From Morinoia aosen (lineage: Eukaryota; Arthropoda; Malacostraca; Amphipoda; Talitridae): DNA of 64,000 bases. Made by a program: the position numbers and the translations under genes. Under the pieces are notes generated by a model. It was not told where the DNA came from. It ran no database searches and saw nothing but the letters and a program-made list of their open reading frames with translations. How positions within the stretch are numbered: position 1 is the stretch's first letter; every line of letters begins with the position of its first letter. This document shows positions 1 to 64,000 of this stretch, in pieces. Location: contig CM059570.1 of NCBI GenBank assembly GCA_030386875.1, positions 30,743,422-30,807,421 of the forward strand, in the 5' to 3' direction.

Positions 1-10
1 TTCAACTGAC

Positions 11-209
11 CTGCGGGAACGATGTTGAAGACACAAGGCTCGCGCTGTTTGCCGACAGCGTTCTCAGCTCTGCACTGTAGAGTCCCGTACTCGAAGTCGC
101 TCGTCGGCGTGTACTCCAGGACGCTGGTGTCTTTAGTGACCGAAAACGAGTCCTCGGGCACTTCAAAACTTTCAGCTGTGTTGTTGAAGGTCCAGTGGAA
201 GCGGGACGC
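11..209 (-). CDS. Sidestep-like exon J: second half of Ig5
   Basis: 199 nt, residues 458-524. Acceptor AATTACGCAG, donor CCCGCAG|GTCAGT; phase 0 in, phase 1 out. It encodes ASRFHWTFNNTAESFEVPED, the Y-x-x-L-x-C end of Ig5 as SDFEYGTLQCRAENAVG, and EPCVFNIVPA. An NNT sequon follows the core tryptophan. The sequence runs out ten bases later, so the following exons (expected FN3-like and membrane parts) are not visible. Confidence 0.93.
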
Positions 210-3200
210 CTGCGTAATTAGATAATTCACATCATTCAAGTTTAAGAACAAATGCAACGCATTTGTTCTTCAAAATTAATTAAATTAAATTAAATTCGTA
301 ACCTCACAAAATTGAATTCGTCTGGAGATGAAATTTATTCTAGACGACGCTTTGGGAGCTCAGCGGGAGCATCTCTGACGAACAATGGGAGCGGAACTTC
401 AAGGGTGCAAGGGGCAAAATGAAAGAAAACGCCTGCATTGAGTGTGTGGTGCATGAGGAGTATATTGATACTCCTCATGCAGTGAAGGGCGGGTTCCTAA
501 GAATAGAAACGTTGATACGCAAGAGGAGAAGGTAAGTTTGTGGAGTGATGTGGTCATGTGGAATTCAGATCGCGTTCCAACTGAAGGCATGTATGAAAAA
601 CTTATGAATTTTTCAATGATGAAGCCTGCAACAGAGTTTGAACTTTTGGGTTAAGTAAATAATTGCTAAATGAGAATTTGGGCATGGAAAATGAATTTGC
701 CGACGTATGACAACAAAAACACATAATTTTGTTTCCTAAACAGGAGACTGTGAAAGTTCGAATTTCTTGTTTAACAGATGTGAATATAGCTCGAACGTTT
801 TACTGCGTTGTGTGCATTAATTGATCACGGAACGAATTGGGTTCATGGAACCTGCACAAATTTTTGCCCACACGTCAAGCTAGTGTGAAGTACTTTTAAT
901 TTTTCAACAAATGTTAATATAGCTCAAAATTTGTAATGCACTGAGTGTAGAAATTGATCGGGGAACCGATCAGGTTCAGTTGTAAAGTCACTGCAACCTA
1001 ACTTTGAGCAGTCTCGTACGAATATCATTTATCGAGCCGCCACCCCAGTGACTTTCTACGATAATCGTAATTCATGACTTGTATATTTCTAAACATAACC
1101 CAAGAAATCAGGCTGAATATACTTGTAGACAGAAAATCATTGAGTTTGGCAGCTGCTACAACTAGAAGCTTTGAACTTAAAAATATTGCATAAAAAACTA
1201 ACCCTTCTGGTCATCACTGTTTTGTCGGGTTATTCACACGCCAGTAAAACATAGTCGCAGCACGTCCCACCCTCGATATATTGATTAATTTGATATAAAC
1301 TTCTTTCCAAATGTCTACTGATGCATTAGTTGGTGAGTTTTTTTTTTATGGGTACAATGAACAAATTTGTTCATTACAAATCCATTGCCAATATCTAAGC
1401 GCAAAAAAAGGGTTCTGAAATTTAAAATTTATTCTTTTTAAAATAGCATTAGATAAATATTCCTAAATTGCCCTATGTGCATCAGGCTGCTAAAATTTAC
1501 GAATATATCTGATTCAGCTCTAGCTGAGTAAAAATATTCATGAGGACACAATTCTCGCATGAACTTTTCGTGAGATGGTAAACCATTACATTGTAAAAAT
1601 AAAATATTTTACGAAATTCTTCGATGATTGGAAAGTTTTCTACTTTCCATTCCAAATAAAACAAAATTACTCTCATTTTTAAAATACCACAGTATATAGG
1701 AATTATTAATTAAAAAATAGTAGTATACGTTGAAATATTCATGAGCTCACATTTTCATGTTCGTGAATTATACCCTCAACGTTTCCAACAGAATTTCATC
1801 ACCTTACGTTTTTGACAATTCAGAGAAGCAAGCCATACATAATAAATCAGTGAGCCATGACATATATTAAAAAGTTTGTGATCGATGTGCCACTCGAGCT
1901 TTCCTGCTTGCAGTGACTTGAGTGAGACCTGACTAAAATTGCTTCATATTTTCATAAAATGAGGCTAAGTTTCAGTTTTAGTCGCAGAATTTCACGAGCA
2001 AAATCATCGTATTCATAATACGAGGCCACACTTGAATTTTCCTCGCGAAATTTTTTGAGTGACATTTTTTCATTATATGAGATCCTCGTCAACCTTGGTC
2101 AAAGAGGTTTATTTTGAGTGACATTACCGTATTCCATTAAATAGAGCTACATTTTTGATTTTCTTAGCTGAATATAACGGCTAAAATAATCGTGTTCCGC
2201 CTAAAGAGGCAAAATGAGAATTTCAATTACGAATTTTACCACAAAAAAATTAGCGTATTTCGTCCAATGAGACAAGGACGTTAATTTTAGCAGAGTAATT
2301 TTATAATGAGGAACAATAACTGATATCATTACATAAGTTTACTTTAATGAGATATTATTAACACGAGTAATATCGTTGTGAATTTAATGGGTTGTCAAAC
2401 TCACAAGACTTGTATCATAGCATCACGATGAACTTTGTTCTGAGGCACACCAGCTGCTTCAACACTCATATTTCATTAACCATTCATGGCACTCCTGACA
2501 TTCACGACACAGTAAAAATATGTACAAAAGTATTTTTGACAAAATTCGTACCCTAAAGTGTTTTCTAAAGTTCACTGCATAGTGGCAGTTGCGTGCCTAC
2601 TGTGATGTCGGAGACAACCAGATGCTGGTGCTAGTATAATGGCAGTGGTTGTAATAAAGGTTTATACGAGCAAACTATTTTGACGGCTAAGGGTTGAAAT
2701 ACGTAACAGTCGACAACGAGAAAACTGATATAGTCATCTCGCTCATGTAGCCTGCAGTTTTAATTATAAACTCGAATTTTGGCTATACTTTTCATGACAA
2801 ATAAAAATACATCGACTTAATAATTGTTCCTGTTATCAATGAACTGCTTTAAAACAAGTTGCTATTTTGAACATAAGATCAGCTTATGTAGGTGAATGTT
2901 ACGGACCGAGAACGTGAATGTATACCACATGGTTGCTGTGATATTGAATCAAAAATTCTAGTAGCGAATATATCGCCATTTGACCTCAATGGTTGGCAGA
3001 TGTGCTGTGATTGCTCAGAAATTTCGTGAGAAATTTCAAATTTTTGGAAATCGAAAACAAAGCTGTGGAGGTAATGTTAGCAGTTCAGTTAACATTCATT
3101 AGTTTAAGTCGAGTTTTGTGTAACTTGACTAGTTGTTAGCTATGTATACAGAATAAGTTCAGAGGCACATTCTGTCATTCCCATCTAACATGATCTGAAT

Positions 3201-6200
3201 TCAAAATTCTATTCTGTCAATTTCACAAAGAGTTTGCAAAGTTCAGTTCCACAATCTGTCAATCTCATTAAGAATTGGCAAAGTACAGAAGATAATTTGT
3301 CAATCTCATCAAGAAATACCTAAATTCAGCAGTACAATCTGCCAATTTTACCAAAAACCACATGAGTGTAGAACTGCAATTTCTTAATCTCATTAAAAAT
3401 TACCTAAGGTCGGAGCAAAGTCTGTCAATTTCATTAAGAAATACCTTAGTTGAGTTTCACTATCTGTCAATCTTATCATTTAGTATCTACAAGCATAAGA
3501 GATAAAGTTCTGACATGTTATGATGTGCGATCCGCAATCGCTGTAGCAAAAATTGTCACCTAAATAGTACAAAATCCAGTAAAAATTAACAAAAAATGAT
3601 GGCTAAATTGTATTAAATCCAGTAAAAATTGACTTCTAAACGCTAAATTAAATAAAATAAGTGTGCGTTGGGAGAAGCACGCATTGTTGCCTTACCGAGG
3701 GCACAGCGTCGGCAGCACAAGACACCCTGACGGTCTCGCCCCTCTCTGCTCCGTAGCTGTGCACCAGTCCCTCTCTGCACACTGGCGAGTCTGGCACGGC
3801 AAAAAGTTACGGTGGTTGACCTTTTCCACGATATTAAAAGACATTAAAACTTTGCCTTCAATTACTGAAGTTCAATATGTTAAACTCAATTTGGAAGTCA
3901 ATTATAGTAAGCAAATTCTGAAAATAGCAAATATTAACTGGATGGTGGGTGCATTCATTTAACATTAATAAAGTATTCATGAAAATTAAGCTTGGGACTG
4001 CTGGTCGGTCAGCAGCATTATGAAAATCCCATCCGTGGCCACCGGTGGTGCACGTTGGGGTCAAAGTGTTAAACATCCATTTTTTGGAAAATGAACCCCA
4101 ATAATGACCTTTAAACTGCCGCGAATTTATTTTTCAGAACATCCAAAAAGAATTTCACGTATACATCTTGAGAGATTGTATACGAAATGCGAAGCGTCAG
4201 TACTAACAAGGATGAGTATATTGTGGTTCTTGGGCATGCATCTCGAAAACTTGCTGCTATAGCAGCAAGTTTGTCGAGAGCTTGTGTGTTGTTCCTTTTC
4301 ATTTCACGTGTCCTGCAGCCAGCCTTTGCTTCTGCCCTTTCGGATAGGCTCGTTTGTGGCGGGCATTTGTTCCTGACACTTGATCAAAGAGTACCCGAGT
4401 CTCCGGAATATGTTTGACGCAAATTCGTGCTAGAAGAAAACGTCGGCCAGATCTTGATCTTGGGCTTTGGTGCACATGTTTTCCTATTCAGAAAAAATCC
4501 AGTTTGTACAGGTTTGTATGCATAAAGCGGCTCGTAAGTTTTGGAGAATTCGGACTAGAAGAAAACGCTGGCCAGATCTTGATCTCATACTTTTAATCGT
4601 ATATTTTGGTATTTAAAAAATCCAGTTTGTATAGGTTTGTACATATAGAGCGACTCGTACGTTGGATGCAAAGTCGAACTAGAGGAAAACTCGTCAGAGT
4701 CCGACAATAGACTTTAGTGCGCATGTTCTCCTCGTTGAAAAAATTCAACCTGTACAGGTTTGTGCATGTAAACCAGCTCGTTGAAATGTGCAGAACGTAA
4801 CTGCACTCAAATGCACTATAAATTGTAGAATGAATTTCACAAAAATTGAATTTGAAGCTCAGTGAAGCGTAAAATGAAACTGGCAGCTGCTGGGGAAAAC
4901 CAAAAGTCTGTAAATAAAATAAAAGTTCTAACGCTGCAAATAGAGAAACGAAAACGCGTGACAAAGTCGATCAATTTGTAGGCGCTGTTGGCAACTTTAG
5001 ACATAGGTGAATAAGTGTGTTTCGGTGCTACTATAGCGTGAGGTCCATCGCCATATATCGTTTACCCAGGTACAGTTCAAAATGTATAAATGAAGGGCTT
5101 ATCTCTAAATTAAATGTATGGAAATAAGTGATATCCATTCGTAACCGAACCTAACCTAACCTAACCTAACCTAACCTAACATCACGCTATAGTACTATAG
5201 CTAAAGATAGATCTCATGTATAGTGCAGGAGTAAACCTTACGCTATAGCAGCATTTATGTTTTTATGAATCTATTCCTTAACATCAGAAGACGAAGGATC
5301 ACTTTCTTGACTAGTCGGAATAGAATTAGCTTACAGAAATAGCTCCTTTAAAAATACCAGCTCCACACCGCCCATAGAGCGCAAGGCTGTCAAATTTACA
5401 CAAAAAACATCTGAGAAGGCGCCATAAAATCTAGTGAAGCGCATAATCTCACATACGCTTGCCTCTAATTACTTTGCCCTTCCCTTATCTGGGTGCGAAT
5501 GCTGGCTTTTAATTAATCCAACTCGTTTTTACGCGCACATGCAAGTTAAAAAAAGTCTTTTTCAAGAAGCATCGCGTGCAAACAAAAACTAATTTGCATG
5601 GATGCCACGTACTAGAAAAAATGGTGTCATAAAAGTATAATTAAACGTAAACTAATATCATTTTTATTGATAATATTCCCGCAACTTTTCTAGCTAAAAG
5701 TTGCGAAAGTCAAATGTTTTTTTTGCGCCATTCGTTTGCAAAAGGATATGTTTATAAAAATTTGCTGCTAGTTCCTCTTTACCAGGAAAATGATCGCATA
5801 AAAAGAAAAATTTTACGAAAACTAATATTTTTTTTATTGATAATATCCGCACAATTTTTCTAGCTAAAAGTTGCGAGAGTCAATTTTTTTTGCGCCATTG
5901 GTTTGCAAAATGATAGTATGAAAATTTGCTGATAGTTCCTCTTTACAGTGGAATTCGCACAGAACGCTTGAACTGCACAAACATACAGAGGCTAGCCTTA
6001 TCTTAATGGTATCTCATATTTTATTTTCGAGATAAATACATTGTTTAGAGAAACTTAGACCGTCACTAAATAATGAACGCGTAATACCAAACTTCGGACA
6101 GTAATAATAAGACAAGGTTATTCATGCTAAAGCTAGCACGTAGTCTGATATTAATGAGCTAGGACAGTCCCGCGACTTTGAGGTTATCATCAAGGCAAGT

Positions 6201-9200
6201 TATCAAGGCTATCATCACTATCGAGGCTATCATCACAATCAAGGTTATCATCATTATCAAGGCTATCATCACTTTGAGGCTATCATGAAGGCAAGCATAA
6301 GTATCATTTGCTGCTTCACCTTCACAGAAAGAAAATTTCTTTTTTTCTGGGTGAGCCTGATACAAATCATCATTTACATTGGTTTTTCAAATGCTTAATA
6401 ACTAGCGCCATGACTCAATGACGTTTACTTCCGGGTAATCCTGTTCTCATTTCCGACACCTGAGTAGAGTGGAGGAATTATGGCTAAGTTCTCCCTTTTC
6501 CCAACGGGAAGAATCACTGGGCGGCATTGCCGGGACTCGGACTGCAGACCCTTCCCGTGAAGGGTGCGCACTCTTAACCACTCGGCCACGGTGACTACAC
6601 AAACACCCAAATCACATCAGAGATCTGTGACTTGGAGCGGACATGTAAGGTTTCCTTGTAAAATATTCTCCTTATCTTCGGTTGAAATCAAACGTATACT
6701 TTGGAGTTCATAAGGTAATAGATTTTGAGCACCACGAACTTCATGCTAAGCCCAAAAATGGATTAATTGCTTTAATATTCGAGATTGAATTCTTTATGAA
6801 TTTTGGGAATCCTGGGCTTCTCATACAACTCACAATGAATTTTGAGCGCATTGGGCCGAAATCAGAGTTGAGCTCTTAATGAATTTTGAATACTTTGTTA
6901 AAAATTTAATTTTCAACTTTTTTAATGAGGCTTAGGCTTGGGGTAAAAACTTCCAATGAATTTTAGGTTTTACAGTACTCACAACGAATTTTGAGAGATT
7001 TAGCCTCAGCACTGAACCCTCATCTTAATTATTGAGCGTTGAGTTTTAGGTTTAACGCACTGTGAATTTTATATTCCTTGGGATTAACACAAAACTCAAT
7101 AAATTCTGAGTATCAATTCCTTAAACTTGAACTCCCGAATTAAACTATCTTTGGCATTACACTGAACCTTTAGCGAATTTTAATTAAGTATATCAGGTAT
7201 TCCACTCAACTCACAATGAATATCAAGTACCTCATGCATTTCACTCAACTCACAATGAATTTCAAGTACCTCATGCATTTCACTCAACTCACAATGAATT
7301 TCAAGTACCTCATGCATTTCACTCAACTCACAATGAATTTCAAGTACCTCATGCATTTCACTCAACAAACAATGAATTTCAAGTACCTCATGCATTTCAC
7401 TCAACTCACAATGAATTTCAAGTACCTCATGCATTTCACTCAACTCACAATGAGTTTCAAGTACCTCATGCATTTCACTCAACTCACAATGAATTTCAAG
7501 TACCTCATGCATTTCACTCAACTCACAATGAATTTCAAGTACCTCATGCATTTCACTCAACAAACAATGAATTTCAAGTACCTCATGCATTTCACTCAAC
7601 AAACAATGAATTTCAAGTACCTCAGGTATTTCACTCAACTCACAATGAATTTCAAGTACCTCATGCATTTCACTCAACAAACAATGAATTTCAAGTACCT
7701 CATGCATTTCACTCAACAAACAATGAATTTCAAGTACCTCATGCATTTCACTCAACAAACAATGAATTTCAAGTACCTCATGCATTTCACTCAACTCACA
7801 ATGAATTTCAAGTACCTCATGCATTTCACTCAACTCACAATGAATTTCAAGTACCTCATGCATTTCACTCAACAAACAATGAATTTCAAGTACCTCATGC
7901 ATTTCACTCAACTCACAATGAATTTCAAGTACCTCATGCATTTCACTCAACTCACAATGAATATCAAGTACCTCATGCATTTCACTCAACTCACAATGAA
8001 TTTCAAGTACCTCAAGTATTTCACTCAACAAACAATGAATTTCAAGTACCTAATGCATTTCACTCAACAAACAATGAATTTCAAGTACCTCATGCATTTC
8101 ACTCAACAAACAATGAATTTCAAGTACCTCATGCATTTCACTCAACTCACAATGAATTTCAAGAACCTCATGCATTTCACTCAACTCACAATGAATTTCA
8201 AGTACCTCATGCATTTCACTCAACTCACAATGAATTTCAAGTACCTCAAGTATTTCACTCAACTCACAATGAATTTCAAGTACCTCATGCATTTCACTCA
8301 ACTCACAATGAATTTCAAGTACCTCAAGTATTTCACTCAACTCACAATGAATTTCAAGTACCTCATGCATTTCACTCAACTCACAATGAATTTCTAGTAC
8401 CTCATGCATTTCACTCAACTCACAATGAATTTCTAGTACCTCATGCATTTCACTCAACTCACAATGAATTTCAAGTACCTCATGCATTTCACTCAACTCA
8501 CAATGATTTTCAAGTACCTCATGCATTTCACTCAACTCACAATGAATTTCAAGTACCTCATGCATTTCACTCAACTCACAATGAATTTCAAGTACCTCAT
8601 GCATTTCACTCAACTCACAATGAATTTCAAGTACCTCATGCATTTCACTCAACTCACAATGAATTTCAAGTACCTCATGCATTTCACTCAACTCACAATG
8701 AATTTCAAGTACCTCATGCATTTCACTCAACTCACAATGAATTTCAAGTACCTCATGCATTTCACTCAACTCACAATGAATATCAAGTACCTCATGCATT
8801 TCACTCAACTCACAATGAATTTCAAGTACCTCAAGTATTTCACTCAACAAACAATGAATTTCAAGTACCTCATGCATTTCACTCAACAAACAATGAATTT
8901 CAAGTACCTCATGCATTTCACTCAACAAACAATGAATTTCAAGTACCTCATGCATTTCACTCAACTCACAATGAATTTCAAGTACCTCATGCATTTCACT
9001 CAACAAACAATGAATTTCAAGTACCTCATGCATTTCACTCAACTCACAATGAATTTCAAGTACCTCATGCATTTCACTCAACTCACAATGAATTTCAAGT
9101 ACCTCATGCATTTCACTCAACAAACAATGAATTTCAAGTACCTCATGCATTTCACTCAACAAACAATGAATTTCAAGTACCTCACGCATTTCACTCAACA

Positions 9201-12200
9201 AACAATGAATTTCAAGCACCTCAGGTATTTCACCCAACGCACAGTGGATTTTAAGAATTTCTGGTATTCAACCCAACTCAATAAATTTCAAGTACCTCAT
9301 TCATATCACCCAACTCAATAAATTTCAAGTATCTCTGGCATTTCATTCAACTCACAGTGTATTTTAAGAATCTTGGGTTTGCTGGTGCTGTCCCCCTCAA
9401 CGTTGCTGGCCCGGCACGTGTAGCCGCCGGCGTGTCGTCTGTTCACTCGCTGGAGCACCAAACTTTTCTGTGTGACCAGGACGCCTTCGTTGCGGTCCTG
9501 GCGCACTTGCTGGCCCTGCAACAAAAAGCCTGCAATTTACGACCCGACACACAGCCTAACAAACACTCGTGAACCCTCGTAAGCTCTGGCAAAGCTTCAC
9601 GTCCCGTCACTTGCTGACCAGACCCAAGATTGATCGCAACTGCTATTGCCTTTCTTGAGAAAGGAAGACGCGGTATTGGTTCATCGAGATCCTAGCGTTG
9701 GTTAGACGCAAAGCTTTATTTGGAAGGTTTTATTGCCCTTACGACCTGTGCTGCCTCCTTGTATTACTCTTGTGAGGTGATTGTCACCGGTTGTGCTGCG
9801 TGGCACTGACAACCGGCTTTTGGTTATGAAAAAATATGTTGTCTGCAAGTTATAGATCCGTGTTGAAATTAGTCGTGTGTAGCTATTGCACTCCAGGTTT
9901 ACGAGACGAGACTCGAGAAATAATAAATAGTCTTTAACAAAATGAAATATTTGACCAATGAATTCATTTTGTTATGTAGAGGCTTTCTGGTATTTTCTAT
10001 TCCAAGATAGCATGACAGTATGAGTAGGTGACTTTGCGCGGAAAGTCATAAAAATTAAAAAATGGTAAAATTTGCTTTAGTCTTGAACAGAATAACCTCA
10101 AACCATTCCAATGGTTCATAGGTTCTAAATCTGATACAAAAATACACTAAGTTGTTAACCGTGGCCTACTGCAAAATTTTTTCTTCCCTGATTGGTTACC
10201 ATGAAAACCTAGTAGGCCATTTGACCCACAAAACTAAATGCTGTTAGTGGTTAGATATTAAGCATATCCTTGCACCTTGCTTCTAACAATGTAGTAAATA
10301 AAGCTTTCAAGTCTTTCATGTCAAGTTCCAGCGACATACCAACTGAGCTGTGGGCAGGCCAACGTCCATGGAAGGAGCTTAACTCATAAGCCCTTTTCTG
10401 GGTGCACCGTCCAAAATCCCTTTCAAGATGCTAAATACACAAAATGTTGTAACCGTTATTTTGCTATCAGGAAGCAAATTCTTATCCTTAAATCCTCAAC
10501 CCAAATTAGCATTCTCTTTTGTGAGTGTTTAACTTAAACTCTTTCGTGAATTCGAAATTCTTAATTGCCTTTCATGAATTATAAATTCTCAACATCTTTA
10601 CAGGAATATTTCATTTTTCATCGTCTCACGTAAAATTTATTCCTCCATATTTTTCGTGAATACTCTTTTTCGGGGATACATAACCAACATTCTCTTCCGC
10701 AAATCCTTCCTTATATATCAACCTCTTCTCAGAATGCTCAGTCCTGAATCTCTTTGGTTAATGCTAGATCCTTGAAATATTCTTGATGAGATGAATCCTC
10801 ACTCTCTTTCGGGAACGCCAAACCTCTAATTATTCCGATATGAATAATCCTCGCTCTCTTTCGGCGACGCTAAATCCTAAGTCTCTCGTTAAAATACTAA
10901 ATCCTTGATATCTTTTGGGCACGCTTAATCCTTAAGCTTATCCGGGAATGCGAATCCTAAATCTATTCATGACTGCAAAACCCAGGTTGCGAAGTCCTGA
11001 AACTCTTGGAAGAGTATTAAATGAATAAACTAAATTTATCACAACCTCACTCCCTACAACACCTCAGCCAACCTCTTGCATAACCTCTTAAAGCCTCTTA
11101 ATAACCTCTTAATAACCTCTTAAAACCTGTCCGGACAATTCGCATTTGAACTTTGAATTTCTAGCCAAATGAATACAAAAGCCGTGGCTTACACACCTCA
11201 CGTGTTGCCTTGAATTTCAAGTGTGGTGGATGCAAAAGCCGTGGCTTACCTCGTGTTGCCTTGACTTTAAGTCTGATGGATGCAAAAGCCATGGCTCATC
11301 TCGTGAACCCTTGAATTCCAAGTGTGATGGATCCAAAAGCCACGGCTCTCCTCGTTATGCCTTCATTTTAAGTCTGGTGGATGGAAAAGCCGTGACTCAC
11401 CTCGTGGTGCCACGTGACCTTGTAGGCCGGCGGGTTGGCGTTCACTTTGCACTCGAAGTAAACGTCGTCGCCCTCCCGTATTTTTGTGGGGTCCAGAGAC
11501 GCTCCGAGTCCTACGGAAACTTCCGGGATATCTGTCACAAATATGATATTAGGTGAAATATTATATATCCTAATGACGTTTTTCAATAAGCTATCCATAC
11601 TTTTAAGCCAGTGGGATGCTTGCGAAAAAGATGGGTTTAATGTTGAAAACTTGAATACCCTATAATCTTTTTCACATAAATGTTTTTATTTTTTACTTGA
11701 TATGTGTCATAAATATAACATGAGGTGGAAAATTTCAAGTTCTAATAATTTATTCAATGTGCTATCCATACTCTTAAACTTGCGGAATTTTTGCGAAGAG
11801 AAAATTTAACGATGAAAAATTGAGGCGTATAAATATGTTTTTATATTTTTCCCCACACGTACTAGACCCACACACAGTACACAGTAGACCACTCACAGTA
11901 CACAGTCACCATACAGTGGACCCACACACAGTACACAGCAGACACACTCACTACATAGTAGACCACACACAGCACACAGGACACACACTCACAGTATACA
12001 GAGAGCTGGAGGCTGTCCCGCACGAGCGCGTCCGGCAGCTTGGGGTTGTGCGCGCTGCAGGCGACGGCCTGTTGGTGCAAGCTCGCGTTGATGGCCAGCC
12101 GCAGCACCGACCTCGACACGTTCCCTTCCTGCCACGTCTGCGCCGGGGCTCAGGGTTAGTTCGTGTCATGACTTAGGGTTAGTTCGTGTCATGACTTAGG

Positions 12201-15200
12201 GTTAGTTCGTGTCTTGACTTAAGGTTAGTTCGTGTCTTGACTTAGGATTAGTTCGTGTCTTGACTTGAGGTTAGTTCGTGTCTTGACTTAGGATTAGTTC
12301 GTGTACTGATCTTTCGGGGTGAAATCATGGAGTATCGGAAGGGAATAGACAGAATTCAAAAAATGTAACGAGATTGTGGAATGATCGTACATGAACCCAA
12401 ATTTTTTTAAATTTAGGCGAGACCGTAAAGTGATCAGAAGGGAAATAACGTAATTCCGAGTTGGGTTGAGTCCCAGACTTGGAGTTGTGGTGAAATCGAA
12501 AAACGATCAAATAGTAGTAATTAACAAACTCGATGTTGTGGCGAGATCGAGTCACCACACAGTGATCAAATAGGAGTTAACGAAATAATACATAATGCTT
12601 TATCGTGCCTGAGTTCATCTATCTCACCGTAAATTTGAATGTCAAAAAAAGAGAGAGATTTGGGTGCCATTTGGTTTTGTAATTTCTGAATAAACAGTAA
12701 AACTTGACACGAGTTGACTATTACGCCTGATTTTACGCCATTTTACGAAGATGATGAACACACACACACACACACGACGTGTGTGTGTGTGTGTGTTGTG
12801 TGTGAGTGTGAGCACAGTGAGGTATGCTTTAGAAAAATTGAAACTTAGCCTCTGCATATGACTCAAGGTACGCGTTTTATTTTTCACTGGATTTTTTTTA
12901 AAAGAAGATGGGAATTATTGGTAGACAGGTAGAGAAAAGAAACAAAACAGAAGGAAGGAAAGAGGCTGAAGGAATATAGTGAAAGGATGTTTACTTGAAA
13001 ATTTTCTGCCTAATTAGCAGGCTAGGTGAGTGTAGTACATCTGTGAGTAATCAAGAAAACTACGAAGAGCTTTGAAGTCTTCCAGGCAGGTTGATGTTAA
13101 TCCCTTAGTTTAAAAAAAATGGTCCAAATTATTTCCTCAAGTGATTCTCATGTTACCCCCTTTATGTAAATGTTTTAGAATATTAGAAAGTTACTAATAT
13201 TGTTGTTTATTGAAAGTTGTTTATTTTCACTTTTCACCCACATGCCCAGTGCAGGGAAGTTTTTAGATAAGGGTCCTAAATGAATTTTTAACAACTCCCA
13301 AAATAACGGTTGGATTTTAAAGAACAGAACAATTATGCAATTCTGAGAAACACTAGTTTTGTTTGCATTACTTTTTGCGAACAATATTCTTCATGTCCTG
13401 GTCCCCTGAGCGCAGACGCAAGCTGTTCATTACGGCGCTGGTGAGATCTGGTCTAATTCACTGGATGTTTATATAGACGGATTCATGGAGTAGGTGTAGA
13501 TTTTCAAACTTTTTATTGTAAATTGTAACTTTTATGCATTTCCAAAAGAAAATACCAACTCGTGGCATCCATTTAAGAATAAATCCAGGGAATTGGACTA
13601 GTTCTGAGCAGCGCCGTAATGAACAGCCTGCGTAATCGTGCTGCTTCTTGTCTGTGCTCAGGTGGTATAATATTGTGTTCAAAACGTAATAAAAATGCAG
13701 TAATACGTCTCAGGATTTATGAGTGCTGTGTTTTTTAAAATCTATCCGATATTGGGGGAGTTCTTAAAGATCGAGAGCAGTCACACACGTGAATCAGATC
13801 GAGAACAGTCACACACTTGAATCAGACCGAGAGCAGTCACACACTCGAATCAGATCGAGAACAGTCACACACTTGAATCAGATCGAGAGCAGTCACACAC
13901 GTGAATCAGATCGAGAGCAGTCACACACATGAATCAGATCGAGAACAGTCACACACTTGAATCAGATCGAGAGCAGTCACACACTTGAATCAGATCGAGA
14001 ACAGTCACACACTTGAATCAGATCGAGAGCAGTCACACACGTGAATCAGATCGAGAGCAGTCACACACTTGAATCAGATCGAGAACAGTCACACACTTGA
14101 ATCAGATCGAGAACAGTCACACACTTGAATCAGATCGAGAGTAGTCACACACTTGAATCAGATCGAGAGCATTCACACAGTATGAGATCGAGAGCAGTCA
14201 CACACTTGAATCAGATCGAGAGCAGTCACACAGTATGAGATCGAGAGCAGTCACACACTTGAATCAGATCGAGAGCAGTCACACTGTATGAGATCGAGTG
14301 CAGTCAAAAGACTCTGGACCTATGTTTGAAAATCACCCAGTACATCTTTATAAATTTGATATAAACTATTATCAATATACTTTCAAAGTTAACTCCCATG
14401 TTCGAAACACATCTTCGAATTTACCATAACTGCTTTGGATAATTTTCAAGTTTTACATACCTAATTAGTATGTATCCCCATATTTAACATGGCTCTTATG
14501 CACGTTACTACAAAGTGCGGTCTTATTCAGACAGAGTATGGTGTACCCTCTCAATGTAGTAGCAAGCAAATATAAATCCTTAGCACTTTTTTAGGTAATG
14601 CTTGTCAATGATAACTTCGGTGCCTGAAGCGCACCGTGACAGATGGATCCAGCGAAACAATTTATTGAGAAGCATGAAGTTATAGATTCACGCCCTAGCA
14701 TCAGGCGACTGAAACTCATATCTCTGTCGCCTTACTCTGTATTCGTGTGGATATTTTTTACAAAAAAACAAGAAATAAAATTGCTATCCTGTCCTGGAGA
14801 TTCACCGTTGAATCAATCTCAAGTAATTTTTCACACAGAAATAATGATGCGAGTAGCTGCGGGAGCACAGAAATTATTCGAAAGTTTCTAACATTGAATT
14901 CCATCCCTTTGGTTCCGCTAACATCAATGATGAAAAATGCGCCCAACTTGGGAAGCTTCTATTGATCTCACAGCGGGCACATCGAGACCCATTATACTCG
15001 TATGACACACAGCGGTAGCGTTCTGGTTACCTGTGCGTTTGTGTGTAAGGGTATTCTGTTGTTTACTTTAAAACCGTTAGCGACTTAGAGCTAATAAATT
15101 CTAAATCTCGAACACAAATATTGCACTTAAAAATTACCTTAGAGAACTCAGTTAGGAGATTTTTTTAGCATTATCCCCGCACGATGGTAACACCCAGTAT

Positions 15201-18200
15201 TCTAATGTACATATTCACACTACGGTGTTCTTTATAACACGTTCGGTGTTAGTATGCATGGGTATGATATTTTTTGGATCGCAAAAGGTTATTGCGATGA
15301 TAACATAGTTGTGTGGTATTCAGGTGCTATGGAAAAAAAGGCTTCGATCTGAAAAGAAATGATGGCGCGTGGAGTTTCGAATTATCGGGGAATAATGAAA
15401 AAATTCCTTGTATTGAGTGCCAATAATAGTAGCAGTAGAAAAAGTACCGCAACTATGAAAAGGAAGACTAAAGCCACGCTTCTTAAAACCATTTCTTATA
15501 AGAGAAAGACAATTCATAAAAGTGAACGTTTCGACCATTATCACTGGTCATTATCAACACTGAAAAGATAAAACAATAGTACAGTTAAATGATGATCTAT
15601 TGCTACATTCTAAACAATATATGGTGATCGATAAAAAACTATGAATAAACAATTTGTAGAGGGTATGCTGACTGCATGTCGTTCAGACTAGGTTTTAATT
15701 TGGAGATGAACAAGGATTCTAGAATTTTGAGTTCAGTTGGATTAGAAGCTCTACCTAATATCTGGAAATCTGAAAGTCTGATAGGTAAATCACATTTTTC
15801 AGCGTGTGCACGTATTGCAGAATGAGATGGTGCGGATAACAGATTATTGCTTCGATGGCTCCGACCAGCATGCTCAGATACTCGAATACGTAGGTTACGC
15901 GAGGTAGAGCCCACATACTCTGATGCACCACATCGTGCACAACTATGACTGTAAACAACAGAGCTGAGCATGCCCTTCGGAAGACCATCCTTAAATCTGA
16001 AAAAAGACCCAACAGAGAGCGGATTGACCTGGATAAACTTGAATTCACACTGCATGAAATATTTCGACAGTAGCTGAGACAATTCTAATTTTAATTTTTC
16101 AGACTGAGCTCCAAAGTACAGTAACGGAACATATAACAGTTTTCTATTGACATATGAGATTGGTTCAACTTTGGTACGAACAGAGAAGAGGAACTTTTTT
16201 AAAAAATTGTCATATAGTCCTACCGGAAATCCGTTCTTTACGAAAAAAATCCGCAAGGAAAACAAATTCATTGTGAAGATTAGGATATGAACTGCATATG
16301 CTATAAGCCCTGTGAAGAAGGGTTTTAATACTATTGACTTTAAATTGGAAGCTGCAGAAACTAAAATAGCTAAGTCCTAAACCAGTAAAAGTGGGCTTGC
16401 GAAAGACAGAACAATCAAAGTTATTGCACTTCCTAGTCACCCTCACATCTAAAAATGGCAAACAGTTATCATTTTCTTCGTCCATTGTAAATTTAATATT
16501 TGGATGTTTCGAGTTCAGGTAATCTAAAAATAAGGTACAATGAGTCTGGTCTCTAAATAAAATGAAAGTGTCGTCAATGTAGCGTTTGTAAAAGGTTGGC
16601 TTAAAATGGCTAGGACAATCATCTATCCATGATTTCTCATGGTGGCATATAAAAATATTAGCAAAGGTAGGTCCTAGTGGAAGGCCCATACCCAAACCAT
16701 CCAGTTGTCTGTATAATTTTCTATTGAAAATGAAAAAACTATTTTGAACAGAAAGCTCAAGAAATTTTTTGAATAATTCGCGGGTTAGGCCCGAAAGGGT
16801 AGTACAATCACTAAATAAACAATTCAAGCAAATAGTTATTGTCTCCTGTAACGGAATGTTTGTAAACAGATTTTCTATGTCAAATGATGCCATATAAAGT
16901 GAATTTGCATTGGGGATGCGAGTAATTTGCTCAGCGAATGATTTAGAATTTTCGACCGTATATGTATTAGTGGTGAATGGCGAGAGAATATGAACTAAAA
17001 ACTTAGCTAATTTAAAACTTGGCGTTTGATACGCGGCAAAAATAGGTCTAAACGGGTAAGACACGTTAAAGTTAGGTTTATGAATTTTAGCCAAATCATA
17101 GAGAATACCGGGGGCTGATCCAGAGATAAAAAGACGTTTATATAAATCTTCAGGAATCAAGCTAAGTTTCTTCAATTTACGTAAGAAGTTGTTTACAGTC
17201 ATAGTTGTGCACGATGTGGTGCATCAGAGTATGTGGGCTCTACCTCGCGTAACCTACGTATTCGAGTATCTGAGCATGCTGGTCGGAGCCATCGAACCAA
17301 TAATCTGTTATCCGCACCATCTCATTCTGCCATACGTGCACACGCTGAAAAATGTGATTTACCTATCAGACTTTCAGATTTCCAGATATTAGGTAGAGCT
17401 TCTAATCCAACTGAACTCAAAATTCTAGAATCCTTGTTCATCTCCAAATTAAAACCTAGTCTGAACGACATGCAGTCAGCATACCCTCTACAAATTGTTA
17501 ATTCATAGTTTTTTATCGATCACCATATATTGTTTAGAATGTAGCAATAGATCATCATTTAACTGTACTATTGTTTTATCTTTTCAGTGTTGATAATGAC
17601 CAGTGATAATGGTCGAAACGTTCACTTTTATGAATTGTCTTTCTCTTATAAGAAATGGTTTTAAGAAGCGTGGCTTTAGTCTTCCTTTTCATAGTTAAAC
17701 TTTCCAAAGATTGGAACCTTAACATTTTTAATTAAGTACCGCAACTGCTCAATAAATGGATCATCTTAGCTTTAATGAAAACTGCCGTGAATGTAAGGTG
17801 CATCTTCTCTTACCTAATAACACCCGTGGTATATTTATTTGTTTATATATTTGTTTGGTGTCCGCTTCTTCCGTCTCGCTGTCACGCTCGCGGGGATGCT
17901 TAATGACCGTATCCGTGATACTGGTTTCACCAGTGCACAAGTTCAAGCATATTAATGACCGGTACTATTAGCATGGATAAATTTGTTGGTCATCCACATC
18001 GCAAGACTTATTTAAGTGGAATATCGAATCTCGTCGCTTTTGACGGGCCGTGTACACTAGCATTGAATATTTCAGTGAATTTAAAGTACACTTTACCATA
18101 TTTTGAGCATTTCAGTGAATACGCACTACAAACATTTTAACTTGTATTAAATATTGTAGTAACTATAAGAGACATTATACCTTACATATGAGATGTATTT

Positions 18201-21200
18201 CATGAAAAGGATATATGTATTTCATCTTATATTGAATGTTACAGCGAACACCAGATATATATGACTTTATAGATTTAATATGTATGACACATGATCGTTA
18301 TAAAGTTCGCGCAAGCGAAAGTTTCGATTCGTATTTGTTTTCGTGAAGAAATGCTTGTATTTTCTAGCAAATTTTCGCTTTTGATCCTTAATAAGTCTGT
18401 TTTTGCGTATATACGTATAACTATATGCACCTATATAGATATATTTTTTTATCCATATACATCTAAATTCATATAAATGATTATATATGTATATCTATAC
18501 ATAAAACATATACATGTATATGGAATTACCTTGGTTTTATAGTTTCTTCGCCACGAGGAAGGCGAAGCTATTTGCTATTTGCAAATGGATTCGGAATTTT
18601 TCAGATTGATATGCATCAATTCTTTGTTTGTGATTCATTAAATCAAGTTTTCCGAAGCGGTCATTTGATGTACTTCATATTTTGCGTGATGCGATTTAAA
18701 TAAAAGGGCAAGGATAGGCTCGTAAAAAGAAACCTTTTACTCGTTTGTCCTTCAGATGAATAAAAGAAAACCTTGCATTGGTTTATCCTACAGATAAGTA
18801 AAAGAATGCCTTTCACTCGCTTATCTTTTCTTGAATGCATTAAGACTCCTAAGATTCCTACTGATATCTAAAAGAACATCTTGCAGCCATTACACAAAGA
18901 TGTTTTAGTCATCGCACAGAATTGTTCAGACATGATAAAAGTTCGCTCAACCGACGCATAGAGTGCACAAGTATAAAGCTTGTCGTGCCGCTGAGGCGAA
19001 ATGAGCGAAAGAGAATTTCTCAAGAGCCTCGCTATTATTGAGGCTATCAATAACCATGATTATTCAGTCGGAACTCTGCAGCAAGGCTGCTTGTTCTATT
19101 AAAAAGACGTCTTTTGTGTCGGAGGCTTTCATGTCGTTCATTGTTAGAAACAAGGTCTTGTAACGTCGAACTTTCTTTTCGTGGTACTCACGCAAGCTTT
19201 TTCTTGTATTTTTTCCGTCTTTTTGCTATAATTGCTGCAAAGAACACTTGAATTACTCAAGCGTAATGTAACGATCATGAGTTATTCAAAATTCCGATAC
19301 AACCTCAACCTTGATGATTACGAAGGAAACTTTGCTTCTCCCAAACGATGGGAAATAGTATTATGCATAAAACTAAGAATGAAGATATATTTATTAATAT
19401 ATCAACTACATTAAACACTAACTATCACAAAGTGAGGCTACCCTAACCTACGAGACGCGAACATAAATTTTACATGACCTCTTAAAACTTTAATCAATAT
19501 AAATTACTTCAAAACGATCCATCAGTCATGTCTCGACTTAAACATCCAAAACTTGTGTATATATTATGCTAAAAAATATTAGCCAACCAAGTCTAGACAT
19601 TAACTTCAGTTCCAGAAGCCTCATAAATGCAAATTACCCTAAAAAACTGTTCGAAACATCTCGTCATGAGCTTATAGAACTTTATCATAGCTATTTTGCG
19701 GTAAAAAACTGTTAGCTCTCTAGAGACACCAACTAACAGAACTCTAATATACACTACGTTTAAAAATAACTTCTAGTCGAGAATATTTTATAACAAACCC
19801 TTAACCACACCTTGACTTTTACTTCTTGAACCTTAATATCTGTTATTTGCACTAAAACCGTTAGGTACGGAGAGATATTAAATTCTAAAACCCGAACACA
19901 AATGTTGCGCTTAATATTCACTTAAAGAACTCAGTCATTTGATACTTTTTAGCATTATCCCAACACGACAGTAACATCCAGTATTCTAATGCACGTAAAT
20001 TGCTTTGAAACCAAACCATCAGCCCCATAGTCGCACTGGCATCCATTTAACTGATATGTGTAAATTACACTAAGGGTAAACCATTAGCCACATGGCAACA
20101 TAATTAGTTCTCTAACGAATGTTAATTACTCTGAAATCAAACCCATAAGCCCCATTACGACATGAACTTTCACACCTTGTGATTAACCATTAGCCACACC
20201 ACAAAGTTACCTAGTTCTCCAACGTATTCAAATCACACTGAAATCAAACCATTAGCCACTTCAGAACATTAACCAGTTCTCTAGCGCATGCAATTTACCC
20301 TATCATCAAATCATAAATCATATCACTACATCAAATAGTTTTCTAGCGTTTGAAAATGATCCCGTCATCAAACCATTAGCCACACCGCAACATTAACCGG
20401 TTCTCCAACACATACAAATTATCCTGAAATGAAGCCATAAGCCTCATCATCACATGAGCTTCCACAACTGCAGTGTATACAAATAACCCTGCAATCAAAC
20501 CATAAGCCACGTCACAACATTAACTAGTTTTCTAATGTATGAAAATTACGCTGTAACCAAACGATCAACCACACCGCAACATTAATCATCTCTCTAGGTA
20601 TTCTAGGAACCATAAACCACATCAAAACATGAACTTTCATAACTCTAACGTACGTAATTTACTCGGTAATCAAATCATTGGCCACATCGCGACATTAACC
20701 AGTTCTCTGTGATAAAACCATGAGCCACATCACGTGAATAAACAGTTCTCTGTGTAACCCAACCATCAGCCCCATCGCGATACTAACCAGTTTTCTATGT
20801 AACCAAACTATAAGCCACCTCACGTCAATAGGCAGTTCTCTGTGTAACCCAACCATCAGCCCCATCGCGACATTAACCAGTTTTCTTTGTAATCAAACCA
20901 TAAGCCACATAACGTCAATCAACAATTCTCTGTGTAACCCAACCATCAGCCCCATCGCAACATTAACCAGTTTTCTCTGTAACCAAACTATAAGCCCCTT
21001 CATTACACGAACTTCCACAACTCTAACGCAAGCAATTTACCCTCTCATCAGACCAGCAGCCCCGCCACGCCCCCACCACCCAGCCGAAGCCCTCACCTGG
21101 TCAGCGATGGGCCTGAGCCGTCGTGTGCCCCGCCACCAGGAGATGAGGGCCGGAGGGCGCGACCCTCGCGAGGTGCACATGAGGTCGTACGTCCGCCCTG

Positions 21201-24200
21201 CAGAGAACGGCTCCACCGGTTCGCTGATCACCACCTCCAGCGGCCGTACTGGGGGGCGAGGGGGGATTTGTTCAGTACTTGGTGCGCTAAAGTATGCGGA
21301 ATAGTAAGAAGTAATTAAATTTAGTACTAGGTATCCCATCTCAATTGCATTTAGTACAAGGTGTTGCATCTCAATTGAATTTATTCCTGGGTCTCCCATC
21401 TGAATTGATTTTAGTACAAGGTGTCCCATCTCAATTGAATTTATTCCTGGGTGTCCCATCTGAATTGATTTTAGTATAACCTGTCTCATCTCAATTGAAT
21501 TTATTCCTGGGTCTCCCATCTGAATTGATTTTAGTACAAGGTGTCCCATCCCAATTGAATTTATTCCTGGGTGTCCCATCTCAATTGATTTTAGTACAAC
21601 CTGTCTCATCTCAATTGAATTAAGTACTATGTGTCTTATGTGAGAAGAAGGTGTTCATTAACCTGCAAATTTAGTGTAGGGTGTGGTATCTTACTTGAAG
21701 CGATAGTAAAACCGTGCTTTTTATTTTCGCAGCTCCTAAATTTGTAACATGATTCTAAAACGGTGAATTTTCTTTTAAGTATGCCTTTGTTTATGAAAGG
21801 ATCGTAAATCTTTGAGCTTTGAATAAACTATAAATGCGCCTTAATTTACGATACGATATACCTCAATTTATGAAGTGGTCCTATGCCGCTGAATACAGTA
21901 TCGGGTTCTCACAAACACGTGGAGTGATCACATACCGGTGAAATTAGGAATGAGTAGAGCGTTTTCACGCAGAAACGTTCATAAATTTCTGAATTATAAA
22001 CAAGATGTGCTACATTTATACCAGGCATCAGCTTCTACAAACCTGAATATTTTATATGAGTCGCAGCTCATTCCATCTAGAGTTCATATCCATCTGAATT
22101 TCGAAAAACATCAACTATATCAACGACATTAGACGGGCGATTAAGGAACAAAATTCATAACCATCAAAATTTTATGGAAAAATTAAGCCTTAATTTCGTG
22201 GCGTTAAAAAGCTGATAGAGCGAAGGCGAAGCGCTTTTCTAAAAATTGTCTACACTCAACAGCTGTTATCCTGCTGTGATGATGAAAATGATGAAATTAA
22301 TTGTCATTTTGGTAGCATCGCTGCAAGAGAATATTGATATTATCAATTGACCTATCAAGTCAAAATAAGCTTTTAGATATAAATAATTGTAATTTTAATA
22401 ACAGTTACCAGTAAAATATTGCCAAATTCAAATCATGTATTACCAGTAAATTATGATAATTTTGATAACATTTCAATAGTAAACTATTTACCCTATTGAA
22501 ATCCCTATTTTTACCCTATTGAAATCCTGGTTTGACAGTCAGTTATGATCATTTAAAAGATATTCTAACAGAAAAATGTAACTATGTTCAAATCACGTAG
22601 ATACAGTCAATTATGAACAACCAAAATGAACTCATCTTCGTCCGTATAACAATGCATGTAGTTTGATTTTGTACTCAAAGAATCCGAGGTAGGCTCATCA
22701 CTGAAAAATATTGTTTACAAGTTCACAAGTATCCCAAATCGAGAAAACTTCAACTGGTCTTCTTTTGAATCTCATTTGACAAGTTGACTCTCTTGGGGTG
22801 CAATGTCTACTTCTCTGGCCTGGGACAAGTGTACTTCTCTGCTCTACAGGGAGTCTATTACTCTGATCTAGGACACATATTCAATCTTGGTCTAGAACAA
22901 GCTTGGTCTACAGCGCGTCTACCTCTTTGACATTGGGCGTGTCTATCCCATTGATTTGAGGCTTGTCTACCTCTCTGATCTACATGGTACCTGCGACACT
23001 GGTGTGCAAGGTACATACCACCCTAGTCTACAGGGTATCTACCCCAGTGGTTTACAGTGTACCAGCAACGATGGTCTCCTGAGCACCCACTTCTCTAGTC
23101 TACAGGGGTCATACCACCTTGATCCACAGGGGTCTTACCACCCTGATCTAAAGAGAATTTACCACCCTGATCTATAGAGGACCTACCACCCTTATATACT
23201 GGGCATCTACCACCCTGATCTACAAGGTACTTGCCATCCTGGTCCACAGCGCGTCTATCTACCAAACCTACAGGGTGCCTACCACCCTGCTCTACACCAT
23301 GTCTACCTCTAACGTCACTCACAGTTCATGTCGATGGTAGCGGTGACAGCCGCCAGATCAGGTACGGAGGACGTGTGAGCTCTGCAGGTGATGTCGGCGA
23401 GAACGTACTTCCGAGGCAGGCTCTGCAGCACCAGCTGGCTGATGGTCACCACCTGGCCGCCGGTCCCCACCTGACTGGGGGTGCCAGCCGATGATGTCCG
23501 TCTCTGGTGCGCTGTGGACACCACCTCACCCTGCAGCTCCCATTCCAGGTCCGGCGGTGGAGAACCTGACGGTCGAATGTGATATTTCTGAAACTCAAGT
23601 CGTTTGACGTACGGAATTTGTGTTCGACGGAAAGATTGACGTTCGAAATTTGTATCCGATTTGCGTTAAATTTAATTTGTTTAGCGTGCGAAATTTGTAT
23701 TCGATTGAAAAAAGCGATAAATTCAAATCATTCTACGTACGAAATTTGGATTCGATTTGCATGAAATTCTAGTCATTTAAGTACAAAGTTTGTATTCGAT
23801 AGTAAAAAGCGCTAAATTCTTGTCGTTTAACATACGAATTTCGTATACCGTGGAAAAAAACATTATATTAAAGTCGTTTGACGTACGAAATTTGTATTCG
23901 ACAAGAAAAAGCGTTAAATTCAAGTTTGACTTGCGAAATTTGTATTCAGTTGAAAAACAAAGCGTGTTTATTGTTCACTATACCTTTAATAATTGGATTG
24001 ATAAATACGATTGTAACTGATATGCCAAATGCACATCCCATGCTTTTGGTCGGGAAATTGTAGCTTTAGGAAACACTCTATGATTGGCATTTCAATTACG
24101 TTCCACTGTGTTTTTCGTTTATTTACTCATCACCCAGGTGCAGATTTTAGTGTGTGGCAGTCTTTTCGCAATTACTGTATTACAAACATCTCTCATCGTA

Positions 24201-27200
24201 AAGAATAATGCGTGAAATTATCTAGTCGATACTTTTCAAATTCGCCTAATCTATTTGCAGATCTTACAGCTGATGATGGGTCTAGGCCCGAAACGTTCAT
24301 TTTAAAATTGACAGTACAAAATTTTTGTGAAGCAATGTGGAGTGCTTTAGTTTGTGTTCTCGATTTCTTATTAGAAATTTACCTGGTGGTACACAATACG
24401 TTCTCAACGAGCTAAAAGAGCTCACGATGCGTCCAATGACAAAAACTTACGGGACGATGAAAACTGTTTGGAAGTCTCACTCCCCCCTCACTCCCCCACT
24501 CCCTCACATGAGAGGATGTCCCCCATGGAGACACAACTATTGTATTTTGGAGAAATTGCAATCCCAGGAAGAAAATGGTTGGTCCCGAACTAAAGGTTAA
24601 GTAGGCCATCGTTTTGTTGAATTAGAATAGATTTCTATTTTTGACACTCTTTCCGGTTCAAATACAGTTATGTTTTTCAAAGCTTACTACTTTCTTTTCC
24701 AACCTCTCCTTGTTCCAAAATCTTTCCTTTCAACCTAATGTTTCTTTGCGCAGGAGATCTTGGGTGGGATCACACCTTGAGCATAGTTTCCGCGTTCATC
24801 AAAGTCCATTGCTATGTCCTCTTTTTAGCTGTGGTTAAAGAGGCTTCAATGAACTTATTAATATAATTATATAATACTAACTCACATAATAATACTAACT
24901 CATGGAATAATACTAACTTAATTAATAATACTAACTTATACAATTATGCTAACTTACATAATAATACCACAACTTATATTATTTTATCTACACGAGGAAA
25001 TGTTCTTCACACCAGCTCCCGTTTGTTCCTCTAAACAACGTTCGAGTCTCACATCTTTGTCGCCTCGAGCGCGGGCGGCGCGAAAGAAACGAAGTCTCCG
25101 GTCGTGTTTCACAGCCCGGAATTTATGACGCCTTGAGGAGCCAATATAGCAGTGCCCAGAAGTTGGGACTAACAGCCTATGCATTTTTTTAAAGACTTCG
25201 TCTGAAATTCTAAATAAAGCTCGATCCGCAAGATATCATGAGTTCGTCGAAGGAAGTTGTAAGGTTCTGGAAAACGGAAGGTTTGTTTGACATTTCATTG
25301 TAAGCATCAATGCAATTTTGAAATAGTTTAAATTCACGGAATTTTGTTACTGTTGTTCTGCCTTGAACACAAAAAAATTGATTGTTGAATAATTAAATGA
25401 TAAACAATACTCAGTTCAATTTTAAATAAGAAATGCTATGATCAAACATTATTTAAGTCATCAATGAACGTAGACTTGAAATTGTGCAATCTTGGAAAAA
25501 ATGTATTTTCGTATTTTGAGCGTAAATTGACGCTGTTACTTTATCGTTTTTGTTTACCATTGATCGCAATTGGTTGTAATTTTGAATAGACTTATTTTTG
25601 AATTCTCAGACGGTATCGTTATCATAATAAACATAGATCACAGTAGAAAGTATAGTCATGCATTCTAAATGAAATTGCCGGGATTCAATCCAACCATCGC
25701 AAGATTAATTCAGCCAAATTGCGTTGATACTGATGTAGGATTAAACTCTTTTCGGTGCAGGATTGAGGATAGGATTCCAAAATCCAAAATAAAACTAAGT
25801 GACAAATTTCCGGTCTCGTCCTCACTGAACGCTCGCTCAGTCATAGGTTCTCTTTGCACGTCGCTTCATTACGAAGATTAAAGACACAATTTTCCGAGTA
25901 CTCATTTCAGTAAAAGGAAACTTACGAGTTCCGTGATTCTTTTTTAGGCCTTCACAGCGAAATTCGGGAAAAGATTTCAGTTTTCTCGCTTCAACGAAAA
26001 AAATCTAAGAACGCTCTTCTTATTTTTGTACATGTATACATGTAATGTTTTGCAAGTCAGGTATTTGATTTTTTGGTCGAATGTAGGGTGTAATTTTAAT
26101 GCAACTGTAAAAATGTTTATTGTCGTGAAATGTATCGCTCCATAAAATGTTTTGCATTGACGGAAAAATCAAGTACGACGAAATAATTTTCTGTGCCAAG
26201 AACTTTAATAAAACCATCCATCACTCCGGCCAAAACCTGTGGGAAATTAAGGAATTTTATTCTTCACTTCAATAATGTGTTCTTACACAAAAATGAAGCC
26301 ATCACACTAACCGTAGAAATTTATGATCGGACGTAACTTTTTCATGGATTGTGGGTCAAAACGTCATCCCACTGTAAGAATATTTGCGAGAATTTTCACA
26401 AAACTTTCCCATGACAAGTGTGACTTCCCTCAACAGGTGGGATTTTTCACAGAAGTTTCCCACGACAAGCAAAACTCAAGTTATGATAAATTTTCTCGAT
26501 AAAAAGTTTTTCAAAAACGTTCTGGTGTATTTTCTTGTGATACCAATAAATTTTTGCTACTTGAAGGAAATGAAGAGATGTCGAATTATTAGTTTCTTTT
26601 GAGCTATTCCTTCAGTTCAAATGTAATTTGATGCCAGTCTTTGACCATATCTGAGTATATTCGATTGACTCAATACCTCAATTAACTTGTATCTAATTTG
26701 GAACCCGTGAAGTGGTGTGTTTTCTCATAAGAAGGAAGAATGAGTTGAGACTAAGTGAATGCTTTTGAAATTTCACAGAACGAAAAATTCGAACAATAAT
26801 TGCATGATAAATGGGAAACAAAAAATGTACATAAGTGCAAACAATAATTGGACGGTTAAAGGGAAAAAAGATAGTTTGCACGATAAATGCAAACAATAAT
26901 TGTATGATTAATGGGAAAACAAAAAATTGGCGTGATATGTGCCAACAATTTTTATATGATTAATGGGAAAACAAAAAATTGGCATGATAAATGCCAACAA
27001 TAATTCTCATAAATAAAGGGAAAACGGAAAATTTTTATGATAAATGCCAACAACAATTTGCATGATTATAAGGAAAACAGAAAATTTGCATGAGAAACGC
27101 AAACTGAAGGTGCATGATAACTGAAAAAACGGAATCTATGCATAAAAGCAAAGCAAAATCGACCACACAGCACTTGCTAATATCTTAATGTAAATACCTC

Positions 27201-30200
27201 CCCAAAATGCTGCAACAGCTTCCTGACACAATTATATTAAAAGATATCGGCTTTAATGATGATGTTACCGTTAGTTTGCTTCTGATGATGTTACCGTTAA
27301 TTTCTAAATCATGAGGCAAGAATACGTATTTTAAAAAACCTCTTTAAAATCCTGGAACAGCAAAAGGCCACATATTTTGGTTAAAATATTCCAGCTTTAA
27401 CAACCTCTGATAATGTTAGAGCTAATTTCCAGATAATTAGTCCCTAATATGTTCTTCCGTTCACCCTCATACACCTGGAGCAGCTTTATCTCACAATTAT
27501 GCTAAAAGATTTCTGATTTAAACACTTCGAATGATGTCGGGGCTAATTTCCAGATAATTGGTCAAAAATATGTTCTAAAGTTCACCCTCAGACAGCTGCA
27601 GTCGAACTTTGGGCAGGTGTATCTCAGGGGAGTGCTTTCGAGGCCGTCGCAATAATACCGGAACCAATTCCCGCACCTTAAACGCCCCCAGATCTTTCAA
27701 AGTTCACGGCTCCTCGCAGTTGTCGGGCGCCTCGTAACAGGGCTCGAGTGAGCTCCTAGAGAGGGAAGTGGTCGTCTTGGATTCTCAGTATGGGTGCGTA
27801 ATGTTAGTTTGAAGTTGCGCAGTTCTCTTAACGTGTTATTGTATTGCTAAAGTCCACGGAGACTCCCTTCCAGTTTCCACGGCTGCTCCTCATGTTGATC
27901 ACGTTCGGAACACATCTTCTCGGGTCCGGACACGGGAAACATAGCTCAAATTTATGAGTCGCTAAAAAACTCGGAGGCAGTAATAGAATTGCACTGCCTT
28001 GTGGAGTTTGAATCTTATGCACAAGTGCTTTGCTAACGCAGCTCTATTGGGAGATGGGAGGAATGGTTGGAACTCTGTTTCACTGAAGCTTTGCTTTTGA
28101 TGAAGTATGAAGCGCTATAAGGCTGCATTTTATTGAAAGTTGGAAATTTAGGTCGAACTTCTTGGAACAGAGCAGGGTCGGATTGTAATGATGCATGTAC
28201 TCTCATAGTAGGTGAGCTGAAATCAAAATTTTTGAATGATTTCAAATTATTGCTTCGCATGAACGTACTGTTTACTTTCGAGTAAATAAACGATTTTAGA
28301 AGATTTAATTTAGAATAAAAATTTTGAGCATTTAATTTAGAATAAAAATTTAGAGTATTTAATTTAGAGTATTATAGCTCAATTTAAAGTTTTAAATTTT
28401 GGGTCTCAAAACAGTTATTGTTCGCCTTTGAATTTCTGTTTATGATTCAGTTGTTTTTAAATAATTTCAGTTTCCTCATGGTAAAGTTTATGTAACACAA
28501 TGGTAACAAAAATCAATTTCCGACTTCTTTTGATTTATTCGGCAGCATTCAAGAAGAAGACTTCATTCGGAGCACTCTTTAATACCTGACTTGATAATGA
28601 GACTTGGAAACAAATAACAAAGCACCAGATACCCAATATTCCTCTAAAGATTGAATAGCAGTGGAAATATGTAATTAGATCCTTTCTTGTGAAAATTTCA
28701 ATTTCATTCGGGACCTTATTTTCAATCAATCTACGTCGCTGTAAGAAGACAGTTAGTAGCGTAAATATTTCTAAGTCAACTTAGCTGCTCTACATGCGTA
28801 GGACGAAACATCCAAATCCCACGTGCTACAGCACGTAGCGTAGCCAAGTCCACGCTAAAAACTTACGCTGTACCTTTAAATCAATACAAATTGCAAGAAA
28901 ATTCGGCTCGGGATTTACCAAGGTCGGCTGGTTTCACTTAGCAGCTCATATGTTCCGTCGCCTTGTGTCTTTATTCTCAGCGTCACCATGCGTTCTGTGC
29001 TAAAAGCATTCACGCTCTCGGACGCTGTAAACACTATTAAACAGGTGCTCTCGGACGCTGTAAACACAATTAAAAAGGTGCTCTTGTGCGCTGCAAGCAC
29101 TAATGAAAAGGCAATCGAAAATCCGGCCCGTGGTGATAGCGCTTTCATAAACGTAGGGAACACCTGCTAATATCGCCAGCATACTCGCTAAAAGTAGGGA
29201 CTGCCTGCCAATAACGCCAGCATGCTCGCTAAAAGTAGGGAATGCCTGCCAATATCGCCAGCATACTCGCTAAAAGTAGGGAATGCCTGCCAATATCGCC
29301 AGGCATACTCGCTAAAAGTACGGAATACCTGTCAATATCTTCACTAGAGTTAGCTGGTACTTTACAGTACCCCACTACAGGCAGAGGATACTATTTGTGC
29401 TCGCACTAGAGGCAGATGATATTTGCCAGCACCCTCACTAGAGGCAGATGGTATTTGCCATCACCCTAACTAGAGGCAGACGGTATTTGCCATCACCCTC
29501 ATTAGAGGCAGATGGTATTTGCCATCACCCTCACTAGAGGCAGATGGTATTTACCATCACCCTCACTAGAGGCAGATGGTATTTGCAATCACCCTCACTA
29601 GAGGCAGATGGTATTTGTCAGCCCCCTTACTATAGAGGCAGATGATATTTGCCATCACCCTCACTAGAGGCAGATGGTATTTGCCAGCACCCTCACTAGA
29701 GGCAGATGGTATTTGCCATCACCCTCACTAGAGGCAGATGATATTTGCCAGCACCCTCACTAGAGGCAGATGGTATTTGCCACTACCTCTGATAGAGTTA
29801 GCTGGTACTTGGTAGTACTGCAATACGGGCAGATGGTGCTTACCAGTATCTTTACTAGAATCAGGGGCACTTTTCACTTCCCTCATTATTTGGTAGTTGG
29901 TACTTGCCACTGCTAGAGTTAGCTGGTACTTAACAAAACCCCACTAGGGACAGGAAGTACTTGTCTGCACCCAGACCAGGGTCAGATGGTACAAGGTGTT
30001 TTTTAAATACGGGACCCGAAAATTTTTTAATTACTATTGATACAATGAACGGATTATTTTTGAAAAAACGGCAGTTGAATCCTGAGCATTATATCTTTCA
30101 TTTGGTACCTATGTATTTACGATACAACAGCCAAAATTTGAATCAGAGGACACAGTAACATTTATCCTGCTTTGAAACTACCGCCAGGATGACGAACTGG

Positions 30201-33200
30201 ACAAAGGAACAATTAGCTTTCATAAGCACTGCATATTTCCTCAATGGAAGGAGCTTTATCCTAGCCCAGTGAAGTTTGAAGAGAGAGTACAACCGCTGGG
30301 CTAGGATAATGCTCCTTCTATTAGAGAAGTATGCAGTGCTTATGAAAGCTAATTGTTCCTTTGTCCAGTTCGTCATCTTGGCGACAGTTTCACAGCAGGA
30401 TGAATTTTGCTGTGTCCTCTGATTCTGATTTTGACTGTTCTATCATGAATACATAGGTGCCAAACAAAATATATAAATCTCAGGATTCTAATGCCAGTTG
30501 GTTTTTAAAAATTAATTCATTGTATCAAAAGTTATAAGAGATTTTTTTCGGGTCCCGTATTTAAAAAAACACCCTCTACTTGATACTATCTCTACCAGGG
30601 TTAGCTAGTACTTGGTAGTTCCCCTCTAGAGGCCGGTGGTACTAGCCCTTCCCCTCACTAGTTGCCAGTAATATTTGCTAGTCCCCTCATTAGTCGTTAG
30701 TAATACTTGCCAGTTCCATCACTAGTCACAAATAATTATATATATATATAACACTTACCTCCAGTAGCAACACATGAGATGCGCAGGTTACTGTCCTCAG
30801 TCACCGGACCAATCACAGAGCGTATCGGCATTCCCTCTTCGTCCTGAAGAACCAATGAGGTCGGTGGTACTGTGCGAGAGGCAAAAGAATCGAAATTTAT
30901 TACCTAGAAATAAGGCTAAGAGGTACAGGAATCCTAATTTATTACCTAAAAATGAGGCTAAAAGGTAAAAGAACGGTAATTAATTACTTAGAAATAAGGC
31001 AAAAACAACAAACTCTGGAAACTTCAAAATAGGAAAACTGTACTTGAACATGACAGTCTCTCTCTTCCAAAATAGTTGTACCGAGACAGTTGTCTGGAAT
31101 TGTTAAGTATTATTAATGTTCAATTTGTGGGACACTCATTTCCGCGATATTTCTCTAAATATTACTCATTTATTTTTGGGGGTTGTGAATAATCTTATCT
31201 TTCGTTTTATGAGTGTGTTTTACATCGAATAAATCAACCATTTATCATTTTCATATTGAATAGATAAATCATCAATCATTTTTGCATCGGATGTAACAAT
31301 TATTAATCATTTTTGCATCGAATAAATCAATTATTAATCATTTTCACATCCGCAAATAGATCAATCATCAACCATTTTAACAACTATTAGATCAATCATT
31401 TCGGAAGATTCAAAGAATTGTTCTTCTATAAGTATTAAAATAAAGAGGGAGGAATTTCCATTTCATTTTCATTAAGAAACAAATTGCAGTAATTTCTCAA
31501 TTTCAGTGGAGTGTAATCAACGAAAAGAAAAGTAACTTGCTCAGTAGAAATAAAGTTTGCTTACAAAAGGTACGGTTCATCAGTTCTCAGGTCCGGGTTA
31601 TTTATCTTATCAGAAGACCTTGACGTTACACTTAATGATTCTAACAATATTTGTAAACAAAGTGAGCGTGAAATATATCGCTAAAACAATTCTTTTTGGT
31701 CTAAGATTAATGACTGGTTGGATTAAATGTGGTTCGTAAGAGTAGTTTTATGAATACTACATGCGTCTAGAGGTCAATACTGAGCCATCTTTGTTTTTGT
31801 CATTGATTATATGTGTCCAAAATTAAAGGATGAGACTCTCATATGATGACTTCAAGAGATTTGAACCAATCAAGAAATTCTCACTCAACGTCTCAATACG
31901 CGAATTAAATACCTACTTTACTCACTGCAAATAACAATTAAATACTTATCTTGCTCATTACAATAGAGCCTATTGAATATCTATTTTACTCACTACAATG
32001 AAGCATATTGAATACCTATTTTCCTCATCACAAAAAAGCGTTTTAAACACCTATCCAATTCAGTCTATAAAAATAGCAACAAAATACCTATAATATTCAA
32101 CCTATGAGTATATTATCTCAATCTATTATCTCAATCTATAGGGAAAGCATATTCAACACATATTAATTCAACCCATTAAAAAATATCTGTAGAATACCAG
32201 CTCAACTTGAGCCATAAAAAGTACCTGTAAGCTACCTACTCGATCCACTCGGCCTCCACCTGCAAATATCATTTACTCTCCTTTGACTGCAAGTTACCTG
32301 ACTTGCACATACACTGACATCAAAGACGTACTTTGAATCACATCTTTCAACGATTCAGCCTAAAATGTATTGATTGAGAGAAACAATAAATTTTAAAGTT
32401 ATACCATATTCTCGCGCAATTTGTATTTAATCATTAGCCCCCAAACTCTACGCATATAAGCACCAAACTTCACTTGAATTTAGCTCTCCAAACTCTACGC
32501 ATATTCACGCCAGACTTAACCTGAAGTTTAGTTTGCACAGTTGGTGCGGCTGATTTGATAAGGTTGGAAGTAGAAGAATTGAAAACCCGTCTTTACTCCT
32601 CGATTACATTTTTTCCCCTTTCTAAAATGATTGATGAATATAGTTGCACTGTGATATTTTCATAGTACGCCATTATTTATTTTAAATGAAGGTAGTGAAA
32701 CGATTGAAATGCTGTTCATTTACACAGATACTGAAATGAGCAACTTACCTATTCTCACACATTTGGCCCAATACGTATTCGACGTGTTAAAGTTAATACC
32801 GAAACGTAGTTAACGTATTAAATTGCAGCCCAACCGACCGACAATGGTGAGATTCACTCTGTTGTTGATGGTGGGAGCCTTCTTGAAGTCGACCCTGCAC
32901 TTGTAGAGCCCCCGGTCCGCGGGACGCAAGTTTTTCAGCTCCAAGAACTGCTCTTCGAGCTGAGCCTTGAACTCAGCTCGGTCTCCGAGCAGCGCTGAGT
33001 CGTGCCAGTGCAGCGGTCCAGACAGCTCTCGCAGGTCGTAGCTGGGGACATCGTACAGGACGTTTCATTCGTGAAATGTACATGTCATTGGCGAAATGCT
33101 AATGTCATTCGTGAAATACTCATGTCATTCGTGAAATGCTATTGTCATTAGCGAAATGCTAATATCATTCGTGAATTGCTAATGTCATTCATGAAATGCT

Positions 33201-36200
33201 CATGTCATTCATGAAATGCTATTGTCATTAGCGAAATGCTAATGTCATTAGCGAAATGATAATGTCATTAGCGAAAATCTAATGTCATTCATGAAATGCT
33301 CATGTCATTCGTGAAATGCTATTATCATTAGCGAAATGCTAACGTCATTAGCGGAATGCTAATGTCATTGGCGAAAATCTAATGTCATTCGTGAATTGCT
33401 AATGTCATTAGCGAAATGCTATTGTCATTCGTGAATTGCTAATGTCATTCGTGAAATGATAATGTCATTCGTGGAATGTTAATGTCATTCGTGAAATACT
33501 CACGTCATTCGTGACATGCTAACATCATTCGTAGAATGCTCATGTCATCCGTGACATGCAAGTATAACTTTCGAATTGCAGACATAATTTTGGAGCTGTT
33601 ATATATCGATCGGGAAATTGCACTTGTAATTCGTAAGAAATCCTCGTTTCAAAAATCCAATTCTCATAAATTAAATGTGTCACTCGTAAAATAGCGCTAA
33701 TCATTTGTCGAAACGCTCGTTTCATTCATGAAAAAACGTGACATTTGAAAAGAAAGTCTATATTGCACGGGGAAATACAAATAACATTCGCGGAATTGTT
33801 CATAATATTCGTGAAAATGCACTGGTTATTCGTGAAAGTTTTTTATAGTTTTGGAGCATGTTTTCAGTATTCGGGGAAATGCTTCCCTTTAACAAAAAGC
33901 TAACTCAATTTTGTCGTAGAAGCTTAGGAACCAAAACTCGATAACTAGAACTTAAAAAGTAGCATTTCTTTCTTTGAGCATTATTCTCAATAAATACCTT
34001 TTCCTAGCCTAAGGACACCAAGCCATGGATTGCTTAACGAACAATGAGTAAAGCCAGTATAAGTTAATCTTCTTATGCACTGATTTCAACATACATCCAT
34101 GAGTTACGTTGTAAATTTTCTATTTTATCTGCAAAAAGCAGTTCGAAGTAACAATGACGAAGTGCACCAAACTCGACGTTCTTTAACAGAGTATATTGTT
34201 CATATCAAATTTTATCCATACAACCAGGGATGTAGTAAGTTCAAGTGTCGTGCACTCTCAACTGAACACACTACAAAACACGATCTATTCTCCACTCAAC
34301 TCACTACAAAACACGATCTATTCTCCACTCAACTCACTACAAAACACGATCTACTCTCAACTCAACTCACTACAAAACACGATCTACTCTCCGCTCAACA
34401 CACCACAGAACACGATGTGCTCTCAACTGAACACACTACAAAACACGATCTACTCTTAACTCAATTCACTACAAAACACGATCTACTCTCCACTTACACA
34501 CCACAAAACACGATGAGCTCTCAACTGAAAGCACCACAAAACACGATTTACTAAACTCAACACACTACAAAACTTAGTGTGCTCTCAACTCAACACAAAA
34601 CACAATGCACTCGCAACTGAACATTAAAGAACACGATCTACTCTCAACTCAATGTACCACAAACACAATGTACTCCCAACTCAACGCAAAACACAACGTA
34701 CTCCCAACTCAACACACCACAAAACCCGACATACTCCCAACTAAGCACGTCAAAAAATTTAGTGTACACAGTATTTTGTGCGGTCAACTTCGCAAGTTCG
34801 AGTCACCAGGGCCGCATCACGCTATATGGTCGGGCACTGACAAGCGGCAGCATGTTACGCACACGCAACTTGCAGGCACTCACTCCAGCGAAGGTTCTGT
34901 CTGCTGTTCAGTAAATATTTATGCGAGAAGCAAGCTGCTTTTTTTCTTGGACACTCGCCCGCTTCTCCATCCTGAGAGCCAAACGCAAGAATTCCGTACA
35001 AAGAAAATACGTTCTGCCGGAGTACTCATTTCAACGAAGCACGTCTTGCCTCAAACTTGCATGAGGAAATGTTGATAGCACACGTATGTTGAATTGAGAT
35101 GGAGGTATTTTCAGTCCCGTTGAGTTAAGAAATGCTTGGGAAATACAGCATGTGTACATCTATGCATTTCAATTCAGTTGTTTTGAACCTTAATGAGCAA
35201 GTTAGAGCATGATGTTGCTATTAATGTTTTTAGACTCTGAGAGAAACCTTGATAAACTTTGGCTTGAATTCACACTCTCATTGGTGAAGCATGGAGAGCA
35301 TTTTCTACCCTGAGAAATTATATGTACCCTTCATGCATCCACAACGCATAGTAGCTAGTTTGAAGCCCCGTTTCTATCGCAAAGATATTTTTGCGTAGAA
35401 AAGTGAAGGGACTATTTAGCGTTGACTGAATGAAACGTGGAATCTATGCACAAGGTGCGTTCCCCTACCGGATACTCTGAACATAGAAAGACAAAGTTAA
35501 AAAGGAAAAGAATGAAAAGACACAAAAGAGACAGCGAAAAAGGGATGGGAACTGAAAGAAAATTGACGGGTTCAAAAGACATAAGTCCTAAAGGCCTATC
35601 TATCAACTGAGGTAACCTAACAGTTTCTCCCAAGGAGACGCCAGTCCCGATTGCAGTGGATAGACAAACATTACTAACCTGAAACTATTGCCTATTCTAT
35701 GCCCCATGAAGGGTTATATCTTCACGTCTGGCAAACATTCTGCGTGTGCATTGCGATGTCATTTATTTATGAATGTCATTTATTTATGAAAACTTGCGTC
35801 TCAAAAATCGTATTCTCTGACTGCGCTATATCTGATCTTTTGTAGAGCCACTCTGTTGTCTGGCTCTCATAGAAACGTGGAATTTATGCACAAGGTGTTA
35901 ATGTATTTTGTGATGTGTCTTTTGAGTACATATTGTTACTGTCCCTTGTATGTATGAGATAAAATGCTTTTCTATTGGTGTTCCGCCTGTTTCTACATAG
36001 AAAGAACGGGAAGGCAAGAAACGCTGGAACTTTGGCCTAATCAATAAATTCAGCTTCCCTGAGGCCATGAAAAACTGTCCTTTATTCAAGTTTTAAAATT
36101 TATGGCCTTTTCGCACCACCACTTGAGCGTCGACGTCCAGTAAATGAAATAAAACTACGTGCTTGGAAGAAATATTTTTTTGCATGCCATGGATTGCTCC

Positions 36201-39200
36201 ACCAAACAATGACCAAAGTAAGCATAAATTCATCCTCTAATGCACTGATTTTAACATACAATCTTGAGTCATTTTGTGAATTTCTTATTTTAATTACTGT
36301 AAGCAGTTCGAGGTAACAAATTTCTAATTTTATTCCATAACTCGAAAGCATAGTCTTGAAACTTCGAGGTATGAACATTCTGAATTCCCTCACATGAACT
36401 TCAAAAATAATCTTAAAAATAACTAGAAAACGCATGAATCATTAAAAAGAATCAAATTAAACATTAGGATTCCAGTGGAGTCTGAGTAGAGCTGTTGTTG
36501 ATATAAAGAAACGCATCCGGAAACTCAGAAGAACTTCCTGCAGAACTCGGTATTCGGACCCATAAAAATCGTCGCACACTAAACGTCTCGGCCTTTACCA
36601 AAGTTAATCTAAACTTGTTTTCTGGCTCGGCTCAACTTGCTGCAGGCGGCACAACTGGAGAGGAAAACAGCTTCGAGATGTTTAGCTTGAAGGAAGAAGC
36701 GAATGCATCTAGGATACAAACTCGGCCGAGAAGGCCCTCGCCCTCGTTGGTGAGGCTATTTTCAGGAGATTGAGGATACCATGCCGAGGGCTGGATTTTT
36801 TAACACTTTACGTTATTGGTAATCGCATCGTTAGTTATTCTACGTAGACTTTGTTACGTTACGTGCTGCAGCCCGTAGTATACGCATGTTTTTTCGACTC
36901 CGTGTTGTCCCAAGTCTATTCTATTGAAAAAGAGCCTACACAGTCTAACTTTTTCACCGCCTGCATGCATGTTTTTCACCGCCCAAGTAATTAAATCGCC
37001 ATGCAGCGAAAAATATGCATGCTCCGGCGTAAAAGTTAGACTGGGTACGCAGTCAGTTGTGCTGCAGCGACGACGTGAAGTGATCGAAAATCTGCCCGTC
37101 ACCCTGAACACTTCGACAGCAACGTGTGTCACCGATGGCTGCGCAGGGGAATTTCATAAGTTGCTGACCGACCACTAGTCACAAACTCAATTTTCATAAA
37201 AACTTAAAGCTTAATGAAGGTATGATTGAGTTAATGCTTACAATTTTCAGAATTTTCTTACCACAATTGACTTTAAATTCGAGTTGAATATTGAACTTCA
37301 GTTCGACCAATTGCAGTAAAACTGTTAAAATGCTTTAAATTAATCCAATTGTGGGCGTCACGGTTTACTCGTATCAAGTTTAAGTTGTCTTCTGAATTTA
37401 ATGTTCAGATGCCGGAAACGTTTTGTTGCTCCGCTCGTTTCCTCGCAGTAGAGAGAATTTTCCCATTTTTAGTTATTGGTAAAACATTTGTGCAACATTT
37501 GCACATATAGTGCTTGAGTAACATTCAAATAACGGCAATAAAAAAAATCGTATTGAAAACCATGCAGATAGATTTCTGGTATTTGACTAATTGATGTGAT
37601 GTAACTATGTAACTGTAACTACAAGAGTTCAATGTTCCTATGAGAGTTCAGTGTAACTATGAGAGTTCAATGTAACTATGAGAGTTCAATGTAACTATGA
37701 GAGTTCAATGTAACTATGAGAGTTCAGTGTAACTATGAGAGTTCAATGTAACTATGAGAGTTCAATGTAACTATGAGAGTTCAGTGTAACTATGAGAGTT
37801 CAATGTAACTATGAGAGTTCAATGTAACTATGAGAGTTCAATGTAACTATGAGAGTTCAATGTAACCATGAGAGTTCAATGTAACCATGAGAGTTCAATG
37901 TAACCATGAGAGTTCAATGTAACTATGAGAGTTCAATGTAACTATGAGAGTTCAATGTAACTATGAGAGTTCAATGTAACTATGAGAGTTCAATGTAACT
38001 ATGAGAGTTCAATGTAACTATGAGAGTTCAATGTAACTATGAGAGTTCAATGTAACTATGAGAGTTCAATGTAACCATGAGAGTTCAATGTTACTATGAG
38101 AGTTCAATGTAACTATGAGAGTTCAATGTAACCATGAGAGTTCAATGTAACCATGAGAGTTCAATGTAACCATGAGAGTTCAATGTAACTATGAGAGTTC
38201 AATGTAACTATGAGAGTTCAATGTAACTATGAGAGTTCAATGTAACCATGAGAGTTCAATGTAACTATGAGAGTTCAATGTAACTATGAGAGTTCAATGT
38301 AACTATGAGAGTTCAATGTAACTATGAGAGTTCAATGTTACTATGAGAGTTCAATGTTACTATGAGAGTTCAATGTAACTATGAGAGTTCAATGTAACTA
38401 TGAGAGTTCAATGTTACTATGAGAGTTCAATGTAACTATGAGAGTTCAATGTAACTATGAGAGTTCAATGTAATTATGAGAATTAAAATATTTGAGCTCA
38501 ACAACGTCAATTCAATGCAACTATGATAGTTAAATGTAACTATGAGAGTTCAGTGTAACCATGAGAGTTCAACTATGAGAGTTGATTGGTTACTTTCTGG
38601 TTCACACATGTAGGCTGAACTACAAAATTTTGAGTAACAAAGTTTTAATTGCACTACAACACCAGTTCAGCCTACACTTTGTCGAACACGCCCTTGAAAT
38701 AGTTGACCAATTGTCATTTGTTTGAATAGTATGTAATGAAGCAGACTTATTTGTTCATGAGATCGATGATTCTTAGTTTTTATTCGGTCGATAATTACAA
38801 AAACTCAGAATGCTGCACTGCGCGGGCATGTGGTAAGTTAACATTTATGTTCTATGTTGCGTGCATACGGTGAAGTTAATATGTATGTTCTTTAATGCGT
38901 GCATGTGGTAAGTTAACATGTATGTTCTATATTGCGTGCATGTGGTGAAGTTAACATGTATGTTCTATAATGCGTGCATGTGGTGATTTAACATGTATGT
39001 TCTATAATGCGTGCATGTGGTGAGTTAACATTTATGTTCTATAATGCGTGCATGTGGTGAAGTTAACATGTATGTTCTATAATCCAGCTACTTCTCACCC
39101 GCGTTTGTTTTGTTTATTGAGAGACGCTCATCCATTTATTATTTCTGTTTTTACCAGAAAATAAATTACTTATTACTTTTTCATCACGATCGGTGAGCCT

Positions 39201-42200
39201 CAACTGTTGACTTAGCTTTGATGTGAGGGGAATTTTAATTACACTGCCGATCTCCCCTCGTGTTACTGATAGGCTCTGAGGAATAATTTCACAGCTTAGC
39301 AAAAACCTTAGCCGAGCAAGCGTTTCTATTTTTAAAGTTCAATGGCTTCTTACATACCAACGAAGCCAGTGTGTTACGAGCGTGTTGCAAGGGTAGCCAG
39401 CGTTCATAAATTGCGTTCTTGGATAATAGGGTATGAAATAGGGCGTATTGGATATTTTGTTTATACTAGAGTATGAAAATAAGGCGTATTGGATATTTTG
39501 CCTATAATAGGGTATGAAAATAGGGCGTATTAGATATTTTGTCTATAATAGTGTATGAAATAGAATGTTTTGGATATTTTGTCGATAATAGGGTATAACA
39601 ATAGGGCGTATTGGATATTTTGTCTATAATAGGGTATGAAAATAGGGCGTATTGGATATTTTCTCTATAATAGGGTATGAAAATAGCGCGTATTGAATAT
39701 TTTGTCTATAACAGGGTATGCAAATAGGGCGTATTGGATATTTTGTCTATAATAAGGTATGAAAATAGGGTGTATTGGATATTTTGTCTATAATAGGGTA
39801 TGAAAATAGGGCGGATTGGATATTTTATCTATAATAGGGTTTGAAATAGGGTGTATTTGATATTTTGTTTATAATAGGGTATGAAAATAGGAAGTATTGA
39901 AAGTTTTGTCCATAATAGGGTTTGGAAATAGGGCGGACTGAATAGTTCAGATAGGAGGCGTTGACGCACCTGTAGATAGGAGGCGTTGACGTATACATAG
40001 GAGGCGTTGACGTACCTGTAGATAGGAGGCATTGACGTATACACAGGAGGCGTTGACGTACCTGTAGATAGGAGGCATTGACGTATACATAGGAGGCGTT
40101 GACCTACCTGTAGATAGGAGGCATTGCAGTATACATAGGAGGCGTTGACGTACCTGTAGATAGGAGGCATTGACGTATACATAGGAGGCATTGACGTGTA
40201 CATAGGAGGCGTTGACGTACTTGTAGATAGGAGGCATTGACGTATACATAGAAGGCGTTGACGTACTTGTAGATAGGAGGCATTGAAGTATACATAGAAG
40301 GCGTTGACGTACCTGTAGATAGGAGGCATTGACGTATACATAGGAGGTGTTGACGTACCTGTAGATAGGAGGCATTGACGTATACATAGAATGCGTTGAC
40401 GTACTTGTAGATAGGAGGCATTGAAGTATACATAGAAGGCGTTGACGTACCTGTAGATAGGAGGCATTGACGTATACACAGGAGGCGTTGACGTACCTGT
40501 AGATAGGAGGCATTGACGTATACATAGGAGGCGTTGACGCACCTGTAGATAGTAGGCATTGACGTACCTGTAGATAAGAGGCATTGACGTATACATAGGA
40601 GGCGTTGACGCACCTGTAGATAGAAGGCATTGACGTACCTGTAGATAAGAGGCATTGACGTATACATAGGAGGCGTTGACGCACCTGTAGATAGAAGGCA
40701 TTGAAGTACCTGTAGATAAGAGGCATTGACGTATACATAGGAGGTGTTGACGCACCTGTAGATAGAAGGCATTGACGTGTACATAGAAGGCGTTGACGTA
40801 CTTGTAGATAGGAGGCATTGACGTAAACATAGGAGGCGTTGACGCACCTGTAGATAGAAGGCATTGACGTACCTGTAGATAAGAGGCATTGACGTATACA
40901 TAGGAGGCGTTGACGCACCTGTAGATAGAAGGCATTGACGTACCTGTAGATAAGAGGCATTGACGTATACATAGGAGGCGTTGACGCACCTGTAGATAGA
41001 AGGCATTGACGTACCTGTAGATAAGAGGCATTGACGTATACATAGGAGGTGTTGACGCACCTGTAGATAGAAGGCATTGACGTGTACATAGAAGGCGTTG
41101 ACGTACTTGTAGATAGGAGGCATTGACGTATACATAGGAGGCGTTGACGCACCTGTAGATAGAAGGCATTGACGTACCTGTAGATAAGAGGCATTGACGT
41201 ATACATAGGAGGCGTTGACGCACCTGTAGATAGAAGGCATTGACGTACCTGTAGATAAGAGGCATTGACGTATACATAGGAGGCGTTGACGCACCTGTAG
41301 ATAGAAGGCATTGACGTACCTGTAGATAAGAGGCATTGACGTATACATAGGAGGTGTTGACGCACCTGTAGATAGAAGGCATTGACGTGTACATAGAAGG
41401 CGTTGACGTACTTGTAGATAGGAGGCATTGACGTATACATAGGAGGCGTTGACGCACCTGTAGATAGAAGGCATTGACATACCTGTATATAAGAGGCATT
41501 GACGTATACATAGGAGGCGTTGACGCACCTGTAGATAGAAGGCATTGACGTACCTGTAGATAAGAGGCATTGACGTATACATAGGAGGCGTTGACGCACC
41601 TGTAGATAGAAGGCATTGACGTACCTGTAGATAAGAGGCATTGACGTATACATAGGAGGCGTTGACGCACCTGTAGATAGAAGGCATTGACGTACCTGTA
41701 GATAAGAGGCATTGACGTATACATAGGAGGTGTTGACGCACCTGTAGATAGAAGGCATTGACGTGTACATAGAAGGCGTTGACGTACTTGTAGATAGGAG
41801 GCATTGACGTATACATAGGAGGCGTTGACGCACCTGTAGATAGAAGGCATTGACGTACCTGTAGATAGGAGGCATTGACGTATACATAGGAGGCGTTGAC
41901 GCACCTGTAGATAGAAGGCATTGACGTACCTGTAGATAAGAGGCATTGACGTGTACATAGGAGGCGTTGACGCACCTGTAGATAGAAGGCATTGACGTAC
42001 CTGTAGATAAGAGGCATTGGCGTATACATAGGAGGCGTTGACGCACCTGTAGATAGAAGGCATTGACGTACCTGTAGATAAGAGGCATTGACGTATACAT
42101 AGGAGGTGTTGACGCACCTGTAGATAGAAGGCATTGACGTGTACATAGAAGGCGTTGACGTACCTGTAGATAGGAGGCATTGAAGTATACATAGGAGGCG

Positions 42201-42596
42201 TTGACGTACCTGTAGATAGGAGGTGCTGACGTACCTGTAGATAGGAGGCATTGACGTATATACAGGAGGTGCTGACGTACCTATATATGGGAGGCCTTGA
42301 CGTATACATAGGAGGTGCTGACGTACCTATATATGAGAGGCATTGACGTATACATAGGAGGTGCTGACGTACCTATATATGGGAGGCATTGACGTATACA
42401 TAGGAGGTGCTGAGGTACCTATATATATAGGAGGCATTGACGTATACACAGTAGGTGCTGACGTACCTATATATGGGAGGTGCCAGTCCCTCCCTGAACC
42501 AGAGCACGAGGTTGACGGCGTCGTCTGCGGCAGCTGTCATGTTGCATGGCAACTTGACAGACCGGCCTTCCACCCCCACCATGCCCACCGACGCGT
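11..42596 (-). CDS. Sidestep-family Ig-superfamily cell-surface protein, partial gene, ten internal exons (Ig1 to Ig5)
   Basis: Ten exons on the minus strand join in frame to about 524 codons: 42467-42596, 32839-33041, 30759-30869, 23323-23565, 21097-21248, 11993-12137, 11401-11531, 9356-9515, 3696-3790, 11-209. Each has an AG acceptor and a GT donor, and every intron phase matches its partner. The product has five Ig domains, each with the paired cysteines and core tryptophan (for example KLPC/LWF/LYKC in Ig1, YFEC/VTW/YTC in Ig4). The order and wording (REGLAPPIYSYDLR, KIREGDDVYFEC, FHWTFNN, EPCVFNIVPA) match the arthropod Sidestep family, single-pass neuronal surface proteins that bind Beaten path receptors in axon guidance and partner matching. 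That role is family knowledge, not seen here. All inter-domain introns are phase 1. Missing: signal-peptide exon, and the FN3-like, transmembrane and cytoplasmic exons, which should lie outside. Which Sidestep paralogue this is cannot be decided from this window. Confidence 0.9.
244..270. repeat. Perfect 12-bp-stem palindrome
   Basis: AAGAACAAATGC and its exact reverse complement, separated by AAC. It lies in the intron 35 bases upstream of exon J in transcript order. Confidence 0.85.
450..481. repeat. Perfect 14-bp-stem palindrome
   Basis: TGCATGAGGAGTAT, four-base loop ATTG, then the exact reverse complement. Confidence 0.88.
1356..1375. repeat. 20-bp perfect palindrome
   Basis: AATGAACAAA followed directly by its reverse complement. 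Confidence 0.8.
3165..3475. repeat. Degenerate ~60-bp tandem repeat
   Basis: About five diverged units around TCTGTCAATCTCATTAAGAA and AATACCTAA. Old array in intron I-J. Confidence 0.7.
3535..3640. repeat. Two-copy repeat near exon I donor
   Basis: ATCCAGTAAAAATT and neighbouring bases occur twice, about 60 bp apart, starting about 55 bases into the intron after exon I. No donor sequence is visible in the unit. Confidence 0.6.
3696..3790 (-). CDS. Sidestep-like exon I: first half of Ig5
   Basis: 95 nt, residues 426-457. Acceptor TTTTTGCCGTGCCAG, donor CCCTCG|GTAAGG; phase 1 in, phase 0 out. It encodes YSPVCREGLVHSYGAERGET and VRVSCAADAVPS. The S/A-P-V-C opening and the V-x-C-x-x-D-A-x-P ending fit the start of Ig5. 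Found from the need for a phase 1 to phase 0 exon between H and J; joins both without changing frame. Confidence 0.9.
3858..4030 (-). repeat. Dispersed repeat family DR-1, copy a
   Basis: Read on the minus strand this matches copies at 37140, 43318 and 47333 (shared GCTGACCGACCAG, ATAAATACTTAA-like and ATTGAACTTCAGT blocks). Family unknown; no protein seen. Confidence 0.7.
4241..4279. repeat. 39-bp near-perfect palindrome
   Basis: Outer TCTCGA/TCGAGA and inner AAACTTGCTGCTA with its reverse complement; one base offset between the two blocks. Confidence 0.8.
4410..4795. repeat. ~125-bp tandem repeat, about three copies
   Basis: Each copy has a CTAGAAGAAAACG-like block, CAGATCTTGATC, and a CCAGTTTGTACAGGTTTGT block. 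Copies differ by many substitutions, so the array is old. Confidence 0.75.
4796..5639. other. Intron H-I, no gene; holds a telomere-type tract
   Basis: Apart from the (CCTAA)n tract at 5150-5180 and three copies of a TATAGCGT-type motif around it in both orientations, nothing recognised. Confidence 0.5.
5150..5180. repeat. Interstitial (CCTAA)6, arthropod telomere-type repeat
   Basis: Six tandem CCTAA units (TTAGG on the minus strand), the canonical arthropod telomere repeat. Flanked on both sides by inverted CTATAGCGTGA/TCACGCTATAG motifs. Confidence 0.85.
5640..5940. repeat. Two-copy ~175-bp direct repeat
   Basis: Both copies carry TTTTTATTGATAATAT, TTTTCTAGCTAAAAGTTGCG, TTTGCGCCATT and TAGTTCCTCTTTAC. 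About 85-90% alike by eye. Confidence 0.75.
6180..6295. repeat. ~20-bp TATCATCA-rich minisatellite
   Basis: About six units of the type AAGGCTATCATCACTATC. Confidence 0.75.
6376..6600 (-). mobile_element. tRNA-derived SINE, copy 1
   Basis: On the minus strand the element starts with a tRNA-like head: a good A box (TGGCCGAGTGG) and B box (GTCCGAGTCC) about the normal distance apart, as in Ser/Leu-type tRNAs. A body with CCACTCTACTCAGGTGTC and TCATGGCG follows, then a 3' end GCATTTGAAAAACCAATGTA. The copy at 53740-53962 shares all parts in the same orientation. RNA polymerase III transcription is inferred from the boxes. Confidence 0.8.
6690..9355. repeat. 39-bp satellite seeded by the exon H donor junction
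   Basis: About 55 near-identical 39-bp units from 7200 to 9230, with strongly diverged units at both ends (6690-7195 and 9231-9355). On the gene strand each unit reads GAAATTCATT|GTGAGTTG or, in a common variant, GTTTGT in place of GTGAGT. Exon H ends AAAATACACT|GTGAGTTG. The unit at about 9239-9261 (CACAGTGGATTTTAAGAA on the plus strand) differs from the exon end (CACAGTGTATTTTAAGAA) by one base over that stretch, so the array includes exon-derived sequence and a donor copy per unit. Because 39 is a multiple of three, both strands show long meaningless open frames. Confidence 0.9.
9356..9515 (-). CDS. Sidestep-like exon H: second half of Ig4
   Basis: 160 nt, residues 373-426. Acceptor TTTTTGTTGCAG, donor AATACACT|GTGAGT; phase 0 in, phase 1 out. 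It encodes GQQVRQDRNEGVLVTQKSLV, LQRVNRRHAGGYTCRASNVE and GDSTSKPKILKIH. It gives the second Ig4 cysteine in a G-x-Y-x-C motif. The last 20 or so exonic bases reappear, degraded, in the first repeat units of the large array just downstream. Confidence 0.93.
9516..10489. other. Intron G-H, no gene or clear repeat
   Basis: After the acceptor of exon H I see ordinary AT-rich intron sequence without tandem structure. Confidence 0.5.
10490..11130. repeat. Degenerate CTCTTTCG-type repeats and AACCTCTTA minisatellite
   Basis: From 10490 to 10990, decayed units of the form AATCCTCACTCTCTTTCG and ACGCTAAATCCT. From 11040 to 11130, short AACCTCTTAAT units. Confidence 0.65.
11165..11400. repeat. ~58-bp tandem repeat seeded by the exon G donor junction
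   Basis: Four units run up to the splice site. On the gene strand exon G ends CACCACGAG|GTGAGTCACGG; units read ACACGAG|GTAAGCCACGG, TCACGAG|ATGAGCCATGG and TAACGAG|GAGAGCCGTGG, each followed by CTTTTGCATCCA-like sequence. The last 7 or so exonic bases are part of the unit, and one unit keeps a full GTAAGC donor. Confidence 0.85.
11401..11531 (-). CDS. Sidestep-like exon G: first half of Ig4
   Basis: 131 nt, residues 329-372. Acceptor TTTGTGACAG, donor CACGAG|GTGAGT; phase 1 in, phase 0 out. It encodes YIPEVSVGLGASLDP, TKIREGDDVYFECKVNANPP and AYKVTWHHE. The IREGDDVYFEC-x-V-x-A-N-P motif is the most diagnostic stretch of the Sidestep family. Both flanks are tandem duplications that include the splice junction. 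Confidence 0.95.
11525..11866. repeat. Two-copy ~170-bp duplication spanning the exon G acceptor
   Basis: The second copy starts at about 11697. The plus-strand GGATATCTGTCACAAATATGA at the exon edge is matched by TGATATGTGTCATAAATATAA; later blocks (GCTATCCATACT, TTGCG, TAAATATGTTTTTAT) also recur in order. The duplicated acceptor AG has decayed. Confidence 0.75.
11867..11992. repeat. ~21-bp repeat seeded by the exon F donor junction
   Basis: On the gene strand exon F ends GTATACT|GTGAGTGTGTG, and about six following units read GTGTACTGTGTGTGGGTC or GTGTACTGTGAGTGGTC. One further unit keeps an exact TACT|GTGAGT. Confidence 0.72.
11993..12137 (-). CDS. Sidestep-like exon F: second half of Ig3
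   Basis: 145 nt, residues 281-329. Acceptor CCCCGGCGCAG, donor GTATACT|GTGAGT; phase 0 in, phase 1 out. It encodes TWQEGNVSRSVLRLAINAS, QQAVACSAHNPKLPDALVRD and SLQLSVY. It supplies the second Ig3 cysteine, two sequons (NVS, NAS) and the C-S/R-A-x-N-P-x-x-P stretch typical of the family. Joining to exon G rebuilds a tyrosine and reads SVYYIPEVSVGLG, which supports both splice sites. Confidence 0.92.
12138..12312. repeat. 23-bp array against the exon F acceptor, with branch-point-like motif
   Basis: Seven units, gene strand CACGAACTAACCCTAAGTCA, reach to about 14 bases from the acceptor. Every unit holds ACTAAC or ACTAAT, the metazoan branch-point type; the nearest one is about 18 bases from the AG. 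Confidence 0.8.
12313..12560. repeat. ~60-bp tandem repeat, four diverged copies
   Basis: Units share GTGAAATCG, GTGATCAAAAGGGAAT-like and AACGAAATT-like blocks, continuing directly from the 23-bp array in intron E-F. Confidence 0.65.
12561..13377. other. Intron E-F, microsatellite, otherwise nothing
   Basis: Contains a (CA)n/(GT)n palindromic microsatellite at about 12759-12803 with CGACG at its centre. No gene signal. Confidence 0.55.
13378..13683. repeat. ~300-bp imperfect inverted repeat
   Basis: GAACAATATT to GTAGATTTTC (13378-13505) is matched by the reverse complement of about 13545-13683. Strongest block: GCTGTTCATTACGGCGCTG in one arm and its inverse in the other. Arms are about 75% alike with one larger gap. 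A decayed foldback element or inverted duplication; no transposase seen. Confidence 0.65.
13746..14315. repeat. 28-bp minisatellite, about 20 units
   Basis: Units GATCGAGAGCAGTCACAC plus ACTTGAATCA, with GAGAACAGT and ACGTGAATCA variants. Toward 14300 a shortened variant (CAGTATGA) alternates with the full unit. Confidence 0.9.
14316..15452. other. Intron E-F, nothing recognised
   Basis: AT-rich with no convincing exon, repeat or RNA. The last hundred bases may belong to the 3' flank of the neighbouring retroelement. Confidence 0.45.
15521..15558 (-). ncRNA. Hammerhead-like motif, second tail
   Basis: Same sequence as 17585-17626 on the opposite strand, within the other arm of the inverted dimer. 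Confidence 0.48.
17190..17697 (+). mobile_element. Inverted 3' fragment of the Penelope-like element
   Basis: Contains most of the GIY-YIG domain and the tail, on the plus strand, matching the minus-strand copy 15453-15970 almost base for base. Both tails hold a hammerhead-like motif. Confidence 0.88.
17585..17626 (+). ncRNA. Hammerhead-like motif in Penelope tail
   Basis: TTGATAA, a GACCA/TGGTC helix II, then GAAAC with TTC after it and a short GTG/CAC helix I. Hammerhead motifs in Penelope-like elements are established. The core CTGATGA is degenerate here, so activity is doubtful. The inverse copy lies at 15521-15558. Confidence 0.5.
17698..19429. other. Intron E-F, nothing recognised
   Basis: AT-rich with TATA-type low-complexity sequence near 18410-18520 and decayed AAAGAAAACCTT-type repeats near 18720-18820. 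No gene signal on either strand. Confidence 0.45.
19430..21060. repeat. Degenerate ~65-bp array ending 37 bases from exon E donor
   Basis: Units of the type CAAACCATAAGCCACATC, ACATTAACCAGTTCTCT, AATTTACCCT, very decayed at the left and clearer toward 20700-21000. The rightmost partial unit (CATCAGACCAGCAGCCCC) ends just inside the intron start. A link to the donor itself (AACTG|GTTAATG versus GACCAG|GTGAGG) is possible but weak. Confidence 0.7.
21097..21248 (-). CDS. Sidestep-like exon E: first half of Ig3
   Basis: 152 nt, residues 230-280. Acceptor CTCGCCCCCCAG with a strong C-rich tract; donor GACCAG|GTGAGG; phase 1 in, phase 0 out. It encodes LRPLEVVISEPVEPFSAGR, TYDLMCTSRGSRPPALISWW and RLRPIADQ. 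The SAGR, the cysteine, the GSRPPA-x-I-x-W motif and the position right after Ig2 are hallmarks of Sidestep Ig3. Confidence 0.93.
21290..21640. repeat. 60-bp (2 x 30) array near exon E acceptor
   Basis: Units CAATTGAATTTATTCCTGGG and TGAATTGATTTTAGTACAAG joined by TGTCCCATC. On the gene strand each contains GTACTAAA, close to a branch-point motif. Starts about 45 bases from the acceptor. Confidence 0.8.
21641..22785. other. Intron D-E, nothing recognised
   Basis: AT-rich; a decayed repeat with CAAATCATGTA and CAGTAAATTATGA lies near 22380-22620. No exon signal. Confidence 0.45.
22786..23310. repeat. ~29-bp array running up to exon D donor
   Basis: Gene-strand units such as CAGGGTGGTAGATGCCCTGT, about 18 copies, begin about 15 bases after the donor. 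The first unit (GACATGGTGTAGAGCA) resembles the junction GACATGAACT|GTGAGTGA with two bases lost, which would make it junction-derived; suggestive only. Confidence 0.75.
23323..23565 (-). CDS. Sidestep-like exon D: second half of Ig2
   Basis: 243 nt, residues 149-230. Acceptor GACCGTCAG, donor ATGAACT|GTGAGTG; phase 1 in and out. It encodes GSPPPDLEWELQGEVV (core tryptophan), a serine/threonine/glycine-rich linker, ISQLVLQSLPRKYVLADITC (second Ig2 cysteine) and ATIDMN. The last codon (T plus TA from exon E) gives the MNLRPLEV junction that family members show between Ig2 and Ig3. GC-rich in contrast to its AT-rich intron flanks, both of which start with degenerate tandem repeats. Confidence 0.92.
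23566..23985. repeat. ~60-bp array starting at exon D acceptor
   Basis: About seven decayed units with TTCAAGTCGTTTGACGTACG, AAATTTGTATTCGAT and AAAAAGCG. Starts within about 25 bases of the acceptor. Confidence 0.8.
24265..24300 (+). ncRNA. Hammerhead ribozyme core
   Basis: Canonical CTGATGA, a GGG/CCC helix II, then GAAAC and GTTC. The CGAAACGTTCA end matches the Penelope tails at 15.5 and 17.6 kb, so this is likely the tail of another Penelope-like insertion whose body I do not see. Helix I is poor. Confidence 0.55.
24301..24859. other. Intron C-D, nothing recognised
   Basis: A C-rich stretch at 24480-24530 (CTCCCCCCTCACTCCC) is the only notable base-composition feature. Confidence 0.45.
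24860..24975. repeat. ~20-bp AATACTAACTTA minisatellite
   Basis: About six units of ATAATACTAACTTA-type sequence. Confidence 0.8.
24976..26759. other. Intron C-D, nothing recognised
   Basis: A GC-rich island at about 25025-25140 (CGAGCGCGGGCGGCGCG) breaks the AT-rich background; I could not fit it to an exon. TTTCCCATGACAAG-type repeats occur twice near 26400-26470. Confidence 0.4.
26760..27160. repeat. ~37-bp degenerate minisatellite
   Basis: Units with ACAATAATTG, CATGATAAATG and GGAAAACAAAAAATT, about ten copies. Confidence 0.8.
27180..27605. repeat. ~105-bp tandem repeat, about four copies
   Basis: Units share GATGATGTTACCGTTAATTT-like, CCTGGAACAGC-like and TTAAAAGATTTC-like blocks in order; old. 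Confidence 0.7.
27606..28984. other. Intron C-D, GC-rich patches without an assignable exon
   Basis: 27600-27790 and 27850-27930 are GC-rich, but no frame with flanking splice sites convinced me. 28300-28400 holds three TTTAATTTAGAATAAAAATT units. Confidence 0.4.
28985..29100. repeat. 33-bp repeat, three units
   Basis: GGTGCTCTCGGACGCTGTAA plus ACACAATTAAA, three copies, the last diverged. Confidence 0.85.
29165..29340. repeat. ~41-bp repeat, four units
   Basis: Units CTCGCTAAAAGTAGGGAA and TGCCTGCCAATATCGCCAGC. Confidence 0.88.
29345..29989. repeat. 32-bp array, left part of the exon C donor-side array
   Basis: About 18 units CACTAGAGGCAGATGGTATT plus TGCCATCACCCT. Gene strand: GGCAAATACCATCTGCCTC. 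Interrupted on the right by the foldback element at 29992-30576; related units resume at 30577. Confidence 0.88.
29992..30576. mobile_element. 585-bp foldback element from a DUF4817 mariner-type transposon
   Basis: A near-palindrome with TA on each side, as for Tc1/mariner insertion. Termini are AGGTGTTTTTTAAATACGGG and its inverse; the arms are about 280 bp with a ~26-bp spacer at 30269-30295. Each arm carries, pointing to the centre, the start of a frame MTNWTKEQLAFISTAYF, which resembles the DUF4817 N-terminal helix-turn-helix domain of insect mariner-like transposases. So the element seems to be two copies of a transposon's 5' end, head to head. Non-autonomous. It sits inside the exon C donor-side array and is therefore younger. 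Confidence 0.82.
30577..30758. repeat. Exon C donor-side repeats, proximal part
   Basis: Decayed gene-strand units such as GGAACTGGCAAGTATTACTA run up to a TATATA stretch at the donor. Compare the junction ACTGGAG|GTAAGTGTTA: the unit looks like the junction lacking GGT. Suggestive, not decisive. Confidence 0.6.
30759..30869 (-). CDS. Sidestep-like exon C: first half of Ig2
   Basis: 111 nt, residues 112-149. Acceptor TCTCGCACAG, donor ACTGGAG|GTAAGTG; phase 1 in and out. It encodes VPPTSLVLQDEEGMPIRS, VTEDSNLRISCVATG. The VPP start and the Ser-Cys-x-x-x-Gly ending match the start of Ig2 in the family. The Gly codon is split with exon D. Too short to be found without the flanking exons, but frame, phase and motif agree on both sides. 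Arrays lie on both flanks. Confidence 0.88.
30870..31010. repeat. ~45-bp repeat at exon C acceptor, pseudo-acceptors
   Basis: Three units on the gene strand: TTACCTTTTAGCC, TGTACCTCTTAGCC and, at the true site, TTGCCTCTCGCACAG|T. Each unit also has TTTCTAG|GTAATAAAT or a variant, an acceptor and donor back to back. Confidence 0.72.
31011..32240. other. Intron B-C with two decayed arrays
   Basis: 31210-31400: units of AATCAATCATTAATCATTTT and TGCATCGAAT. 31900-32240: units of AATACCTATTTTACTCACTA. The remainder is unassigned. Confidence 0.6.
32241..32724. other. Intron B-C, nothing recognised
   Basis: A duplicated block with CAAACTCTACGCATAT occurs twice near 32440-32510. No gene signal. Confidence 0.45.
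32725..32838 (+). repeat. Dispersed repeat family DR-2, copy abutting exon B donor
   Basis: GAGCAACTTACC, TTTGGCCCAATACGTATT and GTTAACGTATT blocks match 47900-48000 and 46375-46450. The copy runs directly into the donor of exon B, so it probably supplies the first intron bases there. Confidence 0.55.
32839..33041 (-). CDS. Sidestep-like exon B: second half of Ig1
   Basis: 203 nt, residues 44-112. Acceptor TGTCCCCAG, phase 2 in; phase 1 out. It encodes YDLRELSGPLHWHDS, then FLELKNLRPADRGLYKC (the D-x-G-x-Y-x-C motif closing Ig1) and NNRVNLTIV with an NLT sequon. The donor is TTGTCG|GTCGGT, the weakest of the ten; two nearby GT choices break the frame to exon C, so phase decides it. The donor side has no tandem array but abuts a dispersed repeat (32725-32838). 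The acceptor side meets a 20-bp array about 23 bases away. Confidence 0.88.
33064..33560. repeat. 20-bp array against exon B acceptor
   Basis: About 24 units CATTCGTGAAATGCTAATGT with CATTAGCGAAATGCTAATGT variants. It starts about 22 bases from the acceptor and fades into decayed ATTCGTGAAA units to about 33860. Confidence 0.9.
33561..34249. other. Intron A-B, decayed repeats, no gene
   Basis: Weak continuation of the 20-bp array to about 33860, then unassigned. 34020-34150 shares GGATTGCT, AACAATGA and CACTGATTT blocks with 36185-36260, a diverged duplicate. Confidence 0.5.
34250..34760. repeat. ~33-bp ACTACAAAACACGATCTACT minisatellite
   Basis: About 14 units of CTCAACTCAACTCACTACAA plus AACACGATCTACT, decaying to the right into CACAATGTACTCCCAACT variants. 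Confidence 0.88.
34761..36940. other. Intron A-B, nothing recognised
   Basis: Contains the partner of the 34.1-kb duplicate (36150-36440), a two-copy TGTCATTTATTTATGAA at 35755-35790, and a repeated AACGTGGAATYTATGCACAAGG at 35430 and 35875. GC-rich 36540-36780 could not be fitted to an exon. Confidence 0.4.
36941..37043. repeat. 103-nt hairpin, pre-miRNA-sized
   Basis: CAGTCTAACTTTT... pairs with ...AAAAGTTAGACTG; about 31 of 36 positions pair, including the inner GCATGCAT block, leaving a loop of about 30 bases. Size and stem quality are pre-miRNA-like, but a small inverted-repeat transposon is equally possible. Confidence 0.6.
37140..37330 (+). repeat. Dispersed repeat family DR-1, copy b
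   Basis: TTGCTGACCGACCACTAGTC, ACAAACTCAATTTTCATAAA, then AATATTGAACTTCAGTTCGA; matches copies a, c and d. Confidence 0.75.
37620..38590. repeat. 19-bp minisatellite, about 50 units
   Basis: GAGAGTTCAATGTAACTAT with AACCAT and TTACTAT variants; very uniform in the middle, decayed at the right end. Confidence 0.95.
38820..39085. repeat. ~38-bp minisatellite, seven units
   Basis: TGCGTGCATGTGGTGAAGTT plus AACATGTATGTTCTATAA. Confidence 0.92.
39415..39935. repeat. ~40-bp minisatellite, about 13 units
   Basis: AATAGGGTATGAAAATAGGG plus CGTATTGGATATTTTGTCTAT. It leads directly into the 2.5-kb array. Confidence 0.92.
39940..42466. repeat. 2.5-kb array seeded by the exon A donor junction
   Basis: Near the exon the units are 46 bp (two ~23-bp halves); farther away they are 71-bp trimers in higher-order blocks of about 305 or 376 bp marked by a GACGTGTACATAGAAGG variant (40771, 41076, 41381, 41757, 42133). 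On the gene strand exon A ends CCTCCCATATATAG|GTACGTCAGCACC, and a copy at 42361-42386 repeats those exonic bases, donor and intron bases exactly. Distal units read CCTATCTACAG|GTACGT or CTACAG|GTGCGT: a pyrimidine-rich acceptor-like stretch joined to a donor. All three minus frames stay open for long distances because of the repetition. Confidence 0.93.
42467..42596 (-). CDS. Sidestep-like exon A: first half of Ig1
   Basis: 130 nt, residues 1-44 of the assembled protein. It enters in phase 1 after acceptor GTTGACAG and leaves in phase 2 at donor ATATATAG|GTACGT. It encodes GMVGVEGRSVKLPC (first Ig cysteine), an NMT N-glycosylation sequon, then NLVLWFREGLAPPIYS with the core tryptophan, as in the V-set-like first domain of Sidestep proteins. 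The final serine codon is split and completed by exon B. The 14 exonic bases before the donor, together with the donor itself, recur in the array that begins directly downstream. The preceding exon (signal peptide) must end in phase 1; I did not find it. Confidence 0.9.
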
Positions 42597-42654
42597 CTGT
42601 CAACGAAAGAAAACGGTAAATGATTAATAATTTTAAACGTTCACCGCGTTTTTG

Positions 42655-42860
42655 CAGTTAATGGTTGGTTTGGTTAGGTTGTAAGCAGCAGAATTGGGAA
42701 GTTGAGTTTACTGTTCCAATGCATCTTTATCTTTCCTAAGAAAATTGAAAAAGTAGTTGCACGACAACAATTCACCTCTTAAGGTCACAGTTATTTTTAA
42801 AACAGCTTGCGAGAACATGAAATCTCGTTCATTCATACCGGTACTTAAATGAACAGACAA
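42655..42860 (+). repeat. Dispersed repeat family DR-2, copy
   Basis: GGTTGGTTTGGTTAGGTTGT, AGCAGAATTG, TTACTGTTC, CTTTCCTAAGAAAATTGAAA and TTGCACGA match 47700-47900 and, in part, 45935-46000. Confidence 0.7.
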
Positions 42861-43317
42861 TTGAATTTTGTTGATTTAAGTGCTTAGTGCTTTCTTCTTC
42901 AAGTTTTTAAAGCCCATTCGCATACAGATATGTGACTTGCTGAATAAAATGTCTGGTGTTGAAATTAGTCGTGGGTGCGCCTTCAGTGCAGGTGTGGGAG
43001 CTTTGTTCAGCTTGTCTGATCAGCTCCTAAAAGTATGTTGTATTAGAATGAGATTATTTGAAAAAAAATATTATTGAAAAAATATTGTATTAAAAAAATT
43101 TTTTATTACAAAAGTTTTTTGAAATTATTTTGTACTTTTTGTGGGAGACTTTTCTTCAAATGAAAATGACTAAACGTCATCGTCAGCAGAGTTGCCTTAC
43201 GTTGTATGGGAAAGGCGTCAATGAATGTTAGAAAATAGTTTTTATGAATTCATACTGGAGTCTCCCGCGTAGGAATTTATCACGTTGGCTGCGGTCTGGG
43301 CCGCCTATGTACCCGGC
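42861..43317. other. Nothing recognised
   Basis: AT-rich, with a poly-A/T-rich stretch at 43060-43130. No exon signal. Confidence 0.45.
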
Positions 43318-43500
43318 GGAAATTTTCACAATGCTGCTGACTGACCAATAGTCACAAACTCAATTTAAATAAATACTTAGGCAAACCTAAACTGAGCATC
43401 TTCCAGTAAATATTTGCTCCTTTAAAAATATTCCTATTACATTTGACTTTGAACTTAAGTAGAATTTGGAGCATCAGTTGTACTAATCGCAGTCAACGTG
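43318..43500 (+). repeat. Dispersed repeat family DR-1, copy c
   Basis: GGCGGAAATTTTCACAATGC, TGCTGACTGACCAATAGTCA, CCAGTAAATATTTGCTCC, matching copy d. Confidence 0.75.
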
Positions 43501-43689
43501 GCAATACGAACATTTTGCGTGTAGGGGTTGCAGGAAAATAACAGAGGAAGAAGAGGAAGCTTGCCATTAAAAACAATGTGACAGTGCAAATTTTCCCCGT
43601 AAGTTTGATTACGATTGTCTGTCTACCTGCTTCTCGCTACACATTGCTTGCTATAAATTCTTGCCTCTGAAACGTGTTGTTGCCATGCC

Positions 43690-43965
43690 TATGTAACATA
43701 TGGTAACATTGAACAACAACAGATCAATATGGTAACATTGACCGGCAGACATAATAACATATTATTTTAGACTATGATTCAAGGTTCATTAAAAAATACA
43801 GCACGTAAAAATGTTTGACAGAGAACCTAATTATTGTTCAGAACAATAACAAATGAATATGGTAACAATGACCGGCAGACATAATAACATATTATTTTGG
43901 ACTAAGATTCAAGGTTCATTAAAAAATACAGCCCTTGAAAATGTTCGACAGAGTACCTAATTATT
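43690..43965. repeat. ~125-bp direct repeat, two copies
   Basis: Both contain ATGGTAACAATGACCGGCAG (one base different), ACATAATAACATATTATTTT and TTCAAGGTTCATTAAAAAAT. Confidence 0.85.
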
Positions 43966-44194
43966 GTTCATGTCATTACACCCTTATTGCATGAATAATT
44001 CAAAGAGTGTAATGAGCGTATCAGCTACAGACAGACATCTCCTTCGAATTTTTCCTTCCTTAACCCGGATCTTTTCCAGAAAAGCCCCGCCACTTATGCA
44101 ACACTTAAGTTCACCCACTTGTAACTTTCTAAATAATGCCCCTATCTACTTCAAGTTACTCTCAAACGAAAGAATGTTTTAATCTTTTATTTCC

Positions 44195-44416
44195 ACTAGT
44201 CCACCCCCTTTATTTTAAATAAAAAAGAGGGCGAAATGAGAGAAAGACCGTGAAAAAATAAAAAATTCAATCTCTCGAGAGTTGATGAGGCCGCGTGAAC
44301 ACGGCCCGTCAAAATATATAGGACTGGAGCTTGTATCACAGATACGCTCATCACACACTGCAGGCTGGCTTCGGACAGACAGAGAGACGGACGGACACTG
44401 CTCTTATTATAGTACA
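44195..44416 (-). mobile_element. Helentron-like non-autonomous element, copy 1
   Basis: On the minus strand it begins at TGTACTATAATAAGAGC, followed by GTCCGTC repeats, and ends GGTGGACTAGT. The TACTATAATAAGAG start and CTAGT end are typical of Helentron/HINE elements. An imperfect GGCCGTGTTCACGCGGCC palindrome lies inside. Two more copies at 46096 and 58137 have the same orientation and ends. Confidence 0.65.
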
Positions 44417-44539
44417 GGTTACAATTTGAAGTTGTGGTAAGTTGTGCATTATTTCGAAAGTTACAAGTGGGTGAACTAATACGTCGCATTAGTGGCGGGG
44501 CTTGTGTGGAAAAAATCCCTCAACCCTTCAGTTATAGAC

Positions 44540-44808
44540 CACGGTAGAGGAAACAAGGTAGGGTCATTTGTATGGGAGAAAATACACTTCCTCTTGTTTG
44601 GCTAGCCAATAGAAAGGCTTTATTTAAAAAAACTTATGACGTCGCCAAAACGCCATGTCGTTAGGCCAATAGTGGAGCCAGATTTGGGGGTAGCAGTGCT
44701 AGCAGATGCAATATGAGCGCTGCAATTGGTTCGTTGCCGTGACGTCAGCAAAACCACACCGTCAACGAAAAAAGGCTGGTTTGACCCTACCTTGTTTTCT
44801 CTACCGTG
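44540..44808. mobile_element. 269-bp MITE with 27-bp terminal inverted repeats
   Basis: Left end CACGGTAGAGGAAACAAGGT continuing AGGGTCA; the right end is its inverse with one mismatch. No coding capacity. Superfamily uncertain: the target duplication is not clear. Confidence 0.82.
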
Positions 44809-45529
44809 ATGTGGACACCAAACAAAACTGCTCTTCACGATAACTATTGAAATTTAAAACCTTTTTACATGCGCGGTTGTGCACCGGGTATCACAGATAC
44901 AGTCATCCATCAAGTACTTCAGGCCATGCGTGGAAAATTCTTCAATGACTGTTGACAAAACGACAGGTATACGTATTCATACATACACGACGGTTTTATT
45001 GCAATGGATGATGAATGCCCGACACATTCGCATTTGGAAGTGTCATTAACAAAAATAACCAGAGTCGATAAGATATTCCCTAAATCGCCCATCAATCATA
45101 TCCAATAGCAGCATGCTGACAGCGTTAAGTTCTCATGTTATTATTTTAACGTTCATAAAAACGACCCAGAATTGAGCTGTTTGATTTGGGCTTCGGTCAG
45201 CAAACTACTTGAACGCTACCGTGGAATGCCCTAAAAAAATTTGTCTAGAACGTTTACATCCGGAGGGGAAGAAATGACGTTTTTTCACATTGATTTGAAT
45301 GGAAAAAGTGTAATTTAAAGACATTACCGCTAATGGAGAATGAAATTTGCATTCCATGAGGAGAGCTAAGAACTTGTGCGGAATGATCTTTAGATCTAAG
45401 AAATGTTACTAATTTCGTTCAATACCTCGACTCACAGGATACAGTTCGTCATTCCGCTTGGCATCGCTCAAAAGTGCACCAGAAAATAAATGTTTGCATG
45501 TTGAGAAGACTGTGCGCTTAAGCACACCG
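44809..45529. other. Nothing recognised
   Basis: No exon, RNA or clear repeat seen. Confidence 0.45.
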
Positions 45530-45790
45530 CGTCCGTCATAGACGATCATAGACGATAGAATTAATTGTCATAGACGATCAATTGAATTGTCAATATCATT
45601 GACTCAATATATTGATGACATTTTTTTTGCCCGCTGAGTCAATTATTTGACGGTCGTCAATCAAGGCCACATACGATCAATTAAATTGTCAATAATCATT
45701 ATTGTCAATTATATTGACAATAAAATTATATTGTCAATTATATTGACAATAAAATTATATTGTCAATTGTATTGACAATAAAATTGATCG
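45530..45790. repeat. ATTGTCAATTATATTGACAAT palindromic minisatellite
   Basis: Repeated ATTGTCAAT/ATTGACAAT inverted motifs, plus a TCATAGACGATCAATT unit. Every unit can form a hairpin. Confidence 0.8.
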
Positions 45791-45934
45791 CCTATGGGCC
45801 GTTTTACGGTGATATTGGCTTTCAAGGTTGGTTTGCGCCAAAAATATGCTCTAATAGTGATAGTAGCGTAAATATACGAAAACGAAGAGTTTTTTATACA
45901 TTGACGACGTTTGCGTTGTTGCAACGGTTGACTG

Positions 45935-46095
45935 GGTTAGGTTATAAACAGCACTATTGAAAAACAAAGTTTACTGTTAGAATAAATTTCTAGTTTTTAT
46001 AAAGAGTGTAGAAAATATAGGTAGGTAATGATGTAATGGAAATGCTACGCGTTCGGGCAGGTGCGTTTATGAGCAATTTACCTGGTATTAATATT
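45935..46095 (+). repeat. DR-2 copy interrupted by a Helentron-like element
   Basis: GGGTTAGGTTATAAACAGCA to GAGCAATTTACC; the right part appears to continue after the element at 46375-46450 (TTTACCTGGTGTC, CAACACGTAGTCAACGTGTT). Confidence 0.6.
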
Positions 46096-46330
46096 ACTAG
46101 TCCACCCCCCTTTATTTGAAATAAAAAAGAGGGCGAAATGAAGAAAAGCAGTAAGAAATAAAAAATACAATCTCTCGAGAGTTGATGAGGCCGCGTGAAC
46201 ACGGCCCGTCAAAATATATAGGACTGGAGCTTGTATCACAGATACGCTCATCACACACTGCAGGCTGGCTCTGGACAGACGGACGGACGGACGGACGGAC
46301 GGACGGACGCGGCTCTTATTAAAGTATAGA
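46096..46330 (-). mobile_element. Helentron-like non-autonomous element, copy 2
   Basis: Same ends and internal palindrome as copy 1; the GGAC tract is expanded to seven units. It lies within a DR-2 copy. Confidence 0.65.
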
Positions 46331-47332
46331 CTATATGCTTTGTTTTACTACCGCAGTCACACAAGCGTTGATTTCAGCTGTGCTAATTTACCTGGTGTCA
46401 CCCATTCGTCCCAACACGTAGTCAACGTGTTGAGCGACCTGATTTCTTCCTACATGATAGTGATATCGCTCGTGAAAACTTGGCTATGCATAGAAAAAAC
46501 TATACGTACTTTTCATAAGAAAAAGTTCTGCGCAAAATGAAGTTTTGTTGATAAGCAAGATTTGCTGTGTCGAATGTTTTAGATATAGAATGCACCCAAA
46601 TTTTCGGCTTGCTCCAGACATCAGCCTTTCCTGAATTATTGGGTGTGTCCGGATGGGTGTAAATGCTTGCATACGTGATTAGGTTATTTTAAATGTATTG
46701 CCAGTAGCAAATTTGTATCTTCAGATCCAAGATAATTTTCACCACAAATTTGAATATAGAAATAAAAAAACAAGGAGTGAGTTTAATTTTTCAGAAAGTT
46801 TCAAGCAAAATCTTGATTTTATTGCACATCATTTCACATCATACAGCACATTGATTCTAACAAAATAGCAATGGCTGACATGAACATAACTACAACAAAT
46901 GATACTACACTTCTTGCATCGCAGACTCTAATGGCGCCAGCTTTAATCTCTTAACTTACTCCGTTAATGTTGCTCACCAACTCGCTTCTACTTCTTTACT
47001 TAGAGTACAACATTATTCACTCACAAAAGAACTTACCGTTTCTTCAGAACTTAAAAAATAAGACCTATAGTACTCGAACATGAAGAGTGCCTCGATTACG
47101 CCCAACGAATTCAATACACAAATTTTATGCGTCCGAGTACAGCGGCTAAATAAGACCGCTGCTACGACTTAGACGTATTAACCGAGGAGCTCCCTAATGT
47201 TTTGCTACTCTTAAAGCGCTCAAATTAATGTCCGTACTCACGATTGCCGAGCAAAAACTCGTCAATACTTTCCGACGTTCATAAAAAACTGGCCATTGTA
47301 CTCTTTGACCTCGACGTGAATCGCCGGTGAAC
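46331..47332. other. DR-2 remnant, otherwise nothing
   Basis: 46375-46450 is the likely right part of the interrupted DR-2 copy. The rest shows no gene signal. Confidence 0.45.
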
Positions 47333-48010
47333 ACGGAGGGAATTTTCAAAATGCCTCTGACCGACCAGTAACCACAAACTCAAGTTACATAAATACTTAA
47401 TTAAAGCTAAATGAAGGTACGATCCAGTTTGCTATTTTCAAAAACAAAGGCACGATCCAGTAAATGTTTGCTTTTTTCGAAATTCCTCACCACAGTTGAC
47501 TTAAACTTCTGCTGAATATTGAACTTCAGTTTAACATTCGTGTTCAAGCGGTGTGGTGCGAGCGACCGGGATGCGTAAATAACTGTCGGGAAATAATGCT
47601 GGAAGTATCGGTGATCAACCCAAATGTGAGCACGCCGCAAAATTAAATTAGTAGCTTGTTGGGTGTCTATCGTCTGCGTGTAGTTCAACACGTACACTGC
47701 ATTTCCGCGGTCGGTACCGGTTGGTTTGGTTGGGTTATACATTAAATAGCAGAAAAGCAAAATCGACTCTACTGCTCGAATAAATTTGTATCCTTCCTAA
47801 AAAAGCTGAAATTGCAATTGCACGATAACATTTCCCCTCGTATGAATACATTTATTTTTTACAAAGGCCGCGAAAAAGATGAAATGTCATTCATTTATAA
47901 GGGTGCGTACATAAGCAATTTACCGAATGATACACATATGGCCCAAGATGCGGGGAACGTATTAACAGGTTGACTACGTATTGGGACGGCTGTGCACTCT
48001 AGGTAAAATT
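47333..48010 (+). repeat. DR-1 copy d followed directly by a DR-2 copy
   Basis: 47333-47540 is DR-1, 47700-48010 is DR-2, in the same orientation. The adjacency suggests the two families may be parts of one ~680-bp element. Confidence 0.6.
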
Positions 48011-48599
48011 GCCCATTTGCATACCGGCATAAACGAATGACATTCCAATCCTCTCACAACCTTTTTCATAATTAATTTTAGCATACAAGGTAAAATAATA
48101 TCGTGCAATTATGTTTTTTGCCCTTTTTAGGGAGGAGAAGAGTGGATTTGAGTAGCACGATCGGTTATTAAATTCTGCTACTTACAACCTGAGCGAATCA
48201 ACCGACGCAACCGTAGTCAACGTGTTATATATTTTCGAATATTTTCAAATGTTATTATGCTCCGTTGATTGTCAATATACCTGGCCAAGTTAACTAACGT
48301 AAACATGTTTTATATTGAAAAAAATATTTGCTCTGACGATGACCAGGACGACCAACTCTGAACAAAAACTTCGAAAATCAATTCACAGCAGCATCGTGAC
48401 AGGTAACAAACAAGCTACATGACTGGCTAAATTACCGATAAAGTACACTATTTATCGAACCTAACTTCCCTAACCAACCAAATGAATACTAACTGTGTAA
48501 AACTTTGGGATTAAATTGCAATGTTCTTTCAGATAACATTCTGGGACCCGAAGCTAGCTTTAATGGCCATAAATATTAGAGTGCATCATAGTTTTGTCT
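48011..48599. other. Nothing recognised
   Basis: One CGTAGTCAACGTGTTA block resembles DR-2; no gene signal. Confidence 0.4.
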
Positions 48600-48805
48600 G
48601 GAATTGTGCGTTAGTGTCTCAGAATATTGAATATTTATGTAAGCAGCCTTGCCTCAGAATATTGGATACTCATTTAAATAACCTTACCTGAGAATATTGG
48701 ATACTCATCGTAACCTTACCTGATAATATTGGATACTCATCTAAATAACATTACCTCAGAATATTGGATATCAATGTAAGTAACTTGGTCTCAGAACATT
48801 GGATG
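48600..48805. repeat. ~36-bp repeat, about six units
   Basis: CAGAATATTGGATACTCATC plus TAAATAACCTTACCT with decay. Confidence 0.8.
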
Positions 48806-49804
48806 TTCATGTCTGTAACTTTCCATACCAGTGCGCAGTGCTGCACTTGGTGCCCCCAGATTATCTTCACCGGTATCTCCTACGCAAATAATGAGTGTGT
48901 ACTGCTTATGAAAGGAACTGGTTCTCACTTCTTACCCTTTATTTGCGTGCGATCGACTAACTGTAAAATCTAATATGAAAACATGCGTCAGAAAAAGTGA
49001 TTGAGTGATTACACGGTTATCTGATATCCAAATAATGCGAGTCGTATTTGTGAAAAAACAATGCCATTGTTTCTTTCAGTTTATTGAAATCATTCCATAA
49101 ACTGAAAATTCGACCTGAAAACAAGCTTTAAAAATAGTAGTTAGATGACTGCACTGATCTGATTCGCAAATGTGTGCAGTAATTAATGACAAAATATGTG
49201 CTTCTATAAAATATAGTAAATGTTGTTTTTAAAATACAATTCACTTTATTACCGAGCGTTCGATTGACTGGAAAAATCCATCATGAAAATCATGAGTAAA
49301 AATAATAATCAATTGATGACGCCTCTTCTCTGCCAATGTTGAGTGGAGTTTCTATGGAAAAATATTTTGTGTTTTCTTATCAATTAGTCAATTAATATAT
49401 CACTGAAAACGAGAAAGTAAATGAACTCAAATTTTTTAGAACAGGAGTAAGTACCATTGAAAAAATACAAGCAAACGGCATATATGAAATAGTCTACGGA
49501 ACTTATTTTTCATATTTCATTTACAAATTAAATTTTTCCTGAGCTCAATGTGAGACTAAAATTTCCCTCCTGTCCGTGAAGCGGAAACGAAAGTTTTACA
49601 TTAAATAACCATCCGAAATTTATGAAATATCACATTGATCGACTTAATTACTTCTTTAATGTTCCATTATACGCTTGTCCTCATCAAGCCCTATTATTCC
49701 CTCATCAAGAACCTCCATCCAGAGCTCATCAATCATCCACACCCCAACCACGGCACTCGAAATGCCAGCCTAAATACACACGAAGTTCTCAGACAATGTC
49801 ACAT
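48806..49804. other. Nothing recognised
   Basis: AT-rich, no exon signal. Confidence 0.45.
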
Positions 49805-51390
49805 GTGCTGTGGACTAAATAATGCATGAATTAAGCGCAAGACAGACTGTGCAGTTCCGTAACAATATCATTAAGCGCAAGACAGACTGTGCAGTTCCGT
49901 AACAATATCATTAAGCGCAAGACAGACTGTGCAGTTCAGTAACAATATTCAGGTGCAACAACTGTTGAGTTGCAACATAAATAAGCGCAAGACAGACTGT
50001 GCAGTTCAGTAACAATATTCAGGTGCAACAACTGTTGATTTGCAACATAAATAAGCGCAAGACAGACTGTGCAGTTCAGTAACAATATTCAGGTGCAACA
50101 ACTGTTGAGTTGCAACATAAATAAGCGCAAGACAGACTGTGCAGTTCAGTAACAAAATTCAGGTGCAACAACTGTTGAGTTGCAACATAAATAAGCGCAA
50201 GACAGACTGTGCAGTTCAGTAACAATATTCAGGTGCAACAACTGTTGAGTTGCAACATTAATAAGCGCAAGACAGACTGTGCAGTTCAGTAACAATATTC
50301 AGGTGCAACAACTGTTGAGTTGCGACATAAATATGCGCAAGACAGACTGTGCAGTTCAGTAGCAATATTCAGGTGCAACAACTGTTGAGTTGCAACATAA
50401 ATAAGCGCAAGACAGACTGTGCAGTTCAGTAACAATATTCAGGTGCAACAACTGTTGAGTTGCAACATAAATAAGCGCAAGACAGACTGTTTAGTTCAGT
50501 AACAATATTCAGGTGCAACAACCGTTGAGTTGCAACATAAATAAGCGCAAGACAGACTGTGCAGTTCAGTAACAAAATTCAGGTGCAACAACTGTTGAGT
50601 TGCAACATAAATAAGCGCAAGACAGACTGTGCAGTTCAGTAACAATATTCAGGTGCAACAACTGTTGAGTTGCAACATAAATAAGCGCAAGACAGACTGT
50701 GCAGTTCAGTAACAATATTCAGGTGCAACAACTGTTGAGTTGCGACATAAATATGCGCAAGACAGACTGTGCAGTTCAGTAACAATATTCAGGTGCAACA
50801 ACTGTTGAGTTGCAACATAAATAAGCGCAAGACAGACTGTGCAGTTCAGTAACAATATTCAGGTGCAACAACTGTTGAGTTGCAACATAAATAAGCAAAA
50901 GACAGACTGTGCAGTTCAGTAACAATATTCAGGTGCAACAACAGTTGAGTTGCAACATAAATAAGCAAAAGACCGACTGTGCAGTTCAGTAACAATATTC
51001 AGGTGCAACAACCGTTGAGTTGCAACATAAATAAGCGCAAGACAGACTGTGCAGTTCAGTAACAATATTCAGGTGCAACAACTGTTGAGTTGCAACATAA
51101 ATAAGCGCAAGACAGAGTGTGCAGTTCAGTAACAATATTCAGGTGCAACAACTGTTGAGTTGCAACATAAATAAGCGCAAGACAGACTGTGCAGTTCAGT
51201 AACAATATTCAGGTGCAACAACTGTTGAGTTGCAACATAAATAAGCAAAAGACAGACTGTGCAGTTCAGTAGCAAAGTAAATAATCAAACGACAGATTTA
51301 CCTGTTAAGTAGCAATATAACTAATCGCAAGACAGACTTTGCAGTTCAGTTACAAAATAATTAGGCGCAAGACAGACTCTGCAGTTCAAT
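49805..51390. repeat. 70-bp minisatellite with higher-order structure
   Basis: About 21 units AATAAGCGCAAGACAGACTG, TGCAGTTCAGTAACAATATT, CAGGTGCAACAACTGTTGAG, TTGCAACATA. Two unit variants recur exactly 420 bp (six units) apart: AACAAAATTC at 50151 and 50571, and TGCGACATAAATATGCG at 50321 and 50741. The left end holds three shortened ~47-bp units, the right end decayed ones. Confidence 0.95.
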
Positions 51391-52059
51391 AACACTGCGA
51401 TGGCGTGAGAATTCATGCTAATTCATAAACCTAAAAATAAGGGAACCCTGCAGGCACATTCCGGTCTCAGAAATTCATCAGCAAAGAATTTAGTCTCTTG
51501 AAATTTTCAAGATCCATCGCCTATTGCCACACTAGAGCTTGGATTGAGAGAGTGGACTTTTCACATATGACTTCAAAATGCTCATATTTTGAAAAAAATT
51601 TCCAAGAAATTCAGTCCTGGAGAGCTTTTATCATTACCCATTACTCGAAATTGAGAGCTCTGTTTGGCCATGGCTTAGTTGAAAAAGAAGCTATATTTTA
51701 GCATTTTGGCCAGAAAAATAGTTATTCAATTGTCTTCATCCCACTCGCTCTCTTTCTGCCAACTGTCAACACCCCACGGGGTGACTTTCTTTCCAATCGC
51801 TTTTATCCTCAGGTTGTTTTTCTATCACTCAACTGTCTTCATCCTGCAAGTTATTTTGAAATCACTAAACTGTGTTGTCTTCCAATCACTCAGGCGTCTT
51901 AAATACGGCATGTCTCGTCTCTCCATAACATGCAGGAAGAACATGAACGATGTTGTCACCAGACGTGTCTTGAGTCAGGTCACGCTGCAAGTGAACATGA
52001 TGACACAATAACAATTTTAGAGCATGTATGTCGAATCCGTCTCTTCACTGCATGAGAGA
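51391..52059. other. Nothing firm; CAACTGTC-type repeats
   Basis: 51720-51900 has about four decayed units with ATCACTCAACTGTCTTCATC. No gene signal. Confidence 0.45.
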
Positions 52060-52305
52060 GTTGTCATTTGTTATCAGGCACCGTTATAATTCGTTTTCAG
52101 ACACTGTTATCGTTCGTTATCAGGCATCATTATCATTCGCTATCAAGTAACATTATCACTCGTGATCAGGCACCGCTATCATTCGTTATCAGGCGCCATT
52201 ATCATTCGTTATTAGGCACCGTTATCATTCGCTATCTGGCATCATAATCATTCGTGATCAGGCTGTGTTATAATTCGTAATTAGGCACCGTTATCATTAC
52301 TTGGA
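52060..52305. repeat. ~23-bp repeat, about ten units
   Basis: GTTATCATTCGTTATCAGGCAC-type units, moderately diverged. Confidence 0.85.
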
Positions 52306-52839
52306 TAGTGGAAAGTATGCTGAGATGGACGAGAATTAACGAGATTTAATCAAAATCATTACAAAGAGTTGTGTTTACAAATCCATGATGTTCTATAATC
52401 CGTAAACGCAAAGTGACATTCGATTAGAAATTGTTCATGTTTTGTAATCGAAAGTTCGCAAATACGAAAGGAGCTGCCGCTTGTAGTTCTTCCCATTCTG
52501 CAAGTAGCCTTCATTGAGATGTTTTCATGAAAGCTTTTCGCAGCCTGTATCGACAATCCCTTTAATAATTCAGTGTGTCGTAAAGGAAACTAAGTGAGCA
52601 AAGTTCAAAGGGACTTCGATCAGTTTTGCTTCGTTAGCCAGAAAGTGGCGGGCAAACATGGACGTAATTTTGTGCCGTTTTTGCATAGCGTGGCCTGATC
52701 AAAGGGCGAAGCTGTTACTGGAGCCTCGGACGATTCTGCATCCAGCTGCTGGTGAGAACGTCAAAGAATTTCTGTTCATGAATCGCCGTGAATTGAGTTT
52801 TTAGCGCTTTTGCTGGATTTGACAGGGAACGCAACGCAT
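52306..52839. other. Nothing recognised
   Basis: No exon or repeat structure that I can support. Confidence 0.4.
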
Positions 52840-53290
52840 GATATGGTTACGTTTGTTTCTGTTTCGATTGTAATTGCAACTCGTTTGCTTGAAACATAGC
52901 GTATTGATTGGTCTTCACAATAGCGAATTAATTTATGTATTTTCTGGACTTAGCAGAGAGAACAACGCGTTACAAGGTTGGTTATATTTATATTTACGTC
53001 CTAATTACAATTCATGTGTTTGAAACATTGCGTATTGTTCGATGCTTACAATAGCGTATTAATTGATGTATTTTCTGTATCTGACAGCGAAAAGAAAGCT
53101 TTATATGGTTATTCTTCTATTTCTATTCTAGTTGAAACTCGTGTGTTTGAAACATAGCGTATTGTTCGATGCTTACAATAGCGTATTAACTGATGTATTT
53201 TCTGTCTCTGACAGCGAGAAGAAAGCGTTATAAGGTTATATTTAAAATTACATTCTAATTGCAGTTGATTTGTTTGAAACATACCGAATT
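52840..53290. repeat. ~118-bp tandem repeat, about four copies
   Basis: Units share GTTTGAAACATAGCGTATTG, ACAATAGCGTATTAA, TGATGTATTTTCTG and a GACAGCGA block. Confidence 0.82.
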
Positions 53291-53739
53291 AATTTAGTTC
53301 ACAATTCGTGAGGGTGACTTCGATGAAGGAAACTTTGACTTGCCATGAAGTACATTCTGCATGGTTCTGCGTTAATTGCCTACTGACTCATTGGTAATTA
53401 CTGTGGGCATTTCAATTCTACGTGTCATCCCTCCCGGAAGTGATTAACTGCATTTTTACGTATAAATAACTAAAATCAGATGATATGACTTTTTAATTAG
53501 TTTTTCGTCCATTCAGAAATTGAATGTTGCGATTGAGTTGATCCTTAAATTAAGATCAAGTTAAATTAAGATTAGGAAAATTGAATGTTGCAATCAAGTT
53601 CAAAGAAGTTGTTCCTTAAATTTCACTTTATCTCTCCGCAGTTAACGTGATAACTTATCCGTCAATGAACAACAAGAACAAAAATCGGCATCTAAGGATA
53701 CTTTATTTCCAATTCAATCCTAATACATATCACCTTGTA
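53291..53739. other. Nothing recognised
   Basis: One short direct repeat (AATTGAATGTTGC, twice near 53520 and 53580). No gene. Confidence 0.4.
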
Positions 53740-53962
53740 CATTGTTTTTTCAAATGCCTTTTAACTAACACCAGGACGCCATGACGCTTTCTCCCGGTCA
53801 AGACCGGTACCCATTTCAGACACCTCGGTAGAGTGGGGTATTGTGCTTTGAGTTTTCCCCTATACCCAACGGAGAAAATCGCCACCCAGAGCCGGGACTC
53901 GAACCCTCGGTGCCTTTACGGAAGGGCAGGTCTTTAAATTACACGGCTATGGCGAGCACAAC
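53740..53962 (-). mobile_element. tRNA-derived SINE, copy 2
   Basis: Minus strand: a decayed A box, a perfect B box (GGTTCGAGTCC), a body with CCCCACTCTACCGAGGTGTC, and the shared 3' end GGCATTTGAAAAAACAATGT. Pairs with copy 1 at 6376-6600. Confidence 0.8.
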
Positions 53963-54059
53963 TGTGGTTGTGCTATAGGAGAAATAGGGAACTACTGACA
54001 GTTTTGATTCATTGCGGTGTTTCTAGTCGTTATATAGTGAAGTACTGGTTGTGTTAATA

Positions 54060-54360
54060 AGAATTCCGGAGGAAGATCTTTATGCGCTCGGCCTGGATAC
54101 CTTATAGCGTTCGGGTCACATGTCTTGATAGGGCCTCCCCCGGAAGAGCCGATGGGCGCCTTGCATTTACAAGCACCGGATGGGCTTTGCTTACCCTCCG
54201 GGCTCGGCTACTCTTAATGAGGGTCTGTGTATCGATAACTCAGTACAATTCTAGAAGTTTTACAGAGCGCTTCGCAATCCTTCCGCCTGGTATACGGCTA
54301 GGCTAACAGAAGCTACAGGTTCTGTTTAATAAACCTCATGTCGCGCTGAAAGTGCGACAC
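54060..54360 (+). other. Unassigned GC-rich segment with structured look
   Basis: 54080-54300 is much more GC-rich than its surroundings and has short stems such as GGGCGCCTTGCATTTACAAG, then AATAAA at 54330. It may be a repeat element, a non-coding RNA copy or a retrocopy; I recognise no protein in the 74-codon open frame and no tRNA. Confidence 0.3.
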
Positions 54361-56055
54361 TACACTAGTGTACACTGAAGCCGGCAAAATGAAACTGCAT
54401 CTGTTTTCAGTAGCCAATTTCACAAATATTCCAAAAAAACATCGCAATCAATCTTTACGCTCTTGCTTCAATTGAAACTACAATTTTCTAGGGGCTTAAA
54501 TCTCCATTTCAGTGAGAACGAAAAACATTCCCTGAAGGTTCAAACGAGAACTGACGAACAGCGAAGCCTTGGTTTAATCAAAAACAGGTCTCTCTCACAT
54601 TGCACGGCGAGCGACACTCACAGATACCGTAACATAGCAGACATCAAACCAAAATTTCACAGAAAAAGCGACTTGTTTCAGGCAAAGGCTTCTCCTCCCC
54701 CAACGACTTAATTCTCGAGGGATTCTCTCTAGAAATATGAAAAATGTTCAACGACTCACGAACAAATGAATGCAGAACCGAGAAGATGTCCTCTATTTTC
54801 AAAAAAGCATTGCTACGCGGCATTAAGCGAGCAACACTGAAAACTCTCTTCCACAGCTGCAGTGTGTAGATCGTAAAGATGTGGACCGGACTCATGCCCT
54901 AGCGAACAGCTTAACGCGGCGGCGGTGCGGCGTGAACAGTAAATCCGTTTACAGTTTAGATTCCCTGCCGACTTCTGCTGCAGCTTTTTTTGAAAAAAAG
55001 ACGAATTCACTCGAATTTTGCCGCATTGCTTGGGTCTTTACTCACGTTCTTGTTACCGACAAGAAATCTAACCCGGAAATTTGTACGCCTGATACAAAAG
55101 ACTTTCGAAATGAAAGCTGAACTGAGCTCGTTGCGCAGGAATGCATTGTTTAGAAAGGCGTTTTTGGAGTCCGCTTTTTGAAAGACTGGGCTTTGAGGCT
55201 GCAGCTCTGAGATTATAGGTTTTCAGTTGCCGGGTAATTTTTTCACGGCAACGCGGTGGAAACATATCGTATTTATGTTCACTTCAAAGTACGTTTTTGC
55301 TTTTAAGTTCAGGAATTTAAGAGTTCAAATTGGTTGGTTTCACCTTCTAAAGTGAATGATGATGGCTGCGTTTTTAGGAATGGTTTAACCATTTAAAGAA
55401 AAAGCTGATGGTACCTATTCGCACAAGCGGACGTTGAGAAACGATTTTATGCACCAAAGCTTAAAAACGGCATATTGGAAAATAACTATACAGTCGCCAT
55501 TTTTGCATTTTGCTAATCGAATTCCTCAGTATATTAAACGCAAGAAAAGATAATATTAAAAAGAAGCTTGCCATTCCACGCTACGAAAAACCTTTTTGAA
55601 AAATACCATTCTAAATGTATATTTTTCACCGGGTGTTGAGTTTATTCTTCAGTCTACGCACGAGAAAGGCAAATAATTATATCATTTCGCGCAAAACGTC
55701 CCAAGTTTTCAGTACAACGCTTTAGGTGAAATTTTCCTTGTCTTAGAAAGTCAGGGGAGAAAATTCATAGGCTAGAGTATGTCTTGCAAAAGTACATAAA
55801 AAGCACTTTAATCAATTTATAAGGAATAAATAAAATAAGATAACAGTTCCTAACGAATTAGTACGTTGTACACATTCCATCGTGTTGCATTGTACCTTCT
55901 CGTGCTTCTAAAACGCATGAAATCAAAACGAACTTTTTATTTTACACACAAATTTATAAGAGTTTAGATGGTGCACGTAAATTTAAAAGAATTTTGAAGT
56001 TACATGCTTCGATATGATGTACTAATTTTGCAGAGTTCTGATGTTAGACGCGCGT
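54361..56055. other. Nothing recognised
   Basis: No convincing exon, tandem array or mobile element on either strand. Confidence 0.4.
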
Positions 56056-56107
56056 GTCAGCAAATGTTCGGTATAAGTAATTATACTTATGCCGAACATT
56101 TGCTGAC
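56056..56107. repeat. 52-bp near-perfect palindrome
   Basis: GTCAGCAAATGTTCGGTATA and its inverse around ATTA, with one mismatch. Confidence 0.88.
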
Positions 56108-56125
56108 TCATACATTTGCTGAGTC

Positions 56126-56209
56126 ATAGAAAAACTCATACATACAATTTCCATGTTCACGTAAAGAAATATCTAGAACATTTCAGAGGCTGGAGATTTT
56201 GCTTGAAGG
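56126..56209. repeat. Duplicate segment (partner 57389-57460)
   Basis: ATAGAAAAACTCATACATAC to ATATCTAGA is identical in both places; the 57.4-kb copy then lacks about 11 bases before GAGATTTTGCTTGAA. Confidence 0.85.
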
Positions 56210-56439
56210 AATTAGATTAGAATTAGGTGTCCCAGATGTTGTTCATCATACAAAAATTTGTATTTTTTATTGTTTAAAATTAGATCTGATGTGGGTGAGA
56301 AACTAACAGAACAATAAAGAGCTCAATTGTTTTTTGTATTTAAAGAAATAAGGCAACATAACGGTTCGTAGCTCAAGAACTGATACAGGAGAGACACTAA
56401 CGGTACAAGCAAAAGTTCAATTGTTTTTTATGTTTGGAA

Positions 56440-56745
56440 GAGATGGGGAAATCTCTGTATCTCAAGAATTCAGTCGCAATCATCCTGAGCGAGAACAACC
56501 ATTGGCCCACACCACTGTCTGCCATTTGATCAAACGCTCACCGTGGGAGGTGTGGTCGATGAAAGAGTGCAACAGCCGAAGAAACATGCTCTATAGTTTG
56601 GTCGAATGTTGATACGAATGTAACAAAGGAAAACAACTCGATCAACGCTGAAACCCTCGAAAGAGTAGAAGAAAGTTTTATGAAGAGAATGGATGTGTGA
56701 GTCAATGCAGAGGGTGGGCAACTTGAGCATCTTTTAGGATTATGA
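56440..56745 (+). pseudogene. Decayed DUF4817/mariner-type transposase remnant
   Basis: Read across frames on the plus strand: VSQEFSRNHPEREQPLAHTT, VCHLIKR, GGVVDERVQQPKKHAL, then VEESFMKRMDV and NAEGGQLEHLL. These fit the N-terminal helix-turn-helix and the extreme C terminus of insect mariner-like transposases with DUF4817; the catalytic core is missing. Several frame breaks and an internal deletion make it a dead DNA transposon. The family call rests on remembered motif style. A longer open frame on the opposite strand is its shadow. Confidence 0.5.
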
Positions 56746-57094
56746 TCGATAAAAAATTGATATACAAATGTATTTTTATGAAAACCTGGATGGTGCGTGA
56801 CTTCTGGGACATACTGCTGCAGGAAACCTACCGTGGATACACCATTTCGTAAAGACAAATCACCTACAAAGTGATTTATAACAGTGACGAATTTAAAGAA
56901 AAGTGATGCAGTTCTCAGTAGGCATCCTGAAAACATTATGTCCTTTGCATAAAAAACGGGGCTTCGGCAACGCAAAGGAAAAAACGTGAAGGAATCATTA
57001 CGCCCTGACAGGTTGAAAGTTAAAGAGAATGTTGCGGTAGCAGAGTGAATGACGAGTGGGAGCACCTACTTATGATCACCCAAGTACAGAATTT

Positions 57095-57390
57095 GTGGGC
57101 GTAATTGAAGTTTGAAGAATGGAAAATATAAATTCAATTTCAAATTGAGGGCTAAGACACAAGAGTATTAGACTTCGAAAAATGAATACTAAAATTCAAA
57201 TTTCAAAGTGAAGGACGCTAGGGCTCTAAGACACAAGGTTATTGGAGTTCGAAAAATGCATAACAAAATTCAGATTTTAAATTGAGGAGTGCAACGTCTC
57301 TAACACACGAGGGTATTGGAGTTCGAAAACAGAATGATAAAAATCCAATTTTTATTGAGAGGTGTAACGACACTAAGACACAAGGATAAT
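57095..57390. repeat. ~70-bp repeat, four units
   Basis: Units share GGGCTAAGACACAAGAGTAT, GAGTTCGAAAAATG and AAAATTCAAATTT. Confidence 0.82.
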
Positions 57391-57654
57391 AGAAAAACTC
57401 ATACATACAATTTCCATGTTCACGTAAAGAAATATCTAGAGCATTGAGATTTCGCTTGAACGGGCATCGGCCACGCCACAGCGGGTGACATGGGGTGGAG
57501 CCGGAGAACAGAAGGAGCTTTTGGAAAAGGTATATCACACAAGAGATACGGCTATACGTAACCCACATTGTCGCATAATGTCTACTTATTAAAGCGTGTT
57601 TTTCATCATTGAACAGTTTTAGGTAGAAAGTACGCATAATGAGGCCTATTTCAG

Positions 57655-57990
57655 AGAATATAAAAACACTTTTTTCAGTACAGATTAGGGAGAGAATATA
57701 AAAGTAATTGTAATTTAATTGTATTGTAATTGTAAGAATGTAATTGTTGAGTACAGATTAGAGAGAGAATATAATTGTAATTATAATATAATTGTATAGT
57801 AATTGTATGAATGTAATTGTTGAGTACAGATTAGAGGGAGAATATAATTGTAATTATAATATAATTGTATTGTAATTGTAAGAATTAATTGTTGAGTACA
57901 GATTAGAGGGTGAATATAATTGTAATTATAATATAATTGTATTGTAATTGTATGAATGTAATTGTTGAGTACAGATTAGAGGGAATGAAG
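57655..57990. repeat. ~73-bp AT-rich repeat, about five units
   Basis: GTACAGATTAGAGGGAGAAT, ATAATTGTAATTATAATATA and GTAATTGTATGAATGTAATT blocks. Confidence 0.85.
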
Positions 57991-58136
57991 GCTCAGCTTC
58001 GCCTGCAACCAACATTTAGTGCGCCATTGCAAAAGAGAATGATACAGTTAAAAAAAACTATACCATGGGCGCCAGTTTTTGTCATAAGCTTTCATGTGTT
58101 TTCTCAAGCATTTTATTAACTCGGTTATTAATGCCA

Positions 58137-58362
58137 ACTAGTCTATCCCTCTTTATTTGAAATGAAAAAGAGGGCGATATGAGAGAAAGGCCGTAAGAAA
58201 TAAATAAAAAACAAACTCTCGAGAGTTGATGAGGCCGCGTGAACACGGCCCGTCAAAATATATCGGGCTGGAGCTTGTATCACAGATACGCTCATCACAC
58301 ACTGCAGGCTGGCTTCGGACAGACAGACAGACGGACGGACGCGGCTCTTATTATAGTATAGA
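58137..58362 (-). mobile_element. Helentron-like non-autonomous element, copy 3
   Basis: Minus strand start TCTATACTATAATAAGAGCC and end ACTAGT, same internal palindrome as copies 1 and 2. Confidence 0.68.
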
Positions 58363-59064
58363 TTTAACATTCGTGGTTTTTGTATTAATAATTTTGGGAT
58401 AGGAATCACTTAATCACGAACAATGTGAACGAACAAATAAAAATATACTATGATTAATATTCACATTTTTATTAGACTAACTGAATTTAATCATTTGCGC
58501 TACCTTAACGTATGATATTTTTAGTGATAATTTCTGTGATAATTGTAGTGCAAAACACAGATTTAAACTAATTCCGAACAACATATTCTATTCCGTAAAG
58601 TTTAATAATTAGAGGACGAGGACGGTATTAATAATTTTTTATATGCGAGCTACTGATTGGCTGCTAATCTTTGAACGAAGAATTAAGTTATAAGGGCGAT
58701 GAAGTATTTCCATACATAACTAGGTTTGGTGCCTTATTGATGTGGGTGGGAAAAAAGAAAAGAAGTTTCAAATTCTCACCAAAACAGGCTTTCACAAATA
58801 CGCCGATGTCGTGTGAAGTTTGGGAGGTGTCGTGCAGCAGAAATTCCAGTATTGAAGGCTCCAAAATTTAGATGAAAGGAGGGAGCATATTATTGAAGGC
58901 AATTTATGAACCCCCAGAAACTGTAGACATCGCTTCACCTATCCTGCAATTTATCTGCATTCTTTCTTCTGTAAAACCTCAAACAACGCTATTGTAATAC
59001 AGCATCTCTGCAGTACAACGGCAACTTCAAGATACGACGAAGATTTGTAATATGTGAATTATTA
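58363..59064. other. Nothing recognised
   Basis: No exon, RNA gene or repeat that I can support. Confidence 0.4.
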
Positions 59065-59460
59065 CAAGTTAAAACTAAATTCCAACAAGTTAGAAATAAA
59101 TTGTTGCAAGTTAGAAATAAATTGTTACAAGTTAGAAATAATTGTTACAAGTTGTAAATGAATTGATATAAGGTATAAATAAATTGTTACAAATTACAAA
59201 TAAATCGTTGCAAGTTACGAATAAATCGCTACAAGTTACAAATAAATTATTACTAGCTATAAATAAACTATTACAAGTTACAATAAATTGTTACAAGCAC
59301 AAATAAATTGTTACACGTTTCAAATAGATCGTTAGAAGTTTCAAATAAATTGTTACAAGTACAAATAAATTGTTACAAGTACAAAAAAATTGTTACAAGT
59401 TTCAAATAATATATTAAAAGTTATAAATAAATAGTTAAATTAATAAATAAAGTGTTCCTA
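59065..59460. repeat. ~21-bp AAGTTACAAATAAATTGTTAC minisatellite
   Basis: About 18 units, moderately diverged. Confidence 0.9.
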
Positions 59461-59759
59461 GTAGTAAATTGGTTTCAGATTCGAAGCAAGAGGAAATAGA
59501 ATGCTGGCCAATTAGCGCTAAAATTAATCGAATTATTACCGACCGCGAACGAACAGTGTTAAGTTTTTTGTTTTTTAGATTATTTTTCCGTCTTATTCTA
59601 CATGCGATGTGTTTTTGTGTAGATTTCGAGTTGGTAGTCAAATTCCAGGCTCTTGCGCACTGATTTTGCCTCATACTTTTGTTTTTCATGTGTGTTTTGC
59701 CTTAATAATCTGTGACCACGGTTTTTGCATGGCTTATTTACGTAAGTGCATTTATTTCA
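59461..59759. other. Nothing recognised
   Basis: No feature seen. Confidence 0.4.
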
Positions 59760-60030
59760 TATTTTTCTCATTATTTATAAAGGTATTTATTTATCTTACT
59801 ATTTGATATAGGTACTTATTTATCTTAATATTTATAACATGTATTCATTCATCTTACTATTTATTATAGGTACTTATTTATCATGCTATTTATTGCAGGT
59901 ATTTATTTATCTTACTATTTATTAACGGTACTTATTTATCTTACTATTTATTATAGGTACTTATTTATCTTACTATTTATTATAGGTAATTATTTATCTT
60001 ACTATTTATTATAGGTATTTATATATCTTA
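59760..60030. repeat. ~29-bp TTATTTATCTTACTATTTAT minisatellite
   Basis: About nine units ending ATAGGTAC; on the minus strand each has ATA|GTAAGAT, a donor-like string, though no exon is known beside it. Confidence 0.88.
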
Positions 60031-60128
60031 TTTAAGTCACATGTGGATGGCGTAATTGTTTGTCGTAATGGCACCCACAACAATAATACCAGAATGCATA
60101 ACTACCGTGATCACATTAAATAAAATTA

Positions 60129-60330
60129 TTAAATCCATTCGCTTGTTGTCATGTCCCCAAACTGATCAAACTTGTGCAGCGCAGGACTTCCACTATATTT
60201 CTTATATCTCTCATAATGATATCTCTTGTTGAGCAACACTTGGCAAAACCTCAATGCATTTGACAATTCTGCGACGCAGGTCTTAGCCATCCTCTTAGCA
60301 CAACAGCTCTGCACACACAAAACACGAACG
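60129..60330 (-). other. Orphan coding-like fragment
   Basis: The minus-strand frame here reads KRMAKTCVAELSNALRFCQV, then KYSGSPALHKFDQFGD and TTSEWI before a stop. Its composition looks protein-like rather than repeat-like, but I recognise no family. It continues upstream only into the 42-bp array. It could be an exon or a transposon fragment. Confidence 0.25.
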
Positions 60331-60900
60331 TCGGCACATCTGTCAACAATCACCACGAGCAACAGAAACACCGGCCACATCAGGCAACAATCACCACGCG
60401 CAACAGAAACACCGGCCACATCAGGCAACAATCACCACGCGCAACAGAAACACCGGCCACATCAGGCAACAATCACCACGCGCAACAGAAACACCGGCCA
60501 CATCAGACAACAATCACCACGAGCAACAGAAACACCGGCCACATCAGGCAACAATCACCACGCGCAACAGAAACACCGGCCACATCAGGCAACAACCACC
60601 ACGAGCAACACAAACACCGGTCACATCAGACAACATTCACCACGAGCAACACAAACACCGGTCACATCTGGCAACAATCACCACGAGCACCACAAAAACC
60701 GGTCACATCAGACAACAATCACCACGAGCAACACAAACACCGGTCACATCTGGCAACAATCATCACGAGCAACACAAATAGCAGCCACATATGGCAACAA
60801 TCACCACAAGCAACACAAACATCGGCCACATCTGGCAACAATCACCACAAGCAACACAAACATCGGCCACATCTGGCAACAATCACCACGAGCGACGCAA
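60331..60900. repeat. 42-bp minisatellite, about 13 units
   Basis: AACAATCACCACGAGCAACA plus GAAACACCGGCCACATCAGGC. Because 42 is a multiple of three, one plus frame stays open through it. Confidence 0.93.
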
Positions 60901-60962
60901 TCGAATTCCGAAGCTCAAATTGTGGTTATGCTCCACTGCACTGAAGGGAGCGTCCATCAGTT

Positions 60963-60988
60963 CCAATTGGAGCAGATGCTCCAATTGG
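60963..60988. repeat. 26-bp palindrome
   Basis: CCAATTGGAGCA and its inverse around GA, in a GC-richer 200-bp segment between two arrays. Confidence 0.8.
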
Positions 60989-61119
60989 AGCAATTCCTAA
61001 GTGCTGGTCATCGAATTGCAGCTCTGCGCAGGTGCATCTGGCCGGGGGGTCGTTCCCACTCTGGCCGAGTGCGGAAAACCTCTAATGAAGGTCAATTTTT
61101 CCCTCGAATTTTTTTAATG

Positions 61120-61335
61120 ATGCAGAGCGGAATTTTGGTCCCCATGCAGAGCGGAATTTTGGTCCTCTTGCAGAACTGAATTCTGGTCCCCATGCAGAAC
61201 TGAATTCTGGTCCCCATGCAGAACTGAATTCTGGTCCCCATGCAGAACTGAATTTTGGTCCCCATGCAGAACTGAATTTTGGTCCCCATGCAGAACTGAA
61301 TTCTGGTCCCCATGCAGAACTGAATTCTGCCTCTT
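61120..61335. repeat. 24-bp minisatellite, about nine units
   Basis: AACTGAATTCTGGTCCCCAT plus GCAG, with AGCGGAATTTTGG variants at the left. Confidence 0.92.
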
Positions 61336-62484
61336 TCTCTCTCAGATGCGAAGCGATTCCGTTACGCGTTGGCATGTGTTTGGGCGTGACAAATTTTGGG
61401 TTCAGTAAAAGTTGTATATTAAATGAATTTTGATCTGAATAGGATATGTGCACACTTTTAGGCATAAAACATTCGATCGGAGCTAAGTCCCCACAAGCTG
61501 TGGGTAAATAGTACCCCTTTTTGGAAAATTAAAAATGACACAGATACAAAACTGATATACTGAAAGAACTAATCTACAGTACGCTGGAATTAACAATCTT
61601 GGCTTTCCTTTTTGCTCATATGGAGTGACTTTTTACTGTGGGGTTCACCTTCAAAATACCTCAAAAACTGAAAATCTTAACCTAAATTGAGGGTATCATT
61701 GGTTATCTTGCCTTGATTACTTAGGGTCAACCCGGGTTTGTGATCTAGGTCCTAAAAAATATTTCATGGAAATAAATATTTAATGTTACCTCACTCAGAA
61801 GCAAAGAGAGACAAAGTAAATTAAAATTCGATAATGATTTTCTCACACAAAAAAAGGGAGTTCACGTATTTTTATTCTAGATTTAGCTTCAGGCTTCAAA
61901 ATACCAAGTCATGTGAAATTAAAGCTCTAGTATATAGACTTATTAACAATGAAAGCTCCACAACACTCATTTATAAAATATGAAAGCTTCATAAAACCGA
62001 TTTATCAAAAATATAAATGTTTTATAGTATTAATCTATATTTATAGTATATTAGTAAGCTTCGTGACCTTTAACTCAGTAGCGTATTCATTGACCGGTAA
62101 AATTCATCATGAATTTTCATTAACACAGTGGTAAGAGCAGTTCATTTTGCCGTCTGGAGCCGCCGTTCACGGGACTAATAAGAGCTTGAGCCAAAATCTA
62201 CAGCCAAAACAAACGCAAAATTGAATAGGGCTGCTTTAATAGGACAATGGATTTATAGGATTACTTTCAAACTTTTTTACCTTCATGTTAAATGAGGTCG
62301 GTTTTCCCTCTAGCTATTGTTTTCTTTCCAATGCAAAGGATCTTTCTCTTTTAATTGTTAGCATGCAGCCCAAATAATTAACTGCTAAGTTGAATTAGTG
62401 AACTTGCCTAAGAACAAAATATTTCGAGACAAGTCTACAAGTTTTTGAGCATTTTTAATTTTTTTTTTTGTTTGAAGGGATTGA
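61336..62484. other. Nothing recognised
   Basis: AT-rich; no gene signal on either strand. Confidence 0.4.
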
Positions 62485-63500
62485 AAGACCATACCGGCTA
62501 CCAATGAACCGTACTGGCTACCATAGAACCATACCGGCTACCAAAGAACCATACCGGCTACCAAAGAACCATACCGGCTACCAAAGAACCGTACCGGCTA
62601 CCATAGAACCATACCGGCTACCAAAGAACCATACCGGCTACCAAAGAACCATGCCCGATACCAAAGAACAGCACCGGCTACCATAGAACCATACCGGCTA
62701 CCAAAGAACCATACCGGATACCAAAGAACCATACCGGCTACCAAAGAACCATACCGGCTACCAAAGAACCATACCGGCTACCAAAGAACCATACCGGCTA
62801 CCAAAGAACCGTACCGGCTACCATAGAACCATACCGGCTACCAAAGAACCATACCGGCTACCAAAGAACCATGCCCGATACCAAAGAACAGCACCGGATA
62901 CCAAAGAACCGCACCGGCTACCAAAGAACCATTCCGGTTACCAAAGAACCATACCGGCTACCAAAGAACCATACCGGATACCAAAGAACCATACCGGCTA
63001 CCAAAGAACCATTCCGGCTACCAAAGAACCATACCGGATACCAAAGAACCATACCGGCTACCAAAGAACCATACCGGCTACCAAAGAACCATACCGGATA
63101 CCAAAGAACCGCACCGGCTACCAAAGAACCATTCCGGTTACCAAAGAACCATACCGGCTACCAAAGAACCATACCGGATACCAAAGAACCGCACCGGCTA
63201 CCAAAGAACCATTCCGGTTACCAAAGAACCATACCGGCTACCAAAGAACCATACCGGATACCAAAGAACCATACCGGCTACCAAAGAACCATTCCGGCTA
63301 CCAAAGAACCATACCGGATACCAAAGAACCATACCGGCTACCAAAGAACCATACCGGCTACCAAAGAACCATACCGGATACCAAAGAACCATACCGGCTA
63401 CCAAAGAACCATACCGGCTACCAAAGAACCATACCGGATACCAAAGAACCGTACCGGCTACCAAAGAACCATATCGGCTACCAAAGCACCATACCATCGG
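62485..63500. repeat. 20-bp minisatellite, about 50 units
   Basis: CCAAAGAACCATACCGGCTA with CGGATA, ATTCCGGTTA and GCACCGG variants arranged in longer recurring blocks; decayed CGGCTTATTGAAGA-type units extend to about 63720. On the minus strand units contain CCG|GTATGG. Confidence 0.95.
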
Positions 63501-63720
63501 CTTAAAGAATCGTTCTGCTAAATTAAAAAATAGTACTGGTTTACTAAAGCACAGTATCAGCTTATTGAAGATCAGTGCCGGCTCATTGAAGATCCAGGTT
63601 ACATTATTTAAGAAGCGTGCCTGCTTCTTAAGAAACCCTGCCGCGTGTAAAAAGAAGTCGCTGTTTATTAAAGAAATGCGTCGGCTTATTGAAGACCTTT
63701 ACTGGCTCGTTAAAAAAACA

Positions 63721-64000
63721 CTCTTGAGTGAATCAATATACTGATGACATCTGAACAAAGTTTGCTAGCGGAATCCAATAGAAGTGAAAGTGCTTTTTGC
63801 CTTAAGTGGTCACGACAGAGATTCTGTTCCGTTCAAACATTCAAACCTAGTGATTTAATTTCATTACTGGATTTCTATGTTCGTTTGTTCTGCTACATTT
63901 ACTGAGTCACATCAATTACGCTTTTTGTGCTCTTGAGTTAATAACGTCAACAGTCCGGTCTGCTCGTCCGTCCTTCCTTCCTCCTTGCTGGGACAATGGA
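63721..64000. other. Window edge, nothing recognised
   Basis: No exon could be supported; the sequence is cut at the edge. Confidence 0.4.

Follow-up and report, generated by a model that had tools for sequence, protein, structure and literature searches.

Tandem repeats whose unit spans an exon-intron boundary are said to have been reported originally by Canestro in 2002, who found them in amphioxus, and a minisatellite in the human gene 6-16 (IFI6) reportedly provides multiple splice donor sites (as attributed to Turri, 1995). According to the passages of PMC3087553 and PMC3902484 that deal with them, these boundary-spanning repeats, the so-called 'mirages', occur in the amphioxus genes Adh3, troponin C, the globin genes BflGb6 and BflGb9 and PGBD5, affect both boundary types and reportedly leave regular splicing undisturbed. 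An earlier note on the DNA studied here had claimed that no system of this kind had been described, a claim that these passages contradict. Furthermore, tandem dual-specific splice sites delimit the coding monomers of the polyubiquitin gene UBC and have been shown to be used, as stated in the relevant passage of PMC10809524, and tandem repeats in plant introns follow a U-shaped distribution, being commoner toward the intron ends, with mostly short motifs (PMC3887541, passages on repeat position). A literature search for junction-spanning arrays in an arthropod returned no earlier report among the matches listed, and a word search for splice terms in a Daphnia tandem-repeat paper (PMC3152781) gave 0 matches.

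The window, i.e. the whole stretch of 64,000 nucleotides analysed here, lies on contig C15 of an amphipod assembly of 1.99 Gb in 29 contigs. It contains an adhesion gene of the sidestep family, which acts in nerve wiring and runs on the minus strand from around 42.6 kb to beyond the window start; membership of the family follows from sequence homology across the Ig domains. The ten exons within the window, designated A to J in order from position 42596 down to 11 on the minus strand, can be spliced into one continuous reading frame. The protein encoded by the ten exons is 51-53% identical to its counterparts in Cherax, Homarus and Penaeus (query coverage 92-99%), and in the alignment with the Cherax and Homarus homologs, each of the nine window junctions is free of gaps. 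The decapod homologs are labelled nephrin-like or syg-2-like by their sources. Two further exons of the gene are located downstream of the window. Upstream of exon A, between 42700 and 64000, there are many additional unrelated arrays, for instance at 49832-51275 and 62484-63495, and a short repeat-derived peptide (..LQCVMSVSVIQAP..YILTGRVHAASSTLE..) is encoded in three copies at 44196-44519, 46078-46344 and 58143-58409, which is probably a dispersed repeat.

Most of the exons are accompanied by minisatellites, all of which are given here on the minus strand of the gene. Exon A (Ig1a, 42467..42596) carries an array of 46/71-bp units seeded on its donor (39949..42483), which extends 14 nt into the exon. 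Exon B (Ig1b, 32839..33041) matches Sidestep VII, a solved structure of the PDB (E=1.8e-12), and is preceded by a 20-bp array (33065..33559), which ends 23 bp upstream of the acceptor and whose unit does not contain the junction. A 42-bp array (30879..31005) lies 7 bp upstream of the acceptor of exon C (Ig2a, 30759..30869), and a 32-bp array (30650..30727) 32 bp downstream of its donor. Exon D (Ig2b, 23323..23565) is flanked by an array of approximately 50/96-bp units upstream of its acceptor (23639..23957) and a 24-bp array 26 bp downstream of its donor (23099..23296). This exon also contains an 18-bp tandem repeat of 2.5 copies within its coding sequence (23429-23473), at the site of which the protein has an insertion of 13 residues relative to Cherax and Homarus. 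Exon E (Ig3a, 21097..21248) has a 30/60/120-bp array 64 bp upstream of its acceptor (21313..21635) and a 45/90-bp array 98 bp downstream of its donor (20666..20996). Reverse-transcriptase-like and GIY-YIG-like frames that we take to resemble a Penelope-like element occupy 15639-17508, in the intron separating exon E from exon F; the end of the element is duplicated nearby.

Exon F (Ig3b, 11993..12137) is preceded by a 23-bp array 14 bp upstream of its acceptor (12152..12304), the consensus unit of which contains CTAAC, presumably a branch-point-like word, and followed by an array of approximately 41-bp units seeded on its donor (11900..11992), which includes 9 exonic nucleotides. On the donor of exon G (Ig4a, 11401..11531), a 50/101-bp array is seeded with 21 exonic nucleotides (11201..11411), and an array with a unit of 39 bp, around 55 copies and 18 exonic nucleotides is seeded on the donor of exon H (Ig4b, 9356..9515) and extends over 7199..9368. 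The sole array near exon I (Ig5a, 3696..3790) is a two-copy repeat 65 bp from the donor, and exon J (Ig5b, 11..209) has no nearby array according to TRF. The earlier note had counted at least eight of the ten exons with an array within about 50 bp of a splice site; TRF gives seven, since the arrays of exon E are located at 64 and 98 bp. Its statement that no two arrays share a unit has exceptions: 81 arrays with a period of at least 10 bp include three sharing pairs, two of which are neighbours.

At the donors of exons A, F, G and H, the unit indeed resembles the exon's own junction, exonic bases included (14, 9, 21 and 18 nt, respectively). The likeness also proposed for the acceptor of exon G amounts to one diverged copy at 11699..11758, which aligns with 74% identity over approximately 60 nt, includes 5 exonic bases and reaches a seed score of 15, below the threshold of 17; the proposed likeness at the acceptor of exon C is confined to the intronic part (-35..-7) and comprises 0 exonic bases. 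This threshold belongs to a test in which a 40-nt seed (20 exonic and 20 intronic nucleotides) was aligned to the exon's own intron within 600 bp. Of 92 junctions from the sidestep gene and nine chaperonin genes, 89 were used, three being dropped because of N or less than 150 bp of flanking sequence. Scores of at least 17 were obtained for 5 of 23 junctions of the sidestep gene, four of them inside the window and the fifth, the acceptor of exon FN3b, outside it, and for 9 of 66 junctions of the chaperonin genes, compared with 2/484 and 2/4224 mismatched exon/array pairs, respectively. In the sidestep gene, the resemblance thus exceeds what chance would give. The two mismatched matches in the sidestep gene may be caused by the Ig3b donor and the Ig4a acceptor lying in one common intron. 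No score of at least 17 was obtained with reversed or with reverse-complement seeds (0/89 each, including 0/23 each in the sidestep gene). With another seed layout, the match to the own intron beats all mismatched ones at 6/19 junctions of the sidestep gene and 11/68 of the chaperonin genes.

A separate scan of the ten genes for repeats that cross the boundary identified them at 14 of the 92 junctions, with 2-30 exonic nucleotides per unit (median 14; 9-21 at the repeated junctions of the sidestep gene). They comprise eight donors and six acceptors, so that both 5' and 3' boundaries are affected, and range from a diverged two-copy duplication (C4 i3, 76% identical) to long arrays. Units that carry bases of their own exon in register suggest a duplication spanning the boundary, and it is for these junctions that the birth of arrays by tandem duplication proposed in the earlier note finds good support. 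The support does not extend to all arrays, as most of the near-junction arrays of the sidestep gene have a unit without the junction; these either call for a different cause or have decayed so far that the junction is no longer recognisable.

The exonic bases within crossing units also argue against the notion that a dispersed satellite or mobile element carried the arrays to the exons, which we regard as scarcely credible. A genome-wide search with the two longest arrays, Ig1a and Ig4b, in which very common words were skipped, showed them to be of local origin and essentially private to their locus: the Ig4b array matched only its own locus, at 11 places, and the Ig1a array matched its own locus at 15 places and gave seven weak matches (68-71%) to a single, weakly related array on contig C19, which is all that speaks for a dispersed satellite. 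Together with the three unit-sharing pairs among 81 arrays, this was the ground on which such an origin was rejected.

The nine chaperonin genes, which are unrelated to the sidestep gene, show that repeated junctions are not confined to the latter. The set consists of 56 of 72 chaperonin matches, in nine intron-bearing genes; the 16 matches left out are located on C26, C27, C4:78.67 Mb and C1 and are mostly long open frames in which introns are not visible. Junctions were called by a script, which yielded 45 introns with two pairs skipped; after 11 scoring under 2 had been dropped, 34 were retained, among which the doubtful call C16 i2 was counted as negative. Of the nine genes, five could be assigned, namely to CCT gamma, delta, epsilon, eta and theta. 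The copy of the CCT delta donor starts 81 bp into the intron, includes 26 exonic bases and is 91% identical, and the CCT theta acceptor has three copies upstream at a spacing of 38 bp. For eight of the nine positives, the junction is gapless relative to solved CCT chains, and the ninth, C4 i0, was placed by the profile only. All five CCT5 junctions agree with Trinorchestia longiramus in the alignment; the CCT5 gene is 96% identical to that of this talitrid amphipod, compared with 82-83% for the best Penaeus entries, which makes a talitroid amphipod the likely source of the genome. As a side observation, six near full-length intronless chaperonin frames lie at 56.8-71.8 Mb of C27 and one on C26; they look like bacterial GroEL, which suggests cobiont sequence in the assembly. 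On C1, six adjacent myosin-head matches (35644596-35648320), all to one stretch of the profile (~376-436), look like an alternative-exon cluster of a muscle myosin.

On the simplest reading, the crossing arrays are very probably mirage minisatellites that arose by neutral tandem duplication across junctions and are tolerated because use of the exon-proximal site continues. Where minisatellites are born at a high rate, tandem duplications of tens to a few hundred bp would sometimes include an exon/intron boundary. As long as splicing keeps to the copy next to the exon, the coding sequence would be unchanged, and the extra copy, together with a few exonic bases, would become intron. Since the exon-proximal copy preserves the conserved protein, any additional copies would land in the intron; the duplicate would be tolerated because the exon-proximal site remains used, and could expand because it is nearly neutral. 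Slippage or unequal exchange, accompanied by homogenisation, might then extend it intronward to 50 or more copies, each of which would bear splice-site-like sequence. We infer these steps, i.e. duplication, neutrality, expansion and homogenisation. Wherever this was checked (the window, CCT5 and eight of the nine chaperonin positives), it is the copy next to the exon that continues into the conserved protein sequence, and the exon-proximal site is therefore likely to be the one used in the RNA.

A related proposal is that some of the introns themselves were made by tandem duplication of exon sequence bearing AG|GT. This intron gain model, proposed by Rogers, predicts an AG|GT-bounded array on the exon end, as is found here, and intron gain from mirages has been suggested for the amphioxus globins in the passage of PMC3087553 concerned. 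However, the arrays occupy one end of introns that otherwise consist mostly of different sequence, and we consider intron gain very improbable at these junctions.

It is a separate matter where along the intron the duplications occur. TRF arrays with a period of at least 8 bp cover 31% of 93.9 kb (the window and 29.9 kb downstream) and on average 27% of the introns of the sidestep gene. Such a base rate fits the view that arrays are born evenly along introns with the boundary being no barrier, and that their closeness to junctions reflects this base rate and the choice of a striking gene. This view, to which we give slightly less than an even chance, concerns the site of duplication and is compatible with the formation of mirages. 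It is challenged by the sidestep gene, in which 17 of 24 junctions have an array in the intron no more than 100 bp away, compared with 9.0 for random intronic points (P=0.001), as do 16 of 22 intron ends, compared with 7.9 for random points in the same intron (P=0.0001). Within 50 bp, the figures are 12/22 and 7.1 (P=0.017), and within 25 bp there is no excess over random points of the same intron (8/22 and 6.5). In the nine chaperonin genes, the count within 100 bp does not differ significantly from that of random points in the same intron (13/68 vs 9.8, P=0.12), and an array excess within 25 bp is likewise absent. The closeness to splice sites claimed in the earlier note is therefore significant in the sidestep gene but not in the chaperonin genes.

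Alternatively, junctions could be a hot spot or refuge: within approximately 130 bp of splice sites, the birth or survival of arrays would be roughly doubled, either through seeding at the junctions or through the exclusion of transposons and deletions from this zone. We think this possible, if doubtful. Pooling of the sidestep and chaperonin genes gives an array within 100 bp at 29/90 intron ends vs 17.7 (P=0.0003), and introns under 1.5 kb give 10/42 vs 5.6 (P=0.019). In the 37 of 45 introns that are at least 600 bp long, the array rate at 20-120 bp from the junction is 0.27 on the donor side and 0.32 on the acceptor side vs 0.16 in the interior, and the paired difference between edge and interior is +0.136 (sign-flip P=0.0018), which also speaks against even birth. 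However, one chosen gene drives the result, and several distance cut-offs were examined: the pooled excess leans on the sidestep gene, which was picked for its striking look, and the difference between edge and interior, which is significant for the sidestep gene alone (P=0.002), is not for the chaperonin introns alone (+0.068, P=0.098). Furthermore, junction positions 0..20 are repeated at rates of 0.19 (donor) and 0.17 (acceptor) vs 0.16 in the intron interior, i.e. no more often than the latter, as even birth would have it, and crossing repeats by themselves are thus no sign of a junction preference. Repeats fade inside the exon: across the 45 introns, their rate has dropped to 0 at -40..-20 on the exon side. 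Junction-crossing repeats are present outside the sidestep gene, and a preference for junctions is not significant there.

The arrays that were seeded on donors could present the spliceosome with competing sites. With splice sites scored by simple position weights rather than trained models, the Ig1a array contains 53 sense donors that equal or surpass the true donor in strength and the Ig4b array 35, with 0 on the antisense strand in either case. The dozens of decoys on the transcribed strand envisaged in the earlier note are thus found in these two arrays but not in the Ig3b and Ig4a arrays, which contain 0 donors matching the strength of the true one. At 53 AG|GT sites of the Ig1a array, the flanks are both acceptor-like and donor-like, making them dual-specific by score; four other arrays examined contain 0 such sites. 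It could be imagined that donor sites, branch-point-like sites or dual AG|GT sites retain the spliceosome close to the exon or permit stepwise (recursive) removal of the intron, as the dual-specific sites of the Ig1a array and the many Ig1a and Ig4b decoys that equal or exceed the real site in strength might suggest. Yet any unit copied from the junction would be expected to inherit decoys, they are missing at full strength from the Ig3b and Ig4a arrays, the units are different at each junction, and exons I and J manage without a strong array. In addition, the whole 94 kb contain 66 dual-type AG|GT sites on the sense strand and 11 on the antisense strand, leaving 13 sense vs 11 antisense outside the Ig1a array and hence no strand bias there. 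A role in splicing is therefore improbable in our view. The strand contrast in donor scores of array units (mean -0.3 sense vs -3.0 antisense for 10 donor-side arrays, -2.7 vs -3.2 for 64 interior arrays) is suggestive only. A function read from the open frames that run through the arrays was also considered and dismissed with the argument that short homogeneous units frequently lack stop codons by chance.

If the crossing arrays are mirages, a phenomenon known from a few amphioxus genes is now on record in an arthropod, where it includes housekeeping genes. The long arrays could serve as a test of how the spliceosome chooses the exon-proximal donor among about 50 equally strong ones, and the gradation between two diverged copies and long arrays offers material for modelling how tandem duplication alters introns. 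The analysis also yields an estimate of the rate of repeated junctions, which stems from a small sample of ten genes in one genome. It is tempting to speculate that in talitroid amphipods, junctions are a birthplace and refuge of minisatellites throughout the genome, that a sizeable minority of junctions is repeated in the own intron and that some arrays form trains of dual-specific AG|GT sites, although we consider this broader picture unlikely. If true, such trains would feed recursive splicing and the birth of introns and exons, or reveal the spliceosome's pick among some fifty equal donors.

Among the systems described so far, the human 6-16 (IFI6) minisatellite resembles the amphipod arrays in reportedly supplying donor sites, with those of the amphipod copies being predicted donors. 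The Ig1a array shares with UBC, as portrayed in the passage cited above, the tandem AG|GT sites that could in principle act as donor or acceptor; it differs in being intronic, and its dual sites are predicted from sequence. A trend toward intron ends such as that described in the passages on plant introns is significant in the sidestep gene (P=0.0001) and not in the chaperonin genes (P=0.12), and those passages of PMC3887541 make no mention of units copied from the exon's own junction. The closest likeness is to the amphioxus mirages: here, too, units span the exon-intron boundary and include exonic bases (14/92 junctions), and many units keep the AG/GT signals (53 donors in the Ig1a and 35 in the Ig4b array). 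In contrast to amphioxus, the arrays described here belong to an arthropod, where they are known from one assembly, reach up to approximately 55 copies and 2.5 kb, and affect five junctions of one gene as well as 9 of 66 chaperonin junctions.
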